From positions 62,001-126,000 of the forward strand of contig VDMD01000040.1 of assembly GCA_007026445.1 (NCBI GenBank): a DNA stretch of 64,000 bases, in the 5' to 3' direction. The notes below the pieces were generated by a model. It saw only the letters and a list, made by a program, of their open reading frames with translations. It had not been told where the DNA came from and did no database searches. This document shows, piece by piece, positions 1 through 64,000 of the stretch. Each line of letters opens with the position of its first letter. The first letter of the stretch is position 1. This DNA comes from Schizophyllum amplum. Its lineage: Eukaryota; Basidiomycota; Agaricomycetes; Agaricales; Schizophyllaceae. The position numbers and the translations under genes were made by a program.

Positions 1-263
1 ATGATTGCCGGTGGACATGGTGGTTGTAAAGCAAAAGATACACGATGTTATTTGGCTATTGCGGGGGTTACAAACAATGAGCAGCCTAATGCACCACCAT
101 CTGTCAACACAAGCCTTGCATGATTACCTCAGCAATTGAGTTGAACTTGAACGTTGGTTGAAACACCGACGTACCTTCCTTGCCTTCGCCCACAATCCAT
201 TGCACTTCCACTCGCGAGTCGTAGACCATCATCCTTTGTCGTGCATCGTACTGCGACACAGTA

Positions 264-2510
264 ATGTCCGCTCGAGGCCGCAGCTCAGGTTCAAAAGGCC
301 GGGGGCGTGGTGAACGTGGTGCTGGGCCTGTCACTGCTGCTCCTGCGCGTAAAATTGCAGTTGAACTTCCTCCAGCACTGACGACAAGGTCAAAGAACCG
401 AGATTCACACCCTGGGTCCGTTGTTGTCAATGCTCAGCAGCGACGTCGCACAACGGCCGAGGTCCAGGCGGCGCGGGAAGCAGAGGAACAGCGCGCTGCT
501 GACGAGGAGGCAGAGAAGCAGAGGAGACTCAAGAAGGTTGCTGACATTGAAGATGGACTCGACCAAGAGGACGTGCAGCGCGACAAGGATGCCTTTACGG
601 GGCCGCAGGAGTCGCGCATTCTCCGAGCTCGCGCCGCCGTTGTGCAAAAAGGTATGGTCGTGGACGTGTTTCTCGATGACCGCACTAATGGTCTTGAAGA
701 TAAAGATGTCACCATGTCAGCCGGCGACGAGGAGAGCGATAGCGGCAGTGGTGATGATTACGAGGAAGCATCTGCTGTTGAACGACTTGCAAGCGACGGC
801 GAGGAGTCCGACGAGCTCAAGGACGATGTTGTGGCGGAGAACAGTTCTGTACATGGCAACCTGCCAGCGAGCAAGGCGAACACAGCAGGCAAGGCAAAGA
901 AGATGGGGAAGGCCAAGAAGGGTAGAGATGATGTGCATCTTCATCGTGAGATGATTAGTGTTGACGCGCCTACGGCCGCACCGGATGCCGGTAAACGCAA
1001 GGCCGACGCCGCCGTCGGAGAGAATCAGGAGTAAGACTCTGCTCTTCGCCTCTTGCCGTCATGACATTGTCGCTGATTCTGTATGTCTCTGCAGCCGCCG
1101 CGGTTCAAAAGGTCAAGAAGAGCAAGGACACTGCGAGCGACTCGATGTATCAGCCCGGAGGGATAGCTGATGATGACGAAGAGGTCACACAAGAGAGGGA
1201 GGGCGTGATACGCGGCTCTGCTGGTTCCGTCAAGGTGCGTGTTCGCTTACTTCGACGGCTCTACACCGCTAATGACATACACAGCTGAGGACGACCGCTA
1301 CTGTCGAGCTCGCCAAGCAAGCGCGTCGCGTCACGAAGACCGCCGCGTGCAGCGGTGTTCCGAAGTGGACGACTGCACACCTACCCGATGCATACAAGCT
1401 CTTCTTTCCTCGCTATTTCTGTCCCCTCCTGCGCAGTATGCACGCGGCGCGTGCTCCGTGGGCCTCGATCCACGTCGAAGATGTGCAAGCCATCTTCGAC
1501 GCGTTCGAGATGGAGGAGGTGGCAGAGATCGGGGGTGTCTGGATGGACTTGGTGCGTCTTCCGCTCCTCTGTCCAACTCACTACTTACCCCGCTGCCCTG
1601 TACTAGGGCCAATATCGCCTCAATGACTCGCATACCAAGCTCGCAAAGGCTGCCATTGTCCGCGTCACCGAGCTCTTCGATCAAGACGAGTTCCTTGGGG
1701 ATGACCTTGTCGGCCGGGCAGAGCGTATTCGCGCGTATGTGGAGCATGCGATCACGGAGGTGGGCGTTGGAAAGGACAAGTCTGCGCCCATGCACTGGCA
1801 GCGATGGGGTGACGGGACACACAAAACGGTGCGTGGTTCCTGTCCTCGAAGCACCATCTAACGCAGCATCTGCAGGGGTTCCTGCAAACGGACCTCATCC
1901 TCGCTACCTTCTCTATCCACCTTCAAGAGACAGAATGCACCCTTCCGGATGATAGCGCTATGCCGCTGCGTGACCATCCTCGGCCGGTCGCAAAGTTGAT
2001 AATCTCGGCGCAAGCGGTGCGCCATCTTCTCACTACATGTGTACCATACTGACTCTTGTTCAGGTACAGCGCGCGCTCGGCTTTTTCAGCACGGGTGAAT
2101 TCGTTGCGCCCAAGCAGAAGAACCGCAAGGACGACTTCTCTGCGAACAACTATGGCGACTATCAGGAGCGCAACGAGAAGGGCAAGCTCAAGTCGAAGAA
2201 CCGTGCCACAAAATGGGTCAAGACCTTGACAAACTGGACACCGGCCACCTGGGAGCGCGTCGTCGCTAACGCTGCTGCTTGGCTGCCGGATACGGCTCAG
2301 AGCAAATCTGTGTCGGCCGCCACAACGCCTGCCGCGAGCGAAGCAGAGTCCGCCTCTGATAGCGATTCAGATGGCTCTTTCATCATACAGTCCGACGACG
2401 AGGCCTTCGACGATCTTGGTATCGGTGCCGATGCTTACGATTCGATGGGAGTTGGAGATGCTGTAGACGAGGGGACAGGCGAGCATCCTAGTGGGTATGC
2501 TGCTGTATAG
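264..2510 (+). CDS. Multi-exon hypothetical protein, TE-neighbourhood type
   Basis: I do not recognise a named domain. The first exon starts at ATG 264 and reads about 255 codons: a basic, Gly/Arg/Ser-rich head, then a charged Glu/Ala/Arg stretch that should form coiled coil, then acidic patches (DEESDSGSGDD) and Lys-rich patches (KKMGKAKKG). Further coding pieces lie around 1095-1240, 1320-1560, 1610-1830 and 1880-1960. The last exon is 2064-2510 and ends with Ser/Asp-rich sequence and a TAG stop. Motifs such as FFSTGEF, RNRKDD-like and KSKNRATKWVKTL suggest a nuclear protein. GT-AG introns are visible (for example a gtaaga donor at 1031 and a tctctgcag acceptor at 1094), but that pair does not keep the reading frame. 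Either a boundary is wrong or the gene carries a frameshift. It lies outside both large inverted-repeat elements. Confidence 0.5.
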
Positions 2511-2674
2511 AGAATGGCATCGCTAGGACTTATTTCTTGTTTGACGGCATGTACAAGTTTACACCTATTGCGTGGTGATACCGCTATCTGCTATATAATA
2601 CCATCATCCTGTGCTCAAAACAAATGCATTGCGAGGCCGCGAAGAAGTAACAGCAAGGTGTCGCAGGCCAACTA

Positions 2675-3065
2675 CTGTAGCATTTCGACCGTAGGTTCAC
2701 CGGGTGTGACCTGTGACAAGTTCAGCCGGGATGTTCATGAGTTCAGCCAACCGCTAGAGGTGTGACAAGGACCAGATAGGTTCACAGACTTTTTGCAAGT
2801 TCATTGACTTAAAAGGGTTTTTATTGTATTTGGCAGTAAGCTAGGGTTTGTACAGGTCAGATACATAGCAAACAACCTCTTAGCAGACAGATAGGGTCGG
2901 TTTAAAGGCTCAAGAAAAATTAACGCAAAAATCAATGGTAAATTTAATATTTCAATGGCCTGTCGCGTTGTTCGCGGCGGTGCATGACTTGTGACCGAAG
3001 TCGGTTAGGTTCAGTTCAAGGGCGGTCGTGACGTGTGACATGAACCTACGGTCGAAATGCTACAG
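2675..3065. mobile_element. 391-bp MITE with TA target duplication
   Basis: The two ends are inverted copies reading CTGTAGCATTTCGACC and on through GTAGGTTCA, about 25 bp. Each is flanked by the dinucleotide TA (2673-2674 and 3066-3067). There is no ORF inside. A TA duplication and short TIRs fit a Tc1/mariner-type non-autonomous element; that assignment is inference. It sits just 3' of the hypothetical gene. Confidence 0.75.
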
Positions 3066-3100
3066 TACGCTGCCACAGGACATCAATGATGGATCATGCA

Positions 3101-3150
3101 TGCGACAGGAAAGTACATCCTGCGACAGGAATGCACATCCTGCAGCAGGA
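3101..3150. repeat. 20-bp direct repeat, 2.5 copies
   Basis: The unit TGCGACAGGA plus ten further bases recurs at 3101 and 3121, and a diverged TGCAGCAGGA follows at 3141. The period is exactly 20 bp. The surrounding 3070-3640 holds no gene I can support. Confidence 0.6.
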
Positions 3151-3642
3151 AGACCCAGCACGCCGCGGGCAGAATGATGGCTTTTTCAGCATGTACAGGC
3201 TGGAAAGGCAAACCGACCTTGCATGCGGCAGGCGGTCGTCCTTTCCTGCCTTTCTGGCATGCCACATGCCGGAAAAGCCGGAAAAGCCGGGGGGTGCTAC
3301 TTTACTGATGTATATGCCCTAGGGCCACTTACTAGTGCCCACTGGTGGCGAGTCGCGCTGCAGGAACCTTGCGTGTTCAAGCTACAGAGAGTATGTGCCT
3401 ATAGAAGACGTACCCGCGCGCAACACCGCACGGAATTCGCAGCAGGAAGCGGCCCAGCGGGTCCAGCAGCGCTGTAGAAGTACGGGAATGCTGAACTTCC
3501 TTGAACTTGGAAGTTCTGTCGCCCGCGAAGTTCCTAGCGCACGTGGATCAGTGCACGCGAACGGCCCCGGCGAAAACATTGGGCCGAGATCTGGCGCCGA
3601 TAGGGACAGTAGGCGCAGAAGTTCGTTGGAAGTAGACCGTCT

Positions 3643-3788
3643 GGTAGTCTCCCCAGGCAGTCGTTCGTAGAACGTCTGCTTCATGTCGCGCCCCGATAGC
3701 CGGAGTGCCCGCATTTGAAGTCACCTGATGTTTCCCGCGCTTTAACATCCCTTATATGTAGTGATATCCGGTCGGATCCGCGGTCCGA
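3643..3788. repeat. Left terminal inverted repeat of element A
   Basis: The inner 115 bp (3674-3788) match 22341-22455 in reverse complement without a visible mismatch. Similarity stops sharply after GGTCCGA at 3788. The outer 31 bp carry the TAGACCGTCT-type terminus shared with element B. Confidence 0.75.
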
Positions 3789-3815
3789 TAGTCAGCGCGC
3801 GCCGCGCCTTGGGCC

Positions 3816-5947
3816 TTGTTCCCGACGTCTTGTCGTCAGTCTACCGATGTCGACGCGACGAAACGAGAGCTTCAAATTCTGTTCTGCAGAGGGAGAAACT
3901 CTTGTCAAATCCAGGAAGTCAATGTCGAGCCCCATGACCATCAGCTAGAGGTGCTCACTCATGCCCTCGACGGTGTCGACACACTCGCCATCACATACAC
4001 CGGCGGCGGAAAATCGGGATACATCTGGATGCTCAGTGTGATCCTGAGAGCTCTGAAGAACCAGCCCTCCCTATGCCCGTCTTTCAAGCTACCGCCCAAT
4101 CCCCTCATCGTCGTAATCTGTCCTACACTGGCACTCGAAGAAGATCTCGTGAGTACTGCATGCCTTGATCAATGCTTGCAAACTTGACATATAGACAGGC
4201 TCTTAAGCTCAAGAAGTATAACACGTCGGCACTAGTCTTGAACAAGGAGCGCAGCGACGAATACAAACGCGTCGGCAAGGATATCTTCAAGGATGCGGGC
4301 AGCCACACGTACTCAGTCCTTCTCATGACGCCGGAGATGCTCGCTTCCAAGCCCGTCCGTCGCCTCATGGAGAGCCCGGCGATGCAGCGCCGTCAAATTG
4401 CACTCATGATCGACGAAGTCCACCTCTTGTATTCTTGGGGTCCAGGATTCCGCACAGAATACACTCAGCTCGGCCACATGCGTGCGCTATTCTCGCCACG
4501 CACTCCCCTCATCGCTTTCACTGCCACTCTGCGCGAGGGCGAAGAGGGGGCGTCGCCACGCGCGTCCGTCTGTCGGTTCCTCGGCCTTCGACCAGGACAC
4601 TTTCACGTCGTACACCGCTCCAACGCACGATACGAAATGCGCATTCTCGTCCGTCCTTTCCACCACTCGTCGCAGAGCGCCACATTTCCAGATCTGGACT
4701 GGGTCGCAAATGCGCCGGGAAAGACCATAATATTCTGCCAGAGCATCAAGATGGGTCATAAGATAGCGGATTATCTACTCACGAAGTGGCACGAACCCAG
4801 CGCCACAAACCGCCCCCACCTCTACAACCGCCTCAATACGGACGGCTTCAACCGTAATCTAATCCAGCTCATTGTGTCTTCGGCTCGGATCGTCGTAATC
4901 GCAACCGACACGCTGTCAGTCGGCATCGACATCGAAGACATTGACACCGTCATCATACTCGATCCCCATGATATAGACGATGCGTGGCAGAAAGCTGGTC
5001 GTGCAGGCAGAAACTCTGTGCGCGTTGCTCGTCCGCGTGTCATCATTTACGTTGCGGCGAAGACGTTCAATAACCCGGCCGGCGTGCTCGACGCTGCCAG
5101 CTCTGCGATGAAGCAAGCTCCGACATCAAAAGCACAAATCAAGCTTCCCGACACGAGCATCGCCCGCCTCGTCATGGCAGCGTGTAAAACGCAGGAGATC
5201 GATGTGCAGTATGGGAACGATCGTACGGAGCAGCCGTGCGACTGCATTACCTGTCGCACAACGCCGCGTGCGCGATTCCCATCGCCTTGCGAGTGCAGCG
5301 GCTGCTCAGAGGAGTCGTCCCTCGCCCTCTCTACGCCCACAATGCCGGCATTGGCGACGCCTCCGCAAGACGATCCCTTGCCTCCTTCCAGGCGGGTCAC
5401 AGTGGTGATGCGCGCCATTGCGGTCAAGCGCCTGGAAGGCTTTCGCCGCACGGTACTTCAGGAGTTGCCGGATGACGAGGATGCGCCGCTGAGCGCGATC
5501 ATGTCGGATGTCGACATTCAGACAGTCGTCCGAAATCTACAAAACACGCTCGACTACGAAAGCATCGCGCCGATCTACCGCGAAGTACGCTACGGATCGA
5601 TGCCCCCCGAGCAGCTGAAGGAAACCAGCGTCATGAAGCCGGTCGTTGGCGGGAACGTGTTTTTGGAGAGAGCGTGCCCTGTGCTGCTCGATCTTATACA
5701 TGACTTGCACGTCGAGTTTCAGGTGATGCGACGACGTGCGATGGACGAGAAAAATGCGAAGCAGAGAGCGGCGCGCGCATCGAAGAAGAAGCAGCCCGAA
5801 GCAGCGGTCGCCGATCTTCAGGAGGTAATAGACGAGGACACCGAGGACTTCGACGATACTCAGGAGATGGAGCCCTTGAACGAGTCTCGCCCGCCCGTTC
5901 GCGCGGATGAATTTTATGCAGGGGATATTAGTGCGTGGTACTCATAG
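3816..5947 (+). CDS. RecQ-like SF2 helicase of element A (5' end uncertain)
   Basis: This is an ATP-dependent DNA helicase of superfamily 2. Exon 1 ends at 4148; the intron is 4149-4198 (donor gtgagt, acceptor gacag); exon 2 runs 4199-5947, and joining them keeps frame. Visible motifs are Walker A TYTGGGKSG, motif Ia VVICPTLALEEDL, motif II IDEVH (DEVH rather than DEAH), motif III AFTATLRE, and C-terminal helicase motifs IIFCQSIKMGH, ATDTLSVGIDIEDID and WQKAGRAGRN. A Cys cluster CDCITC ... CECSGC follows near residue 475, in the place of a RecQ zinc module. An acidic, Lys-rich tail ends the protein. No ATG is evident in the exon 1 frame. The start at 3816 is only the open limit, and a further 5' exon inside the TIR is likely. 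It may be an accessory helicase of the transposon. Confidence 0.75.
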
Positions 5948-6496
5948 AGTCTCAATGCCAGTCCAGATCAATGGTATCGCATGAGCAAGCGTGCACATAT
6001 GTTGAGGCAAGCCAAAGGCAAGCAATGTGTCGGGCAAGGGTCTAGAGTCAGACGAATGGTAAACGACGTCGCGGCCACTCAATGCGAACCGAACATGCAT
6101 CACGTGTCGGGTTGGTTCTCACCATCAACGGCCATTATGTATTCTCCTCCGTCCCTCTTTCTCATCGTCCCACCATCTCCCCAACGCTCAGTAGGCCCTC
6201 CCCTCAACGCTGAAGTTATCTGACCACACATTTTCGATGGCATCTTGATGGTCGAGCACGATTTCGAGCGTCGACCCATGACCTACATCGACAGCACAAC
6301 GCTCATTTGCAGCGTCGCGCAATTTTCGCCGCTGGTGCTGGGTTTTGAAGAGTAAGAGAGTCTCCGTTCACTGCGTCTACCGTGTGCTTATGTATTATAC
6401 AGCGATGAGTGCGATGCGCTCAACGTCGTAGGTACGAGAAGCTCCCCGGGCCCGGCGTCCTCCCGCGCCTTCTAGCCGTCGGCCGCATGAAGCATC
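5948..6496. other. Intergenic space between convergent genes of element A
   Basis: The region lies between the stop of the helicase (+) and the stop of the DUF6589 gene (-). I see no gene here, only weak pyrimidine-rich stretches near 6140-6190. It presumably holds both 3' UTRs. Confidence 0.5.
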
Positions 6497-9400
6497 CTAT
6501 GCCGTCTCGTCGTCCGTCTTGTCCAGCATCGGATCGTCGAATGACGGCAAAGCCTCGTCGGTACCAGGTGTGTTCTCCTCTTCGTCGTCGTCGTCCTCTA
6601 AGCTCAGCTGCCGTTCTTCCTCCAAGCGCTCCACCACCGCTGTTGCCTCCTGCTGGAAGTCGACACGTCGTAGATGAACGCGTCCCTCAGAGTCCAGCGC
6701 AGCAAACGCGACACCAAGCACGCTCTGTCCGCCTTCGTCTTCATCTCGCAACGGTGCGTTGCCTGTCATACCGCCCTCCTCATCGCTTGACTCCTCTGCG
6801 GCTGCAGTCGGTACACCTGGTAAGCCTTGACCTGATCCGCGGCTTTCTGCTGATTTTGCGAGGCGACGCGCGAGGCCTCTTTTGCGAGATGTTCGGCCGA
6901 TGTACTTGGTGAGCCGCGTCTTCTTCAGATTTTCGACTCCCTTGTTGACTCTATCGCGATCGGTAGCACCGTCGAGTACGCGACCTGCACGATAGACATG
7001 CAGTTGATGACCACGGTAAAGGGCCAGCAGGGTACGGATTTCCGCCTTTGTGGTTGGATCGCTATGTCTTGCTGACCGCTTTCCAAGTCCGACTCCCTCC
7101 ACCCACTCCGTTCGGAGCTGCGCAACGTGTAGGACGTTTCGTGACCAGATGTTGCGTAGGAAGGGGTCAGAGTAGTCAACGCCCTTGTGTTGGGCAACGG
7201 CATCGAGAAGCCGGTTGAAGTACTCCTGGAGTAGGTCCCCTTCGCAGAAATGGTTCGCTTTTCCAGTTAAGTTGACTAACGAGAGCCGCAGCAGGGCCGT
7301 CTTCATCTCGGGACTGCTCTCGTACTCAAGGGAGATGATCGTTTCCAACAGATACTCCGTGTAGTTCGTGCAGGAGGAGCCAGCGAACTGGAATAGCTGA
7401 CATTTAGTGACCTCGTAGACGCGCCCTGGGTCGCCTGCTGCTGTCGCTATCATGCTCTCGCGCGAGAGCGCAGCGATGCGCATGAAGGTGCGTGAGTTGG
7501 CCAGTGCGAGATCGCCTGAGTACTGACTGCCCTCGGGTTCGGCTTTTGTTTTCTTCGCCTTCGCAGCCTTCCGTGTCGTGGTGCGCTGCGAGCCCGTGTG
7601 CACGGCGCGTTTACCGCCATTCAGCATGCCGAAGTCTTTGCTGGAATCGTCTTCGACAATGCTGTCCCATTCTTCGCCCACTGGGATGATTAATCGCTCT
7701 ATCCCTTCTCCGGACAGGACAGTCTCATGCTCGCGAAGGCTCATGTACGCACGCGTAAGCTGCTTCGCCTGTGTGAAGAGGCCGTCCACTGACGGCAAAA
7801 GCCCAGCGGCCTTGCATACTGCGAAGAATTCGAAGATATCCTCAGTCCTAAAGCACAGTCTTCGCGAGTATGTCAGAGCTCTACCACGGCGATATGAATT
7901 GCTACTCACCTCCAACAGTCGAGCATCCGTGCATCGAGTACGAGATACATGAGCTGTGAGCCCTGTGCATAGTCAAACTTCTTCAGGTCTGCCGGACGCC
8001 GTCGGCCAAGCCTTGTCGCGCTGTGCCCCAATGTCGAGTAGTCTGAGGTGAGCGGTTCACCGTAATGTGTGTCGATATGCTCGTTGTTGCTTGTGAAGCG
8101 CTGATGCCAGCCTTTGAGGGTTGGTAGAAGGTTTTCGAGCTTGTCGATGACATTCTCCTCGTGCTGTAGCATCTCCTGCATCTCATGCGTCTTTTGGACC
8201 ATGAATCCATCACCGCCGGCAACGACTAGGTTATTGTCGTGATGATCGCGAGTCTGCCCTATCTGCTCCAGGATGTCACCGTAGGCATCGCGCAGCTCGG
8301 TGTAGTACATTTCGTTTTTTGAGCAGCATGCAAGGGGGTGTATCTTCGTCTGACGGACGGGGAGGGGGTCCTTCGCTGCGTGTTGCTTGTACAGGCCCTG
8401 CACGCCTTTCGACAGATGTGCAAGTTCAGGAATGTAGTCGACGAGGACCTGAACCCACTGCAGGGCGAGGACAGTGTTGATGTGCTTGAAGTCAACGAGG
8501 TTGTGGAGCATGTCGACGGTGACCTCGGCGCGCTTTCCGGCATCAACATGGTGACGCTTCTCGTCAATGCTGAACGAAGAGACTGATGCATTGACGTAGT
8601 CCTCAGCCTCGTAAAGCACGCCAAAGATCCCCGTCAACAGCTTGTTTTCGCGGCCGATACGGAGGTCACGATTCAGGTGATAGTTGTGGACGTTGTCCAG
8701 CCGAATGATGTTCAACTTCTGTGGGTCCTCGCCATACGCACGTGCTGCTGCCGCTGAATCCTCTGCCAGGCGACCCAATGTCTTGATCAAAGTGTTGTAG
8801 CACGGCGTATTCCCAACACGGCTATTGAAGCGGTGGATGTCGAACGCGGCGAGGCATCCGAAGTGCAAGATGCCCGAAGCCACAGGTAAGAGATTCGCTC
8901 TGTTGCTTCGTCTGAACATCATCGTACTGATGATGTTTGTCGCCACCTAACTCCTTGTCAGCTACCGTCTGAGGGCCTACTTCAAACTTATACTCACATT
9001 GTCAATTGGCCTTCGCTTCTTTCGAACAGCTAACACCTCGCCGGGCTGGCTCTGTACCTCCCGTTCGCTCCGCGTGCATATTCGGGTAATGAACTCCCAC
9101 AGAAGAGGTTGATGCTCCTGTATGCGAGCCCGCACAAACGGCACTGTCGCGGCGCCGATGTCTGTCCATTGAATGCGGCGTCCCGACCCAAGCTTTGTGC
9201 CAATCGAGACATGTAGGCTGTTGGCTGGCTTGATACCAGCCTCAGCGTCGCGCTCGAGCTTCTCGACCGTGACTTGAGCAGCAAAAGCGGTGAGTGCTGC
9301 ACGCATAGGGCCCTTGATCTCCGAGTACTCTGGGCTGAGCGCGTAGAGGTCGTGTTTGCCTGCAACGCGACTTGAGCCGTACGCATGCGAGAACCAGAGC

Positions 9401-10257
9401 TTGATGATCTTCGAAGGTGCGAAGTGCGTGTCATGGCCTCGGAAGAAGCGAGAGAGCTTGTCGTACTGGGTATGACTTGCCATGCCTGGGCCTGCGCCGT
9501 GTGCTGTATGGTAAAGCATCTCGCCGTACGACCAATACAAAACCTCGCTGATGAACCACCACAGGAGGTCAAGCTTCTGCTGAAGCGTGCGGTACGCCCT
9601 CCGGAACGGTGGTTTCGAGGTGTCCGCATCCTCGACATCGACGTCGATATCCACGGCCGCCTTGCTTGGTTGCAGTGAGAGGAATGACTGTGCCACGACG
9701 TCTCCGCGTCCAGCAAGCAACTCAACCCTCTGCTTTAGGTTCTTGCTGAGCATGGGGATGGGGCGACGGATCTTCCGTGGTGTGCTGGGCAGTGGCAGAA
9801 TCTCGCGAGGCGGAGAGTATGGTGTGCTTGGTGGGAAGTAGCCTGCGACTTGTGTTGCCGGTGAGTGAGCTCCTGGCCGATAAGGTGACGCTGCAGGCGT
9901 CATCTGTACGACCTCGCCCAGCCGCGGACGCTTTGAAGGGCTTCCCACAGCGGCAGCGTTGGCTAATAAGGGGTCGAGGTTTTCTAGGCTACGCTTCTTG
10001 CTCGCCGCGCGTGCCCTGGCAGCCTCGAACATGGCCATAGCTTTGGCAGACTGGGCATTTTGTCGCCGCGGAGCGGGTGTTGGGGATGGGTAGTAGTTGC
10101 TGTAGTGCACGAATGTCGTCGAAGTTTTCGTATCGGTATTGCGAGTGAGTCTAGCAGGAGGCAGCGAAGTAGGGGTCAATGGAGGTCTGACCAGCGCAGG
10201 GTGCAGTACGACGGGTGTGTGTACATTATGAGGGGATATGTACGGCTGCCGGTCCAT
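6497..10257 (-). CDS. DUF6589-family protein of element A, candidate transposase
   Basis: The three exons 10257-8998, 8946-7910 and 7859-6497 join in frame to about 1,219 residues (introns with gtgagt donors and ttag/gaag acceptors). The first ~250 residues are Pro/Ser/Tyr-rich and probably disordered, with a basic stretch SPSKRPRL that could be an NLS. The conserved core holds IIRLDNVHNYHLNRDLRIGR, VLALQWVQVLV, a VVAGGDGFMV segment, STLGHSATRLGR, VLDARMLDCWR, QLFQFAGSSCTNY and VNLTGK....F..GDLLQEYFN. I recognise this as the fungal DUF6589 family. The spacing of Asp (RLDN), Asp (GGDG) and Glu (LQEYF) matches motifs in the element B copy and suggests an RNase H-like D-D-E nuclease. That last step is inference. 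The gene looks intact and is convergent with the helicase. The C-terminus is acidic. Confidence 0.7.
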
Positions 10258-10426
10258 GTCTGACGATGGTATACTTGTGTTAGAGAGGGCCAGCGCTTCG
10301 CGTGGCAGGTGGTGGGTTAGGAACTTTCCACAGTCGAATTACTAGTACATCAGCAGTATCATGTACCTGATCACAGTGATGCAGTGACAATCCTTTTGTT
10401 GGTTTACCACATGCGGAAACCATTTT

Positions 10427-10480
10427 GGGAAACCTATTTGGGAAATCTATTTGGGAAACCTATTTGGGAAACCTTATTCG
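10427..10480. repeat. 13-bp tandem repeat (GGGAAACCTATTT)
   Basis: Units start at 10427, 10440, 10453 and 10466 with an exact 13-bp period and one substitution. The flanking 10260-10745, upstream of the DUF6589 gene, has no supported gene. Confidence 0.8.
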
Positions 10481-10744
10481 GGTTGTCTGTTTTGGGAATT
10501 CTACTTTGGGCGACTCGGAGTTTGGGCCAAAGCATTCCAGACAAATTCTACTTCGGAGTAGATATGTATATACTAGTAAAGCAGCGCCAGCGCATATACG
10601 AGACCTGCATATTCATTCTCACAACATTTTCAGCTCAATTAGAAGAAACAGACAATGTGACATGCAAAACCTCCCTTCCATCTGAGGTATTTGCCTCACG
10701 CTAACAGGTACTCTATGGCCCAGCACTCTCGTCGTAGCGATGGC

Positions 10745-13700
10745 CTACTGGTATGTAGGGGGCATGACGGTAAAAGCAAGCACACACACCACTTGCGGGA
10801 CAGATGCATGATTCATCAAAAGACTTCCTTTTCTGCATTTACTCTGACCTTCGAACCTATCTAGAAACGCCTCCCGCTTAAACAGGCGGAATGAAGATAT
10901 CGGGGCCGAATCGGCGGGGGCTTGCAGGGTGGTGAGGGCGCAAGGGCGAAATGCGAGGTCGTGGGCCAGATGGCGAGGGTACGCGCAGGGGTGCACGTCA
11001 AGGGAGAGGGTGCGAGGGCATGGGGTGAGGTAGTGGGGGCGCGGGCGCTCGAGGGAAGGCGGCGGAGTACCGGTCAGCTCGCGCACGCAAAACAAACAAG
11101 GCGCGCACCTTTTCGCTGCGGGCAGCAGCACTTCGCACACCCCCCGCGCGGTCCCAAGACCTCCCCGGACTATTCGAAGCTGTCGTCCCCACCTCCCCCG
11201 CCCGTAGGAGCGCCTTCCACTTGGACCGGCTGATATAGGATTTTGGGTCGTCCTGGCGAGGTCTTGAAGCGTGGCGAGGGCGTGGGGGGCTGTAACGAGG
11301 GCGAGGGCGAGGCGAAGCGATGCCGGCGCCTCAAAGGGCGATGTCGTAGGCGAGAGTGCTGGAGTAAACGGGATGAAAGCGAATTGAAGACGATGTGGCG
11401 CAGAGCGCGACAGACTCACCTCGAGATCCATGCGCTTGCCGCCGCGCGAATTAGCCTGACGACGTCGACGGCGCCGGGCGGACAATGGACGGGGCCGTGT
11501 TCAGACCATCCAAGACGTGCTGAGCACGGGAAGTTCCCGCTCCCCTAAGACCCGCGCGCGGGTACCACCAATGTTCCGTTCTGGGCAAGCGTAGTAAAGA
11601 CCGCGTCGTCGTTGTTCAGCCTTGCTCGCCGATCCGTCGGCAACACCGTAAATGCCTGGTGCAGTGAGTATTCAAACGGGTGTTGCGGACGGCGCGGCAA
11701 AGGGCGTCCTAAGCTAGGGCACAGTGAGATGTCCACCGCAAGAGTCGTATACGGACTCAACGTCATATCGCTCATGTCCTCTTGCGCACGGCGAACGCAG
11801 AGCGCAGCAAGTACGGGTATCGGTGACCTTGGACTTGAAGTTGACGCGGCAGATGATCGAAAAGGTATCGGGAGGGGTGCATCAAGCGATAGTGAGGCGC
11901 AATTAACACGCTGCTGGGAAGGCGGCGGCGACGTGAAAGACACACGGAAAGGGACAGCGAAGATCGAGGACAAGGCGTGAGGAAGAATCACACGGCGGTG
12001 CGGTACTCGGGCCGGACCCACTCGCCGACCGGCGGCGATCGCTCCTCTCTCGCGCCGCCATGTTCGTTTCCTGCCTGAGTATCGTTTCCCCTCTCCCCCC
12101 CGGGCCCCCCCCCCCCCTTCGCATCCTCCATCGGATTCCGGTGTGTTTCCGCGCGCTCAGTTACATGATCTTGGGCGCTGACATCTCCCATTAGAATAAT
12201 CGAAACGCGACGGCGGCGAAGCTGCGCCTGCACCCGCCCTGCACCCTTCGTGTTCACTCACAGGCCGTGTTCTACGCCAATTCACCTACAAAACTCGGGA
12301 ATACGTATATTCAATGATAGTATGATATTTCGTTTCCCACTCGAGAAAAGACACGCTTGTCGAGTCGGGACCCGGACGAGGCGCGCCAGCCGCGCCGCCT
12401 CTTGCAAACTCAAGGACTACCGAAAAGAGCAACTGCGCAACTTGATACAAGTTCAACAACGACCTCGAACACTCCACCCCTTCGCGGCTCGTCGACTTCG
12501 TCACGCGCTACCCGTTACTCTACGGCACGTTGCCCGACCTCTCTAGCGCTCTCTGCTGGATGCAGCAGACGACCACGAGCACGCAGAATGACTCAACGCG
12601 CTGTTGGCGCGCCACCCCCGACGAACACGTGTAATTTCCGTCCTTCCACCTGCAACTCTGGGTACGTCCGCCCATGGCCGATGTGGTCAGTTACCATTGA
12701 ATACTGGTCACAAACGCGTCCCCCGAAACTTCCACCCTTCGGTGGACAGATCTTGGCCCCGCGATTTCCGGTAACGCGTGCCTGTGCGGCTCTGCCGCTT
12801 TCATGTCTGTCGTCGTCCCAACTTCAACGTCGCCAAGACGCGCACAGCGGCCCCAATGACGCAGTCAACATCGTCAAGACGCACTCACCTTATGCTCAAG
12901 GCTTCGCGGACGACAGCGTAGACGCTGAGTATATGTACCGCCGTTCGGCGAGCTCGGAGCAAGGTGAGTATTGTCTCTACGCGCCTTACTATAATACTAA
13001 TTTCTCGCGTTCAGACAATGGATACGCGCATGGCTGTCCGCCAAGCGACGTGATCGACGCCCCCGACCGTCTTACGACATCGTTGAGACGCCCTCAGGAC
13101 GTGCTTGCCTTGAGCACAAGAGTTGATTTCTCCTACATAGGCAAAGGTCTAGGCAATGACTATATGAATTGCCGTACAGCGACTCATGCCGGCCATTGCC
13201 GAGCATTTCGTCTTTGATCTAGCTGGAGCTGACTAGTTTTGTAGGTTTCCTCAGTATTTGTCCCTGCCTTCGACATGCCTTCATGCACACTCACAGGGCC
13301 CGTATGCAAACATTCATCTTCAAAATCCTGACAGTCAATGTATTCAATGATGCTCGACTGTTTTGTTCTGACCCATCGGCAGCGACGCGCTCGTCGAGGC
13401 GGACAACGCGTGCCAGCGGCGCGCCTCCTCCTCATAGACTTCCGAAAGAAGCAAGGACGTGATCCTGGCAGTCCAACAACGATCCCGACTGCCCTGCCGC
13501 CGTGTGGCCTTCTCGCAGGCTCGCAGCCTTTGTCATGGGCTGCCTGTCTATGACTCCATGCACTGCCTTTTTGGCGCCCTCAGCTGGGTGCTGCGGATAT
13601 CGACGAGCACGCCAGGTGACTCAACGTTGAACGCGCAGTCGCACGCCACTCACAACGAACGCCCGTTCTTCCGCCGTTCCGCGCGCGACCCCGGGTGCAG

Positions 13701-14310
13701 CCGCCCGTGGCCGAAGCTGTCAATTATTACTGAATCATGTCTCGATAGGGCTGACGCGGTCCCGGCAATGCGTAGCGAGTGCGTTCGCTATGCCGAATGA
13801 TTCCGCTTTGATGCTTCCCGCTCTGCAGTCGACGTTCACTCGTATGGACTCCATCTTTGGTACGCTCCCTCTCGTCTTTGCAGGCTACTTATCATTTCGT
13901 TCTAAATTTATCAATCTTCTATGGATCCACCTGTGCTTTCGGCTTGAAGTCCATGCGCTGTCCACACATCAAACTCGCGAAGGACGAGCTTCCCTCCCCA
14001 CTGCCCAGTTGCAGGCTTTCAAACATACAGTTCGTCAACAGTGAGTCTTTCATCAAACTCCTTTAGACTTGTGCTAACCTGCTCTACCATCAGTCTACCG
14101 GCAAGTCCACCCAAAATTACTGCACACGACACATTTTGGCGAGTTTTTCTCGCAATACTAGCTTGTTGTAATGCAAAAGTTGACCGGTAGCTGCACTTTA
14201 TCTGTTACCACCACCATGCCTTCAGCATAATGCACTCCACCTTCAACGAGATCAAGCTCCACTTTCTAAATTCTGTATGACTACCCCCACCTACCTACTC
14301 ACGTTAGCAG
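10745..14310. other. Degenerate GC-rich region with diverged tandem duplication
   Basis: Open frames here overlap on both strands and lack consistent codon bias, so I call no gene. Two diverged direct copies of roughly 1 kb can be seen. The stretch from about 12255 (TATTCAATGAT at 12310) resembles that from about 13290 (TATTCAATGATGCTC at 13339). Both continue into a GC-rich CGTGCCAGC/CGCGCCAGC segment, and later into paired CCGCCC(A/G)TGGCCGA blocks at 12669 and 13701. Poly-C lies near 12100-12116. A motif near 11641-11686 is shared with 17516-17560 and 30177-30220. This is probably decayed transposon and gene debris. Confidence 0.45.
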
Positions 14311-14469
14311 CATGCAGCGTGACCAATGTTCTTGGCTATACACCATTCTCGGTGAGCACAAAGACGTTCCCGACGCGTCCTTCAGTGTCTGTCTCCGAGA
14401 ACGTCGTGAGCATATGCTCTCGACGCATCAGGCATTGACGTCAACGTTGTCGCGCAATTGTTGCTTCGC

Positions 14470-15990
14470 CTTCATCCGACCCCCTCTCTTCGTCTCCTCG
14501 AAAAGGGCGAAGTTCGCCTTCGTCCTCTCAAACATGTTAGCTCGCGTTCGTTGACCTCGACCACCCCTCTGCATTTGCTGTCGTCGAAAGGGCGATGACT
14601 TGCCTCCGCCTTCAGCCTCTCGAAAGGGGCGATCGCCGATGACTCGCCTTCGTCAGCCTCGAGAGGGCGACTCTTCGCTACCTTCGTCCTTTCGAGAAGA
14701 TCGACTCGCTTCCTTCGACCTCAAAGGACGGCTTCGCTGCCCTCGAAAGAGGGAGAATCGCTCTTCGTCCTCTCGAGAGGGCGACGTCTTCACCTTCGCC
14801 TTCGACCCCGAAGAGGCGACGCTCACCATCGTCCTCGACAGGGTGGACTCGCTCTCATCAAGGAGAGACGCTCTCGCCTCCCTTCGTCCTCGAAAGCGAG
14901 GTCGCCTCCGCCTTTGTCTTCGAATGGGCAACTCAAGGGCAACTCGCCTCGCCTTCGCCGTCCTCGAAGTGACGCACTTCGCCTTCGTCTTCGAAAGAGG
15001 TGATGTCCTTGCCTTCATCATCCTGGAAGAGCGACTCGCCTTCGCCTTCGACCTCGATAGGGGCGACTCTCTCTGCCTTCGTCTCCGCGAAAGGCCGACT
15101 CATGCCTTCTCTTTCGTCCTCGAGAGAGGGCGCGTACTCGCCTTCGTCCGGCCTCTGGAAGGGCGACTCTTCCGCCTTTATTTACTCGGAAGGGCGACGT
15201 CCTCGCCATCGACCTCTCGAAGAGCGCCCCCCCCACCTCCATTTCCTCGAAGAGGGATGACTCGCCTTCGACTACTCTCGCTCCCTTCGTCCTTGGATTA
15301 CCTCTTTCGCCTCCGGCTTCGGCCGTCCTCAAAGAGGGCGACGCTCGCCGTAAAGGAGAAAGAGCGACTCTTCCCTCGTTTGCTGTCCACGAAATGGTGA
15401 CTCTTCCGGTCGCCTTTGTCCTCGACAGGCGACTCCCCGCCTGTCGCCAGACTTGAATGGGCCACTCTCTCTTGCCTGTCCTCTTGAATAGGCGACTCTC
15501 GCCTTCGTCCCCAAGAGGGCGACTTTCCGTCTTCGTCCTCGAAGCGACCTCGACTCGCCCCCTTCGTCTTCTCGACGGCCGACTTCGGTCGCCTTCGCAG
15601 TCTCGAACAGGTGACTCGCGACGCTCACCTCCGCCGTCCAGGGCGACGTCCCCGCCTTCACTGTCCTTGATAGGGCGACTTCGCCCCCTTTGTCGCCTTG
15701 AGCAGACACCGTTCTCGCCTTCGCTGCCCTCTCGCAAGGCAACTTGCCTCCTTTGTTTTCTCGAAAGAGCAACTCTCTCCGCCTAAGTTGTCTGCTCGAG
15801 GAGCGACTCTTCGCCTTCATCTGACTCGAGAAGGTGTCGTCCTCGCCGCCCTCGTTCTTGAACAGGCGGCAACTATTCGCCTTCGTCCGTCCCCAAATAG
15901 CGACTCGCCTCCGCCGTCCTCAAAGAGGGCGACGGCCGAAAGTGAGGGAGTAAGGCTACCGCGGCGACGAAGCGCTGTACTCGCTTTTGA
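14470..15990. repeat. Long degenerate minisatellite, GGGCGACTC..CTTCGTCCTCGA type
   Basis: About 1.5 kb consists of diverged ~30-40 bp units built from CGAAAGGGCGACTC-like and GCCTTCGTCCTCGA-like halves, dozens of times. Long Arg/Ser/Glu-rich ORFs on both strands are a by-product of the period and should not be annotated as proteins. The units are strongly diverged, so the array is old. Confidence 0.75.
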
Positions 15991-16729
15991 GTGAGAGTGT
16001 GTGAAGGGCTTAGTAATCGCAGGCTGTCCGCTTCCCGCTGACTCAGACGTTGGGGGACGTCTCGACACGATGTCGAAGACGAGCGGGATGTCGCAATTGC
16101 CATCGGCGACGCTGTGTCGAACGGCGAGCTGCCGACCCTTGCGCACTCATCAAGATTGAAGTTGTCCGCAAGCTCATTGTCAGCTACTCGCACTCTTGAG
16201 GCTGCTCGAGACGTCTACATCTTGGTGCCAGCCTTCTTTTGACGAGCGACTTCAAGGGAGATGGATCGCGAGGGTGATGACGAGGTTCCCAAATCTTCCC
16301 GTAAATGTGGTACCTACGTATTCAGAGTGTTAGTAGGACTCAGGGATGTGACTATAAGTACTTCGAAGGTATCAAATAAATAAGTTCTTATTCACGCCCC
16401 TTGCTCCGTCACTGAGTCCCCCAATGAGTGAACAAACTCAGCTTGTAGTACACGTAAGTGAGCCTGCGGCCTTCGTTGTCGAAGCGAGGGCGCTTCATAT
16501 GTTGCGCAGCGCTCGCTGTAGCCTGTGTCTATCTCGTCCGTTTTCATCGCTTGACCGTTGCGCATTTTGCCTTCTCTTGTCCTTGACAGCTGGCGCCTCG
16601 CTGGTCGCACGTCGCATTCTTTGTGTTCCTTGACCTTCCTTCTCTTGCCCTCGCGCGCTTTTACAAACTTAACTCCCTTGCTCCCTCACGCGGTTCCGCA
16701 CGTCGATTGCTCGCCGTTGAGTATCTCTA

Positions 16730-16870
16730 GGCTGTGGCACGGGTGTAACCCCGGGTGTCCTGGAGCTAACCCGCACCCTGACCCCGCAGGGTCATAACCC
16801 GCAGAGGAGGGTTGGGGTCGCACGGGTTTTTTCCGGGTACGGGTGTAACCCGCAACCCGTCAAAGCGGTT
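16730..16870. repeat. Cluster of GGGTGTAACCC-type palindromic motifs
   Basis: The motif ACGGGTGTAACCC occurs at 16739 and 16840, with variants GTCATAACCCG and GCTAACCCG between them. The neighbourhood resembles the end of a DNA transposon, possibly of the hAT relic that lies downstream. I found no matching inverted partner, so this is a repeat cluster only. Confidence 0.4.
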
Positions 16871-18066
16871 TCCTTTTTTGGATGACCATGCCAGGGTGCA
16901 CGTAAAAGGAAACTGCTCCGAGCCTTTATTGTTCTGGTTGGGGTCCAGATTGGAAGCAGGAAGCTTATGAATTAAATATATTGATACGCTGGTCATACAC
17001 AAGTAGCTAGCTATAGGTGATACGGTTATAAATCGCATGCCCTGGGCAAGAACACGCATTGCTCGCGTAGTAGCCGCATGAAGCGGCCCCGGAGACGTGA
17101 GCGGGAGGAGCCCAGGGGATGTGAAGCACCTCCCGCATCATGGCCGCAAAGTAGGGCGGGTTGCGTATTGACTGTGTACCGCTTCGCTTCGGGTGTGCCA
17201 CTCGCCGACGCGCGTGTTCAATACGTATCGCTTCGCTCGGAGAGCACATGTCGCCGGGCGAGAACACGCGCCCTCGCGCGGCTGCGGGAAGCAGCGCAGG
17301 AGACGTTAGATGCCCCCGACGTGACGACGAACAGCACGCGTGCTTGATGCGTAACGTCCAGCAATCCCCCTACCAGCCGGCATCGCGCTCGTGAGGTGTA
17401 GGGTGGGGCGGGTTGATGGACGCGGTTGATGCGCGTTGTGTACACTGGTGTGTATGTGGGGCTTGAGGATTGCGAGGGTGAAGGGATTCCGGACGTGCAT
17501 ATCCGCCAAGCATTGCACCGCGAATGCCCGGTGCGATGAGTACTCGAGCGGTTTGCTTGGCGGGATGCACAGCCGGGGGCGGGAAGTGGGAGCAAGAAGG
17601 GGGATCGTTGTGGAGAGGCCGGCGCTTGTTGCCTGACGAGTGCCGCACAACGGCCGTCGCGCTCGTCCGAGGTGGGGGCAAGGACCCGAGACAGGCAGCG
17701 CTTGTGCGCTGCCTGCCTCGCAACCCGTCGTTCCCTTGTCAGAATACACTATACGGCACGTCAGTATGAGAAAGCGCGCTGAGTGCAGCCACGCACCTTT
17801 AGCGCGTCTGCGCGCCTGCAGCCGTCTACGCGTCGTCTGCTCCTCGCATTGTTGCGGTACATGAGGTGGACAGAGTTGGCTGGATGAAGGCAGGAGCGAA
17901 GGAGCAGCCGGGAATCGTGGGGTGGTCATGGTTGAGGATGAGTGCCGGATCAGTGCACAAAAAGGGAAATTTCTTCTCGCTTTCGGAAAGCAGGGAGATT
18001 TTCGTGCAGTGCATGCATACTAGAAATTCTCAGAAGATACAATGTAATTCTATAGATGTCGTAAAG

Positions 18067-18475
18067 TTAGATGTGTTGTACACGATCCCATCCCTTCGCC
18101 AGTGGCAGCTCATCGCCCTCAAGATCAGGCTCGCGCGAAACAGCAAGAACATCCTCTGTCTTGACGAGGCCAACCTTGTACCATGAGTTCAAGCATAGCA
18201 GTGTCCGCGTTGTTTGTACCGACATGCGGCTGCGCACATGGGACAGGATCAACCGTCCTGTGCTGAAAAGGCGCTCAACCGCGACTGATGTGGCTAGGAC
18301 GGAAGTTCAGCGTGAATGTAGCGGGCAGTGACCGACGCACCTGGGATAGTCTGGTAGTTGAGGGCCATCATCCATGCGCGACAGGCGAGGGTAAAGAGCG
18401 CGTCGGTCACTCCACCACTTGATCACATTGTCAGTGGCATCCGTCACGAGCGGGACGACAACGGTCGTCGAGCAC
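18067..18475 (-). pseudogene. hAT transposase C-terminal relic
   Basis: On the minus strand the block TSVAVERLFSTGR followed by LLCLNSWYKVGLV is the hAT dimerisation region. It is preceded by VIKWWSDRRALYPRLSR and, in another frame, MMALNYQTIPA. A normal-looking intron (gtgcgt...cctag, roughly 18350-18302) separates QTIP from ATSVAVERLF. One base is out of frame between the LSR and MMAL parts, so the copy is broken. The N-terminal BED finger and catalytic core were not found upstream. The stop is at 18067. Confidence 0.7.
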
Positions 18476-19679
18476 GGTGCGCTTCGTCCTCGCGAGGTTC
18501 GTTTTATATTAATGCTGATTACACTCACAGACATCCTGCCGCTTGTTGCAGCAAACGACTCAGCGTCGAATATGAGTATAAATACGGGGACCTCACTTTG
18601 CCGGAAGTTTCTGCGCGCGAGGGTTTTGCACGCGTGGGCTTCGTAGCAGACGGTGACGGCGCCGGCAGCGGTGCAGGCGCCTTGAACGTCCGCGTGAGGG
18701 TTGGCGCCGCAGGCGTGCTCGCGAGGGCAACAACTGCACGGGTGAGGTAAAGCATGCGCTCATGGCAACGAGCTTTGAGACAGTCTCACCGGCAAACAAT
18801 TCGGTTGCGGTGAGCATGGGCTGGGTCGAGGGCACGGGAGAGTACAGAAAGATGTCGTCAGGGAGATGTAAGAGTCAGCAGGCGCATGAACGGCAACCGA
18901 GCGACGAACCTTGCGTGGAACGCGGAAGGGGATGAGTTTGATTGAGAAATTGGCCGGCGAGGAGATTCGGAGTGGCTGGTAGCTCGCGCCGTCCACGTCT
19001 TGCGACGGTCTGTATGAACGATTCAGATAATGACGATCTGAGTGCATGGCCCACACACCACAACTGACGCAGACCACACCGTCGTCCGCCACGACGAGCA
19101 CCAAGTTACATCTGTAAGTATTAGTCAGCATGCAATTTAAAAACATCAGGAAGACGAAGCGCACGACCACGGTGTCCCGCCCGTCCGAGAGCACGAGTAG
19201 AAAGCGAGCAAGACGTACCTGGGCATCGACGCTCGCACGGCTAAGACACCTCGGCATCAGTCCCCGACACGTCGCATTGTCGATTGCGTCGGCGCGTGAC
19301 ATCGTCGATTCGGCGCTGTTGTGAGTCGAGCTCGTCAAGTGCGCCGTCGTGAGCCGAACTCATTGAGAGCAAAGTCGAGCTTGACGTCAACTAGAGCGAT
19401 GCACATCGAGTGACGAGGACGACACTGGTGACGGGAGACAGCCTGTAGGGATGAGTGAAATTTCGCATTACAAGTTACAGAAGGAGCTCACCGAAAGGTG
19501 CCGCAAAAATGCAAAACTCAACGGAGTTCGAGACGACAGTGTGATGGCCCTCGCCACTGCCGTACTCGCGTGAGCATCTCCCTATCCCTCTGACCAAGAT
19601 GTCGAAGTGCCGCCGCTCCGCCCGATCCTGAGCACAGCGTCAGTTTCGGAAAACAACGGACAACAGAAGACTTACTCAA

Positions 19680-20490
19680 GCGTGAGCTTGAGGGCGTCGT
19701 CGCCCTCATTCGCCGATCGCCCTTCCCTCGCCCCGGAAGTTGATTTGTCGCGCCAGTATGCCCCTGACCTTGCCTGGGTCGCCTCCCGCCTCTCGTCCCT
19801 TAGCTCGTTTAGCCTCGCCACAATCACCTGCCCTTGTCGCCTCCCCATCGCCCGCCCCCCGGCGAGCGAGCTCCGCTGATGCAAAGCTTGATGGTCGCTC
19901 ATTGTGCCTTGCCTGTCCGTCGCCCCGTCGCCTCGTCCCTCAGTCCGTGAGTCCCTTGTCAATGGTCAACTCCCTATCGCCTGTCGCCCATCGCCACCTC
20001 TGGCCCATCGTCTCGTCCGCTCCATTCCCCTCTCCCTCGCCCGTGGCTGAGGCTACGTCATCCCCTCGCCCTCGCGCCGCCTCTCGCTTTCTACTTGCCG
20101 GGCTCGACCGTGCCACGTCGCCGAGCTCATCCCCTGCTGTGACCCTCGTCGCCTCCCGCGTGTTGCCTTGCCACGCGCCTGTTGCGTGTCAGTTCGCCCT
20201 TCACCTGTCGGCTTGCCGCTCTGCCATCAAAACCTCTCCTCGCCCCACCTCTCCTCGCCCTTCCTCACTTCCCTCGTCTCGCCTGTCAGCCGTTGAGTTA
20301 CTGTCTCCCTCGTCTCGTCTTCCTCGCCCCATCAACACCCGTCGCTCGCTGTATGTTGTTCGTCAACTCGCTCGGTCTCACCTCGTCCGCGGGGGTCCGC
20401 CGCTTCGCTCGCGTCGTCCCATCACCCGTCTTTGCTCAGTCGCCCCTTCTTCACACATCACCCCTTGCCTCGTGCTTCGCCTTGCTCGCT
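19680..20490. repeat. Pyrimidine-rich degenerate minisatellite (CTCGCC/TCGCC)
   Basis: The + strand is dominated by TCGCCTCGTC, GTCGCCC and CCCTCGCC-like words with no fixed long period. Ser/Pro/Leu-rich ORFs through it are compositional. No gene is called between 18480 and 22340; scattered frames near 20700-21500 may be gene debris. Confidence 0.5.
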
Positions 20491-22340
20491 AGGGCCCGTC
20501 ATCCAACTGGAACGTGAACAGCCGTACTGCACTGGGTCAGCGTGGTAAATCGCCCCATGCACAGGACTACGTCCTCACCTGGCGCCGGACAGCCTTCTCG
20601 CATTCCCGCTCTTTCATGCACGGTCCAACCCAAGAGTTGTTCTGCTCGACAGGATCCCACTGAAGAATCCCATACGTCGCGCTCCGGAGGTTGTTCATGA
20701 GCGGCTGCGGCGCCACTCGGCCGTGCTCTCCGTCTCGGTTGCGCGCACCGACGGGCCTGTACGCTCGAAGTGGTGCGTGTACTGCACATACACCGCGCTA
20801 CCGCCAATTGCACGTCGTTCGTTGCGCCAAAGAGGGTGATTTTGAGCGGATGGCACCTGCCCTAGACGGCGAATGCGCGCAGTGTAGAGGGGCAAGCGAT
20901 ACCCGCTGTCATTCTCGCGCAGAGGAAGGACTGGCTTAGAGGACGAATCAGCGCGGCGGTGACAACAAAGATGAAGGCGGGAGTGAAGATAGGCAGAGCA
21001 GTGGTTAAAGACGTTGAGTATAGAGAAGACTGCAAAGGGGAGATCAACGACTGGGGAAGGCTTTACTGGTGTTGGTGGAAGAGGAAGATATGAGGTGAAC
21101 ATAGGCGCACCGAGCGAGAGGCGAGTAGTGTCCCCATCCGCACGATCTCCCAGGTTGTGTTGAGATGGTGCTCGGGCGCTCGTGGGTCGTACGCGTTGCG
21201 TGAGTCGTCCGCGACGGATAGAATGGGCGGTTCCGCCGTGAACATGGACGGCATGTACGGACTGTGCCCGGCTACGGAAGACGACGCCGGAGTGCTCTTG
21301 AACGCTCACGGTTACGCGGCGGGGGGAGGTCGATGCCCTGGATGCACAGAGCTGCGTCGCATACGCGGGCTCCTGCGGCAGCGCAATCGAGGCATCGTGG
21401 GGCATCCAGTCGTCCGCGATAACAAGGTCCAGTTACTCGAACGCGACTGCAGCAAGTAAGTTAGAAGTAAGGGATGGGAAGAGGTACACACACCAAGACG
21501 TGTCATCGTCACCTCCTCCAGTTCGAATGCTGGCTCTGATCGCCAATACTCAGCGTGCTTCGCGTCCGCTAGGCGCCGCTTGCCGGTGTGATTGCGGTGC
21601 TCCTCCTCCCCCAGCTAGCAAGGCTCCGTCCATCGCTTTTCGTAGTGCTCGTCATCGATGCGTTCAGTGAGCTTGACGACAGTGTTCTCGTTCAAAGTCC
21701 TTGTTGACGTTCGCGTGCACAGTGAGAGGGACGCGAGAGACGAATGATCGGATGGCAGTCAAACTTACGAGCATTGCTTACGCAGATGCCGAGATGCCGA
21801 GATGTTGACTGTTGGACAGTGCGTGATACAGAATTCTCTAAGTCACCTCGTCGGCAGCCTAGCAGGATCTAGTAAAGTGTAGATAGCATCTAGGCTCTGA
21901 CCTCAATGATATCACCCCTCAATCCTGCATAAGTCGCGCAGAACGTCGATGAAGACGCTGTCGACGCTTCGTGTACGCAAAGTCGATGACAAGTTGCCGG
22001 AATGCCGCGCTCGGCGTCCGACTCGGCGCGGAATTTTGGACACGTCACGAAAAAATGAGAGCCTCGTAGCATCTACAGTTCGGCGAGTATGCACTTCATT
22101 TTTTGCAGAAGTACGCGCACTGCTAGTCACTACAGTACTATCGAATTTGAACGGAAGCAGCAACCTGTCGCCCGCAGGATCGGTGATTGATCCAAAAAAT
22201 CCGGCGATCACACCGGTTAGATGCGGCCATAAAAATGCACCCAAAATCCTTGGGGGCGGCGATGATAAAACGGTGGATTAGTTCCTAACCCACCAACTGG
22301 GTGCAACTTCACGGTCGCTCTACCCGGGCGCCTGAGCCAC

Positions 22341-22455
22341 TCGGACCGCGGATCCGACCGGATATCACTACATATAAGGGATGTTAAAGCGCGGGAAACA
22401 TCAGGTGACTTCAAATGCGGGCACTCCGGCTATCGGGGCGCGACATGAAGCAGAC
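22341..22455. repeat. Right terminal inverted repeat of element A
   Basis: This is the reverse complement of 3674-3788 over all 115 bp by eye. It ends at GCAGAC (22455), exactly where element B's terminus starts. The outer ~31 bp present on the left copy are therefore absent here. Confidence 0.75.
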
Positions 22456-22456
22456 T

Positions 22457-22637
22457 AGACCGTCTTAGTCTCGTGCCCATCCGTTCGCTCCGCCACTGCA
22501 CCCACAAGGACCCACCGCGCAACGTGGGCGCACGTTTTTCGGTATTCGGGCGGTATTGAAAAGTGGAGAGCAGTGAGCGGAGCGAACGTCTGGCGCATTC
22601 GGCGCGGGTTAGCTAGGATAACGTCATAGGTGAAATT
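22457..22637. repeat. Left terminal inverted repeat of element B
   Basis: It matches 57520-57341 in reverse complement. It contains an internal 11-bp inverted pair, CGTTCGCTCCG (22482-22492) and CGGAGCGAACG (22578-22588). This pair is conserved in the right copy and could be a transposase-binding palindrome. Confidence 0.8.
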
Positions 22638-24593
22638 TCAGCTGCTTTGCGGCGCTCTGGACCACGTCCTTTGCCTTTTGCGTCTGTACGCGTGGCCTTC
22701 GATCTCGCGTGTGATCGTGCGCGCCTATCAGTATCTGTCCTCTGCATCACTTCGTCCTCGGCGTCAATGTCGTCGTGCCGCGTCGTCCCCATGGCCGACC
22801 ATGAACGGGACTATGCTAGCTCTACAGACTCTGAAATGCCATATCACTTGTCTTCACCCCCGGAATCCTCTGGCTCCGACACAGAACTCAATGCAGCAGC
22901 CGCGGAGGCGGCACGCCGCCCATCGCTGTCAAACAAGAATGATGCTGAGGGCAACGAGGACACGCTGCCGTCTCCGTTCGATACCCTGTTGGTTGGCCGC
23001 GTGAAGCGTGCTCTCATGGCCATTGAGAACGAAGGATTCAGCCTAGCGGAGCTCGTTGATTTCGTCACCTGGGGCAATCGAGCGTGCACGAGTGACCCTC
23101 GCATCCGAGGCGTTCGCCGCGCGTTCATGCACAGTGACCTGCTGCCAACGATGCTATAGAGATGGGCCGATCCGCCACGCGTCAGGAAGGGCACTCAGCC
23201 GGAGGGAGGCGCCACGTCTGTCAAAGAGGCTGCGTTTGTCATTGTGCTGGAGCAACTGACTCAAGAATTGGCGAACATCTCGTCCAAAGTGCTCCGGTCT
23301 CCTGCGAATCGTGAACTGTCTGCTGAGGAGCTCACGTCTATGCGCTTTTCGGAGCTCATCCCACGAGTGCAAGATATAGCTCCGCAGACATGGAGTCTGC
23401 TGCGGCAATTGGGATACAGTGCGCGACAGGAAGTGCATAATACGAGAAAAAATCCTGACAAGGTACGTCACTATACAGCTACCACATATGAGCGCGATTG
23501 CTCACAGAACCGGACGCGCGCAGATTGTATTCACGGTCATCAGTATGCTCTGTTACACTCGGAACAAAAATTGTGGCCGATATCAGAAGGCACTCAGCAT
23601 ATACGTCAAGTTCAAGGGCTTATCCGCGAAAGCCTTCGATACTCTGCATGCGTCGGGCCTCGTTATGAGTCATAAATGGACGGGGAACGCAGTAGACAAG
23701 ATTTCGAAGCGCGCGATGGACGAAGTCGCCACGATGATGGAGCAAAATCACGCCTGGCTCATCTCTCACGACAACATACAACTCCCGTTTCGCGTCTACT
23801 CGCAGCGCAGCGATCACAACACCATGTTCGGAAACGGCACTGCAGCCACCGTTTACTTCAAACGCAGTGCAGTACCTCCGGGCCCTGAGATGAACGCTGC
23901 GCTCAAGAGCGGTCGTGCAAAGGGTTTGAAGGATACCCTCACCGCAGCAGACATTGGCGACTTGGAGAACGCAGCGGCTCCACGCATCCGTACCCACGCC
24001 ATCTGGGAAATTCTCCGCTTCCTCCTCGAGTCCCCCGAGTTCGACTTTGCCACATATTCCGACAAATCTAGTGCTGCTGTGCAGCGCCCCGCGCACAGTA
24101 AAGCGCTACCGCACGGCAAGGAGCATGCCACGCTACAGCGCATGCTCGGGAGTGTTGACATTGCGGAAGCAAGTTACGAGGATAACGAGCGTCTCATCAC
24201 GGAATGGCTTCGCCAGCTGGGTCTTTCGGGGACAGAGAAGGAGAAGGAGATTGGCCTGAAGCAGGTGATCTTCTGGGTTGGCGACCAGCTGACGGTCGAC
24301 CGCCTGCGCGGCCTCTACAAATTCCACGCCGAGGAGTTCAACGCGTTCGACCGCCTTGACTGGCTCATTCCCATCTTCGGCTGGCTACATCTCATGATGG
24401 CATACGCGAACTCTCTCCACAAGCAGTATCTTGGCACTGGAAGGGGCTATGGTCTCTCGCGCGTCTTCGACGTGCTTGCACGCAAAGGCCTTCACCGAGT
24501 ACAAACCAAAGGCATCTTCTATCATGATCTCAACGAGGCTATCTACCATGTCACGGAAGCACATCTACGCGTTGACTGGAAGCTTGTCACTGG

Positions 24594-24598
24594 TGTAA
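24594..24598. repeat. Gypsy target site duplication, left copy (TGTAA)
   Basis: TGTAA lies immediately outside the left LTR and is repeated at 35475-35479 outside the right LTR. Five bp is the usual duplication length for Ty3/gypsy integrases. Confidence 0.9.
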
Positions 24599-24896
24599 TG
24601 TGATGGTCAAGTTCGAAGAGCGAGAGCGAGCGAGGATTTCGGGGGCGAGTCACTGGCGTTGATTCAACAAGGTACGTAGTCCAAACCCGTCCGTTATGTA
24701 GGTACCGGGTGCAGTTACAGGAATATGGTAAACAAGGCCATACAAGCACAATGCGTGACGAGGGCAGCGAGTCGCGCGTGCGCGCTGCGCCCTCGATACA
24801 ACACGAGAATGTAAATACGAGTGTCCATGAGATATAAGTAAAGTGTCCGTGGAATATAAGTAAAAGGCCGTAGGTCCGAGGACCCTGACCCTCACA
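24599..24896 (-). repeat. 3' LTR of the gypsy element
   Basis: 298 bp, TG...CA. Compared with 35177-35474 I see two substitutions: A instead of G in GTTGATTC(A/G)AC, and G instead of A in CCTC(G/A)ATAC. Confidence 0.95.
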
Positions 24897-24914
24897 TCAT
24901 CCCCCCTTTTAGGG
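24897..24914 (-). promoter_or_regulatory. Polypurine tract of the gypsy element
   Basis: On the minus strand the sequence CCCTAAAAGGGGGGATGA abuts the 3' LTR. A purine run here primes plus-strand DNA synthesis in LTR elements. Confidence 0.85.
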
Positions 24915-24935
24915 CCAAGATGTGCCGTCGCAAGA

Positions 24936-26274
24936 CTAGGAAGTCTCGGGGTCGCGAAGACGCGCCGGCGGTCGAGACACACGCCCGGAACGAAGCGTGG
25001 TCTGAGCCGGGAAGGTGTACTCAGATCTCAACCTCTGACGTACAACCGGAGGCGAGGCAGGGCGCGGAGCGGCGGCGGGAACAGCGGGAGCGGCGGCGGG
25101 ACGCGGGGCAGGAGCGGACGGCGGCGGACCTGTGGGAGCAGAAGAGGAAGCATTAATAGGCGGTGGCTCGGTGTGAGCGTCAGGGGACGAGGGTGGTTCG
25201 TTGGTAGGAGGTGGATAAGTATGATGAAGGACAATAGAATGAGGGCGAGGAGCACGAGGGTGACGACGGTGGAAGCGGTCGAGTAATTCGTTCTGGGAGG
25301 TGGGAATGTCGGATAACGGCACCCAGGAGTCCTCGGACTCGGGCTTGTCGACCCACCGCACGAAGTACTCGTAGCGGTGTCCGACCTTGCGGCAGTCGAG
25401 GATACTCTTGACGGTGAGTGCTGGATCGTCGGCATTATCGAGAGCGAATGGGCGAGGTGAGGAGTGCGGGTGGAACTCGGAAGGATCGTGGTACGGTTCT
25501 AGAAGTTCGACGTTGAAGACGGGATAGAGTCGGGATAGGTAGGAAGGGAGGTCGAGTAGGTACGCACGCGTGCCGACCTTGCGGACGACGCGGTACGGAC
25601 CGAGGCGGCGATGGTCGAGCTTGCCGGAAGGCCGAGTCGTCTTGATATTGCGTCGGAGGAGCCAAACGAGTTGGTCTGGCTGGAACTCGGGCGCATCTTG
25701 ACGATGTTGGTCGAAGTACTTGGCTTGAGCGCGCTGCGCGAACTCCAGTTCTGCGCGAAGCTCGGCGTGGATCTGTTCTAGACGACGCGCGAGATCTTCG
25801 GCAGCTGGTACAGTCGAGCGCTCGGTGATCCTAGGTTCAAATGTGGGGTGAAAAGCGAGGTTAGCATAGAAAGGGGTTTGGTGCGTCGAGGAGTTCTCGA
25901 GGTTGTTGAACGAGAACTCGGCGAGAGGGAGATAGTCGACCCAATCGTCCTGCTGGTACGAGCAGTACGCGCGCACGTAGGTCTCGAGCGTTTGGTTGGT
26001 GCGCTCGGTGAGACCGTCAGTGCGGGGGTGGTATGCAGTCGACGTCTTCATCTCGACGCCGAGATGCGAAGTCAAGGCTTTCCAGAAGTGAGAAACGAAG
26101 TGCGTACCGCGATCCGACACGATAGAGTCGGGGAGACCATGAAGCCGGAAGATACGGTCGAGGAATAACCAAGCCAATTCTTCTGCCGTCATGGATTCGC
26201 GGCACGGGATGAAGTGAGCAGCGCGCGTTAAGCGATCGCACACCACCCAGATCGAGTCGAAGCCGTGCGAGAGC
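24936..26274 (-). CDS. pol: Gypsy pol, 3' part: integrase core and chromodomain
   Basis: This is the continuation of the pol frame after the nested insertion. The reading starts in KLPLSHGFDSIWVVCDRLTR. The second catalytic Asp is in VSDRGTHFVSHFWKAL and the Glu in HPRTDGLTERTNQTLE; the first Asp (SMDFIVKLP) lies on the other side of the insertion. After the integrase C-terminal GPYR/LLEPYHDP region comes a chromodomain: ILDCRKVGHRYEYFVRWV, then DSWVPLSDI. Chromodomains target chromovirus integration to marked chromatin. The tail is Pro/Ala-rich. This part has no start codon of its own and is not expressed as a separate protein; the ATG-like start near 26246 is an artefact of the interruption. 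Confidence 0.9.
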
Positions 26275-26281
26275 GGCAGCT
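26275..26281. repeat. 7-bp target duplication of the nested TIR element (GGCAGCT), left
   Basis: It is repeated at 30839-30845. The next base outward differs (C versus G), so an 8-bp duplication with one later change, as made by hAT elements, is also possible. Confidence 0.8.
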
Positions 26282-26339
26282 CTACTTAGGCACCTATGAA
26301 ACTTGAGGTAGGCCCTATCTTTCACAGGATTATATACCC

Positions 26340-26715
26340 CCTATAGGCCATGTTTTCTAGACACTATAAATCTCTAATGCCTAGAGAATTCTAGTGCCTA
26401 GAGAAGTCTATATACCAGAACATTCTACAACTTAGACATCTCTGATATCCACATCTAGCTAGAAATCTCTAAACATATACCCTCTAGACTAGACATTTCT
26501 ATTGTTATGAATGAAGTAGAGATCTCTACTGACTAGAGAACTCTAAGGGCTAGAGTCCATTAGAAAACTCTATTGACTAGAGAACTCTAATAGCTACAAC
26601 AAAGTAGAGAAGTCTACTAACTAGAGAACTCTAACAGCTAGAAAACTCTACTAGCTAGAGAACTCTAAGTCCTACAGCACAGTAGAAATCTCTACTGGTT
26701 AGAGAACTCTAAGCC
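26340..26715. repeat. Left subterminal array of TAGAGA(N)NTCTA motifs
   Basis: At least a dozen near-palindromes occur, such as TAGAGAACTCTA, TAGAGATCTCTA, TAGAAATCTCTA and TAGAGAAGTCTA, typically 20-35 bp apart. Arrays like this next to transposon ends are commonly transposase-binding sites. Confidence 0.8.
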
Positions 26716-28657
26716 AGCGAAAACCAACACCACCGACATGGCCTGTGTGGTGCTACGTGTGCTGCGCGGGATGCAGGGCGAAGTGATGGTGGTGGGTGGG
26801 CAGCACGGAAGGCGTGAGAGGCAGGGCGTGGACAGGGAGGAGGCCGGGCCCGAGGCACGGGAAGTGCGATAGGAGAGGCCTATGCCTCTCGTGTTTCCCG
26901 CGCTCGCACGAGAGGACCCCGGGAGGCACGATGCAGAGAGCGGGGTGCGGGAGGCGCGTAAGGTGGGGCCCAGGAGCCACAAGAGGCGCAGCCCGGGGCA
27001 TAGGAGAGTGCTCGAGGCCAAGCACGGGGTGGGAGAGGCGATGTCCGGGGGTGGCGGGAGGTGGCGCCTAGGAGTTCGCAGGGCGCGTGAGGGCACCAGT
27101 GCGGCCGAGGCCGGGTTGCGCTGTCGGGCGGGCAGCAAAAGTGGGCGGTGAGGCGAGCACGCGCAAAGAACGGGCGAGCCGCAGGCGCAGGCACGCGGCA
27201 GTGGGGGCAGGGGGGAATAAGTGTGGACGACAGGAACCCGCGCGTTCCGTCGCCCGCACAATGCGCGCTCGACAGCGCGACCCTGCACCCGGACGCGCCC
27301 ACCATGGCGCCTAAGCGTCTTCCAGCGCGCATGGCTGATCTCCTGATAGAGGTGTTAGCTAGTTCGCCGCATACGTAGCATAGTACAGAACATACCTGAG
27401 CGGGGGCAGACCATGCGCACTGTGCCTTACAACGCGGCGTGCGCATTGCGGCTGTGCAGATGGTCGGGCTGGCGTGGAGGGTGCGGGAGGGGATGGTCAG
27501 GGAGCCGTGGGCGCTCTTGACGAGGTCGAGGGCGGAGGCAAGGTCAGGGGCGAGGTCAGGGGCGCGGGCGAGGGCGGGGCGAGGGCGGGGAGTGAAGCCC
27601 GCTGACATCGCCTGTTGCGCGCACGAGAGAAGGCGCGGGCAGCGCGTTAGCGCTGTCCGTTGTGCTACCCCTCGCACCATTCCTCAGCACCTGTCCCTCC
27701 GCCCGTTATGGGCCGCGCGGACGACGAGCGAGGCGCACTTGTTGCGTTCCCGCAATCCCACGCGCGCTGGCGCCGACGGTGTCCCGACGCGCACGCCCTG
27801 GCCCCACCAGTAGCGTACCAACGTCTGTGAATGATATTTTGTCAATTGAAGGTACAGGAGGGCGCGTAGGGGACACACCTAAGGCGGGCAGCGCCTTACG
27901 CGCCTCGCCCGCCATATCCACCGCAGCGCGCTGTTGAGCGCGCTGATTCGCGCGAGAGCCGGGGATGGGGGAGGGAGAGGGCTTCCGGAGGTGCCAATGA
28001 GCGAAGGGGATGGCGAGGAGCAACCACAACCGCGACGCGGTCGTGGTCGCTGGTCAAGAGGCGTTGATCAGCGACGGTCGGCGCCTCGGACCGATCTCCG
28101 AAGTTCGCCGTCGTCGCGCTCAACGGCCTCGGAAACTGATTATAGGGCATTTGAGCACAAAAGCTCCTGGACGTTCGTATCGTAATAGTGTAATGAGCTG
28201 ATTCTGAAAATTTAATAAGCAGGCGATGATGGGAAGGTATGGAACTGAAGCTCACATGTTTCACGCTCGAGTTCGAACGAAATGTCGTAGTACAGGCCGT
28301 TGCATTCGCGTCGTCTGGACGTTTCTCGGGCACACCTGTATGGAATCGTTTCAGTCAAAGTTGAGGCATGTAAATCAACGTCCCCCTACATATGTATGTA
28401 TTTTATCTTCCCTGTAACTGCCTAGATTGTATAAGAATGGGCAACAAGTGCTCAAAGAGCACTCTACTGATCACTATGGTTAGTTTTGATATATTCCGCG
28501 CCTCTCAGACCCATCGCAACACCCGATCGTTCAATGCCTATACTAACACATCATAATGTAAGTTGTTGGGCGCTGCAGTGCGCCACCGATGTTCTGATAT
28601 CGTGCCCGCGTCCCGTCTTGATGTACGCGATCGTGACCTGACGGTCACGTCGCCGCC

Positions 28658-29271
28658 TTGCCTCCTTCCACCACCCCGACCATTACACAATCTCTCAAGA
28701 CGCTGAACATCGCGGAGGATAGTAAGCCCGGGCGTGGAGGCCCCGCCGGTACGTGTATGATGCCCTGCGCTAAGTACCTGAACTTACTAACGAAGATACA
28801 GTTTCTGTTTCTCGCAATCGGCGTGCGCGAGGACGCGCGTCGTCCGAGGCAACATGGGGGGTCTCGCCACTGCCACCTTCGCAGAGCGAGACTTGGAGAG
28901 ACCTCCCAAAGTCGCCGCGGACGACGCGCACCCTTGCGCTCGGCTACACACGATCGAACCCAAACAAATTACGCCGGGCTCTTGCTTGTCCAGAGCATGT
29001 GTCCGGTCGGCTCCACCGCCCCTCCCCGCCTCCCATGTCGTCTGTGCACGCCGTTCACGGCGTCTACGCGTATCAACACGCGCCAAACACGTCCAGCGTG
29101 CCCAACACGTCCAATCCGTATCGTTCGCCGATCGCCGACAACGCCCCCTCCCCCATCCCCATTGCCGCGAGTCGCCGCCTCTGCGCACTCACCAGCATCA
29201 CGCCTATGGCGTCTGATGTGGCGAGCGCTGCATGCGTACTCTGCGCGACCCGCAGGCGGCGTGTAGGTTGA
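28658..29271 (+). pseudogene. Possible captured host gene fragment with an intron
   Basis: An exon-like frame (about 28658-28749) contains TITQSLKTLNIAEDSKPGRG. It ends at a gtacgt donor. The intron carries ACTAAC and ends in gatacag at 28801. The phase is preserved (1+2), and the frame then stays open to 29271 with SPLPPSQSETWRDLPKS, TLALGYTRSNPNKLRRAL and VHGVYAYQHAPNTSS. There is no start codon context or conserved domain I recognise. I read it as a fragment carried inside the TIR element (Pack-type capture); it could also be chance in GC-rich DNA. Confidence 0.35.
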
Positions 29272-30449
29272 GCGTCGCTCTCTCGCGCGCGCGTTCGATC
29301 TGTGATCACCCGCCGCCTAGCGACCGCCTGCGTTCGCACACCCGTTTCGCCTGGAGCGTGCACGGGGGGCTTGTCGACGCACCGCGGGCAGCATGAACGT
29401 AGTAGTAATATCTCAGACGCCCCTCCCCAGTTCCCTCTCCCATCGCTCACGCGCCCGCCGCTGTCCGCGCGCATGATTTCTCGCTCTCATTGATGTACGC
29501 ATATAGATCACTATATTCACATACAATATATACATATTACTTTGCCTTTAGCCGTTCATAGATCGACGCCAACGATAGAGCGACGCCGACGATAGAGCGA
29601 CGCCGACGCCGCGTGCGGCGGCGAGCGCAACGACCCCAGCAACGGGGCGCAGCAGCGGGCGGTACGTGCCGGAGTCCGGGCCGTGGACACGCGGCCCGGT
29701 ATTTCGGTCCGAGTCGCCGACCGTCCGCGAAAAATGCCTCTCAGCTCTCAACCACGACGACGCCGACCGCCCGGCTGCCCGCTTCATCCCCCTACCGCAG
29801 TATTCGACTCCGCGCGCCTCAAAAAGAAGGTTTTGAGAGATACGCCGCGGCTAGGTTTCCCACGTCGCGCGCCCAACGGCGCGGATGACGCAGGAGGCGG
29901 GTGCGCGAGACGGCGCTGCAGGTGCGTCGCTACGCCCTGTATACAATGTTTTTACTGATAACTGTGTTTTATATAAACAAAGCAGACGTCGCAGTCAACG
30001 GGACGGCAAGCAGCGCGACCGCCGCGTCAAGCGGCGGCCCATGCGCCTTGCCCACGCACACTGGCGAGTGGCTCGCCTGACGCGCGAGACGCGCGTCAGG
30101 CTCCGTTCGTCGCGCCCTTGATATTATCCACCATACCCCCGTCCCGAGCCCATCACACACCTCTCCCTACAAGAGCAGAGCCCGTCGAGGACTCATCGCA
30201 CCGGGACTTCCGGTGCTCTGCTCTTGGCCGGGGGAGCGTCAACGGGCTCCCCGACACCCCTCGCACCACCATGATTGACATGGGTATTCCCTTGCTGTGC
30301 GCGCCCCCACGCGGTACGCCACGCCTCGCGTCCCGCGCTAGTGCAGCCAACGGCGCGTGCATGTCACCTCCCGCTCCCCGCTCCGGTACATGCACCGGTG
30401 TCACCTTGCATTAGCGGCTTACTGACAAATATCACAGATACAGCTAGTA

Positions 30450-30760
30450 TAACCACCTAGATGGACATCTCTAGTGAGTCTCTAGAGATCTCTAGTCAGT
30501 TCATCCATCTAGAGATCTCTAGACACTTAATATATTAGAGATCTCTAAACAGCATATACCATTAGAGTAGTCTAGCCAGGGCAGCCTAATAGAGATGTCT
30601 AACCTTTAGAACATTCTAGTGCAGCTGCCATATAGAGATGTCTAGTCAGTAGAAATACTTTTCTAGTAGAGATGTCTAGTCAGTAGAAATATCCAAGCAT
30701 GCAATTGTGGTATAGTACTCCAGCATTAGAATTATCTAGGAATTAGACATTTATAGTTTC
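30450..30760. repeat. Right subterminal array of TAGAGATCTCTA motifs
   Basis: About ten copies occur of TAGAGATCTCTA, TAGAGATGTCTA and TAGAGTAGTCTA type, several extended to CTAGAGATCTCTAG. This mirrors the left array although the intervening sequence differs, so the motif rather than the whole region is conserved. Confidence 0.8.
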
Positions 30761-30845
30761 CAGAAAACTTGGCTTATACAGGTATATTATCCTGCGAAAG
30801 ATAGGGCCTACCTCAAGTTTTCTAGGTAGCCGAGGCTGGGCAGCT

Positions 30846-33828
30846 TGACTATGAAGTCCATCGAAATGGACTGCCACGGTCGCGCGGGTATGTCGAGCGG
30901 CTGGAGAAGGCCGTAGGGTTTGTGCCGAGGGTTCTTGATGCGCGGGCACGTGTCGCACGCTTCGACGTAGCGCCGGACATACGTGTTCATGCCGGGCCAG
31001 GAGTAGTCGCGTGAGACGAACCCGAGGGTGCGCGTTCGGCCGGGGTGACCTCCGATGACGTGGTCGTGTCGAGCGCGAAGGATATCCGCACGAAGCGGCG
31101 CTGGTACGAACAGTCGTCCTTTGTGGAAGACGAGGTCGTGTTCGGCGCGGAAGTCCTGGTCGCCGTTGATGAGCGCTTGCCGCCATTCCGTGTCGGCCTG
31201 GAAAGCGGTCTTGAAACGCTCGAGGAGGTCCGAGTTGTCGAGGGTGAGTGTCGTCATGGCGGAGGCGAAGTCGATGTCGGTGTTGGTGTAGGTTGGCACA
31301 GAAGTCGGCTCGTCGGGAAAGAGTCGCTCCGTATGCTTCGACGTTAAGAGCACCTTTTGCTGGACTTCAAGGTGCTCATCCCCCCTTTTAGGGACGAAGT
31401 CGGGACGGCGGGAGGGTGCGTCTGCAACGTTAGCATGGCCAGGGCCCCAATCAAGACGGAAATCGAAATCGGAAAGGAACATCGCCCAACGCGCCTGTCG
31501 GCGGTTGAGGACGCGAGAAGACATAAAGTATTCGAGGTTTTTATGGTCGGAAATGACAGAAATGGGGAAGGGCGAGCCCTGTAGCCAATGGCGCATGTCG
31601 CGGAAACATTCCACCACTGCGAGAAGTTCCTTGTCATGAACCTCGTAGTTGATCTCGGCAGGCGTAAGCTTGCGCGAGTGGAAAGCGACGGGATGAAGGG
31701 CGCCTTGAGCGTCCAGCTGATAGAGAACACCAGAGATGGCGAAGTCGGATGCATCGGTATGGACATGGCAGGGTAGATGAGGATCGAAATGGTGAAGGAC
31801 AGGATAAGAGAGAAAGGCAGATTTGAGAGCGAGAAAGGAAGAACGAGCCGCGTCCGAGAAGACGAAGGGAACGTCCTTGCGGACTAACGCGGTGAGAGGA
31901 AGGGTAATACGGGAATATCCGTCAATGAAACGACGGTAGAAATTAGAAAAGCCGAGGAAGGATTGAACGTCTTTGACGTTCCGAGGCTCGGGCCACTGCG
32001 AGATGGTGTCGAGCTTCTTGGGGTTCATCTTTACGCCGTCAGCGCTGATGATATAACCCAAGTATTCGACTTCGGACTTGTCGAACTCGCATTTGGCCGG
32101 GTTGGCGCAAAGCGAGGCATCACGAAGCCGATCGAGTACCATCTGAACATGACGGTCATGCTCCTCCTGCGTACGCGAGAAGACGAGAATGTCGTCGAGA
32201 TAGACGACACAGCAGACGTCGAGGACATCGCGGAGAACGTCCTGGATGAACGCCTGCCACGCGGCGGGAGCGTTGGTGAGACCGTAGGGGACGACGAGGT
32301 GTTCGAAGAGGCCGAGGTGAGTTCGAAATGCCGTTTTCCACTCGTCACCTTCGCGGATGCGAAGATGGCTGTATGCGCTCTTGAGGTCGAGGACCGAGAA
32401 GACTTTGCAGCCTTGGACACGGTCGATGAGGTCGCTGACGAGTGGTAGCGGGAACCGGTTCTTGCGCGTGATGGAGTTGAGACTGCGGAAGTCGACACAG
32501 AGTCGAATTTCGCCAGTCTTCTTGCGGATGAAGAGGACCGGAGCGCCGGCAGACGAGGTCGAGCGTCGGATGTGGCCACGCGCCAAGTTGGTGTTGACGT
32601 ACTCGGCGACTGCGTCACGTTCCTGGGGTGTTAGCCGATAAATGGGACCAAAGGGCGGGGATTTCCCGTCCTCGAGTTCGATATCCACATCAAAGGGACG
32701 GTGTTCGGGAAGTTTATCGAACTCGGTGGGGTTGAAAACAGAGTCTGCCCATGGCTGGTACTTGGAAGGAATGAAGTGACGAGGGCCATCATCATCTGGT
32801 GGACGAAGAGGAGGATCCATGGGAGGATCAGATGGAGGAGGAGGTGAAGTAGAGAATGAGTTAATGAATGTGGGGGTGGACGAGTCATAGAAGCGAAGGA
32901 GAGTGGATTCTGAGTCCGTATTCCTTGACAGTTTGGCGAATTTCTTCGCACTGACCAAGCGAACATTGGGAGAAGAAGAAGACGAGGAAGATGAAGACGA
33001 GGAGGAAGGAGACGAGGGGCGAAGTAAACCAGGGTTGGGACGACCGTAGCCGTTGGACTGGACGAGGAAACGAAGGAACGAGATACGAGTGGGAGGTTGT
33101 TCATGAACGTTAGAGGTGGATGAGCCCGCAGGCGGAGGCGCGGTGTAGCGCGGATGAGACAAAGCCAAAGTCGAAGGAGAGCCTTGTAGACCGAAGCCTA
33201 GGCCCACATGGGTCACAGAACGAAACGAAGAGAGAGATTCAACCGAAGGACCGAAGCCCTTGGCCGGGATAGTGAGAGGATGGGTACGAGTCAGGCCACA
33301 GCAATCGAGACGCAGGTTCGCATCCCGCCAGTTGATACTGGGGTTATGCTGCTGAAGCCAGTCGAGACCGAGGATAACTGGGTATCCAACGGCCACGACA
33401 GCGAGAGCTCGGTGCTCATCATGCGAGCCGACCGAGAGTTTGGCCACAACGTCATGTGTGATCAATCCAGACGCTATGGGACGGTCATCGACCGCCATGA
33501 TGGGTACAGGTACGTCCTTAAGACATCGAGGGAGGCCATGCCTAGTGGCAAAGCGCTCGCCTATGCACGACGACGTTGCACCGCAATCGACGAGGGCATA
33601 GGTATTAATGGGTTTGCGATGAGGAAAAGAGAGACGAATCGAAATGAAGAAATGGTTCGGAGAGTGAAGAAAAGAATGAGAAGCGAAGACGTAAGACGGA
33701 ACATGGCGCATAAGGGAAAGGGTATAGGTACCGTTCGCGTTACGAACGAACGGGGACTCCGGAACGCGTGGTGTCCCTGCGCGAACCGGAGACCGAGGGA
33801 CGGTGTGGTCACCGGTTACGCTTTTCCC
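30846..33828 (-). CDS. pol: Gypsy pol, 5' part: protease, RT, RNase H, integrase N-terminus
   Basis: The frame opens inside the 3' end of gag and is probably entered by -1 frameshifting; the first internal ATG is at 33711. Domains in order: protease ALVDCGATSSCIG (Asp-Cys-Gly in place of Asp-Ser-Gly), reverse transcriptase with LCVDFRSLNSITRKNRFPLP, VPYGLTNAPAAWQ and the YLDD box in VVYLDDILVFS, RNase H with TDASDFAISGVL, then the integrase HHCC finger (HDHVIGGHPG ... CDTCPRIK) and the first catalytic Asp in SISMDFIVKLP. There the nested TIR element interrupts it. A short chimeric tail SLGYLENLR and a stop at 30808 come from the insertion. RT-RNase H copies the genomic RNA and integrase inserts the cDNA. 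Confidence 0.93.
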
Positions 33829-35027
33829 GACGAAGACGTGGAGGTCTTCGCCTGGAAGCGCTTCTTGGCGTCGGCAGACATGTTAGGGCAGTCACGCGCG
33901 AAGTGTTTGCCTTGACCGCAGTACGAGCAAAGACCATCACGACGACGGCGGTCTTTCTCGTCCTGGGTAAGGGGAGCACGAGGCCTTGAGCCCGTTTTGG
34001 TAGCGTCAATCTCCATGGGTTCGCCGGCGGGGAGCACGACGGCAGGAGAGGGACGAGATGCAGGAACAGGGACGGTTTGGGTGCGAGGGGCAGATGACGA
34101 AGACGAAGATGAGGACTTAGCAGGTTTGTTCGAGTTCTGATGTTCCTCCTGCCGCTCGCGTTTACGACGGTGAAGGTCGTTGTCGGCGGCGATGACCTCC
34201 TGGCAGTACTCGTCGAACGGGAGTTGCTTGAGGCCACGGATGGAGACGAGGAGGTCCTTGAGCTCGGGCTTGAAGTGTTCGTAGAGGGTGTCGCGCTTGG
34301 TGGTCTCGGAGTAGTCGACGTGTTGGGCGAGGTCGATGAAGTTGGAGATGTAGTTGGCGGCGGAGCCGGTCTGGTGGAGGGCCTTGATCTTGTCCATCAT
34401 GGCGCGTTGCAGATCCGACTCGTCGAAGCGGGCGCGGAACCGACGGATGAGACCATGGTAGTCGTCCAGTTGATAGTCTTCGTCCTTCTCGATGTTGCTG
34501 AACCACATCTTCGGCGTGCCATTGCCGAGGTACATGCTGAGGTAGATGGACTTGTCACGGTCGGTGGGGAGCGTGGCGCGTTGAAGGTGGGTAGCTCCGC
34601 GGATCTCGTTGAGGAACGGCTCGACGCTGCCGGCCTTGCCGTCGAAGACGCGGGGTTCCTTGAAGCGCGGGGCGCCGCGGGGAGTGTTGGGATCATTGAT
34701 GGGCTGGGGAGGAGGCGGCGGCTTCGATGGTGGAGGGGCCGAGAGAGTCTCGATCTTCTCGCCGAGGGAGTGCAGGGCTTGCCCGATCGCGACTTGCTGC
34801 TGCTGCAGGTTGGCGAGGGCGGTGATGGCGGCGTGGTAGTCGGCCCAGGAGGGACCGGGGGTAGGTGCCGGGGGCTGGGCCGGGGTCGCCGTCGCCTGCG
34901 TCGGCGTTGTTGAGTTTGATCGGTGCTCGGTTTCCATGTTGGGATCAATGTCGGCGCCGTTGTTGGCGTTGGACGGCGTGTCGTTCCACTGGTCGTTGCC
35001 GAAGGCGCTGGAATCCTCGGAGAACAT
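33816..35027 (-). CDS. gag: Gypsy Gag: capsid and zinc knuckle
   Basis: 403 residues from ATG 35027. The N-terminal third is Pro/Thr/Ala-rich. The capsid-like region contains FDGKAGSVEPFLNEIRG, YLGNGTPKMWF and YISNFIDLAQHVDYSE. A Ser-rich linker follows, and a CCHC zinc knuckle near the end reads CSYCGQGKHFARDC (C-X2-C-X4-H-X4-C), which binds genomic RNA. Gag assembles the cytoplasmic particle. The stop lies three bases after a slippery heptamer, so a minority of ribosomes should make Gag-Pol. Confidence 0.93.
   Translation of the reverse strand: MFSEDSSAFGNDQWNDTPSNANNGADIDPNMETEHRSNSTTPTQATATPAQPPAPTPGPSWADYHAAITALANLQQQQVAIGQALHSLGEKIETLSAPPPSKPPPPPQPINDPNTPRGAPRFKEPRVFDGKAGSVEPFLNEIRGATHLQRATLPTDRDKSIYLSMYLGNGTPKMWFSNIEKDEDYQLDDYHGLIRRFRARFDESDLQRAMMDKIKALHQTGSAANYISNFIDLAQHVDYSETTKRDTLYEHFKPELKDLLVSIRGLKQLPFDEYCQEVIAADNDLHRRKRERQEEHQNSNKPAKSSSSSSSSAPRTQTVPVPASRPSPAVVLPAGEPMEIDATKTGSRPRAPLTQDEKDRRRRDGLCSYCGQGKHFARDCPNMSADAKKRFQAKTSTSSSGKA
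33822..33828 (-). promoter_or_regulatory. Candidate -1 ribosomal frameshift site (G GGA AAA)
   Basis: In the gag frame the codons are TCG GGA AAA GCG TAA. The heptamer G-GGA-AAA has the canonical X-XXY-YYZ form. Slipping back one base opens the pol frame, which stays open through the protease (…VRAGTPRVPESPF…). The stem or pseudoknot expected downstream was not modelled. Confidence 0.65.
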
Positions 35028-35164
35028 GAGGGGTAAGTACGAAAGTGCCCGAAGGCGGCGAGAGAAATTTTCAAAGGGGTTTCGAGGTCGCGAGCGATGA
35101 CGAGAACAAGACGTTACCGGATGCGGCTAGTCAACACGTTGAGCTCGGTGTGTTGATGTTGGTG

Positions 35165-35176
35165 GTCGAATCAAAC
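35165..35176 (-). promoter_or_regulatory. Candidate self-priming primer-binding site of gypsy
   Basis: Two bases inside the 5' LTR the minus strand reads TTGATTCGAC (35174-35165). This is the reverse complement of GTCGAATCAA inside the same LTR (35246-35237). It does not begin TGG as a tRNA-primed site would. The arrangement is the one used by Tf1/sushi-type chromoviruses that prime with the 5' end of their own RNA. Confidence 0.6.
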
Positions 35177-35474
35177 TGTGATGGTCAAGTTCGAAGAGCG
35201 AGAGCGAGCGAGGATTTCGGGGGCGAGTCACTGGCGTTGATTCGACAAGGTACGTAGTCCAAACCCGTCCGTTATGTAGGTACCGGGTGCAGTTACAGGA
35301 ATATGGTAAACAAGGCCATACAAGCACAATGCGTGACGAGGGCAGCGAGTCGCGCGTGCGCGCTGCGCCCTCAATACAACACGAGAATGTAAATACGAGT
35401 GTCCATGAGATATAAGTAAAGTGTCCGTGGAATATAAGTAAAAGGCCGTAGGTCCGAGGACCCTGACCCTCACA
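35177..35474 (-). repeat. 5' LTR of the gypsy element
   Basis: 298 bp, TG...CA, nearly identical to 24599-24896. It should carry the promoter. If self-priming applies, the transcript begins close to 35246. Confidence 0.95.
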
Positions 35475-36481
35475 TGTAAACGACCTCGCTGAGCTCCGTT
35501 CCTTGTCCGCCGACGAGCTCCTGAAGCACGCGACGGAGATTCACGACCGGTGCGCATCAGGTGCAGCGCTCGCAGACCTCGATGAATTGCCGGAGGAGGA
35601 GCAGGACGACCAGCTGCGTCAGGTCTACATGTGGAATCGAGACGCGCTGCGCTTTGTTGTACTAGGAGAGGCTCTCAAGCGTGGCGACGTGGGGACAATG
35701 GAAGACATGCTCCCTTTCCTTGCCTATCGGTTCTCGGGTGGCAACAACAATAAGTATTGCATCGAGATTCTCGAACTCCTGCAAGGTATACATAAGGAGT
35801 GGCCTGACGATGTTACGTACGCAATTTCTGGCTCAATATTGTCTGCCGTACGGCGCTTATGTGTTTTGTAGAAACTTTGTGCGCGAGCACTGCTGGCTTG
35901 TCAACTTTTCTGGGACTCCAACCGGGTTCTGCCCCGTCGACCAGGCCCAAGAGCACAACATCAAGGACATCAAGGAAGGTATCTTCTCTCTTCCTCGGTT
36001 TTCGTTGATGAATAACATGTACACAGGTCACCTACCGCTCTGAAGGCCCAAGCATCGACTGGAAGTTCCTCAAGAAGATGCATCCAGCGATTCCTATTAT
36101 ATCCGAGCTCAGCAAACACATGGAAGAAGAGTTTCGAACCTACACGCGCGGCTTGAAGCATACCGTCCCAAAGAAGGACCAAGATGTCAAGAAACTGGAG
36201 GAAACGTACTCGGAGGCAGGCATACACAAGCGAGAGCCCGGTCGTGTGCTGAACAAGAAGAAACCGGACACTGCAGAGGATTTTTTGGCTAAGGGTGCGG
36301 AGGGATTTTACAAAGTCCTAGACCGGTGGCAGGGAAATCGCAACTACGAGCGACGTACCGACGAGGACTGGGAATTTCGTAGCGCAAACGGTTCTCCTGC
36401 ACCGTCAAGCGAGTCGGGTGCGAGTTGTTCAGATGCAGTCGAGTTAAGCCTCGATAGGGAGGATGAATGGATGTAAAGTAG

Positions 36482-36874
36482 CTATGAATTAAAAGGGTCA
36501 TCGTTAGCAGTAGATGAGTAGTAAGACTGCGAGTTACTGTTGCAGGGAGAACCGAGGCCAGGACCACCCTGTGCAGTTCCCGGCCTAGTAAGATGACTAT
36601 AGAATGGGCTAGGTGTGGTATAAGCTGGCATATATGGAGCATAAGGACGAGGCGAGGGTGTATGTAGGTTATACGGCGAGGGTATGGGAAGGGAGTAAGC
36701 AGACCACGGAGTGTAGGACGTGCCGGTCGAATGGTGTACGAAAGCAGGGTGGTACGGAGATGCAGGAGTGAGTGGCGTACGGGGCAACATAGGTGACGGC
36801 ATGGTCGTCGTGTATGGAGTTACAGCTGCAGGACTTGAGGGCGCAACACACCCCGCGTAAGGGTCACGTGACAT
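36482..36874 (-). CDS. Pro/Ser/Tyr-rich small hypothetical protein
   Basis: 130 residues from ATG 36874 to the stop at 36482, facing the end of the DUF6589 gene only 5 bp away. The sequence is low complexity (TPYTTTMPSPMLPRTPLTP, SPYNLHTPSPRPYAPYMP) with no domain. Its composition resembles the disordered N-terminus of the element A DUF6589 protein. It could be a detached exon of such a gene rather than a protein in its own right. Confidence 0.4.
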   Translation of the reverse strand: MSRDPYAGCVAPSSPAAVTPYTTTMPSPMLPRTPLTPASPYHPAFVHHSTGTSYTPWSAYSLPIPSPYNLHTPSPRPYAPYMPAYTTPSPFYSHLTRPGTAQGGPGLGSPCNSNSQSYYSSTANDDPFNS

Positions 36875-37039
36875 GGCCGATAGGCTTTCTCACGTGATGG
36901 CGGCGGCGGGCACGATGCGGCGGGTACGATCTGGGGGCGCAATGTAAAAATAGCGAGAGTAATAAAACAGAGGGGATGGCAAAGCGAAACGAGTGTGGCA
37001 CAACGACGCGGTAGATACATTTCATCCGCTAGAAAGTGG

Positions 37040-37485
37040 GGGGTCTTTTTTTGCTGGCGCCGGCCAGGGCGGCCAAGGGCTCCGCCCCTGGACCCCGCAC
37101 CTGCGGTGGGCACCCTCAATCGCCGGGCGGCTCTTTGCCTCCGGCGGCGCCTCCCGCGGGGCCCTCCGGGGGCTCCTGCCGGAGGGGCTTTGCCTTCGGC
37201 GACCCTTCCGGGGGACTCTTCCAGAGGGGTTTGCCTCCGGCGGCCCTCCCGGGGGGCTCCTGCCGGAGGGGCGTTGACTACTCATGTGTTCAATGTCGTT
37301 GATGTATATTAGTATCTTCACGCAGTGGGGGAAACCTACGGTTTCCCCCACACCCCCTTCCCTCGCGCTGACGCGACGATCATGTGGGTCCGCCACGTGA
37401 TGCTGATTCCGAGTTCTCACAGAGTGGGACACCTACGGTTTCCCCCACACCCCCTTCCCTGCGCTGCCGCGACGATCATGTGAAC
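37040..37485. repeat. GC-rich palindromic minisatellite and ~100-bp direct repeat
   Basis: From 37110 to 37275 a ~33-bp unit alternates GGGGGCTCCTGCCGGAGGGG-like and GCCTCCGGCGGCCC-like halves. Then a block with CTACGGTTTCCCCCACACCC and ACGCGACGATCATGTG-like sequence occurs at 37330 and again about 101 bp later at 37431. No gene is present between 36875 and 37825. Confidence 0.7.
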
Positions 37486-37825
37486 GCGTGGCGTTATGCT
37501 AGGTTGCGCGGATGCAAATTTATTTTAAATGTGTGTAGCACAGTAAGTACAATAGGATTTTCGGCTGAATCCGAGGAAGCGCTCGCTGCGCATATCTCGG
37601 CGCCTGCTCGATCAACGCAGCGACCCGCTTCGGTCTCGGTCTGGGGCTCCGAGTTGGACAACGATGGCCTGCGCTGGCGCGCGACCATCGGTCCAACTCT
37701 CCTCCCCATCCCTCAACCTCCGCTGCAGCTAGACCGACTGGATCACCGATCTATGCTGGCTCACGCGCGATCGTCGATCATCATTTTGATATAAGTACAC
37801 GTGCTTTAGTATGCAATACAACAAA

Positions 37826-40660
37826 CTACCTGATACCATATGCCTGATGCCGTTTGGCCTTGTTCTGTGGGCTGAGTGGTTGCAGTACCTTTGTCTTGGG
37901 CTCGTCGTCCTCGTCGTCAGGATCCACTCCATTTTCAGAGACCTCGCGCGACATGCCTCTCAAGCTCGCAGAGGAAGCTTCGAATTCAAGTCGCGTGGCA
38001 AGGCTCGGGCCAATAAAGGGCGTGAGATGAGCGCGGGACGCGGGGTATTGTTGGATCAATGGGCGTATAATGGCGTACTGCTCGTCCTCGAGGCGGGTCA
38101 GCTGACCGATCACTATTGCGGTATCTCTAGAACCGGGCGGGCCGAGTGCGGGTGCGCTGGTCGGCGGCAGATGGGGGAGGATCTCGTCGGCGCTGAGTGC
38201 GCGTTCATCATCCGCATACACACTGTCGACTTCGGGGGATGCGGAGCCGTCACCGAAGGGGCTTAAGCGTGCGTTGACGAACACGCTGGCACCCTGATCA
38301 TCCATGCTGATGTCTGTGCAGCTCCCCGAAGAGGCGCTCTCGCTGTCGGGCGGTTGATCGGACACGCGCCCGGCGTCCGAGTGGGGTGATTCGTCCGATG
38401 CGTGTTCATCGTCCTCGCCTTCGCTCTCTGCTTCCCCTTCGTCCTCTTCATCGTCCCCCTCTGCTCCGTCTTCCCCTACATCCTCTCCTTCGTCCTCTCC
38501 TTCGTCGTCGCACATAGCGCTGAGCATCGCGTCAAGCCGTGCATCATCTACAACAAGCGGCACCGACGAGTCGGGACTGTCAGCGATCACATCACCCGCA
38601 TGTGATGTGAGCGTGACGGGGGCGGGGGCAGCGGCGGTCGGAGCAATAGGCGCGCGCGGCTTCGATTGAGGGTGCCTGGACACCTGGCGGAGGTCTGCGT
38701 GGAACGCGTCGACCTTCTCGCTTTCTGCCAGTGCCTTGAACAGGTCGGGAACGACACATGTAACGTACACATGGATCCATATATCTGCGCGGGGCAGTCG
38801 GCCTGTGGTAGTGTACGGTCGAATATAGCTGTTCTTGAGTCGCCCGTTGAATGTCTCGAGCGGATTGTTCGTCCGCGCGATTTGCTCTATAGGGACGCCG
38901 ATCAGTGATGCGGCTTTCCGCGCTCCGATCAGAGACCAAGTCTCCCACGTTGGACGCTCGAGGTAGCCCGACATGAGGTAGTCCAGGAAGCTGAGTCCAG
39001 CCTGCCCTTGCTTCCTCTCCTTCAATCGGCGCTTTCCTGCGAGTATCTCGAATTGCCTCTTGAGCTCACTGATAGCTTCGACCGCTGCCTCGTGAGTGTC
39101 GATCTCGCGGACAAGGCGCATCAAAAGCTTGGCGATCAGTCGGCGCGTGTTCTGCCGATCGTCGCCTTTGGGAACCACGGCTAGACACTTGTTCAGCTTG
39201 TTCCTCCATGCCTGCCATACATGAAATATGCAGAGCATGAGCTGAACGTTGGGCCATACACGAACGAGGGCGAGCTGTTCGCGCGCGTCGTTGTCGGTCA
39301 TGACTACGGCGGGACTAAAGACGGAGCCGTCGTCTGTGATGCCGATCGCATCACGGAACTTGATGAGAAGCTTCTCGAGGATCTTGGCGTCGTAGCTCGC
39401 GTGCGTCGACTTAGCATCTGGCCGGGCAGTGAAGAGGAATGTGGCGATGGGAAGGCCTTTGCCCTTGGCAGTCCGAGCGAGTAGAATGCCGACGAGGAAG
39501 CGCGAGGAGCAGACACCGAAAGTAAGGTCCATAAATAGCTGCTTGTTGTGAGCGAGCTCGACAGCGGCGGCGCGTTGTTGAGGCGTAGACAGGATGATTT
39601 CGAGGCGGCTGTTTTTCTCGTTTTCATAGCGCGGCTTGTAGTAGACCAGAGCGTCAGAGATAGCAGCGCAGGGTGGACGAGGTTTGTCGGGATCAAACCA
39701 CGTGTGTATGTTATCGGTGACGGAACACCGCTGTGGAATACCGCGTTCTTGATTGATCGTGCGACGGAGCGACGTGAATTCATTGGCCGTCAGATGGTAG
39801 CGCGCGTGTGCTGAGCCGAGAGTATTTGCATAAAGTTCCTGAGCGCGGGCTTTGATCTTGTTCCGGACGAGACTGGGGGGGGTGTTCTCGCGAAGCAGAT
39901 CGAGCGCGTAGGAGCGGAGCGTGGGATCGAGGGGCATGCGGGGCGTGCGGGGGAGCTCAGCGATGTCGTTACAGGTGTCCGTGTGATCGAGGATTCCGGC
40001 AATCGAGTAGATCATCACAACGGCGTCGCCTACGTCCGCTGTCAGTGCGAGGCACATGAACTGCTGAATGCAAGCTCACCGTTGTCGGTGTCCTGCAGCG
40101 TAACGAGCCGCACGAAGCTTGTGCAGCCCACATCAGGCCATGCCATCTGCCGCCCACCGTTCGCTCTCTTCCCCGATCGCTCTCCAACATGTGAATGATC
40201 CTTGCCGGACTGACACTGAAATGTGCGCTCCACGCGCTTGTAATGCCTGTACTTCTCACCAGTGTATGGTCTCGGCTTCGTATCAACGATGCTATATTTG
40301 TTCGTCACTTCGCGGTTATTGTCCTGGCTTTTTGTGTTGCCGGGGATATAGAGATTGAGGCGGGCGAATTCATTCCACGCCGTGTCTGTTGAGTTGTAGG
40401 CGCATATATGCGCACTTTGTAAACGTTGACGCACCCTGCGAGCTTATAGAGGCATCATATTGATAGACTTCGGCCCCCAATACACTCAGGTGCCCATCCA
40501 TGGCCACACGGGTGTCGTCGGAGATACTGAGTTTCGACGGAAGGTTCCGAAAGTATTCGCTTTTGGCATAACGGCGCTGAGGGAGGTCCTCCAGGCCTGG
40601 GACCGTCTGCGCAGCTTTTTGGGCTTCACTCCCACGCTTGAGAGCGTCGAATGCGTCCAT
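37826..40660 (-). CDS. MULE (Mutator-like) transposase
   Basis: Three exons join in frame: 40660-40435, 40385-40080 and 40038-37826. An N-terminal zinc-binding DNA-contact region precedes the core (RTFQCQSGKDHSHVG). The transposase core shows the MULE pattern: first Asp in LFMDLTFGVCSSRF, second in VVMTDNDAREQLALV, then LCIFHVWQAWRNKL (the C/H motif after the second Asp), with SLIGVPIEQIARTNNPLETF near the expected Glu. The C-terminal third is very acidic (Asp/Glu runs around 38390-38520). The frame is open throughout, so it could be active. I found no terminal repeats, so the limits of the element are unknown. It separates the DUF6589 and helicase genes of element B and is probably a later insertion. 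Confidence 0.75.
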
Positions 40661-40812
40661 GGATGGCGAGGAGGAAGCGCGTTGTATCTCATTCTTTCAT
40701 TTACGGGCTCGCGCGTCGGCGCGTGTTTGCACATGTTGTGACGAATATCATTAGTGACGGCGGGACGTCACCGGCGTCCGCGCCGCTGTCTACGTGCTGT
40801 CTACTCTAAAGT

Positions 40813-43800
40813 TTACTGAACGTAGGACGCGACCGTCATCGTTGCGTCCCGCCTATCGGCCCCTCCAGGCCCCGCCTTCGGCGGGGTGAGTTCGTATTTC
40901 GCAGGACTTCCCGCATAGAGCGGCGTCGACGGCGCGACCGCTAAGCTGGGAGAGGCATATCTGGCCGTGCGTCTGGCAGCTGCCGCCTCCCGCGCAAGCG
41001 TGCCGGCCGCCTTCGCGCGAGCCTTCCGCTCTCTCTCCAGCGCGGCACGGGTTTTCTCATCCGCTCGCATTTGGGCCTTCTCCGCCTCTGCGATGGCCCG
41101 CTTCTCCAAGCGTGCCGCCAGCTCCTCCTGCCGCTTCTGCGCCTGCTTCTGTTGCGTTTGCAGGGCTTTCTCCGCGCGCCGCGCGAGCGCTTCACGGTCC
41201 CGCTCCTCAACAAAACGGCCTACAACGTCTTCAATAGCCGCAATGACGGGCGCGCCGTGCCTGGAGGCGTATATCCAAGGCGGGTCTAAGCGTTGGAGAT
41301 CGTCGACCGTCCTGAGCTTGTTGTTCGAGGCGATCTTGTTCAGTACCTTGTCGGACATGAGCGCGGTTGACGTCAGGGAGCTGTGCAGGTATTCGCGTTT
41401 GCGTGTAGAGACGCGCCAGTTATGAAGGGCGTCACGCACGCGTTTGAGCAGCTCACCACGACGTGCTGGATTGCTGGGTTGCATGGGGCGTTTGCCGTTC
41501 TTCTTTGGCGATGAGGCGGGTGTTACGTGCGGAGATTCGACAGGCGTCGACGGTCTTGTAGGTGGATCTACAGCCCCCAACAGTTCGTTCGGTAGCGGTG
41601 GAGATGTTCCTTCGCAGACATCGCAGCACGGGCCAGTAGGTGCTAGAAACCATCAGCAAGATAAGACTGCGTTGTCAATCTTGGACCTTACCTAGACGGC
41701 CAGGCGGATTGTCGAAATACTTGTCGGTCGTCGTGCGGCGACATACCTTTGACGCGATGTAGGTGCGGAGGGCGGGGTCAATCTCCTTGACCCATACCTT
41801 GCTCGCTTCGTCAGCGGCGGCTACGGCAGTATCAAGGACAATAGAGCGTTCTCCGATGTCCTCGGCGCCGTTATCCTCTTCGTCACCACCGTCGACGTCA
41901 AGCTCCTCATCCGAGTCTTCGTCATCCTTCCCCTTCTTCTTCCGCTTCTTCTGTTTCTTGAAAACCGACTTCTCGACGAGCAGGATTGCACGTCCATGAA
42001 GCGTAGTGTCGCGCACGCCACGCCCAGCCCGCTGCAGATAGACGGAAAGCGACTGGGGAACACCAAGCTGAATGACTTGCATGATGTCGGGAATATCAGC
42101 ACCCTGCACGACATTGACGAGGTCAGCGACAGACCGACAGGAACTCGGAATTTGCGCACCATTCCAGCCGCTTCTGTGGCAACGAGAATCCTCGTGCTGC
42201 CGCTGCGGAAGCGCCGCATAACCCTGGCCTTCGACTTATCCTTTCTCACCGCGTGCAGAAAGTCGATGCGCTTTCGCAGATGCCGCGGAAACAACTTGCG
42301 GATCTCGCGACACGCTTCCTGCGTACCCACGCGGGAATTGACGAAAATGAGAGTCTTGGGGATCTCTTTCGCAGTGCGCGCGGTGGTTGGCAGTAGCTCT
42401 GCAAGCGCGGCGTAGTCGTGCGCACTCTCGACGAAGCGAACCTCTTGCGTGATGTTCGGACGATCGTTGCCGAGGTTGACGAAGTACGAGTCGTGCAGAT
42501 CGATGTTCAACTCCGCGCAAACTTCTTCCCGAGCGGCAGGGGGTAGAGTAGCTGTCGCGGCTAAGAATGGGATGGTGGAGGGGAATAGCGCGCGAAGCTT
42601 GTGTAGCATGGCGTAGTGTTTCCTGAAGTCGCCGCCCCATTGACCGATGCAGTGCGCTTCATCGACGGCGACTGTCGTGAGATGTCGCTGAAACTCCGGT
42701 GTCGAGAGGTATTGACGAAAAGCCGGAAACTCGAGACACATCTCCGGGGAAGTCAAGATTGCACGGTACTTATGCGCGTTCAGATCCTGAGTTCAGTCAG
42801 TTCTCGAGCGTAGCTCCAAAGCGGGTGTACGCACAGATTGAACCGTTGCCCATGTATCCCCATTGACTGCGACCGCGGGGATGCCCGCTACGGTGAAGCG
42901 ATGGGCCTTTGAACATGGTTAGCGCGTCAGGGAACAAGAGCAAAGACAGAGCGCCACTTACCTGATCCTCCTGCAAAATCTTCAGAGGCGAGATGACCAG
43001 GATAGTTCTTTGCTCGTCGTATTTGAGGGGAAGCATGAATGGCATGGTTTTGCCAGCGCCTGTGCCCGCGATCAGGACGCTGTCGAGGCCGAGCAGCAGC
43101 GCTTCCGTAATATCCAGCTGCCATTCGCGCGGCTCATAGCCCCATGTCGATCGGAACACCTGTAGTTGGAGTCAGATGTAATCTGAACATGGCTACAGCC
43201 ATTGTGTCATGTTTCAACCTCCAAGGCATAGCCATGTATGGCTGCAGCCATCTTGTGGTGAAAAGAAAACAAATGTCAATTATATTGAAATATAAAAGTG
43301 ACATGACCTGGAATTGAACCAAGGACCTCTTCATTAAAAGTGGTGCTCTAACCAACTGAGCCACTGTGTCTTAGGTTGGCAGTGTTGTGATGGCTACTTA
43401 ACATACCAGGCAGTGGCACATTTAAGGTAGGTTAGGCAGCTTACAATGGTTAGGATGGTTAAAATGGTTATTGGTTAGGATAGTTAGGATGGTTAGGTTG
43501 TTAAGGTTGGTTAGGTGGTTAGGTGGTTAGGTGGTTAGGTGGTTAGGTTGGTTAGGTTGGTTAGATTGGTTAGGTTGGTTAGGTTGGTTAGGGTAGCAAG
43601 GACGTCATATATTTATCAACAGTCTAATTGATAAGCAAGGTTAGGAAGGTTAGAAAGGGTGAGGAAAGGTTAGAAAAGTTGGCAGGACAGTAATGACTTA
43701 TACTTTCCTGTTCCTTAACCTGCTAAGGTCTAATGGCTTAGCTGGTTAAAGCATCACTCGCTTCTTATGAGAAGGCTGAGGGTTCAAACCCTGCTGCTTG

Positions 43801-44018
43801 CATTGTTAATTTTGGCACTTTTAGCACAATTATATTTTCAATGTTGATGGCTGGAGCCATGGATGGCTATGCCTTGGAGGTTGAAACATGACATGATGGC
43901 TGTAGCCTTGTGCAGATGACATTATATTACAACCAAGGCTCTCTTGAAGGTTGGCGGCTGAGCGTGCTTTGTTGACTTCGTGGTGGGAAACCGCAAGCGA
44001 CTGTACTGATGCTGACAT
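40813..44018 (-). CDS. RecQ-family DNA helicase of element B
   Basis: An ATP-dependent 3'-5' DNA helicase by family. Exons: a likely first exon from ATG 44018 to about 43935, then 43159-42962, 42906-42835, 42786-42160, 42103-41692 and 41642-40813; the last five join in frame (713 codons including stop). Motifs: REWQLDITEALLLG (Q-motif region), Walker A AGTGAGKT, VISPLKILQEDQ, GIPAVAVNGDTW, VDEAHCIGQWGGDFR (DEAH), AATATLP, IFVNSRVGTQEA, ATEAAGMGADIPDI and YLQRAGRGVRD. A zinc-like PCCDVCEG follows, then an HRDC-like stretch and a long Lys/Arg/Glu/Ala coiled coil. The first intron holds a ~750-bp TIR element, and the exon 1 donor does not give the needed phase, so the start is uncertain. Confidence 0.8.
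43300..43370 (-). other. tRNA-Lys(UUU)-like segment, probably not a functional tRNA
   Basis: It has an A-box-like TGGCTCAGTTGG, a CTTTTAA anticodon-like loop and a B-box-like GGTTCAATTCC. The D arm (GCTC...GAGC) and T arm (CTTGG...CCAGG) pair. The acceptor (GACACAG / TCATGTC) and anticodon stems have mismatches. It could still act as an internal Pol III promoter. Confidence 0.55.
43440..43600. repeat. GGTTAGGT(T)GG microsatellite
   Basis: Imperfect 8-9 bp units GGTTAGGT and GGTTAGGTT make up most of the stretch. The units contain TTAGG but not the TTAGGG telomere repeat, and they lie inside the TIR element. Confidence 0.85.
43727..43800 (+). other. tRNA-like segment, degenerate
   Basis: The A-box-like TGGCTTAGCTGG and B-box-like GGTTCAAACCC are good, but the acceptor arms do not pair and the anticodon arm is poor. 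It is the inverted counterpart of the 43300-43370 segment. Confidence 0.5.
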
Positions 44019-44142
44019 CACGAGGTGTCAAGATCGCGTGAATAAATAATGAGGGGGGGGGAATGGCCGCAAGCGGCGTGAGCCGAACCTTTACGACCGA
44101 CATTTGTCATACATTGTGCAACGATGTCGTTGTATTTTCCAG

Positions 44143-45188
44143 CTACATGTGGTCTAAGGTCACCGTTCCGTAATCGTCTAGATATTGTCTCCACAACGCT
44201 ATCGAGTTTACCCCGTCCGCCGCTATGCCAAGAGCTCCTGCAGAGACATTTCCTCCGATCCGAATAGCGAAAGAAAGGTGGTCCTGTAGGTGGCGTTCGG
44301 ACATGGACTTGAGCTCGCCATTCGTGAATCGAGGTTGTGACTGGTTGTGGTCGCCCGTGTTCAGCAGCTGCCACCCTCTTCCCGCATATTTGGCGAGGAG
44401 ATGGTCGGCGATGTAGGGACCGTTTGTGGCGACGTTGACTCTGTCGAGCAGTGTCGCCCTGGGGTAGAGACAGACGATGTGATCGTGCGTGATGTAGTTC
44501 ATCGACGCGGCTGTCGTGAATGGTGATCAGGGAAGTTTCCATTTGCAGAGGTGGTACTCACTGCAGTGGAATTTGAGTACGCAAGTGCGTGGCTCCTCTG
44601 GGCAGAGAACCAGCTGGATCTTCTGACCCGTATCCCCGTAGAAGTCTAGGACGGTAATCGGGCCATACACGCTGTATTCGGAAGTATGCATGTTATTTTC
44701 GTGTTGACGACGTCGGATGTCGAGCTCGCACGACAGATCGGCGTGCTGTGTGTTGCGCGCGGTGTATGTGTAGCGTATTGTGCGCGTGAGGAAGTTTAGA
44801 AGTATAGAGAGATCACAGTTGATGTTTGCGTATATGTCTAAGTCTGCAGTGGGGAAGGACTCTCGCGCCAGCAGCTTGACGACCGTGGAACCGGAGACGA
44901 TTGCACCGCTACGGTGTTGAACTACGCGAAACAGGTAATAGAGGCCCGGTGGAAAGTAGCGCGCGAGGGCCTTGGAAGGGTGGTACTCGGTAGCGAGGAA
45001 GAGGTCGACCAATCCCTTGAAGGTACGGCTTAGTTGGCGGCACTTGACGACGGTGACGATGTCAAGGCTCCTGAAGAACCTGCGATATATAATGCCCCCG
45101 GATGGTCTAATATGCAATGTAAGTGTACATCGGCGGGGCTAGCTGCAGAGACTTACACGAATTCCGGGCGAGCACGATTCGTCGCCAT
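44143..45188 (-). CDS. F-box-like hypothetical protein
   Basis: Exons 45188-45157, 45106-44562 and 44510-44143 join in frame to about 314 residues, starting MATNRARPEF. The first ~40 residues (FFRSLDIVTVVKCRQLSRTF, then KGLVDLF) resemble an F-box. The middle contains SGSTVVKLL, then FPTADLDIYANI, a pattern like a nucleotidyltransferase-type Gly-Ser...Asp-x-Asp, and an aromatic C-terminal half with MNYITHDHIVCLYPRATL. This protein type is common and repeated in mushroom genomes; its role is not known to me. It lies just upstream of the RecQ gene on the same strand and diverges from the dioxygenase gene. Confidence 0.55.
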
Positions 45189-45709
45189 CGCGTTGTGGTT
45201 GTTCGGAACAGAGGGCAGCGTGCGTCATTCCGCCGAGGCGTGAAGCTGGACTGTATCGGCTGCTGTTGATAGGCGTCGTGATTGCGTAGAAGATAGGCGC
45301 AATCTGCGTCGATTCTGCGATAGGTAAATAAGTTGCCGATGCAGGGCGTCGTATTGTATTTCCAGATGGAGTTGCCATATGGGTGGCATGCGTTAGACTT
45401 TCGCACGCCGTCCTTACGTTGACCATCTGCAAGGCGCAGGTCTTGTCGGTGTATATTCTCTTATATTCACGTCTTGTTCGAGGTCATGCACTCTACAGTC
45501 ATGGTGAGGCTACAATCCAGACGTCGAAGATCGGCATCTTCGTGAGGGGTGCAAACAAAAAGCCCGTTAATGCGCGATGATGAGTATCGCACGTTCTGAG
45601 TGGCTCCCAGAGGTCTGTCTGCGACGTGTATTTCCAACGGTGCGTCCCTTGATGCTCTCCATCTTCATTCTCCTCCATCCTCTCATTCCGAACCGCCATC
45701 TTCCACCTC

Positions 45710-48371
45710 ATGCAAGATCCAACGCGCCCGCCTTCTGACCCCCTCCCACCTCATCTCTACTGGGCGTGGGATAAGACTGCCAAGTGTTGGGGCATAGGTA
45801 TCATCATCCAGCGTCGCGCTCCGCGTCCCCGACCGCCCCGAACGCCGTCCCCAACGTCGTCCGTTTCTCGACGGACGATCATCAATCGATCTCAACCCTT
45901 CGTCGAGATCCCATATCATCCTCTGCACGTCAAAGTCGCGGAGCCCTTTGGCGGTGTGAGAGGGGTGCCGCGCAAGGCCGCCGTGGCTGCGCGCACCGTA
46001 ATCAGTATGTGGTCAATGTACCGGTGTTTTCAGTGTCTGACTTTTCCAGACGAACTTTGCGACGATGTCGGCACGGGCGAGCACGCATCTGATGAAGGAT
46101 CCGATTACTCCCCGGTGTCGAAGAGGCGTCGATCGCGTAAAGCTGGGTCAATGTTGAGCAATGGCATGGGTGCGTCTTCACGTTCGCTTTAAGGTATACA
46201 TAATTAACTGACAGCCCTCAGCGCGGGAGCAAGCTGCAGCTGCGAGCAAGCTTTCCGCAGTCGGAGAGGAGATGGTGAATACGGGATCGACGGCGAGCAG
46301 GGCTGCGCGGAAGGGGTTGGCCGAGGGTGTCGACAGTCATGGTATGTCTTTATCTCAGCTCTATTTGTCTATCCCATTTGCCCGACCCTGGGAAACCGTC
46401 CTAACTCGCCGTCTTCCTTACCTGTGCCCGACCTTGGGACATCATCTTCCTTTTCCCCATTATCCTTTGCCCGACCTTGGGACACACCCTTTCCCTGGCG
46501 GTTCTTTATGCCCGACTTTGGGATGTCGCATCCGTCTCTGTCTAACATCTGTGCCCGACATTGGGACGTTCTCATTTTTCGCAGTCTCATCTATGCCCGA
46601 CATTGGGATGTCACCCCTATCTCCCTCCCTCCCTCACGATGCCCGACATTGGGATCTCCCTCCCCCTACCCTCTTTGCTGTGCCCGACGTTGGGACATCG
46701 CGTCTTCTCCCACCCCTACCTGTGCCCGACCTTGGGACACCACCTATCCCACCCCGTAGGCACGCTGCTGATCTTACCCTCTAGCTTTCGCAAGCTCGAA
46801 TCCCCCGACCGCTCATACGGCGGTACATACGTCATTTGATGTGGGGACCGCCTTCCGTGGGTGTGCGGCAGCGTACGAGGACGAGGACGTGTCGGACCAC
46901 GTTGTTACGGATGACGACGGCGTTACTGCCAGCGGGCGCTCGTCGTTTGCATCGCCGCCGCCGTCTTCTGAGTCTCCGCCGCCATCACCGGTGCTCCCGT
47001 CGTCGCAGCTTGGGGTTCACGCAACGCATCCCCCCGTGTACGCGTCAGCGGATTCGGATCGTGCGCGCTCACCGTCGTCACTCCCGGGTCGGTGGAAGAA
47101 GAAGGACACGCCGGTCGATGGACCTTTTCGCACCGCGCCTGAATCGTCCTCTCAAGCGGAGCGCAGGTCCATTCGTCGCGCTAATCGCGCTGCCAAGCGT
47201 CTTCAGCATCAGCAGGACACCGGCGTGTTTCTGAAGTCCCACGTCCTGCGTAAGGTTGCGCGTAGCAACCAGTCCGCCGTTGCTGCCGACCAGCCCATCC
47301 CTTTCGAGGTCGTGACGAACACGGGATGGACGGCCAAGATACCCGGGCTGAAGACGGACACGGATTTCGTCTTGAAGGATTTCAAGTTCGTCAATTGGCC
47401 CGGAGAGTACGTACTAGCCCGCGTCCGTTGATGCGGTATGATACTGATGGTCCTTTTCTAGGGAACCACTTACCATCACGGACTGCAACAAGCGCACGGT
47501 TTGCGTTGGCGTCCCGTGCAAGGACGATAGCCTTAGCCGCGACACGGATGCTGTTCTTGCTCAGTTTGCGGAGGATGCCAGTCCGTCGGGAGACGTCAAC
47601 CGTCGCGGTAATCTCGGGCATGTCAATGCCGGTTTCTCTTTTGGGGGCGGTCAGAAGGTAATTCTTTGTTCCGTCTACTGTACTGAGGGCTAACAGCTTG
47701 TTACAGACACCAGGTTATCTGCGCAACTCGCGCCGCAACCAGAAGGCAATGCAGAAGGCCCTTGCATCCTCAGCGTTACGCCGTACAGCTGGTATCATCG
47801 ATAGTACGTGTGCGCATACATATTCCCTTGCTGTTTGTGACGAGAGTCATCAGCTGCGGTGGCCGCTCACTTCGATAAGTCGCACGCTTTCATGACGGAG
47901 AAGATGAAGGAGTTGCAGACGCTGAAGCCGCATAACCCGATCTTCAAGAACACCGTCTTCCCGTGCTGCACGATCAACTCCGGTCCGCGGGCCATTTCGC
48001 TCCCCCATCGGGACTCCCACAATCTCGCGTTCGGAGTGTGCGCTGTGCACGCACAAGGGAATTTTGATCCGGACAAGGGAGGTCATCTTATTTTGTGGGA
48101 TCTTGGTCTTGTTGTTCGCTTCCCCCCTGGAACTACTCTTATCTTTCCATCGGCGCTAATACGCCATTCCAATGTCGCGCTTAATTCAGAGGACGAAGTG
48201 CGTCGTAGTTTTACTCTTTTTTTCCCCGGTCATCTTGCACGTTGGGCTGACAACGGTGGTGTCACGGACAAGACGCTGCAGTCAACGTTCGACGAGTACG
48301 ACTGGCAGAAGAAGAAGCTCGAGTGTAGTGTTCGTGTAGATGATGTGTGTGAATTTTTCCCTGTTACGTAG
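45710..48371 (+). CDS. TET/JBP-like 2OG-Fe(II) dioxygenase of element B
   Basis: Exons: 45710-46169 (perhaps with a 45-bp intron at 46005-46049), 46222-46341, 46785-47406, 47462-47657, 47707-47803 and 47854-48371; these junctions keep frame. The N-terminal half is basic and Ser/Pro-rich. The catalytic part is a double-stranded beta-helix oxygenase. Iron ligands fit the HxD of ISLPHRDSHNLAFG and the distal His of SALIRHSNVAL, and the 2-oxoglutarate Arg fits RRSFTLFF. GGHLILWDLGLVVRFPPG is the core strand pair. Fungal enzymes of the TET/JBP group oxidise 5-methylcytosine, and in basidiomycetes such genes are expanded and transposon-linked. Placement in TET/JBP rather than another 2OG family is my judgement from motifs. 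No nonsense codon is seen in the exons. Confidence 0.6.
46379..46740. repeat. Nine regularly spaced TGCCCGACNTTGGGA repeats in an intron
   Basis: Copies begin at 46379, 46425, 46468, 46509, 46552, 46594, 46640, 46681 and 46723, so spacing is 41-46 bp throughout. Each is a 15-17 bp imperfect palindrome (TGCCCGAC / TTGGGACA-type). The intervening ~26 bp are unrelated, pyrimidine-rich and unique. All nine fall in intron 46342-46784 of the dioxygenase gene. Confidence 0.95.
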
Positions 48372-48842
48372 TACGAGTTGTAGGATACTTCAAGAATGCA
48401 TGGGGTGCAGGAGTTGAATGATGAAGACACGGACTCAATAGCAGACTGCGGCAGTACTACTTGTGGGCATTCATGGGTTCCTCGCTAAGACATGTGTGAC
48501 GACTGGTAGTTGCCCAATGGCAAGAAGACATACGGCAGGGCCGTCTACCGAGTGCGTCACGCTACGCCACCCACTGGACGGCAAGTTCTGTTTGGGCTTC
48601 TTGCCGTCGAGTTGTTGCAACGAGACGTGGGGAATGGAAGAGGGTAAGCAGATAGATTGCACGTGTCAGTTCCGACTACATGTACGAAGCATGATACGTG
48701 ACGAGTCCGCGTGTAGTGCGAGCGCAAGAGGAGCGCGTCTACGGCGTAGCATAGAGTGGATACAGGTAGTAAAAATGAGAAAAAAAGAATAGCCACACCC
48801 CTCGCGAGTCCGTGAAGACAACGAGATTCTATGTTGTCCACG
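48372..48842. other. Gap between dioxygenase gene and Helitron-linked gene
   Basis: The gap separates two convergent genes and presumably includes the Helitron 3' end. I could not identify a CTRR terminus or hairpin with confidence, and no gene is supported. Confidence 0.4.
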
Positions 48843-50422
48843 CTACTTCTTCGGTGGGTGCTCATCCTCCTCATCTCCGTCAATGTCAAAGACGGGAGCC
48901 TTGCGTTTCTTGATGGACTTCGACGGGCTTGTTAGGACTGCAGGGGGCCGCTGTATTGTGGAGTCAAAATAGAGGGAGGAGGGGGTTAGGAGTGCACTAC
49001 GTACCTTGGCGATCACACGGACACTAATCAGTCGGAAATCCCAGACGATTGTTTTCTCGCGCGTTACAAACGCCTGGCAACACATCAGATTATCAGGACA
49101 TGACCAAAGTATGAACAGATCGCACCCTGGGTGTGACGACGAGCTGCATAGCACAGCCCTTGTCAATGTCGTGAATATCGTGGAAGGACACTCGCGCCCA
49201 TCCATCGTCCACGCCGTCAACGCGCCTGACGAGGACTTCAGGAACTCGGTTATACTTGACGTCAACCTCGGGGCCTAGCGAGCGCCAGGTGTGGAAGACA
49301 TCAACATATTCGCTGGCGTATCCCTCCTAGTGGCGGTGAGCAGATTCAGAGGGTGGATTAGGCACGGGACGCACATCCTGGGTGACATTGTTTGGAACAA
49401 AGACGGGCCGTTTGGCGATAAACCACATGGAGCTAGCGGGGCCGTTCGAGGGTTTGTCATGGAGACGTACCCCCTTCATTGTGTCCTTCTGTTTCTTTGG
49501 AAGGCGTAAGACAGCGGCGCGCAATACATTAACGGTGAATAGCACATACAAGGAAGAGTTCGTTGAACTCATGGAAGGCGCTCCTTGCGATGTTGTCAGC
49601 GGGGCCGAAGGGGCTCCCGGAGATCGCCCATTCTCCTCCACGAGGGGACCAGTGTTTGAAGGCGGACTCGAAGCTGGGCCGCAGGTTAGCAAGAAGTGAA
49701 GTGAAGCAATGGCTGGCAGACATACACCTGTGTGGTCCAAATCTTGTCGGCGTAAACGGATGTCTTCTTGTAGGACGCATAACCCGGAATTGGCTCAAGA
49801 GTAACTCCTTCAGGCAGGCCATCGTACTTCCTGTAGTCCTGAAGAACGACACTGCCGTCGGGGGAGTTGTTGAAAGCCCACGTTGAGCGTCCGGTAATCA
49901 CAACCGCGAACAGAACACGTTGCTTACTGGTAATATGCTGTGAGTAAAATGTTCGCAGAAGAAACAGGCAACGCACTTTTTCGTAATGTAGTATCCGCCA
50001 TCATCCCCCATCGAGACGGAGCAGGTAGCAATGTCCTTCAGGCTCATACGCCGACCCCCATCTTCGGTGTCAAGCTCCAGCCCCGTAAGCCTCTCAGCGA
50101 TCTTCGTCAGGGTAGCTTCGCCAATGGTCGGGAGGAGGTGGCAGGCACGGTCGGGGGAAACGAGCTCGGGCCCGCCAGCGTCGTCGTCGGAAATGGCGCC
50201 GTCACCACGGTCAGTGGGGGTTCCAGCACCTGCGCGGTCGTCGGGATTGGCGCTGTCTCCACGCTCAGTGGGGGCTCCAGCACCTGCGCGGTCGTCGGGA
50301 GTGGCGCTGTCACCACGCTCGGTGGGGGTGCCAGCACCTGCGCGGTCGTCGACGTTGATGAGTTCGAAGCCGTCAGAGGACATGAAGGATTGAGAGGACA
50401 GAATCTGTGAGCGAAGATGCAT
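48843..50422 (-). CDS. Helitron-linked hypothetical protein
   Basis: Multi-exon. The first exon (from ATG 50422) carries three 18-residue repeats of the DDRAGAGTPTERGDSA type, then LPTIGEATLTKIAERLTGLE and a YYITK end near 49982. After a ~57-bp intron (gtgcgt...ccag) it reads KQRVLFAVVITGRSTWAF, GLPEGVTLEPIPGYASYKK and WTTQV. Later exons include WSPRGGEWAISG, LRLPKKQKDTMKGVRLHD and, from about 49265, TSSITEFLKSSSGALTAW, CQAFVTREKTIVWDFRL and a C-terminal SIKKRKAP basic patch. I recognise no domain. It follows the Rep/helicase gene on the same strand and is probably the second gene of the Helitron. Exon limits are approximate. Confidence 0.5.
50210..50352. repeat. 54-bp coding minisatellite, about three copies
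   Basis: The unit contains CCAGCACCTGCGCGGTCGTC and recurs at 54-bp intervals (50221, 50275, 50329). The period is a multiple of three, so the Helitron-linked protein gains 18 residues per copy. Confidence 0.9.
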
Positions 50423-50553
50423 GAGTCCCCACTTATGTATTCCGTATCAAGATTGGGGTGTGTAAACAGCTCAAAACAGGGGAGTATGAAATGGTAGAGG
50501 GAGTATGGTTGACGCCTATCTTGCCAACAAATCAAACCAGTGCGTGCCCCAAA

Positions 50554-53500
50554 TCATGCGGTGAGAAGCGAGGGTTCCATGGGAAACCTTGAGTAGTACC
50601 AGTCCAAACGGGTATGTGCCTGCGCCGCAGTTGCTTTACCCAGCTCGTCGGTGCGTTTCAACTCGTGGCGTAGTTCCTGTGAGATGTGCGTCTTGATCTT
50701 TGATAGGTTGAAAGGTCGCAGGATGCATAGACCGTTCAGAGAACGAACACGGGAAAGCATGACATACGCGCTCTGAATGGAGCGACAGCTAGCTAGATCG
50801 ATGCATGCGGTGTGTAGGGAGCGGCCTTGAGAATTGTGAGATGTAAACGCGAAGGCCGGGATAAGCGGGAGCTGCATGCGTGTAGCGGAATAGACCTTCT
50901 CTGAATTCGGCAATCTAAACTTGATGGTCTTTGAGATAGGCTTTAGGATGACCAGTGGGGATGGGGGGAATGGTCATCACCTTGGAATGCCGGAAAGTTA
51001 ACCGTGGCAGAGACGGCAAATCGTCGCCCATCACGCTCGTCGTAGGTTACCGACACAAGCGTGCCAAGGCTGCCTTTTGAGAGACCAAGCTCAGTTGCGA
51101 TATTTTCAGTTCCAAAAACAGGCATACCAGGAATGTATGGAACCCTTCCACCCAGATCATCAGCTTGCTTCACGGGGATGCGCCAGGCCGCTTCGGCAGC
51201 CATACCTTGTAGGGTCTGACGATTGTTGCCTTTGCCCCGTGTATCGAGTGCGTGGTAGAGCGCAAAGGGTTGATTTGTAGCATCAGCAAAGGCTCGGGCG
51301 CAGTGCAAGTTGTGAGCGTCACGGGCGGCATTTGTGTAAGTAATGAGGGGGCAGGCGTGGGTGGGGTCGGTCGCCCATCGGGAAATGTCTATCAATGCCC
51401 TTGTTTCGCCGGAGCAGGCAGGATTAGAAAGCACGTACCTATCCAGTACAGCTTTATCAGCCTCATGGCAGGTACCGGTGCGAAGGCGGTGGAGAATGTC
51501 AATAAGCAGATCATCGCCCTTTTGGCGCATGATTTCAGTTAGGACGACAACATTGTTCACCTGATGCCACGCCTGTACTCCCTTTACCTTGAGTTGGGTG
51601 GTCTCATTGAGAGCGTTGAGATTCTGGGATTCGTAGCATCGTACAAGCTCACGGTCGAATACAGGGGATGATCCAGGTGGAGGAAGCTGGGCTGGATCGC
51701 CACAAAAGACCATGCTAAGCCCCCCAAATACGTGCTCAGCATTTCCTTTGGCAATGCTGCAGTTCTCGGAAAGAATACTGATATCCTTTGCGCTCATGAA
51801 GTATATTTCGTCAACAACGAGGGTCTTCAGCATCGCAAAACGCGCCTCAAGGGCCTCACGAATCTTGGAACCACCTGCAGTACGAGCAAGAAGGTTTTTG
51901 CGCGCAACGCATAGCGCTGCTTCTGAATGTATGGTGCATCCGCCAATATCACTGGCGACAACACCAGTGGGTGCTGTGAGGCGGAATTCTTCCGGTCGGT
52001 GAATCTCTTTGTGAAATTCAGTCCAAGCTTCAAAGATTCGGGACTTTCCGGTGCCGCCCGGCCCAGTGACTAGAAGTCGAAGCGGTTCGGAAGGCGGGCC
52101 GGATGCAGTCTGCCGTGCCACATTATCGGCCAAGAGCAGAAACGCAAGCGCTTGGCGGCTGTTAAGCTGATGTTTAGCAATGAGCGTAATCGCGAGCTGC
52201 TGCCAAGGGTGAAGATCCTGCCATGGCTTGTCAGTGGGATGATGTCGTACATAAAGCTCCTTACTTCTATCTATCTCGTTCTGTATGTTGGTGGTGAAAG
52301 GGAGGGGGACATTGTCGGAGCACTGGCGGTGACGGATGGAGTTTTCAGTAGTCTGTGCCGTTCTTTCATTACGGCCATCAAGAAGGGCTTGTTTACGACG
52401 CTGAATGTCAAGCGCAGCCTTTTCAGCATTGAAACGATCATCTGCAGATGCAGGTCTGGAAAGCATCTCACCTTGTACTGCGTGACATGAAGAGGATGAG
52501 AGAGGTATGCTCGGTGGCATGTAGAAGCCTTGAGCTTTTGCAGCTTCGATGATGTGGTGTACATCGGGGGACACTTCGTCGTCCAATTGTGCCTGCACAT
52601 CATCGTGATCGGTGGAAGCCTGCATGGCCTCGTCCCATTCTGGATCGTAGCCATCGTCATTAGCATCATCGGTGACGTGACCGATCCCTGCGCTGACATT
52701 CAATTCAGCAAGACGCCGGCGCCTGATTTCTGTATAGTCATGTTTGGCATCTTTTGACCGGTGAAGCAGCTGCATGTTGTCAATGACCTTTAAAGAGGCG
52801 ATGGGTGCATTCATGCGCCATGCCTCATACTCAGCCTCCCATGATGTTTGAGGATGTTTGAGTGGTGAATCGAGTCTGCGTGACCACGGCTTGAAGAGAG
52901 CAAGCATGGTCGCAGCGTGGCGCTCTTGGTCGGCAGAGGAATCGCTTCTTGGGACAGCATATCCAACAAGCACTGGGATGCGTGGTTTCTCATTGTTTGT
53001 GATTTGCTTGAGACAATGTGTGGCATGCTGAGGATGCTCAGGCTGGAATCGCAAGTATGTCTTTGTCTGCGTCTTTGATTTTGGCAGCTTTTCTTTTATA
53101 TACAGTCGCATGATATCCCATACACAAAGATCCTCAAGCTCAGATGGGCGATAAAGCATGTCGGCGAAAAGCCTGTTAAGAGGTGGAGAGGAATTGTCCT
53201 CTACAACATCGGCGTTGCAGCCACGCTGACCTAGATTATCCTGGGAGAGAATAATGTATGGCGAATTATCGTCATCTTCGTCATTCCCGTTAGGTAGAAT
53301 AGGTGGCACAATGTCGTCACCAGTAGAGGAGGCATCGGCCTCACGCGGATCTTCGTCAAGATGGGCAGCAGGTACTGGCATGCCAGGATGCTCGCCCGTG
53401 TCTTCCGTTGAAGAGGCTCTATACCTAAAAAGATCAGCCGATATTTGTCTTAGCATCCCCGACCAAAAAAACAAGGGGTAGGAGCGGTTTGTATAATACG

Positions 53501-56500
53501 ATGGCAGGTTTAAAAGACCGGCTGCCACTTGCTGTCCAGAAAGTTCACGTTTGCCGTGGAGCTTGTTTACCGTTTTGACAAGCAAAAGACGGCTGCGCTC
53601 TTCATGATCTATATTGCCATCAACATCCATAGGTGGTTTTGTAGCGAGGGCTTTCATTGACGCGCAGATAGCAGAGAAGACAAATGCAGTGTCCATCGAG
53701 AATTTAGTGGTGTATGAACCTACGTACTGAAACATGGCCATAGCCATTGTGCCAGAGCCAATAGGCTTGATATCTGTATTACAGCGCTGCGCAGCCGTGA
53801 TGTAAGGTGAATAGCCATTCACACGCCCGTCGTTGCATTGCAGAATTATCTCATCGTCCTCTGTTATACAACTCTTTTCAACAGTGGGACGTGGCAGCTG
53901 GAAGCGACAATCCTTGTCTTCATCGCGCAAAGACCGCAAGTTGGAGGGAAGGTGCTTATAGCATGTCGCGCTATGTGAATGGATCTGCGCACAGTTTTCA
54001 AGCACATCACGAAGATCCTGATTAAACATGGAATCGTAACTTGGAAGACGTGGGTTGAGGGGTCGAGACATAATGGGCTGGCGACGGTACTCCAAGTGAG
54101 ATGGGTCATAAGCAACTGTTTCGGGTGGAATGCTTCTGGAAATGATGTCGTCGTACCAGAACAGGAGCCTTGTTGCAAACTCAGGGTCATCAGCGAGTTG
54201 CTGCTTGATGTCAAGTGGTGAAGGCCCGTGCTTAAGCCACAAAAGCATGTGTATGTGCAACGTGCCACGTCCTTGTGCCTCCACAACGCCATAATATGCA
54301 CCAACTTTGCCAAAAAGACCGATGCCATTCTCGCGAGTTGTTCCCAAAAGTATTCCTAAAAGGTTCCTTACCGAGAAATGAAAAAATTGAGCAGCAGCTA
54401 CAGGGTTTTGTGAAAGCAACTGGGCACGCTGCATGTTCTCTGCATGGGGGCTAAGGCTGTCAAAAAATTTATCAAGATCAAGGTCACGGCCAGCCATTAC
54501 AGCGGCAAGAGGACTGTTAGTATCGCTGACGTTTAGGGTGCAAAAGAGGTGTGGAATTCCATCGGTGTTGACAGTTGAAAATAGCTCACGGCGCATGCCC
54601 TCGACATCTCCCATAGATCCAGGTATATGCTCAGCAACTATGTTTACATAGCGGATCAGCGACAGCGCAGCAAGCTCTCCCTCAGTCTCAGCCTTGGCAA
54701 ATGGATTCTTGCGTAGCTTCTCCTTGAACGTATCAATGGTGTTATCACCAACTTTAGAGTACAAAACGTCAACCTGTGGAAACCATTTTTTCTTGACAGC
54801 AAGATTCGTAGAATATGATGTTTTGGAGCGCATAAGGATGCTGTTCATGACGAAGATGAATGAAAGATGGGTTTGAAAGCGACGGTCTTGAAAACTCTGC
54901 AGAAGGTGGCTGACATGAGTCTTAGCATCAACCTGGCGAAAGCCGATTGAATTGTCGGAGCGAACAGAATCATTGCCTATCATTCCTGCGCCATAAGGGA
55001 ATAGGGTAGGCCAAAGGTGACCATACACTTTGGGATTGTGACGTGTAGGCAATGGTATGGAACCGGACGGGTATTTTAGAAAAGATTTCCCTTGCTTGAT
55101 TGCCAACAGAGCATCAAGCTTACGCATACGGTATGTAGACTCAGTACGATCAGAGTCAACAATGGTGGAGGAGGGCATGCCTTCTATAGCAATATTTGGT
55201 GCAAAAGCTTCTGCGTTGGCGTCCTGTGTATAGGAGGCACCCTCTGATTGAGTAGACGAAGTGCGTAAAACACATTCAAGAGGAATGGGAACGTCGCATT
55301 CAGGATATCCCTCAAGATTGTGCACGACATCGTCCATGCTGAGGTCACGGTACAGGGGGTTGTTGGCAATGAGCCAACGGAGAGCCTCAAGAATTCGCTG
55401 GCGTCTAACAAGTAAAGGGGTCTTACGCAACATCTCTAAAGTTACATCTGCATCGGGAGACCCAACGAAGATCACACAAATCTCGTCTGCAAGGGAAGAG
55501 ATTGGTGGAGGCAAGGATGTAAGCAGCGGGCTAGGATCCTGAGCAAATATACAGGCATTCCCGCGCGACGCGAATTGGCCGGTAGGACCGGACTCAAGCT
55601 TGAACATACACCGTGTAGCACGAGCACGCGCAATGCATTGCTCCTCCAAGAAAGTCAGACCCTTAAGTACGTCGGGTACAATACCACACCACAAACCATT
55701 GGCGTAGCTTCGAACAGGAATACGTTGGAAGGCGGAAGCACTGACATCGTGCTTGCAACCTTTACAGAGACAGAAGCATCCATCCCGTATAGTATGCGGC
55801 TCATAAGCTCGAATATTTGATTGATCACTGGCAACGCGCAGATGAGCAACAGCACGTTCGAGACAAGAGATATCCAGCTGGCCACAAGGAATGAGTGTGA
55901 TGTCCTTAAAAACCTCGAGAAAGCCACAAAAGGAACACTCCAGCGTCTTCACCGCAATGTTCCCTGTAGCATCATAGTATTCCGCCATGATCTGTTTTTT
56001 CTCAGCGGTAGGTAATACACGCAGCCAGTCATCCATGTCACTAAGTTGCGATGCACCATCTACGACGGACAACGCACGGGGTGGCTCAAGTTCGAGGGGG
56101 GTGTTAGCCACCCGACGACGTTTGTTGGGTGATCCAGAAAGATTAGCGTCGGGAGCGGAGCGTTTTGTTAGACGCTGACGTGGTTGTGAAAGGCGCAGCT
56201 TCAAAATCTTGGCAGAAACAAGGAAGTCGGTCTCCGACATTCGAGGGTGGTCGTCATGATAGATCAAGCAGGCGTCGTCTGCATGAGAAGGTTTGACGAG
56301 GCAAGCACATGTACACGTATGGTTGAAAAGTTCACTACGCATGGTTTGCACTAACTTCCTCTTGGTCTTGCCATCTCTTTGCTCATATGTCTGGACACCC
56401 TGATGAAAGACAGCCAGTTTATAGAGGTCGTTACGCTGTACAGACTTGTCCTGGCTTAGTGCACGAATGACGCGAGTCTTGTCAGCAGGGGAGAGGGACA

Positions 56501-56714
56501 AAAACTGAGACGCAGAGTATGAAGGCGGGGCGGCAGAAATGGAGGAGGGAGGATGCGGAGAGCCCGCCGATACGTTCCGACCGGAAGCGTTGTGCGGTGG
56601 AAGGTGAAGGTCGTCCTTGTTGACAGTTGTAGGAAGCATATTATCACGGGTATTGTCAAGGTCAAGGTCAAGGTCAGGGTCATGGTCAGAGTCAATGCCA
56701 AGCTGCACATCCAT
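50554..56714 (-). CDS. Helitron Rep/PIF1-like helicase (one frameshift)
   Basis: This is the rolling-circle transposition protein. The main frame is 1,923 codons from ATG 56714 to a stop at 50943. The N-terminal third has Cys pairs (LECSFCGF, CFCLCKGCKH) typical of the DUF6570 region. The Helitron-type Rep part carries the HUH motif in GRGTLHIHMLLWLKHG. The C-terminal PIF1-like helicase has TGPGGTGKSRI, VVDEIYFMS and FCGDPAQLPPPG. The last helicase motifs (FTSHNSQGRSL, SAYVMLSRVRSLNGL) lie in another frame at 50913-50554. The change falls in a G-run (50957-50968). Either it is a one-base indel that disables the gene, a sequencing error, or a very short intron. The N-terminus has an Asp-Leu repeat (HDPDLDLDLDN) encoded by GGTCAA repeats. 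Confidence 0.88.
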
Positions 56715-57340
56715 GGCGGTGTCGAAAGGTTGAGGTGCCTTCGGAAGCGCACGTCAGACGTTGTGCACGACGGCGAAACATGAGGACGCACCATGCCCTG
56801 CTGCATGGCAGTCTGGAGAGTGCCAGCGCTATGTTCGGAAGGCGCAGCGCCAGGACTGGCAGACACGCTGGATCCAAACGCGCCGGAAGAGCAGATCGTA
56901 CGCGGTGACCCGATGCCGGGGACGGACGACGCGGACGCAGTAAACGAGAATGATTCGGGGGTAAGGACGTTGAATTCCATGAGAGTAAGAGGCGAGGAGA
57001 ATGTTCCGATGAGGGACGACAATGCTGTAGCAGAAGAAGATAGGCGGCGGCACAAGAAAGAAGAAACACGTCAGACTGACGTGGCACCTCCGCCCAAAAA
57101 GGAAATGCACCAAGTTCACCTTCACTCCAGAGCTTTCCCTACTCTTGTGGCTGTGCAACACGTGAAGGCTCAAAAAGGAAATGCACCATGTCGCACATCT
57201 CAGTGAATAGCCAAACCAAAGGTTCGGCAATAAGGAAGGAATGGCAGAGGGACGGACGCCCACAACTGTATAGCAGACAGGGAGGAGACTGGAGAACAAT
57301 GGTCGCGTCGCGACCGGTGCGCGGGAGCGTTCCTGGGAAT

Positions 57341-57520
57341 TTAAATTTCACATATGACATTATCCTAGCTAACCCGCGCCGAATGCGCCAGACGTTCGCT
57401 CCGCTCACTGCTCTCTCTTTTCAATACCGCCCAAATACCGCAAAACGTGCTCCCACGTTGCTCCCTGATGTGGGTCCCGGTGGGCGGAGCGAACGGATGG
57501 GTTCGAGACTAAGACCGTCT
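57341..57520. repeat. Right terminal inverted repeat of element B
   Basis: It is the reverse complement of 22457-22637 at roughly 85-90% identity. Longest exact runs include CTGGCGCATTCGGCGCGGGT and the paired CGTTCGCTCCG / CGGAGCGAACG. Confidence 0.8.
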
Positions 57521-57706
57521 GGGGCCCTTTGATGGCTGGTTTACGGGGCCCATCTGGTATACTTCTATTTCATATGGCCCTGCCTTAGGTGTTCTAGTGC
57601 GTGCATTTCCCCGTCCAGATTGGACCGGACCGACAGGCTACAGCCGGAACCGGAACAAACGCTCCTTTTGGAAGTCCTCCTTTGTTCTCCCCATCATGTC
57701 CTCGCC

Positions 57707-59304
57707 ATGTCCGACTCGAAGGCGAGGACTTCCTCATTCGCAGGGACGGCTCTAGATACAAGGGACGATGTCGACGACACCAAGTCGAAGTACTTCGCCT
57801 CAAGCCTTCCTCCTTCAGCCACACCGAAGAGAGCGCCAAGTTCCACCCAGTTGACTTCCTGCTCTCCCAGCTATCAGTGCGTCCTTACCGATCTTCCCTT
57901 CCTACATGGTCTGGCTAACTTTGAGCACAGTATGATGAAAAAGGAAGGGCAGCACCTCTCCAAGTATTTCTCGTCCACTTCCCCAGTGTCCGAGCGACCG
58001 CCGGCGTCTTCCTCTGATCTGCCAAGGACACCCGAGAAGAGTACCACAGCCCCGTCCCAGCACGAGCGCAGCCGCGACTGGGATGACACGCCCTCTACTC
58101 TCGTTAAGAAGCGAAAGCTAGAAATCGACACGCTTACTACACCAAGCAAGGTGCAGAGGACGCATCTGAAGACCTCAGGAAGCTCGACGTCCACCCTCCA
58201 CCCACCGCTAACCCCTCGACGTACTGTTCGGCTACTAGAGGTCTCACCCACTCGGCAGAGGACGCCTAGCGCGCGCCGGAAACCTCCGTCTCCCTTCGAA
58301 AACGTCGAGTCCAAGTACTTCGCCCGGACTTACGCGTCGGATCCGCTCCTGGAGATGTCGGAGGAGGTCAGAGCCTCATTATTGGCGCGTTTGCAAGCGG
58401 CTAAGCCCGTTCTCATACAAGGTGTGTGGCCTTTTCCATTCAGCTTGACGCGTACTGAATATAGCGGCAGAGACATTCTCAGAAGATCCTTGGAAGGTCC
58501 TGATCGCGACCATCTTCCTCAACAAGACGCACGGCAAGATCTCCATCCCCGTCATCCACACACTGCTCGCAAGCTGGAACACGCCGTCGGCGATGGCCGC
58601 AGGTGCGTCGTCCTATGTCGTGCTTTCCGTTCTCTAAGTCTAACGCGTCAAACAGCTGACCCTTCGGATGTCTACCCACTCATCCGCCACCTTGGGCTGG
58701 GCGCAGCGCGGGCTCGGCGAATTGTGGATCTTTCTCAGGCTTGGATCGCACGCTCTCCGACCTTCGAAGATGAACCAATCGTCTCGAAGTCCAGTGACCT
58801 CCGACGATACCCACCAACGATCCTTTCCCACCTACCTGGCATCGGACGCTACGCCCTCGACTCCTTCCGTATATTCTGCACGACGATGAATAACAAGACG
58901 CGCGACGAGTGGAAGGCGGTTCGCCCTACCGACAAGGAGCTGACGCGCTTCCTGGTGAGCCTATAGCTTATCTCTCTTCCGTTCCTTCCCTGCTTGTGAG
59001 ATATAATTCACTCGGTGACGTATTGAAACTGTCCTTATCGTTGAGACTGAATAATCGCCGTCTTTGCTGCTCGTTCTATGTACCGGACTCACACGTCGTT
59101 CAGGCATGGAAGTGGGCATACGTCGAGCATCGCAGATGGCATCCGGAGCGAGGTCCAATGGGCTACGCGGACGCGCAGCATATTGAGCAGCTGGTTCAAA
59201 ACCTTGCCTCGACGACGCCGGGCACAACGCGCACAGCCAGCTTAACGCGACGCGCGCCGGATGTCGCAGGAGCTTCTTCAGGCGGAACGCAGCCTCCATC
59301 ATAG
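57707..59304 (+). CDS. MBD4-like HhH-GPD DNA glycosylase
   Basis: Five exons, 57707-57876, 57931-58421, 58465-58602, 58656-58954 and 59104-59304, join in frame to about 432 residues. The N-terminal half is Ser/Pro/Lys-rich and disordered, with repeated SKYFA motifs. The C-terminal half is the glycosylase fold. FSEDPWKVLIATIFLNKTHG is the MBD4-type start, LIRHLGLGAARARRIVDLS follows, and the helix-hairpin-helix reads LPGIGRYALDSFRIFC with the catalytic Asp in LDSF. No methyl-CpG-binding domain is visible, as usual for fungal homologues. The family removes T or U from G mismatches, including those from deaminated 5-methylcytosine, in the nucleus. It starts about 190 bp outside the right TIR of element B and looks like an intact host gene. 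Confidence 0.85.
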
Positions 59305-59907
59305 AACTTTAATCCCTCGGACACGGGGACCGCGCTCTATACAATTGCGCCAGGTGTTTCAAGCTATCATAAAGACTCTGACTCGGGCACAGAACCTGTA
59401 CAATGACGACTGTCGAAAAAACTGCGCGCGGCTGTCCTCCCCAGCGTTCCGCTGACGATTATCAATTGAACTCGGCGGTTGCTGCAAGCATATCGGAGCT
59501 CTCGCGCCTTCCCGCCTCTTTGCTCGCTTCAGACGTCGGGCACCTCGGAGCGCTCATGGCCTCGAGTGCAGCGCTTACGACGCTTTACACTGAGCTACGA
59601 ACATAAAATTGTACAATATGCGACAGCGTCGGTGAGGACGTTTCTTAAACGCCGTATTCTCCTTCCACAGCCCGGCCTCGAAAGCTTCAACGCGGGCGTT
59701 GCAGTCCTGGGAGCTCTAGAAGTCAGGTACGGGCGGAGGACGGCAACCTGTAAATCCGGGGCAATTTAGCTTGAATGCACGGCGTTCATAACGTGCCGAT
59801 TAGATGCGCTCCGCCCGCCTCCTGCACCGAGGAATGGGCTCGCGCCTCCGCGATTGTCGCCGCCTCATGCGCGGCATATAATCCAGACGTGGACGATCAG
59901 GATTCCC
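59305..59907. other. Intergenic, weak coding-like fragments
   Basis: Short open frames around 59403-59606 do not join to anything recognisable. A TATA-like GCATATAATCC at about 59874-59884 lies ~25 bp upstream of the next gene's ATG. Confidence 0.35.
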
Positions 59908-61286
59908 ATGTCGAGGTTCCTTCCCTCCCTCGCCTTCACCGTCTCTCCTTCCCATCTCCCGCGCGTCACCGCGTCCAACGGCGCCTTCCTCTTCTTCGTC
60001 CTCACCATCTACGTCCTCGTCGTCTGCCTCGCCTACGCCCGCCACTCGCGACACGCCTTCCTCAAGATGGTCAAGCAGCACGGAACCAGACACCAAAAGC
60101 GCCCGGCGCAGAACACGGCGGCCCCCCGCCCTCGGCGCTACGAGCGCGCCCTCAGCGTCGCGGATCGGTCCATCGTGCTTCGGTATGCATTGGTATACTT
60201 TCTCTGCTAGCCACGCTGACGGCTTATAGGCGCTTTCCCCCTCCCAAAGGCAAGATGAGGCGCGATGATCAGGCGCGGGTTCGCTATGCCCACAAGAAAG
60301 GACTCAGCCGCCCCTTCCTCGCCCTGATGTTCTCGACGAACGCCAAGAGCATCAACAATATCATCGACTGTCGATACGACCGCCACAATATCATCAGTCC
60401 AGCGGTCATGAGACAACAGGATCGTCAACGCTGCGACAACGACTTCAAGCTCATGGTCAAGCAGGAGGTGCAGGTGCGTTGTCCGCTTCTTTGTTGATCG
60501 TTGTTCTTCTTTCTCACATATCTTCCAGCTGCAGCGACGAGAGACCACTGCTGGTCATCGCATAGTGCGTGCCTGCAGTACATGCACGACTTCAAGTCGC
60601 TTACTTATTCTTCAGGGCGATCGCCACGGCTCGGGCAGCTGGAGAGCGCCGTCTAGCGGCTCGCAGAGCGCATCGGCTCCTGCGGAGATGCAGCACCCGA
60701 CCAGCGCGTCTCAGCGGCTGCGCGCCGGCCCCAGCACCTCATCCCGTACCGCGCTCAAGAAGCGCGCGGCGAGCGTCTCGTCGACGGACGACTCCGACGA
60801 CGCGCAGGACTCCGAGTATGAGCCGGAAGCTAAGTTCTCGAATGCCGCCGATAGCGATGACGACTCCGATGCTGAGATGGACGACCTCGAGGACTCGAAG
60901 GAGGACGTGAAGACAGTCCGGGAGGTATGTTGCATCTTCTATATCCAATCGTCCCTTTCTAATCTCGTCTTCTTCTTCCTTCCTCATTTTCTCCTGCGAT
61001 ACATCTCTCACAGACCCTCTTCGCCACGAACAACCACGCCATCATCACAGTGGACTGGATCCTTGCGGAGGCCGATCTTGCCGATCGGGGGGCTATTGTT
61101 CAGCAGATGGCGGACGCGGGCGTGACCGACAAGCACGCCGTCATGCTGGCGCGCATGCTAGACGATGAGCTGAAAACTACGATCAGGGCCATCTTCCCAG
61201 CCAAGATCTTTGGGTCGGATTACGACTTCGCGCTCTGCATGCTGGAGAAAGCCTGCCAGAAGGCGAGGACGATGATTGACGACTGA
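59908..61286 (+). CDS. Hypothetical protein with one hydrophobic segment
   Basis: Exon 1 from ATG 59908 (MSRFLPSLAFTVSP) includes a hydrophobic stretch AFLFFVLTIYVLVVCLAYA, a possible membrane anchor. Its codons are strongly C-ending, which supports coding. It ends at a gtatgc donor near 60183; the next exon starts RFPPPKGKMRRDD and contains NAKSINNIIDCRYDRHNI and DFKLMVKQEVQ. Further exons carry LQRRETTAGHRI, then a Ser/Asp/Glu-rich acidic region (STDDSDDAQDSEYEPEA) and finally VDWILAEADLADRGAIVQQ up to IFGSDYDFALCMLEKA and a stop at 61286. I recognise no family. The acidic and basic mix suggests a nuclear role, which conflicts with the membrane segment; the first exon could belong to a different gene. 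Confidence 0.5.
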
Positions 61287-61479
61287 GAGCTGCGTCGTCG
61301 GGCCTCCTTCAAGTATTATACCTGTTCGTAATCTTGTGCTCTCGATATCTTGGATTTGCAGCACGCTAGGTGCTGTAATATGATACTGCCTGTTCTATCT
61401 TGAATGTCTACGTGTTTTTGGACACCTCGTGCTTGTCTTGCGTTACACGTTGGTTACACGGGTGTGAGAACTTAAAAGT

Positions 61480-63990
61480 GACGCCGTTCGCGCGCCGGTG
61501 ATCGGGGACATCAACGGCTTCGTTCCCACCACCATCATCGTCGACGTCGCCCGCGCCGTGTTCGCCCTCGACCCAAGATATCCCGAACGGCTCGCGCTCG
61601 TCGACACGCCGATATCGCCGTCGTCAACGACAGCGCGCTCGGGAAAAAATCGGCGCGACCAAAGACATCGATCTCGCCATCCGCGCGGTCGCCGCTATGA
61701 GTGAACGCGGATACGCACTGGATGCGCATCGAATGGATCTCGTTCAGGTGCGTCCTTATTACCTTTCGCAGCGAGCTTTCGTTGACATACCTTGAGACGC
61801 TTCGCCTACAGCCTTCGAAGAGGCGCACGCCGACATCCTGCGAGAAGACATCACGATAACTCCATCTTCCCTCTCGTACTCACGGCCGCGGTGAACGTCC
61901 TTTGCATACCCCAGACCTCCGGAGGCGCGCGCGGGATGGCTTTTCGGAGAAACTCCGTGTTGACATCGCTAGGTACGTCGTCAGAGTCTTGTTTTTTTTT
62001 CGATTCCCCTACCAGTGGCTGCCGCGCTCCACGTCGAGGACGATCCGCTTTGAGTCCTCACCGCACTGGGAACTCGCGGCATCGTCCTCGACAGGAGCAG
62101 AGCGCCCTTTGCACCATCCCACGTCGTCCCTATAACGTTACTTCGTTCACGCGCTGATGTGTCTTACGAAGATCTCGTCCGCGTCCGCGTGCCCGCGGAC
62201 GACTTTGAAGAATGCGCGACAGCTCACCAACGTTCCCCACATATCCTTCAACGCGACCAGAAGTGCCGGAGATGCACGCGGGTCTGACCCGGGAAACGCA
62301 TTGTGAAATTCTGAGGTGAGTCTTGATCGCTACTTTGACGAGCTCCCTCTCCACCATGTACCCAGGTGTTTGCTCACACGCTTATAGATGACGTACGCAA
62401 TGTTATCTACCCGCCTGAGGTGTTTTGCAAGCGCGCAGCGCGATGATTGATGAGTGACTGATGTCCAGAGTACGTCCCGACGTTCTATTTCGACGGGTCA
62501 GTCACTCATCAAGCACTCCCAGCCCTCGCGCGGCGTCTATTCAGCGCCTGCAGGACGTCAGGCAAGGCTGCATAGCCCTCGATACCGGCGTACTTGCCGT
62601 TTGCGCGAGACGTATCGTCTGAATTTCGTCAATCCGACTTGCTAGCCATCTTCGTAAAGTAAGTCCGTTTCGACTGAAACTTAGACCCACTGACGAGACT
62701 TTGAGTAGATTATGGGCCAGGTGCAGCGCCACCGGCGGATGGCTTCGTCGCTCGACAATCGAACGATTAAGAGATCACGTTGGAAGACGGCGAACGCTAT
62801 TGTCTAGGTAGGCATTCCATTTCCCTTACTTGAACTGCTCCTGTTATTTTCCCGATTGCCGTCTCTTACTAATCTTGTATCCACAGGTACGCTAACCCCA
62901 TGTCCTTCATCCGTACCGCACGCACAAGATTTCGGTGCAACACTGCTTCACCGCGCTCGGACATACGTAGATGGAGGAAGTCTCTATTATCCGTTATGCT
63001 CTCGACGCTTGGATTGATACTCGCAGGTGAGTCTCATCCGTCTGAGCATTGTGCTACGCATGATGCAATCCTTTATGACCAAAATCGTGACCCTACGGGA
63101 GCTTGAGCGATATATAATCCTAGTTATTCTGAACCTTCCTTCGTGTTCTTCCCACAATGAATGTGTACTAATGATCTTCTCCCTATCGCTAGGCCCTCGT
63201 CGTCATCCTCGCCTTTGCCATACGGACCTAGGTGAGCATTCCCGAACATACCATCGCGTCCAACGCCGCATATGATGCCTACATATTTCGCTTTACAATA
63301 TGATTCTTGCCGGCAGCTAGAGCTTGATCTTGATTTTTCCAAACTACTGTCTGATGCAGCGCTGCCCTCCCATCTCGGCAAACCCAGCTTCTTGGCACTC
63401 ATCATCCTCTGATAGAATTTCGAATCCTCGAGCTGTCCGCTACTTGCCTTCGGCAACGATGATGATGGTGGCAGGCCTCTGGCCAAGGTACTTTATCGAT
63501 TCCGTATGTCCTGTATATGCTCACCGCTCTGCTGCAGATGCTCGAGAACTTGCGCCGCATCAAAAATCTCGCGCGTATGCACAGGGAGAGTCACCATACG
63601 CAAGGGACGGTGTTGACGTTCTGATGTGGACACGAAGGATGGGCCCATCAGCGACCTCCTCCGCAGACTTTTGGGGGAGGAGCAAGGGCTCCACTCGTAT
63701 ATAGACAGCAGCCGAGCGGTCAAAGGTACGTTCTTTTGACATCTCTGTAGTACTCCTGTGTACCCTATATAGTAACGAAACAATTTACGCCAGCCGGCTT
63801 CGCTAATGACGGCTCTTTCGCTTGTGCGAACTCTTCGGCGGAGCTTGGCGAACTGTACCTCGAGTTCCACCGCGGGGTGTACACCGATTGTGCGGGCATC
63901 GAGCCGCATCGAGTGCGGTAATCGGCAGTCTGAAGCTCACGCTGGAGCATCTTGCGGCATGCGAGGCAAGCACAGGCAAGACCAAGTTCA
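61480..63990. other. Decayed coding-like region, no gene called
   Basis: Fragments with coding-like codon use occur on the + strand: GDINGFVPTTIIVDVARAVF at about 61501, DIDLAIRAVAAMSERGYALD at about 61665, EDLVRVRVPADDFEE at about 62165 and HTYMEEVSIIRYALDAW at about 62960. They are in different frames with stops between. Either this is a pseudogene with several frameshifts or a gene with many small exons whose junctions I could not join. No family recognised. Confidence 0.35.
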
Positions 63991-64000
63991 TTAGTCCAGC

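Follow-up and report, generated by a model that had tools for sequence, protein, structure and literature searches.

What carries the gene for a TET/JBP-like dioxygenase that lies, together with a DUF6589 gene, a RecQ helicase gene and an F-box-like gene, between two inverted repeats of Schizophyllum amplum? An earlier note on this DNA took the four genes for one core set and the DUF6589 element for a possible new carrier of DNA-base-oxidizing enzymes. We analyzed the window, i.e., the whole 64,000-nt stretch (C245:62001-126000 within the 49.65-Mb assembly). It very probably holds a nest of transposons instead: an outer DUF6589-RecQ element, later insertions into it and, as one of these, a Helitron with the dioxygenase as its cargo.

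RESULTS

The inverted repeats bound one insertion

The inverted repeats of about 180 bp, 35 kb apart, proved to be real. They are 87% identical over 184 columns (22457-22638 versus 57343-57520), and the ends that they contain, TAGTCTCG...CGAGACTA, have a perfect duplication of 9 bp, AGACCGTCT, on either side, at 22457-22465 and 57512-57520. The repeats are true transposon ends and bound a single insertion at 22466-57511, here called element 1, with a left terminal inverted repeat (TIR) at 22466-22637 (plus strand) and a right one at 57343-57511 (minus strand).

The TIR has 27 matches across the genome. Of 10 TIR pairs checked, the window included, 9 show a perfect 9-bp target site duplication (TSD) whose sequence differs between copies, the sole exception being a pair on C241 (L013), which lacks a 9-bp TSD. 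Left and right ends can be told apart, with 96 to 99% identity to their own kind in L009, L011, L012 and L013. Because short copies match each end to its own kind, the window pair consists of one left and one right end; in the short copy L010, both ends are left-type. Seven of the nine other pairs span 0.15 to 1.7 kb, one 2.5 kb and one 6.2 kb. The earlier note expected the same gene set to recur between paired TIRs and named in advance, as evidence against its view, TIRs found without that set. This is what the genome holds: the seven shortest pairs have the TIRs alone in common with the window.

The outer element originally held DUF6589 and a RecQ-like helicase

A compact relative of element 1 (6,165 bp; C273:44958-51122) contains DUF6589 and a RecQ-like helicase but no dioxygenase. 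It is collinear with window positions 22466-24597, 35475-36830, 40901-43156, 43942-44054 and 57229-57511, at 83 to 92% identity, and a 2.5-kb copy at C157 is an internally deleted form of the same type. The original content of element 1 is DUF6589 plus the RecQ-like helicase, and the remaining 29 kb or so was inserted later. DUF6589 and RecQ form the mobile unit, which is not a dioxygenase carrier.

Both genes are present between the repeats, as the earlier note had seen. The DUF6589 gene, on the plus strand, has a 5′ part at 23338-24598, 92% identical to the C273 copy in amino acid sequence, and a 3′ part at 35475-36443; PF20231 matches at 23380-24600 with an E value of 3.5e-52. The helicase, an SF2 protein on the minus strand (40901-43156), has DEAD and Helicase_C domains and is seen at 41824-42792 and 42800-43171; TIGR00614 (recQ_fam) matches it with an E value of 1.2e-27, below the model's cutoff. 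By comparison with C273, its C-terminal piece lies at about 36485-36836, beyond a MULE-like element, and its N-terminal piece at 43938-44027, beyond a short inverted-repeat element. Since insertions split both genes, the window copy of element 1 is not expected to yield either protein whole. The earlier view of DUF6589 as the likely transposase of element 1, to which RecQ also belongs, is supported. RecQ-like matches occur at 10 of 10 DUF6589 loci (one match is weak, and one locus was the source of the query), and the helicase at C79 has BLM as its best PDB match.

Insertions into element 1 and its neighbor

The DUF6589 gene is interrupted by a gypsy LTR retrotransposon with a chromodomain (24599-35474, minus strand), which has a 5-bp TSD, TGTAA, and LTRs that differ at 2 of 299 bases. 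The helicase gene is broken twice. The MULE-like element (36837-40900, minus strand) has a 9-bp TSD, GCAGGACTT, and a weak transposase match within 37829-40075 (25.8 bits, against a cutoff of 27.6). The short inverted-repeat element, with 88-bp arms (43157-43941), is seen as a gap relative to the C273 copy, with no TSD of 8 to 10 bp at its flanks. The idea that the other transposases are later passengers thus stands for gypsy and MULE, on the strength of TSDs and the C273 comparison; it fails for the Helitron, which is the carrier of the dioxygenase.

A second transposon of the same general kind, element 2 (3645-22457; ends TAGTCTCC and TAGTCTGC), directly adjoins the left TIR of element 1. 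It has a DUF6589 gene at 6500-8946 (minus strand) and a RecQ-like helicase gene at 4169-5944 (plus strand). Its 10-bp TSD, GACCGTCTGG, read by eye with element 1 removed, lies at 3635-3644, and the right copy, 22458-22465, continues at 57521-57522; in an automated check that left element 1 in the right flank, 8 of 9 differed. Element 1 inserted into the duplication of element 2. Elsewhere, element 2 ends have perfect 9-bp TSDs in 12 of 12 other copies checked.

Superfamily of the DUF6589-RecQ elements

Both elements are best matched by AcademH, a name that here rests on TSD length and the helicase and on comparison with descriptions rather than with transposase sequence. AcademH (Kojima 2020, as described in papers that cite it) has 9- to 10-bp TSDs, a helicase partner and fungal hosts, all of which recur here; the transposase family in the window is DUF6589 (Pfam PF20231). 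TSDs are 9 bp in 9 of 10 copies of one element and 12 of 12 of the other, with 10 bp read by eye for element 2 in the window, and a helicase match accompanies DUF6589 at each of its 10 loci. For DUF6589, a structure model of the C79 relative, rather than of the window protein, suggests a DDE transposase whose RNase H fold is interrupted by a helical insertion. Searched with this model, Foldseek returned nothing at an E value of ≤0.001; its best match was the P element (E 0.021), and VIA realigns only the candidates that Foldseek supplies.

Two other assignments can be weighed against AcademH. Kolobok transposons have TTAA target duplications, against TSDs of 9 to 10 bp and varied sequence here, and on this ground we disfavor KolobokH, the fungal Koloboks with a RecQ helicase, for element 1. 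Their appeal is that KolobokH, too, encodes a RecQ helicase and is described only from fungi (PMC9587614); however, the helicase there lies downstream of the transposase domain, whereas in our elements a gene of its own, on the opposite strand, encodes it, and we consider this assignment very improbable. That the DUF6589-RecQ elements form a separate superfamily, whose TSDs resemble those of AcademH by convergence, deserves somewhat more weight, although it still seems improbable to us. Our results include no sequence link between DUF6589 and Academ, and a search of the open-license literature found no mention of DUF6589; against this, AcademH as described shares with these elements the TSD length, the helicase partner and the fungal hosts.

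A Helitron carries the dioxygenase

A 13.2-kb Helitron on the minus strand (44050-57230) encloses the dioxygenase and F-box-like genes. Its 5′ end is at 57230 and its 3′ end at 44050, positions that are uncertain by 1 to 2 bases. In the C273 copy, the site is empty and unbroken, AATAATAAGG; in the window, it is filled between the A and the T. On the minus strand, the 5′ end reads TTGCCGAACCTTTGGTTTGGC; at the 3′ end, AGGTTCGGC is accompanied by a GCCGC/GCGGC hairpin and a tail rich in C. The Rep/helicase gene (50946-56753, minus strand; 1,936 codons open) encodes DUF6570, Helitron_like_N and PIF1 domains. Helitron2 elements are described as having asymmetric terminal repeats (ATIRs) and two hairpins (PMC3627910). 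As in that description, the window element has a 5′-ATIR, GCCGAACCT, at its 5′ end that can pair with GGTTTGGC, a 3′-ATIR, AGGTTCGGC, ahead of the terminal hairpin, and a Rep/helicase with PIF1; the ends conserved in the 12 copies inspected have 5′ and subterminal 3′ ATIRs and, as seen by eye, hairpins at both ends. Unlike the Helitron2 described there, it carries F-box-like, TET-like and third genes and lies at an A/T site.

Twelve further places have the low end (38 bp) and the high end (163 bp) as a pair, oriented to each other as in the window and 3.0 to 13.4 kb apart. Eleven of these were inspected as sequence and closely resemble the window's; the pair at C245:252945-259735 was counted from match coordinates, and eight places with the 3′ end alone were not counted. 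By coordinates, 2 of the 13 Helitron copies (window included) contain a dioxygenase match, and a 13-kb copy on C1 has no dioxygenase in its first 7.6 kb. The second copy with a dioxygenase, at C275, has the F-box-like gene, the dioxygenase, the third gene and then the Rep/helicase, in the same order as in the window, with no DUF6589 in the 7.6 kb read. The last 52 residues read of its Rep/helicase are 90% identical to the window's, and its Helitron_like_N match is at C275:11135-11803. The Helitron is the carrier of the dioxygenase and F-box-like genes, not a passenger beside them.

Cargo genes

The dioxygenase gene (46772-48371, plus strand) has exons, assigned by eye, that end at 47406 and span 47462-47657, 47707-47803 and 47845-48371, with GT-AG introns; neither a start codon nor a start exon was found in the window sequence. 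The iron triad HxD...H is intact, HxD being HRD and the distal His lying in LIRHSN. The 2OG-Fe(II) dioxygenase gene with TET/JBP-like motifs seen earlier is there; its Tet_JBP match (47841-48368; E 0.00076) reaches 19.2 bits, below the 34.9-bit cutoff, and for that reason we call the protein TET-like, by fold. A DNA match on C267 to window 48461-48841, considered as a dioxygenase paralogue, runs through several frames with stops and is thus a noncoding repeat.

The F-box-like gene (44149-45138, minus strand) has one in-frame TGA and is 54 to 59% identical in amino acid sequence to its C275 homologue. The gene reported earlier is there, but its domain match comes from the C275 homologue only (E 0.0024, below the cutoff); the single window ORF tried gave none. 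This family has at least 20 loci in the genome, 9 of which have a Helitron Rep gene no farther than 15 kb away, against 0.2 expected under random placement. The third cargo gene (48879-50050, minus strand), with several exons, is conserved in the C275 Helitron; the two ORFs tried had no Pfam match. Across the 120 codons of the core that were compared, the window and C275 dioxygenases share 60% of their amino acids. This core has a pN/pS of 0.32 and the F-box-like gene one of 0.41; both values are rough, since they come from a single pair of copies whose synonymous sites are saturated or nearly so. Both genes thereby show signs of purifying selection.

Active site and expected substrate

A search that scored 7,991 candidates yielded 91 dioxygenase homologues, the named ones from mushrooms. 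Tet_JBP was precomputed on 2 of the 91, and 9 of 40 match it at an E value of ≤0.1. Solved TETs in the PDB had no sequence match with the dioxygenase alignment or with three single members. A TET fold was seen in the model of a relative, homologue P0020 from Marasmius, rather than of the window protein: this model (pLDDT 75) is closest to CcTet and then to NgTET1, with CMD1 and TET2 next. Alignment A1 consisted of the query plus 32 of 34 homologues, P0092 and P0094 being excluded; A2 had 40 of 91. Viral contigs gave no confirmed relatives of the dioxygenase or of DUF6589 (26 and 21 pattern matches, respectively).

HxD and the distal His are invariant in 40 of 40 homologues. At the positions of CcTet Gly331 and Asp337 (+3 and +9 after the Asp), Asn and Cys occur in 40 of 40 homologues and in 23 of 23 of the genome's own loci aligned, by a count that runs ungapped from HxD and is supported by the Gly that these proteins share at +7 and by a GN[YF]-like stretch farther along. 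The homologue's fold and HxD/H resemble CcTet of Coprinopsis cinerea, which has Gly331 and Asp337 where Asn and Cys stand here (PMC11040006). Human TET2 has Asn1387 at +3; this residue holds N4 of 5-methylcytosine (5mC) and disfavors 6mA, a role for which CcTet uses Asp337 instead (PMC11040006). Because the +3 residue is Asn, as in human TET2, the substrate would be expected to be 5mC rather than 6mA. Two published TET types were rejected for this family: the PE type (HxE; Kojima 2025), since HxD is found in the window and in 40 of 40 homologues, and the CcTet-like AG type (Asp337, with Gly or Ser at 331), since all 40 have Asn and Cys.

Carriers of dioxygenase genes across the genome

We counted 29 dioxygenase loci. 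Eighteen have a KDZ transposase match no more than 10 kb away, at a distance of 3.2 to 4.8 kb in 14 cases; 0.6 would be expected under random placement, an assumption to be read with the clustering of these genes in repeat-rich contigs. Of the others, two are in Helitrons, one is near a Plavaka match, and eight have no KDZ, Helitron or Plavaka within 10 kb. All counts are lower bounds, as the genome searches score best candidates only. The 29 dioxygenase loci come from 33 matches (4 with E values of >1e-4 omitted) and 18 Helitron_like_N loci from 18; pieces of one locus were merged for KDZ (50 loci from 77 matches), Plavaka (18 from 34), F-box-like (20 from 25) and DUF6589 (10 from 19).

The dioxygenase profile found nothing in the 7.5 to 16 kb read around each of the eight DUF6589 loci outside the window. 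By coordinates, one of these eight, on C77, has a dioxygenase within 10 kb, beyond the stretch read, yet that gene has its own KDZ transposase at 3.5 kb and is among the 18. Together with the C273 copy, these loci led us to reject the dioxygenase as AcademH cargo.

In an unrooted tree of 23 of the 29 loci and 8 of the 91 homologues, the window gene, C275, C279:18311 and S. commune P0001 split from all others with an ultrafast-bootstrap support of 100. Given this split, the Helitron gene is a lineage of its own and no recent copy of the sampled KDZ-linked genes. For the nearest relative, C279:18311, the 3.2 kb read downstream did not match the Helitron insert.

DISCUSSION

The probable history can be told in three steps. 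Judging from the TSDs, element 2 inserted at GACCGTCTGG. Element 1 then inserted at its edge, duplicating AGACCGTCT, and the gypsy, MULE-like, short inverted-repeat and 13.2-kb Helitron insertions into element 1, each shown by TSDs or by comparison with C273, followed in one order or another. We imagine that DUF6589, as a DDE transposase, cleaves at TAGTCT ends and joins with a 9-bp stagger, the helicase being an accessory, and that the Helitron moves by Rep/helicase rolling circle with the TET-like, F-box-like and third genes as cargo. The dioxygenase would most likely oxidize 5mC in the Helitron and so relieve silencing.

One could argue for a single large DUF6589 transposon that owns the dioxygenase and F-box-like genes, with C273 having lost them by deletion. 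In its favor, a single pair of true, TSD-flanked ends does enclose these genes, and C157 shows that internally deleted family copies exist. However, the stretch missing from C273 stops and starts at the Helitron ends, which occur paired in 12 further places, the C273 site is unbroken at the Helitron position, the stretches read around the eight DUF6589 loci outside the window lack a dioxygenase, and the C275 Helitron has both genes with no DUF6589 in the 7.6 kb read. We find a single transposon scarcely credible. The proposed core set of four genes comes apart accordingly, its last two members being inside the Helitron, and with it the DUF6589 element as a new carrier of base-oxidizing enzymes. 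It is less easy to set aside the possibility that the Helitron captured its dioxygenase gene and that this gene, now without function, is decaying. The missing start exon, the TGA in the neighboring F-box-like gene and the 11 of 13 Helitron copies without a dioxygenase match by coordinates all fit decay; the intact triad, the GT-AG introns seen by eye, the pN/pS of 0.32 against the C275 copy and a Schizophyllum commune protein in the same clade speak against it, and we consider decay unlikely. We keep to a transposon nest in which the Helitron carries a gene that looks selected.

Fungal transposons with TET genes, including Helitron2 and KDZ, have been published (Kojima 2025, PMC12730594, December 2025), with TET-bearing Helitron2 in Agaricus bisporus and TET-bearing Kyakuja (KDZ) in five Agaricomycotina orders. 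The window element resembles them in having a TET/JBP-like dioxygenase as transposon cargo. The Agaricales Helitron TETs described there are apparently of PE type (HxE), whereas here we find HxD, Asn at D+3 and Cys at D+9. That account reports no movement of AG-type TETs between transposon superfamilies, and Academ, Schizophyllum and F-box are absent from its main text. One can envision that cut-and-paste KDZ and rolling-circle Helitron2 elements share an undescribed TET type, HxD/Asn/Cys, with a putative 5mC-selective, TET2-like active site rather than the 5mC/6mA kind of CcTet, and that it may be kept in the Helitron, with the F-box-like and third genes, as a selected antisilencing cassette; as a whole, this proposal is tentative and more doubtful than not.

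Judged against the open-license literature, with earlier description elsewhere possible, this study adds the tie of DUF6589 to AcademH-like elements and a Helitron2 bearing a TET-like gene of the HxD/Asn/Cys kind, apparently under selection. It also corrects a supposed link between DUF6589 and TET, an example of how nesting can make an unrelated gene resemble transposon cargo. For DUF6589, a domain of unknown function, our findings suggest a role as the DDE transposase of AcademH-like elements. A Helitron2 lineage with a TET-like gene in Schizophyllum would make self-protection from silencing testable in a laboratory genus.

Element 1, the AcademH-like transposon at window 22466-57511, is directly adjoined by a second element with both DUF6589 and RecQ-like helicase genes (element 2, window 3645-22457). 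About 12 kb of element 2, from its DUF6589 gene to its right end, is not accounted for by this gene pair.

Elements with the ends of element 2 (family 2) are found elsewhere in the S. amplum genome. One of 14.6 kb (C112:2971571-2986135; stretches L054 and L055) has family-2 ends and a perfect 9-bp target-site duplication (TSD); it had no match to DUF6589, RecQ, Helitron, or dioxygenase, and Pfam matched none of the four ORFs searched. It is a large copy, either non-autonomous or nested. At C90:195500-204200, two copies of the same family-2 short element lie in opposite orientation and their TSDs are reverse complements (GTTTGAAGT and ACTTCAAAC); thus, it seems that a stretch with host flanks included was duplicated as an inverted repeat.

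In the family of element 1, ends may be exchanged or converted, given that a short copy at C13:75600-78600 has two left-type ends (98.8% each) rather than a left/right pair and that the terminal inverted repeats are identical in the C273 and C157 copies.

Within the gypsy insertion, short repeats of the TAGAGAACTCTAA kind (window 26473-26712) sit just past the integrase/chromodomain frame (24939-26285). A non-coding repeat 3′ of the dioxygenase gene (window 48461-48841) has 78% identity to two places on C267.

Distinct from the expanded TET/JBP-like dioxygenase family, to which its match is weak, is a Tet_JBP gene at L039:3325-3876 (C223:2239606), the sole one above the Pfam cut-off for Tet_JBP in one profile search. 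Its sequence matches that of the Coprinopsis cinerea TET dioxygenase, CcTet (E 7e-7).

C77:24892-35207 holds an AcademH-like DUF6589 gene and, about 5 kb away, a KDZ transposase accompanied by a dioxygenase. This is another case of adjacency between DUF6589 and a dioxygenase, and such adjacency is an easy source of false linkage between the two.
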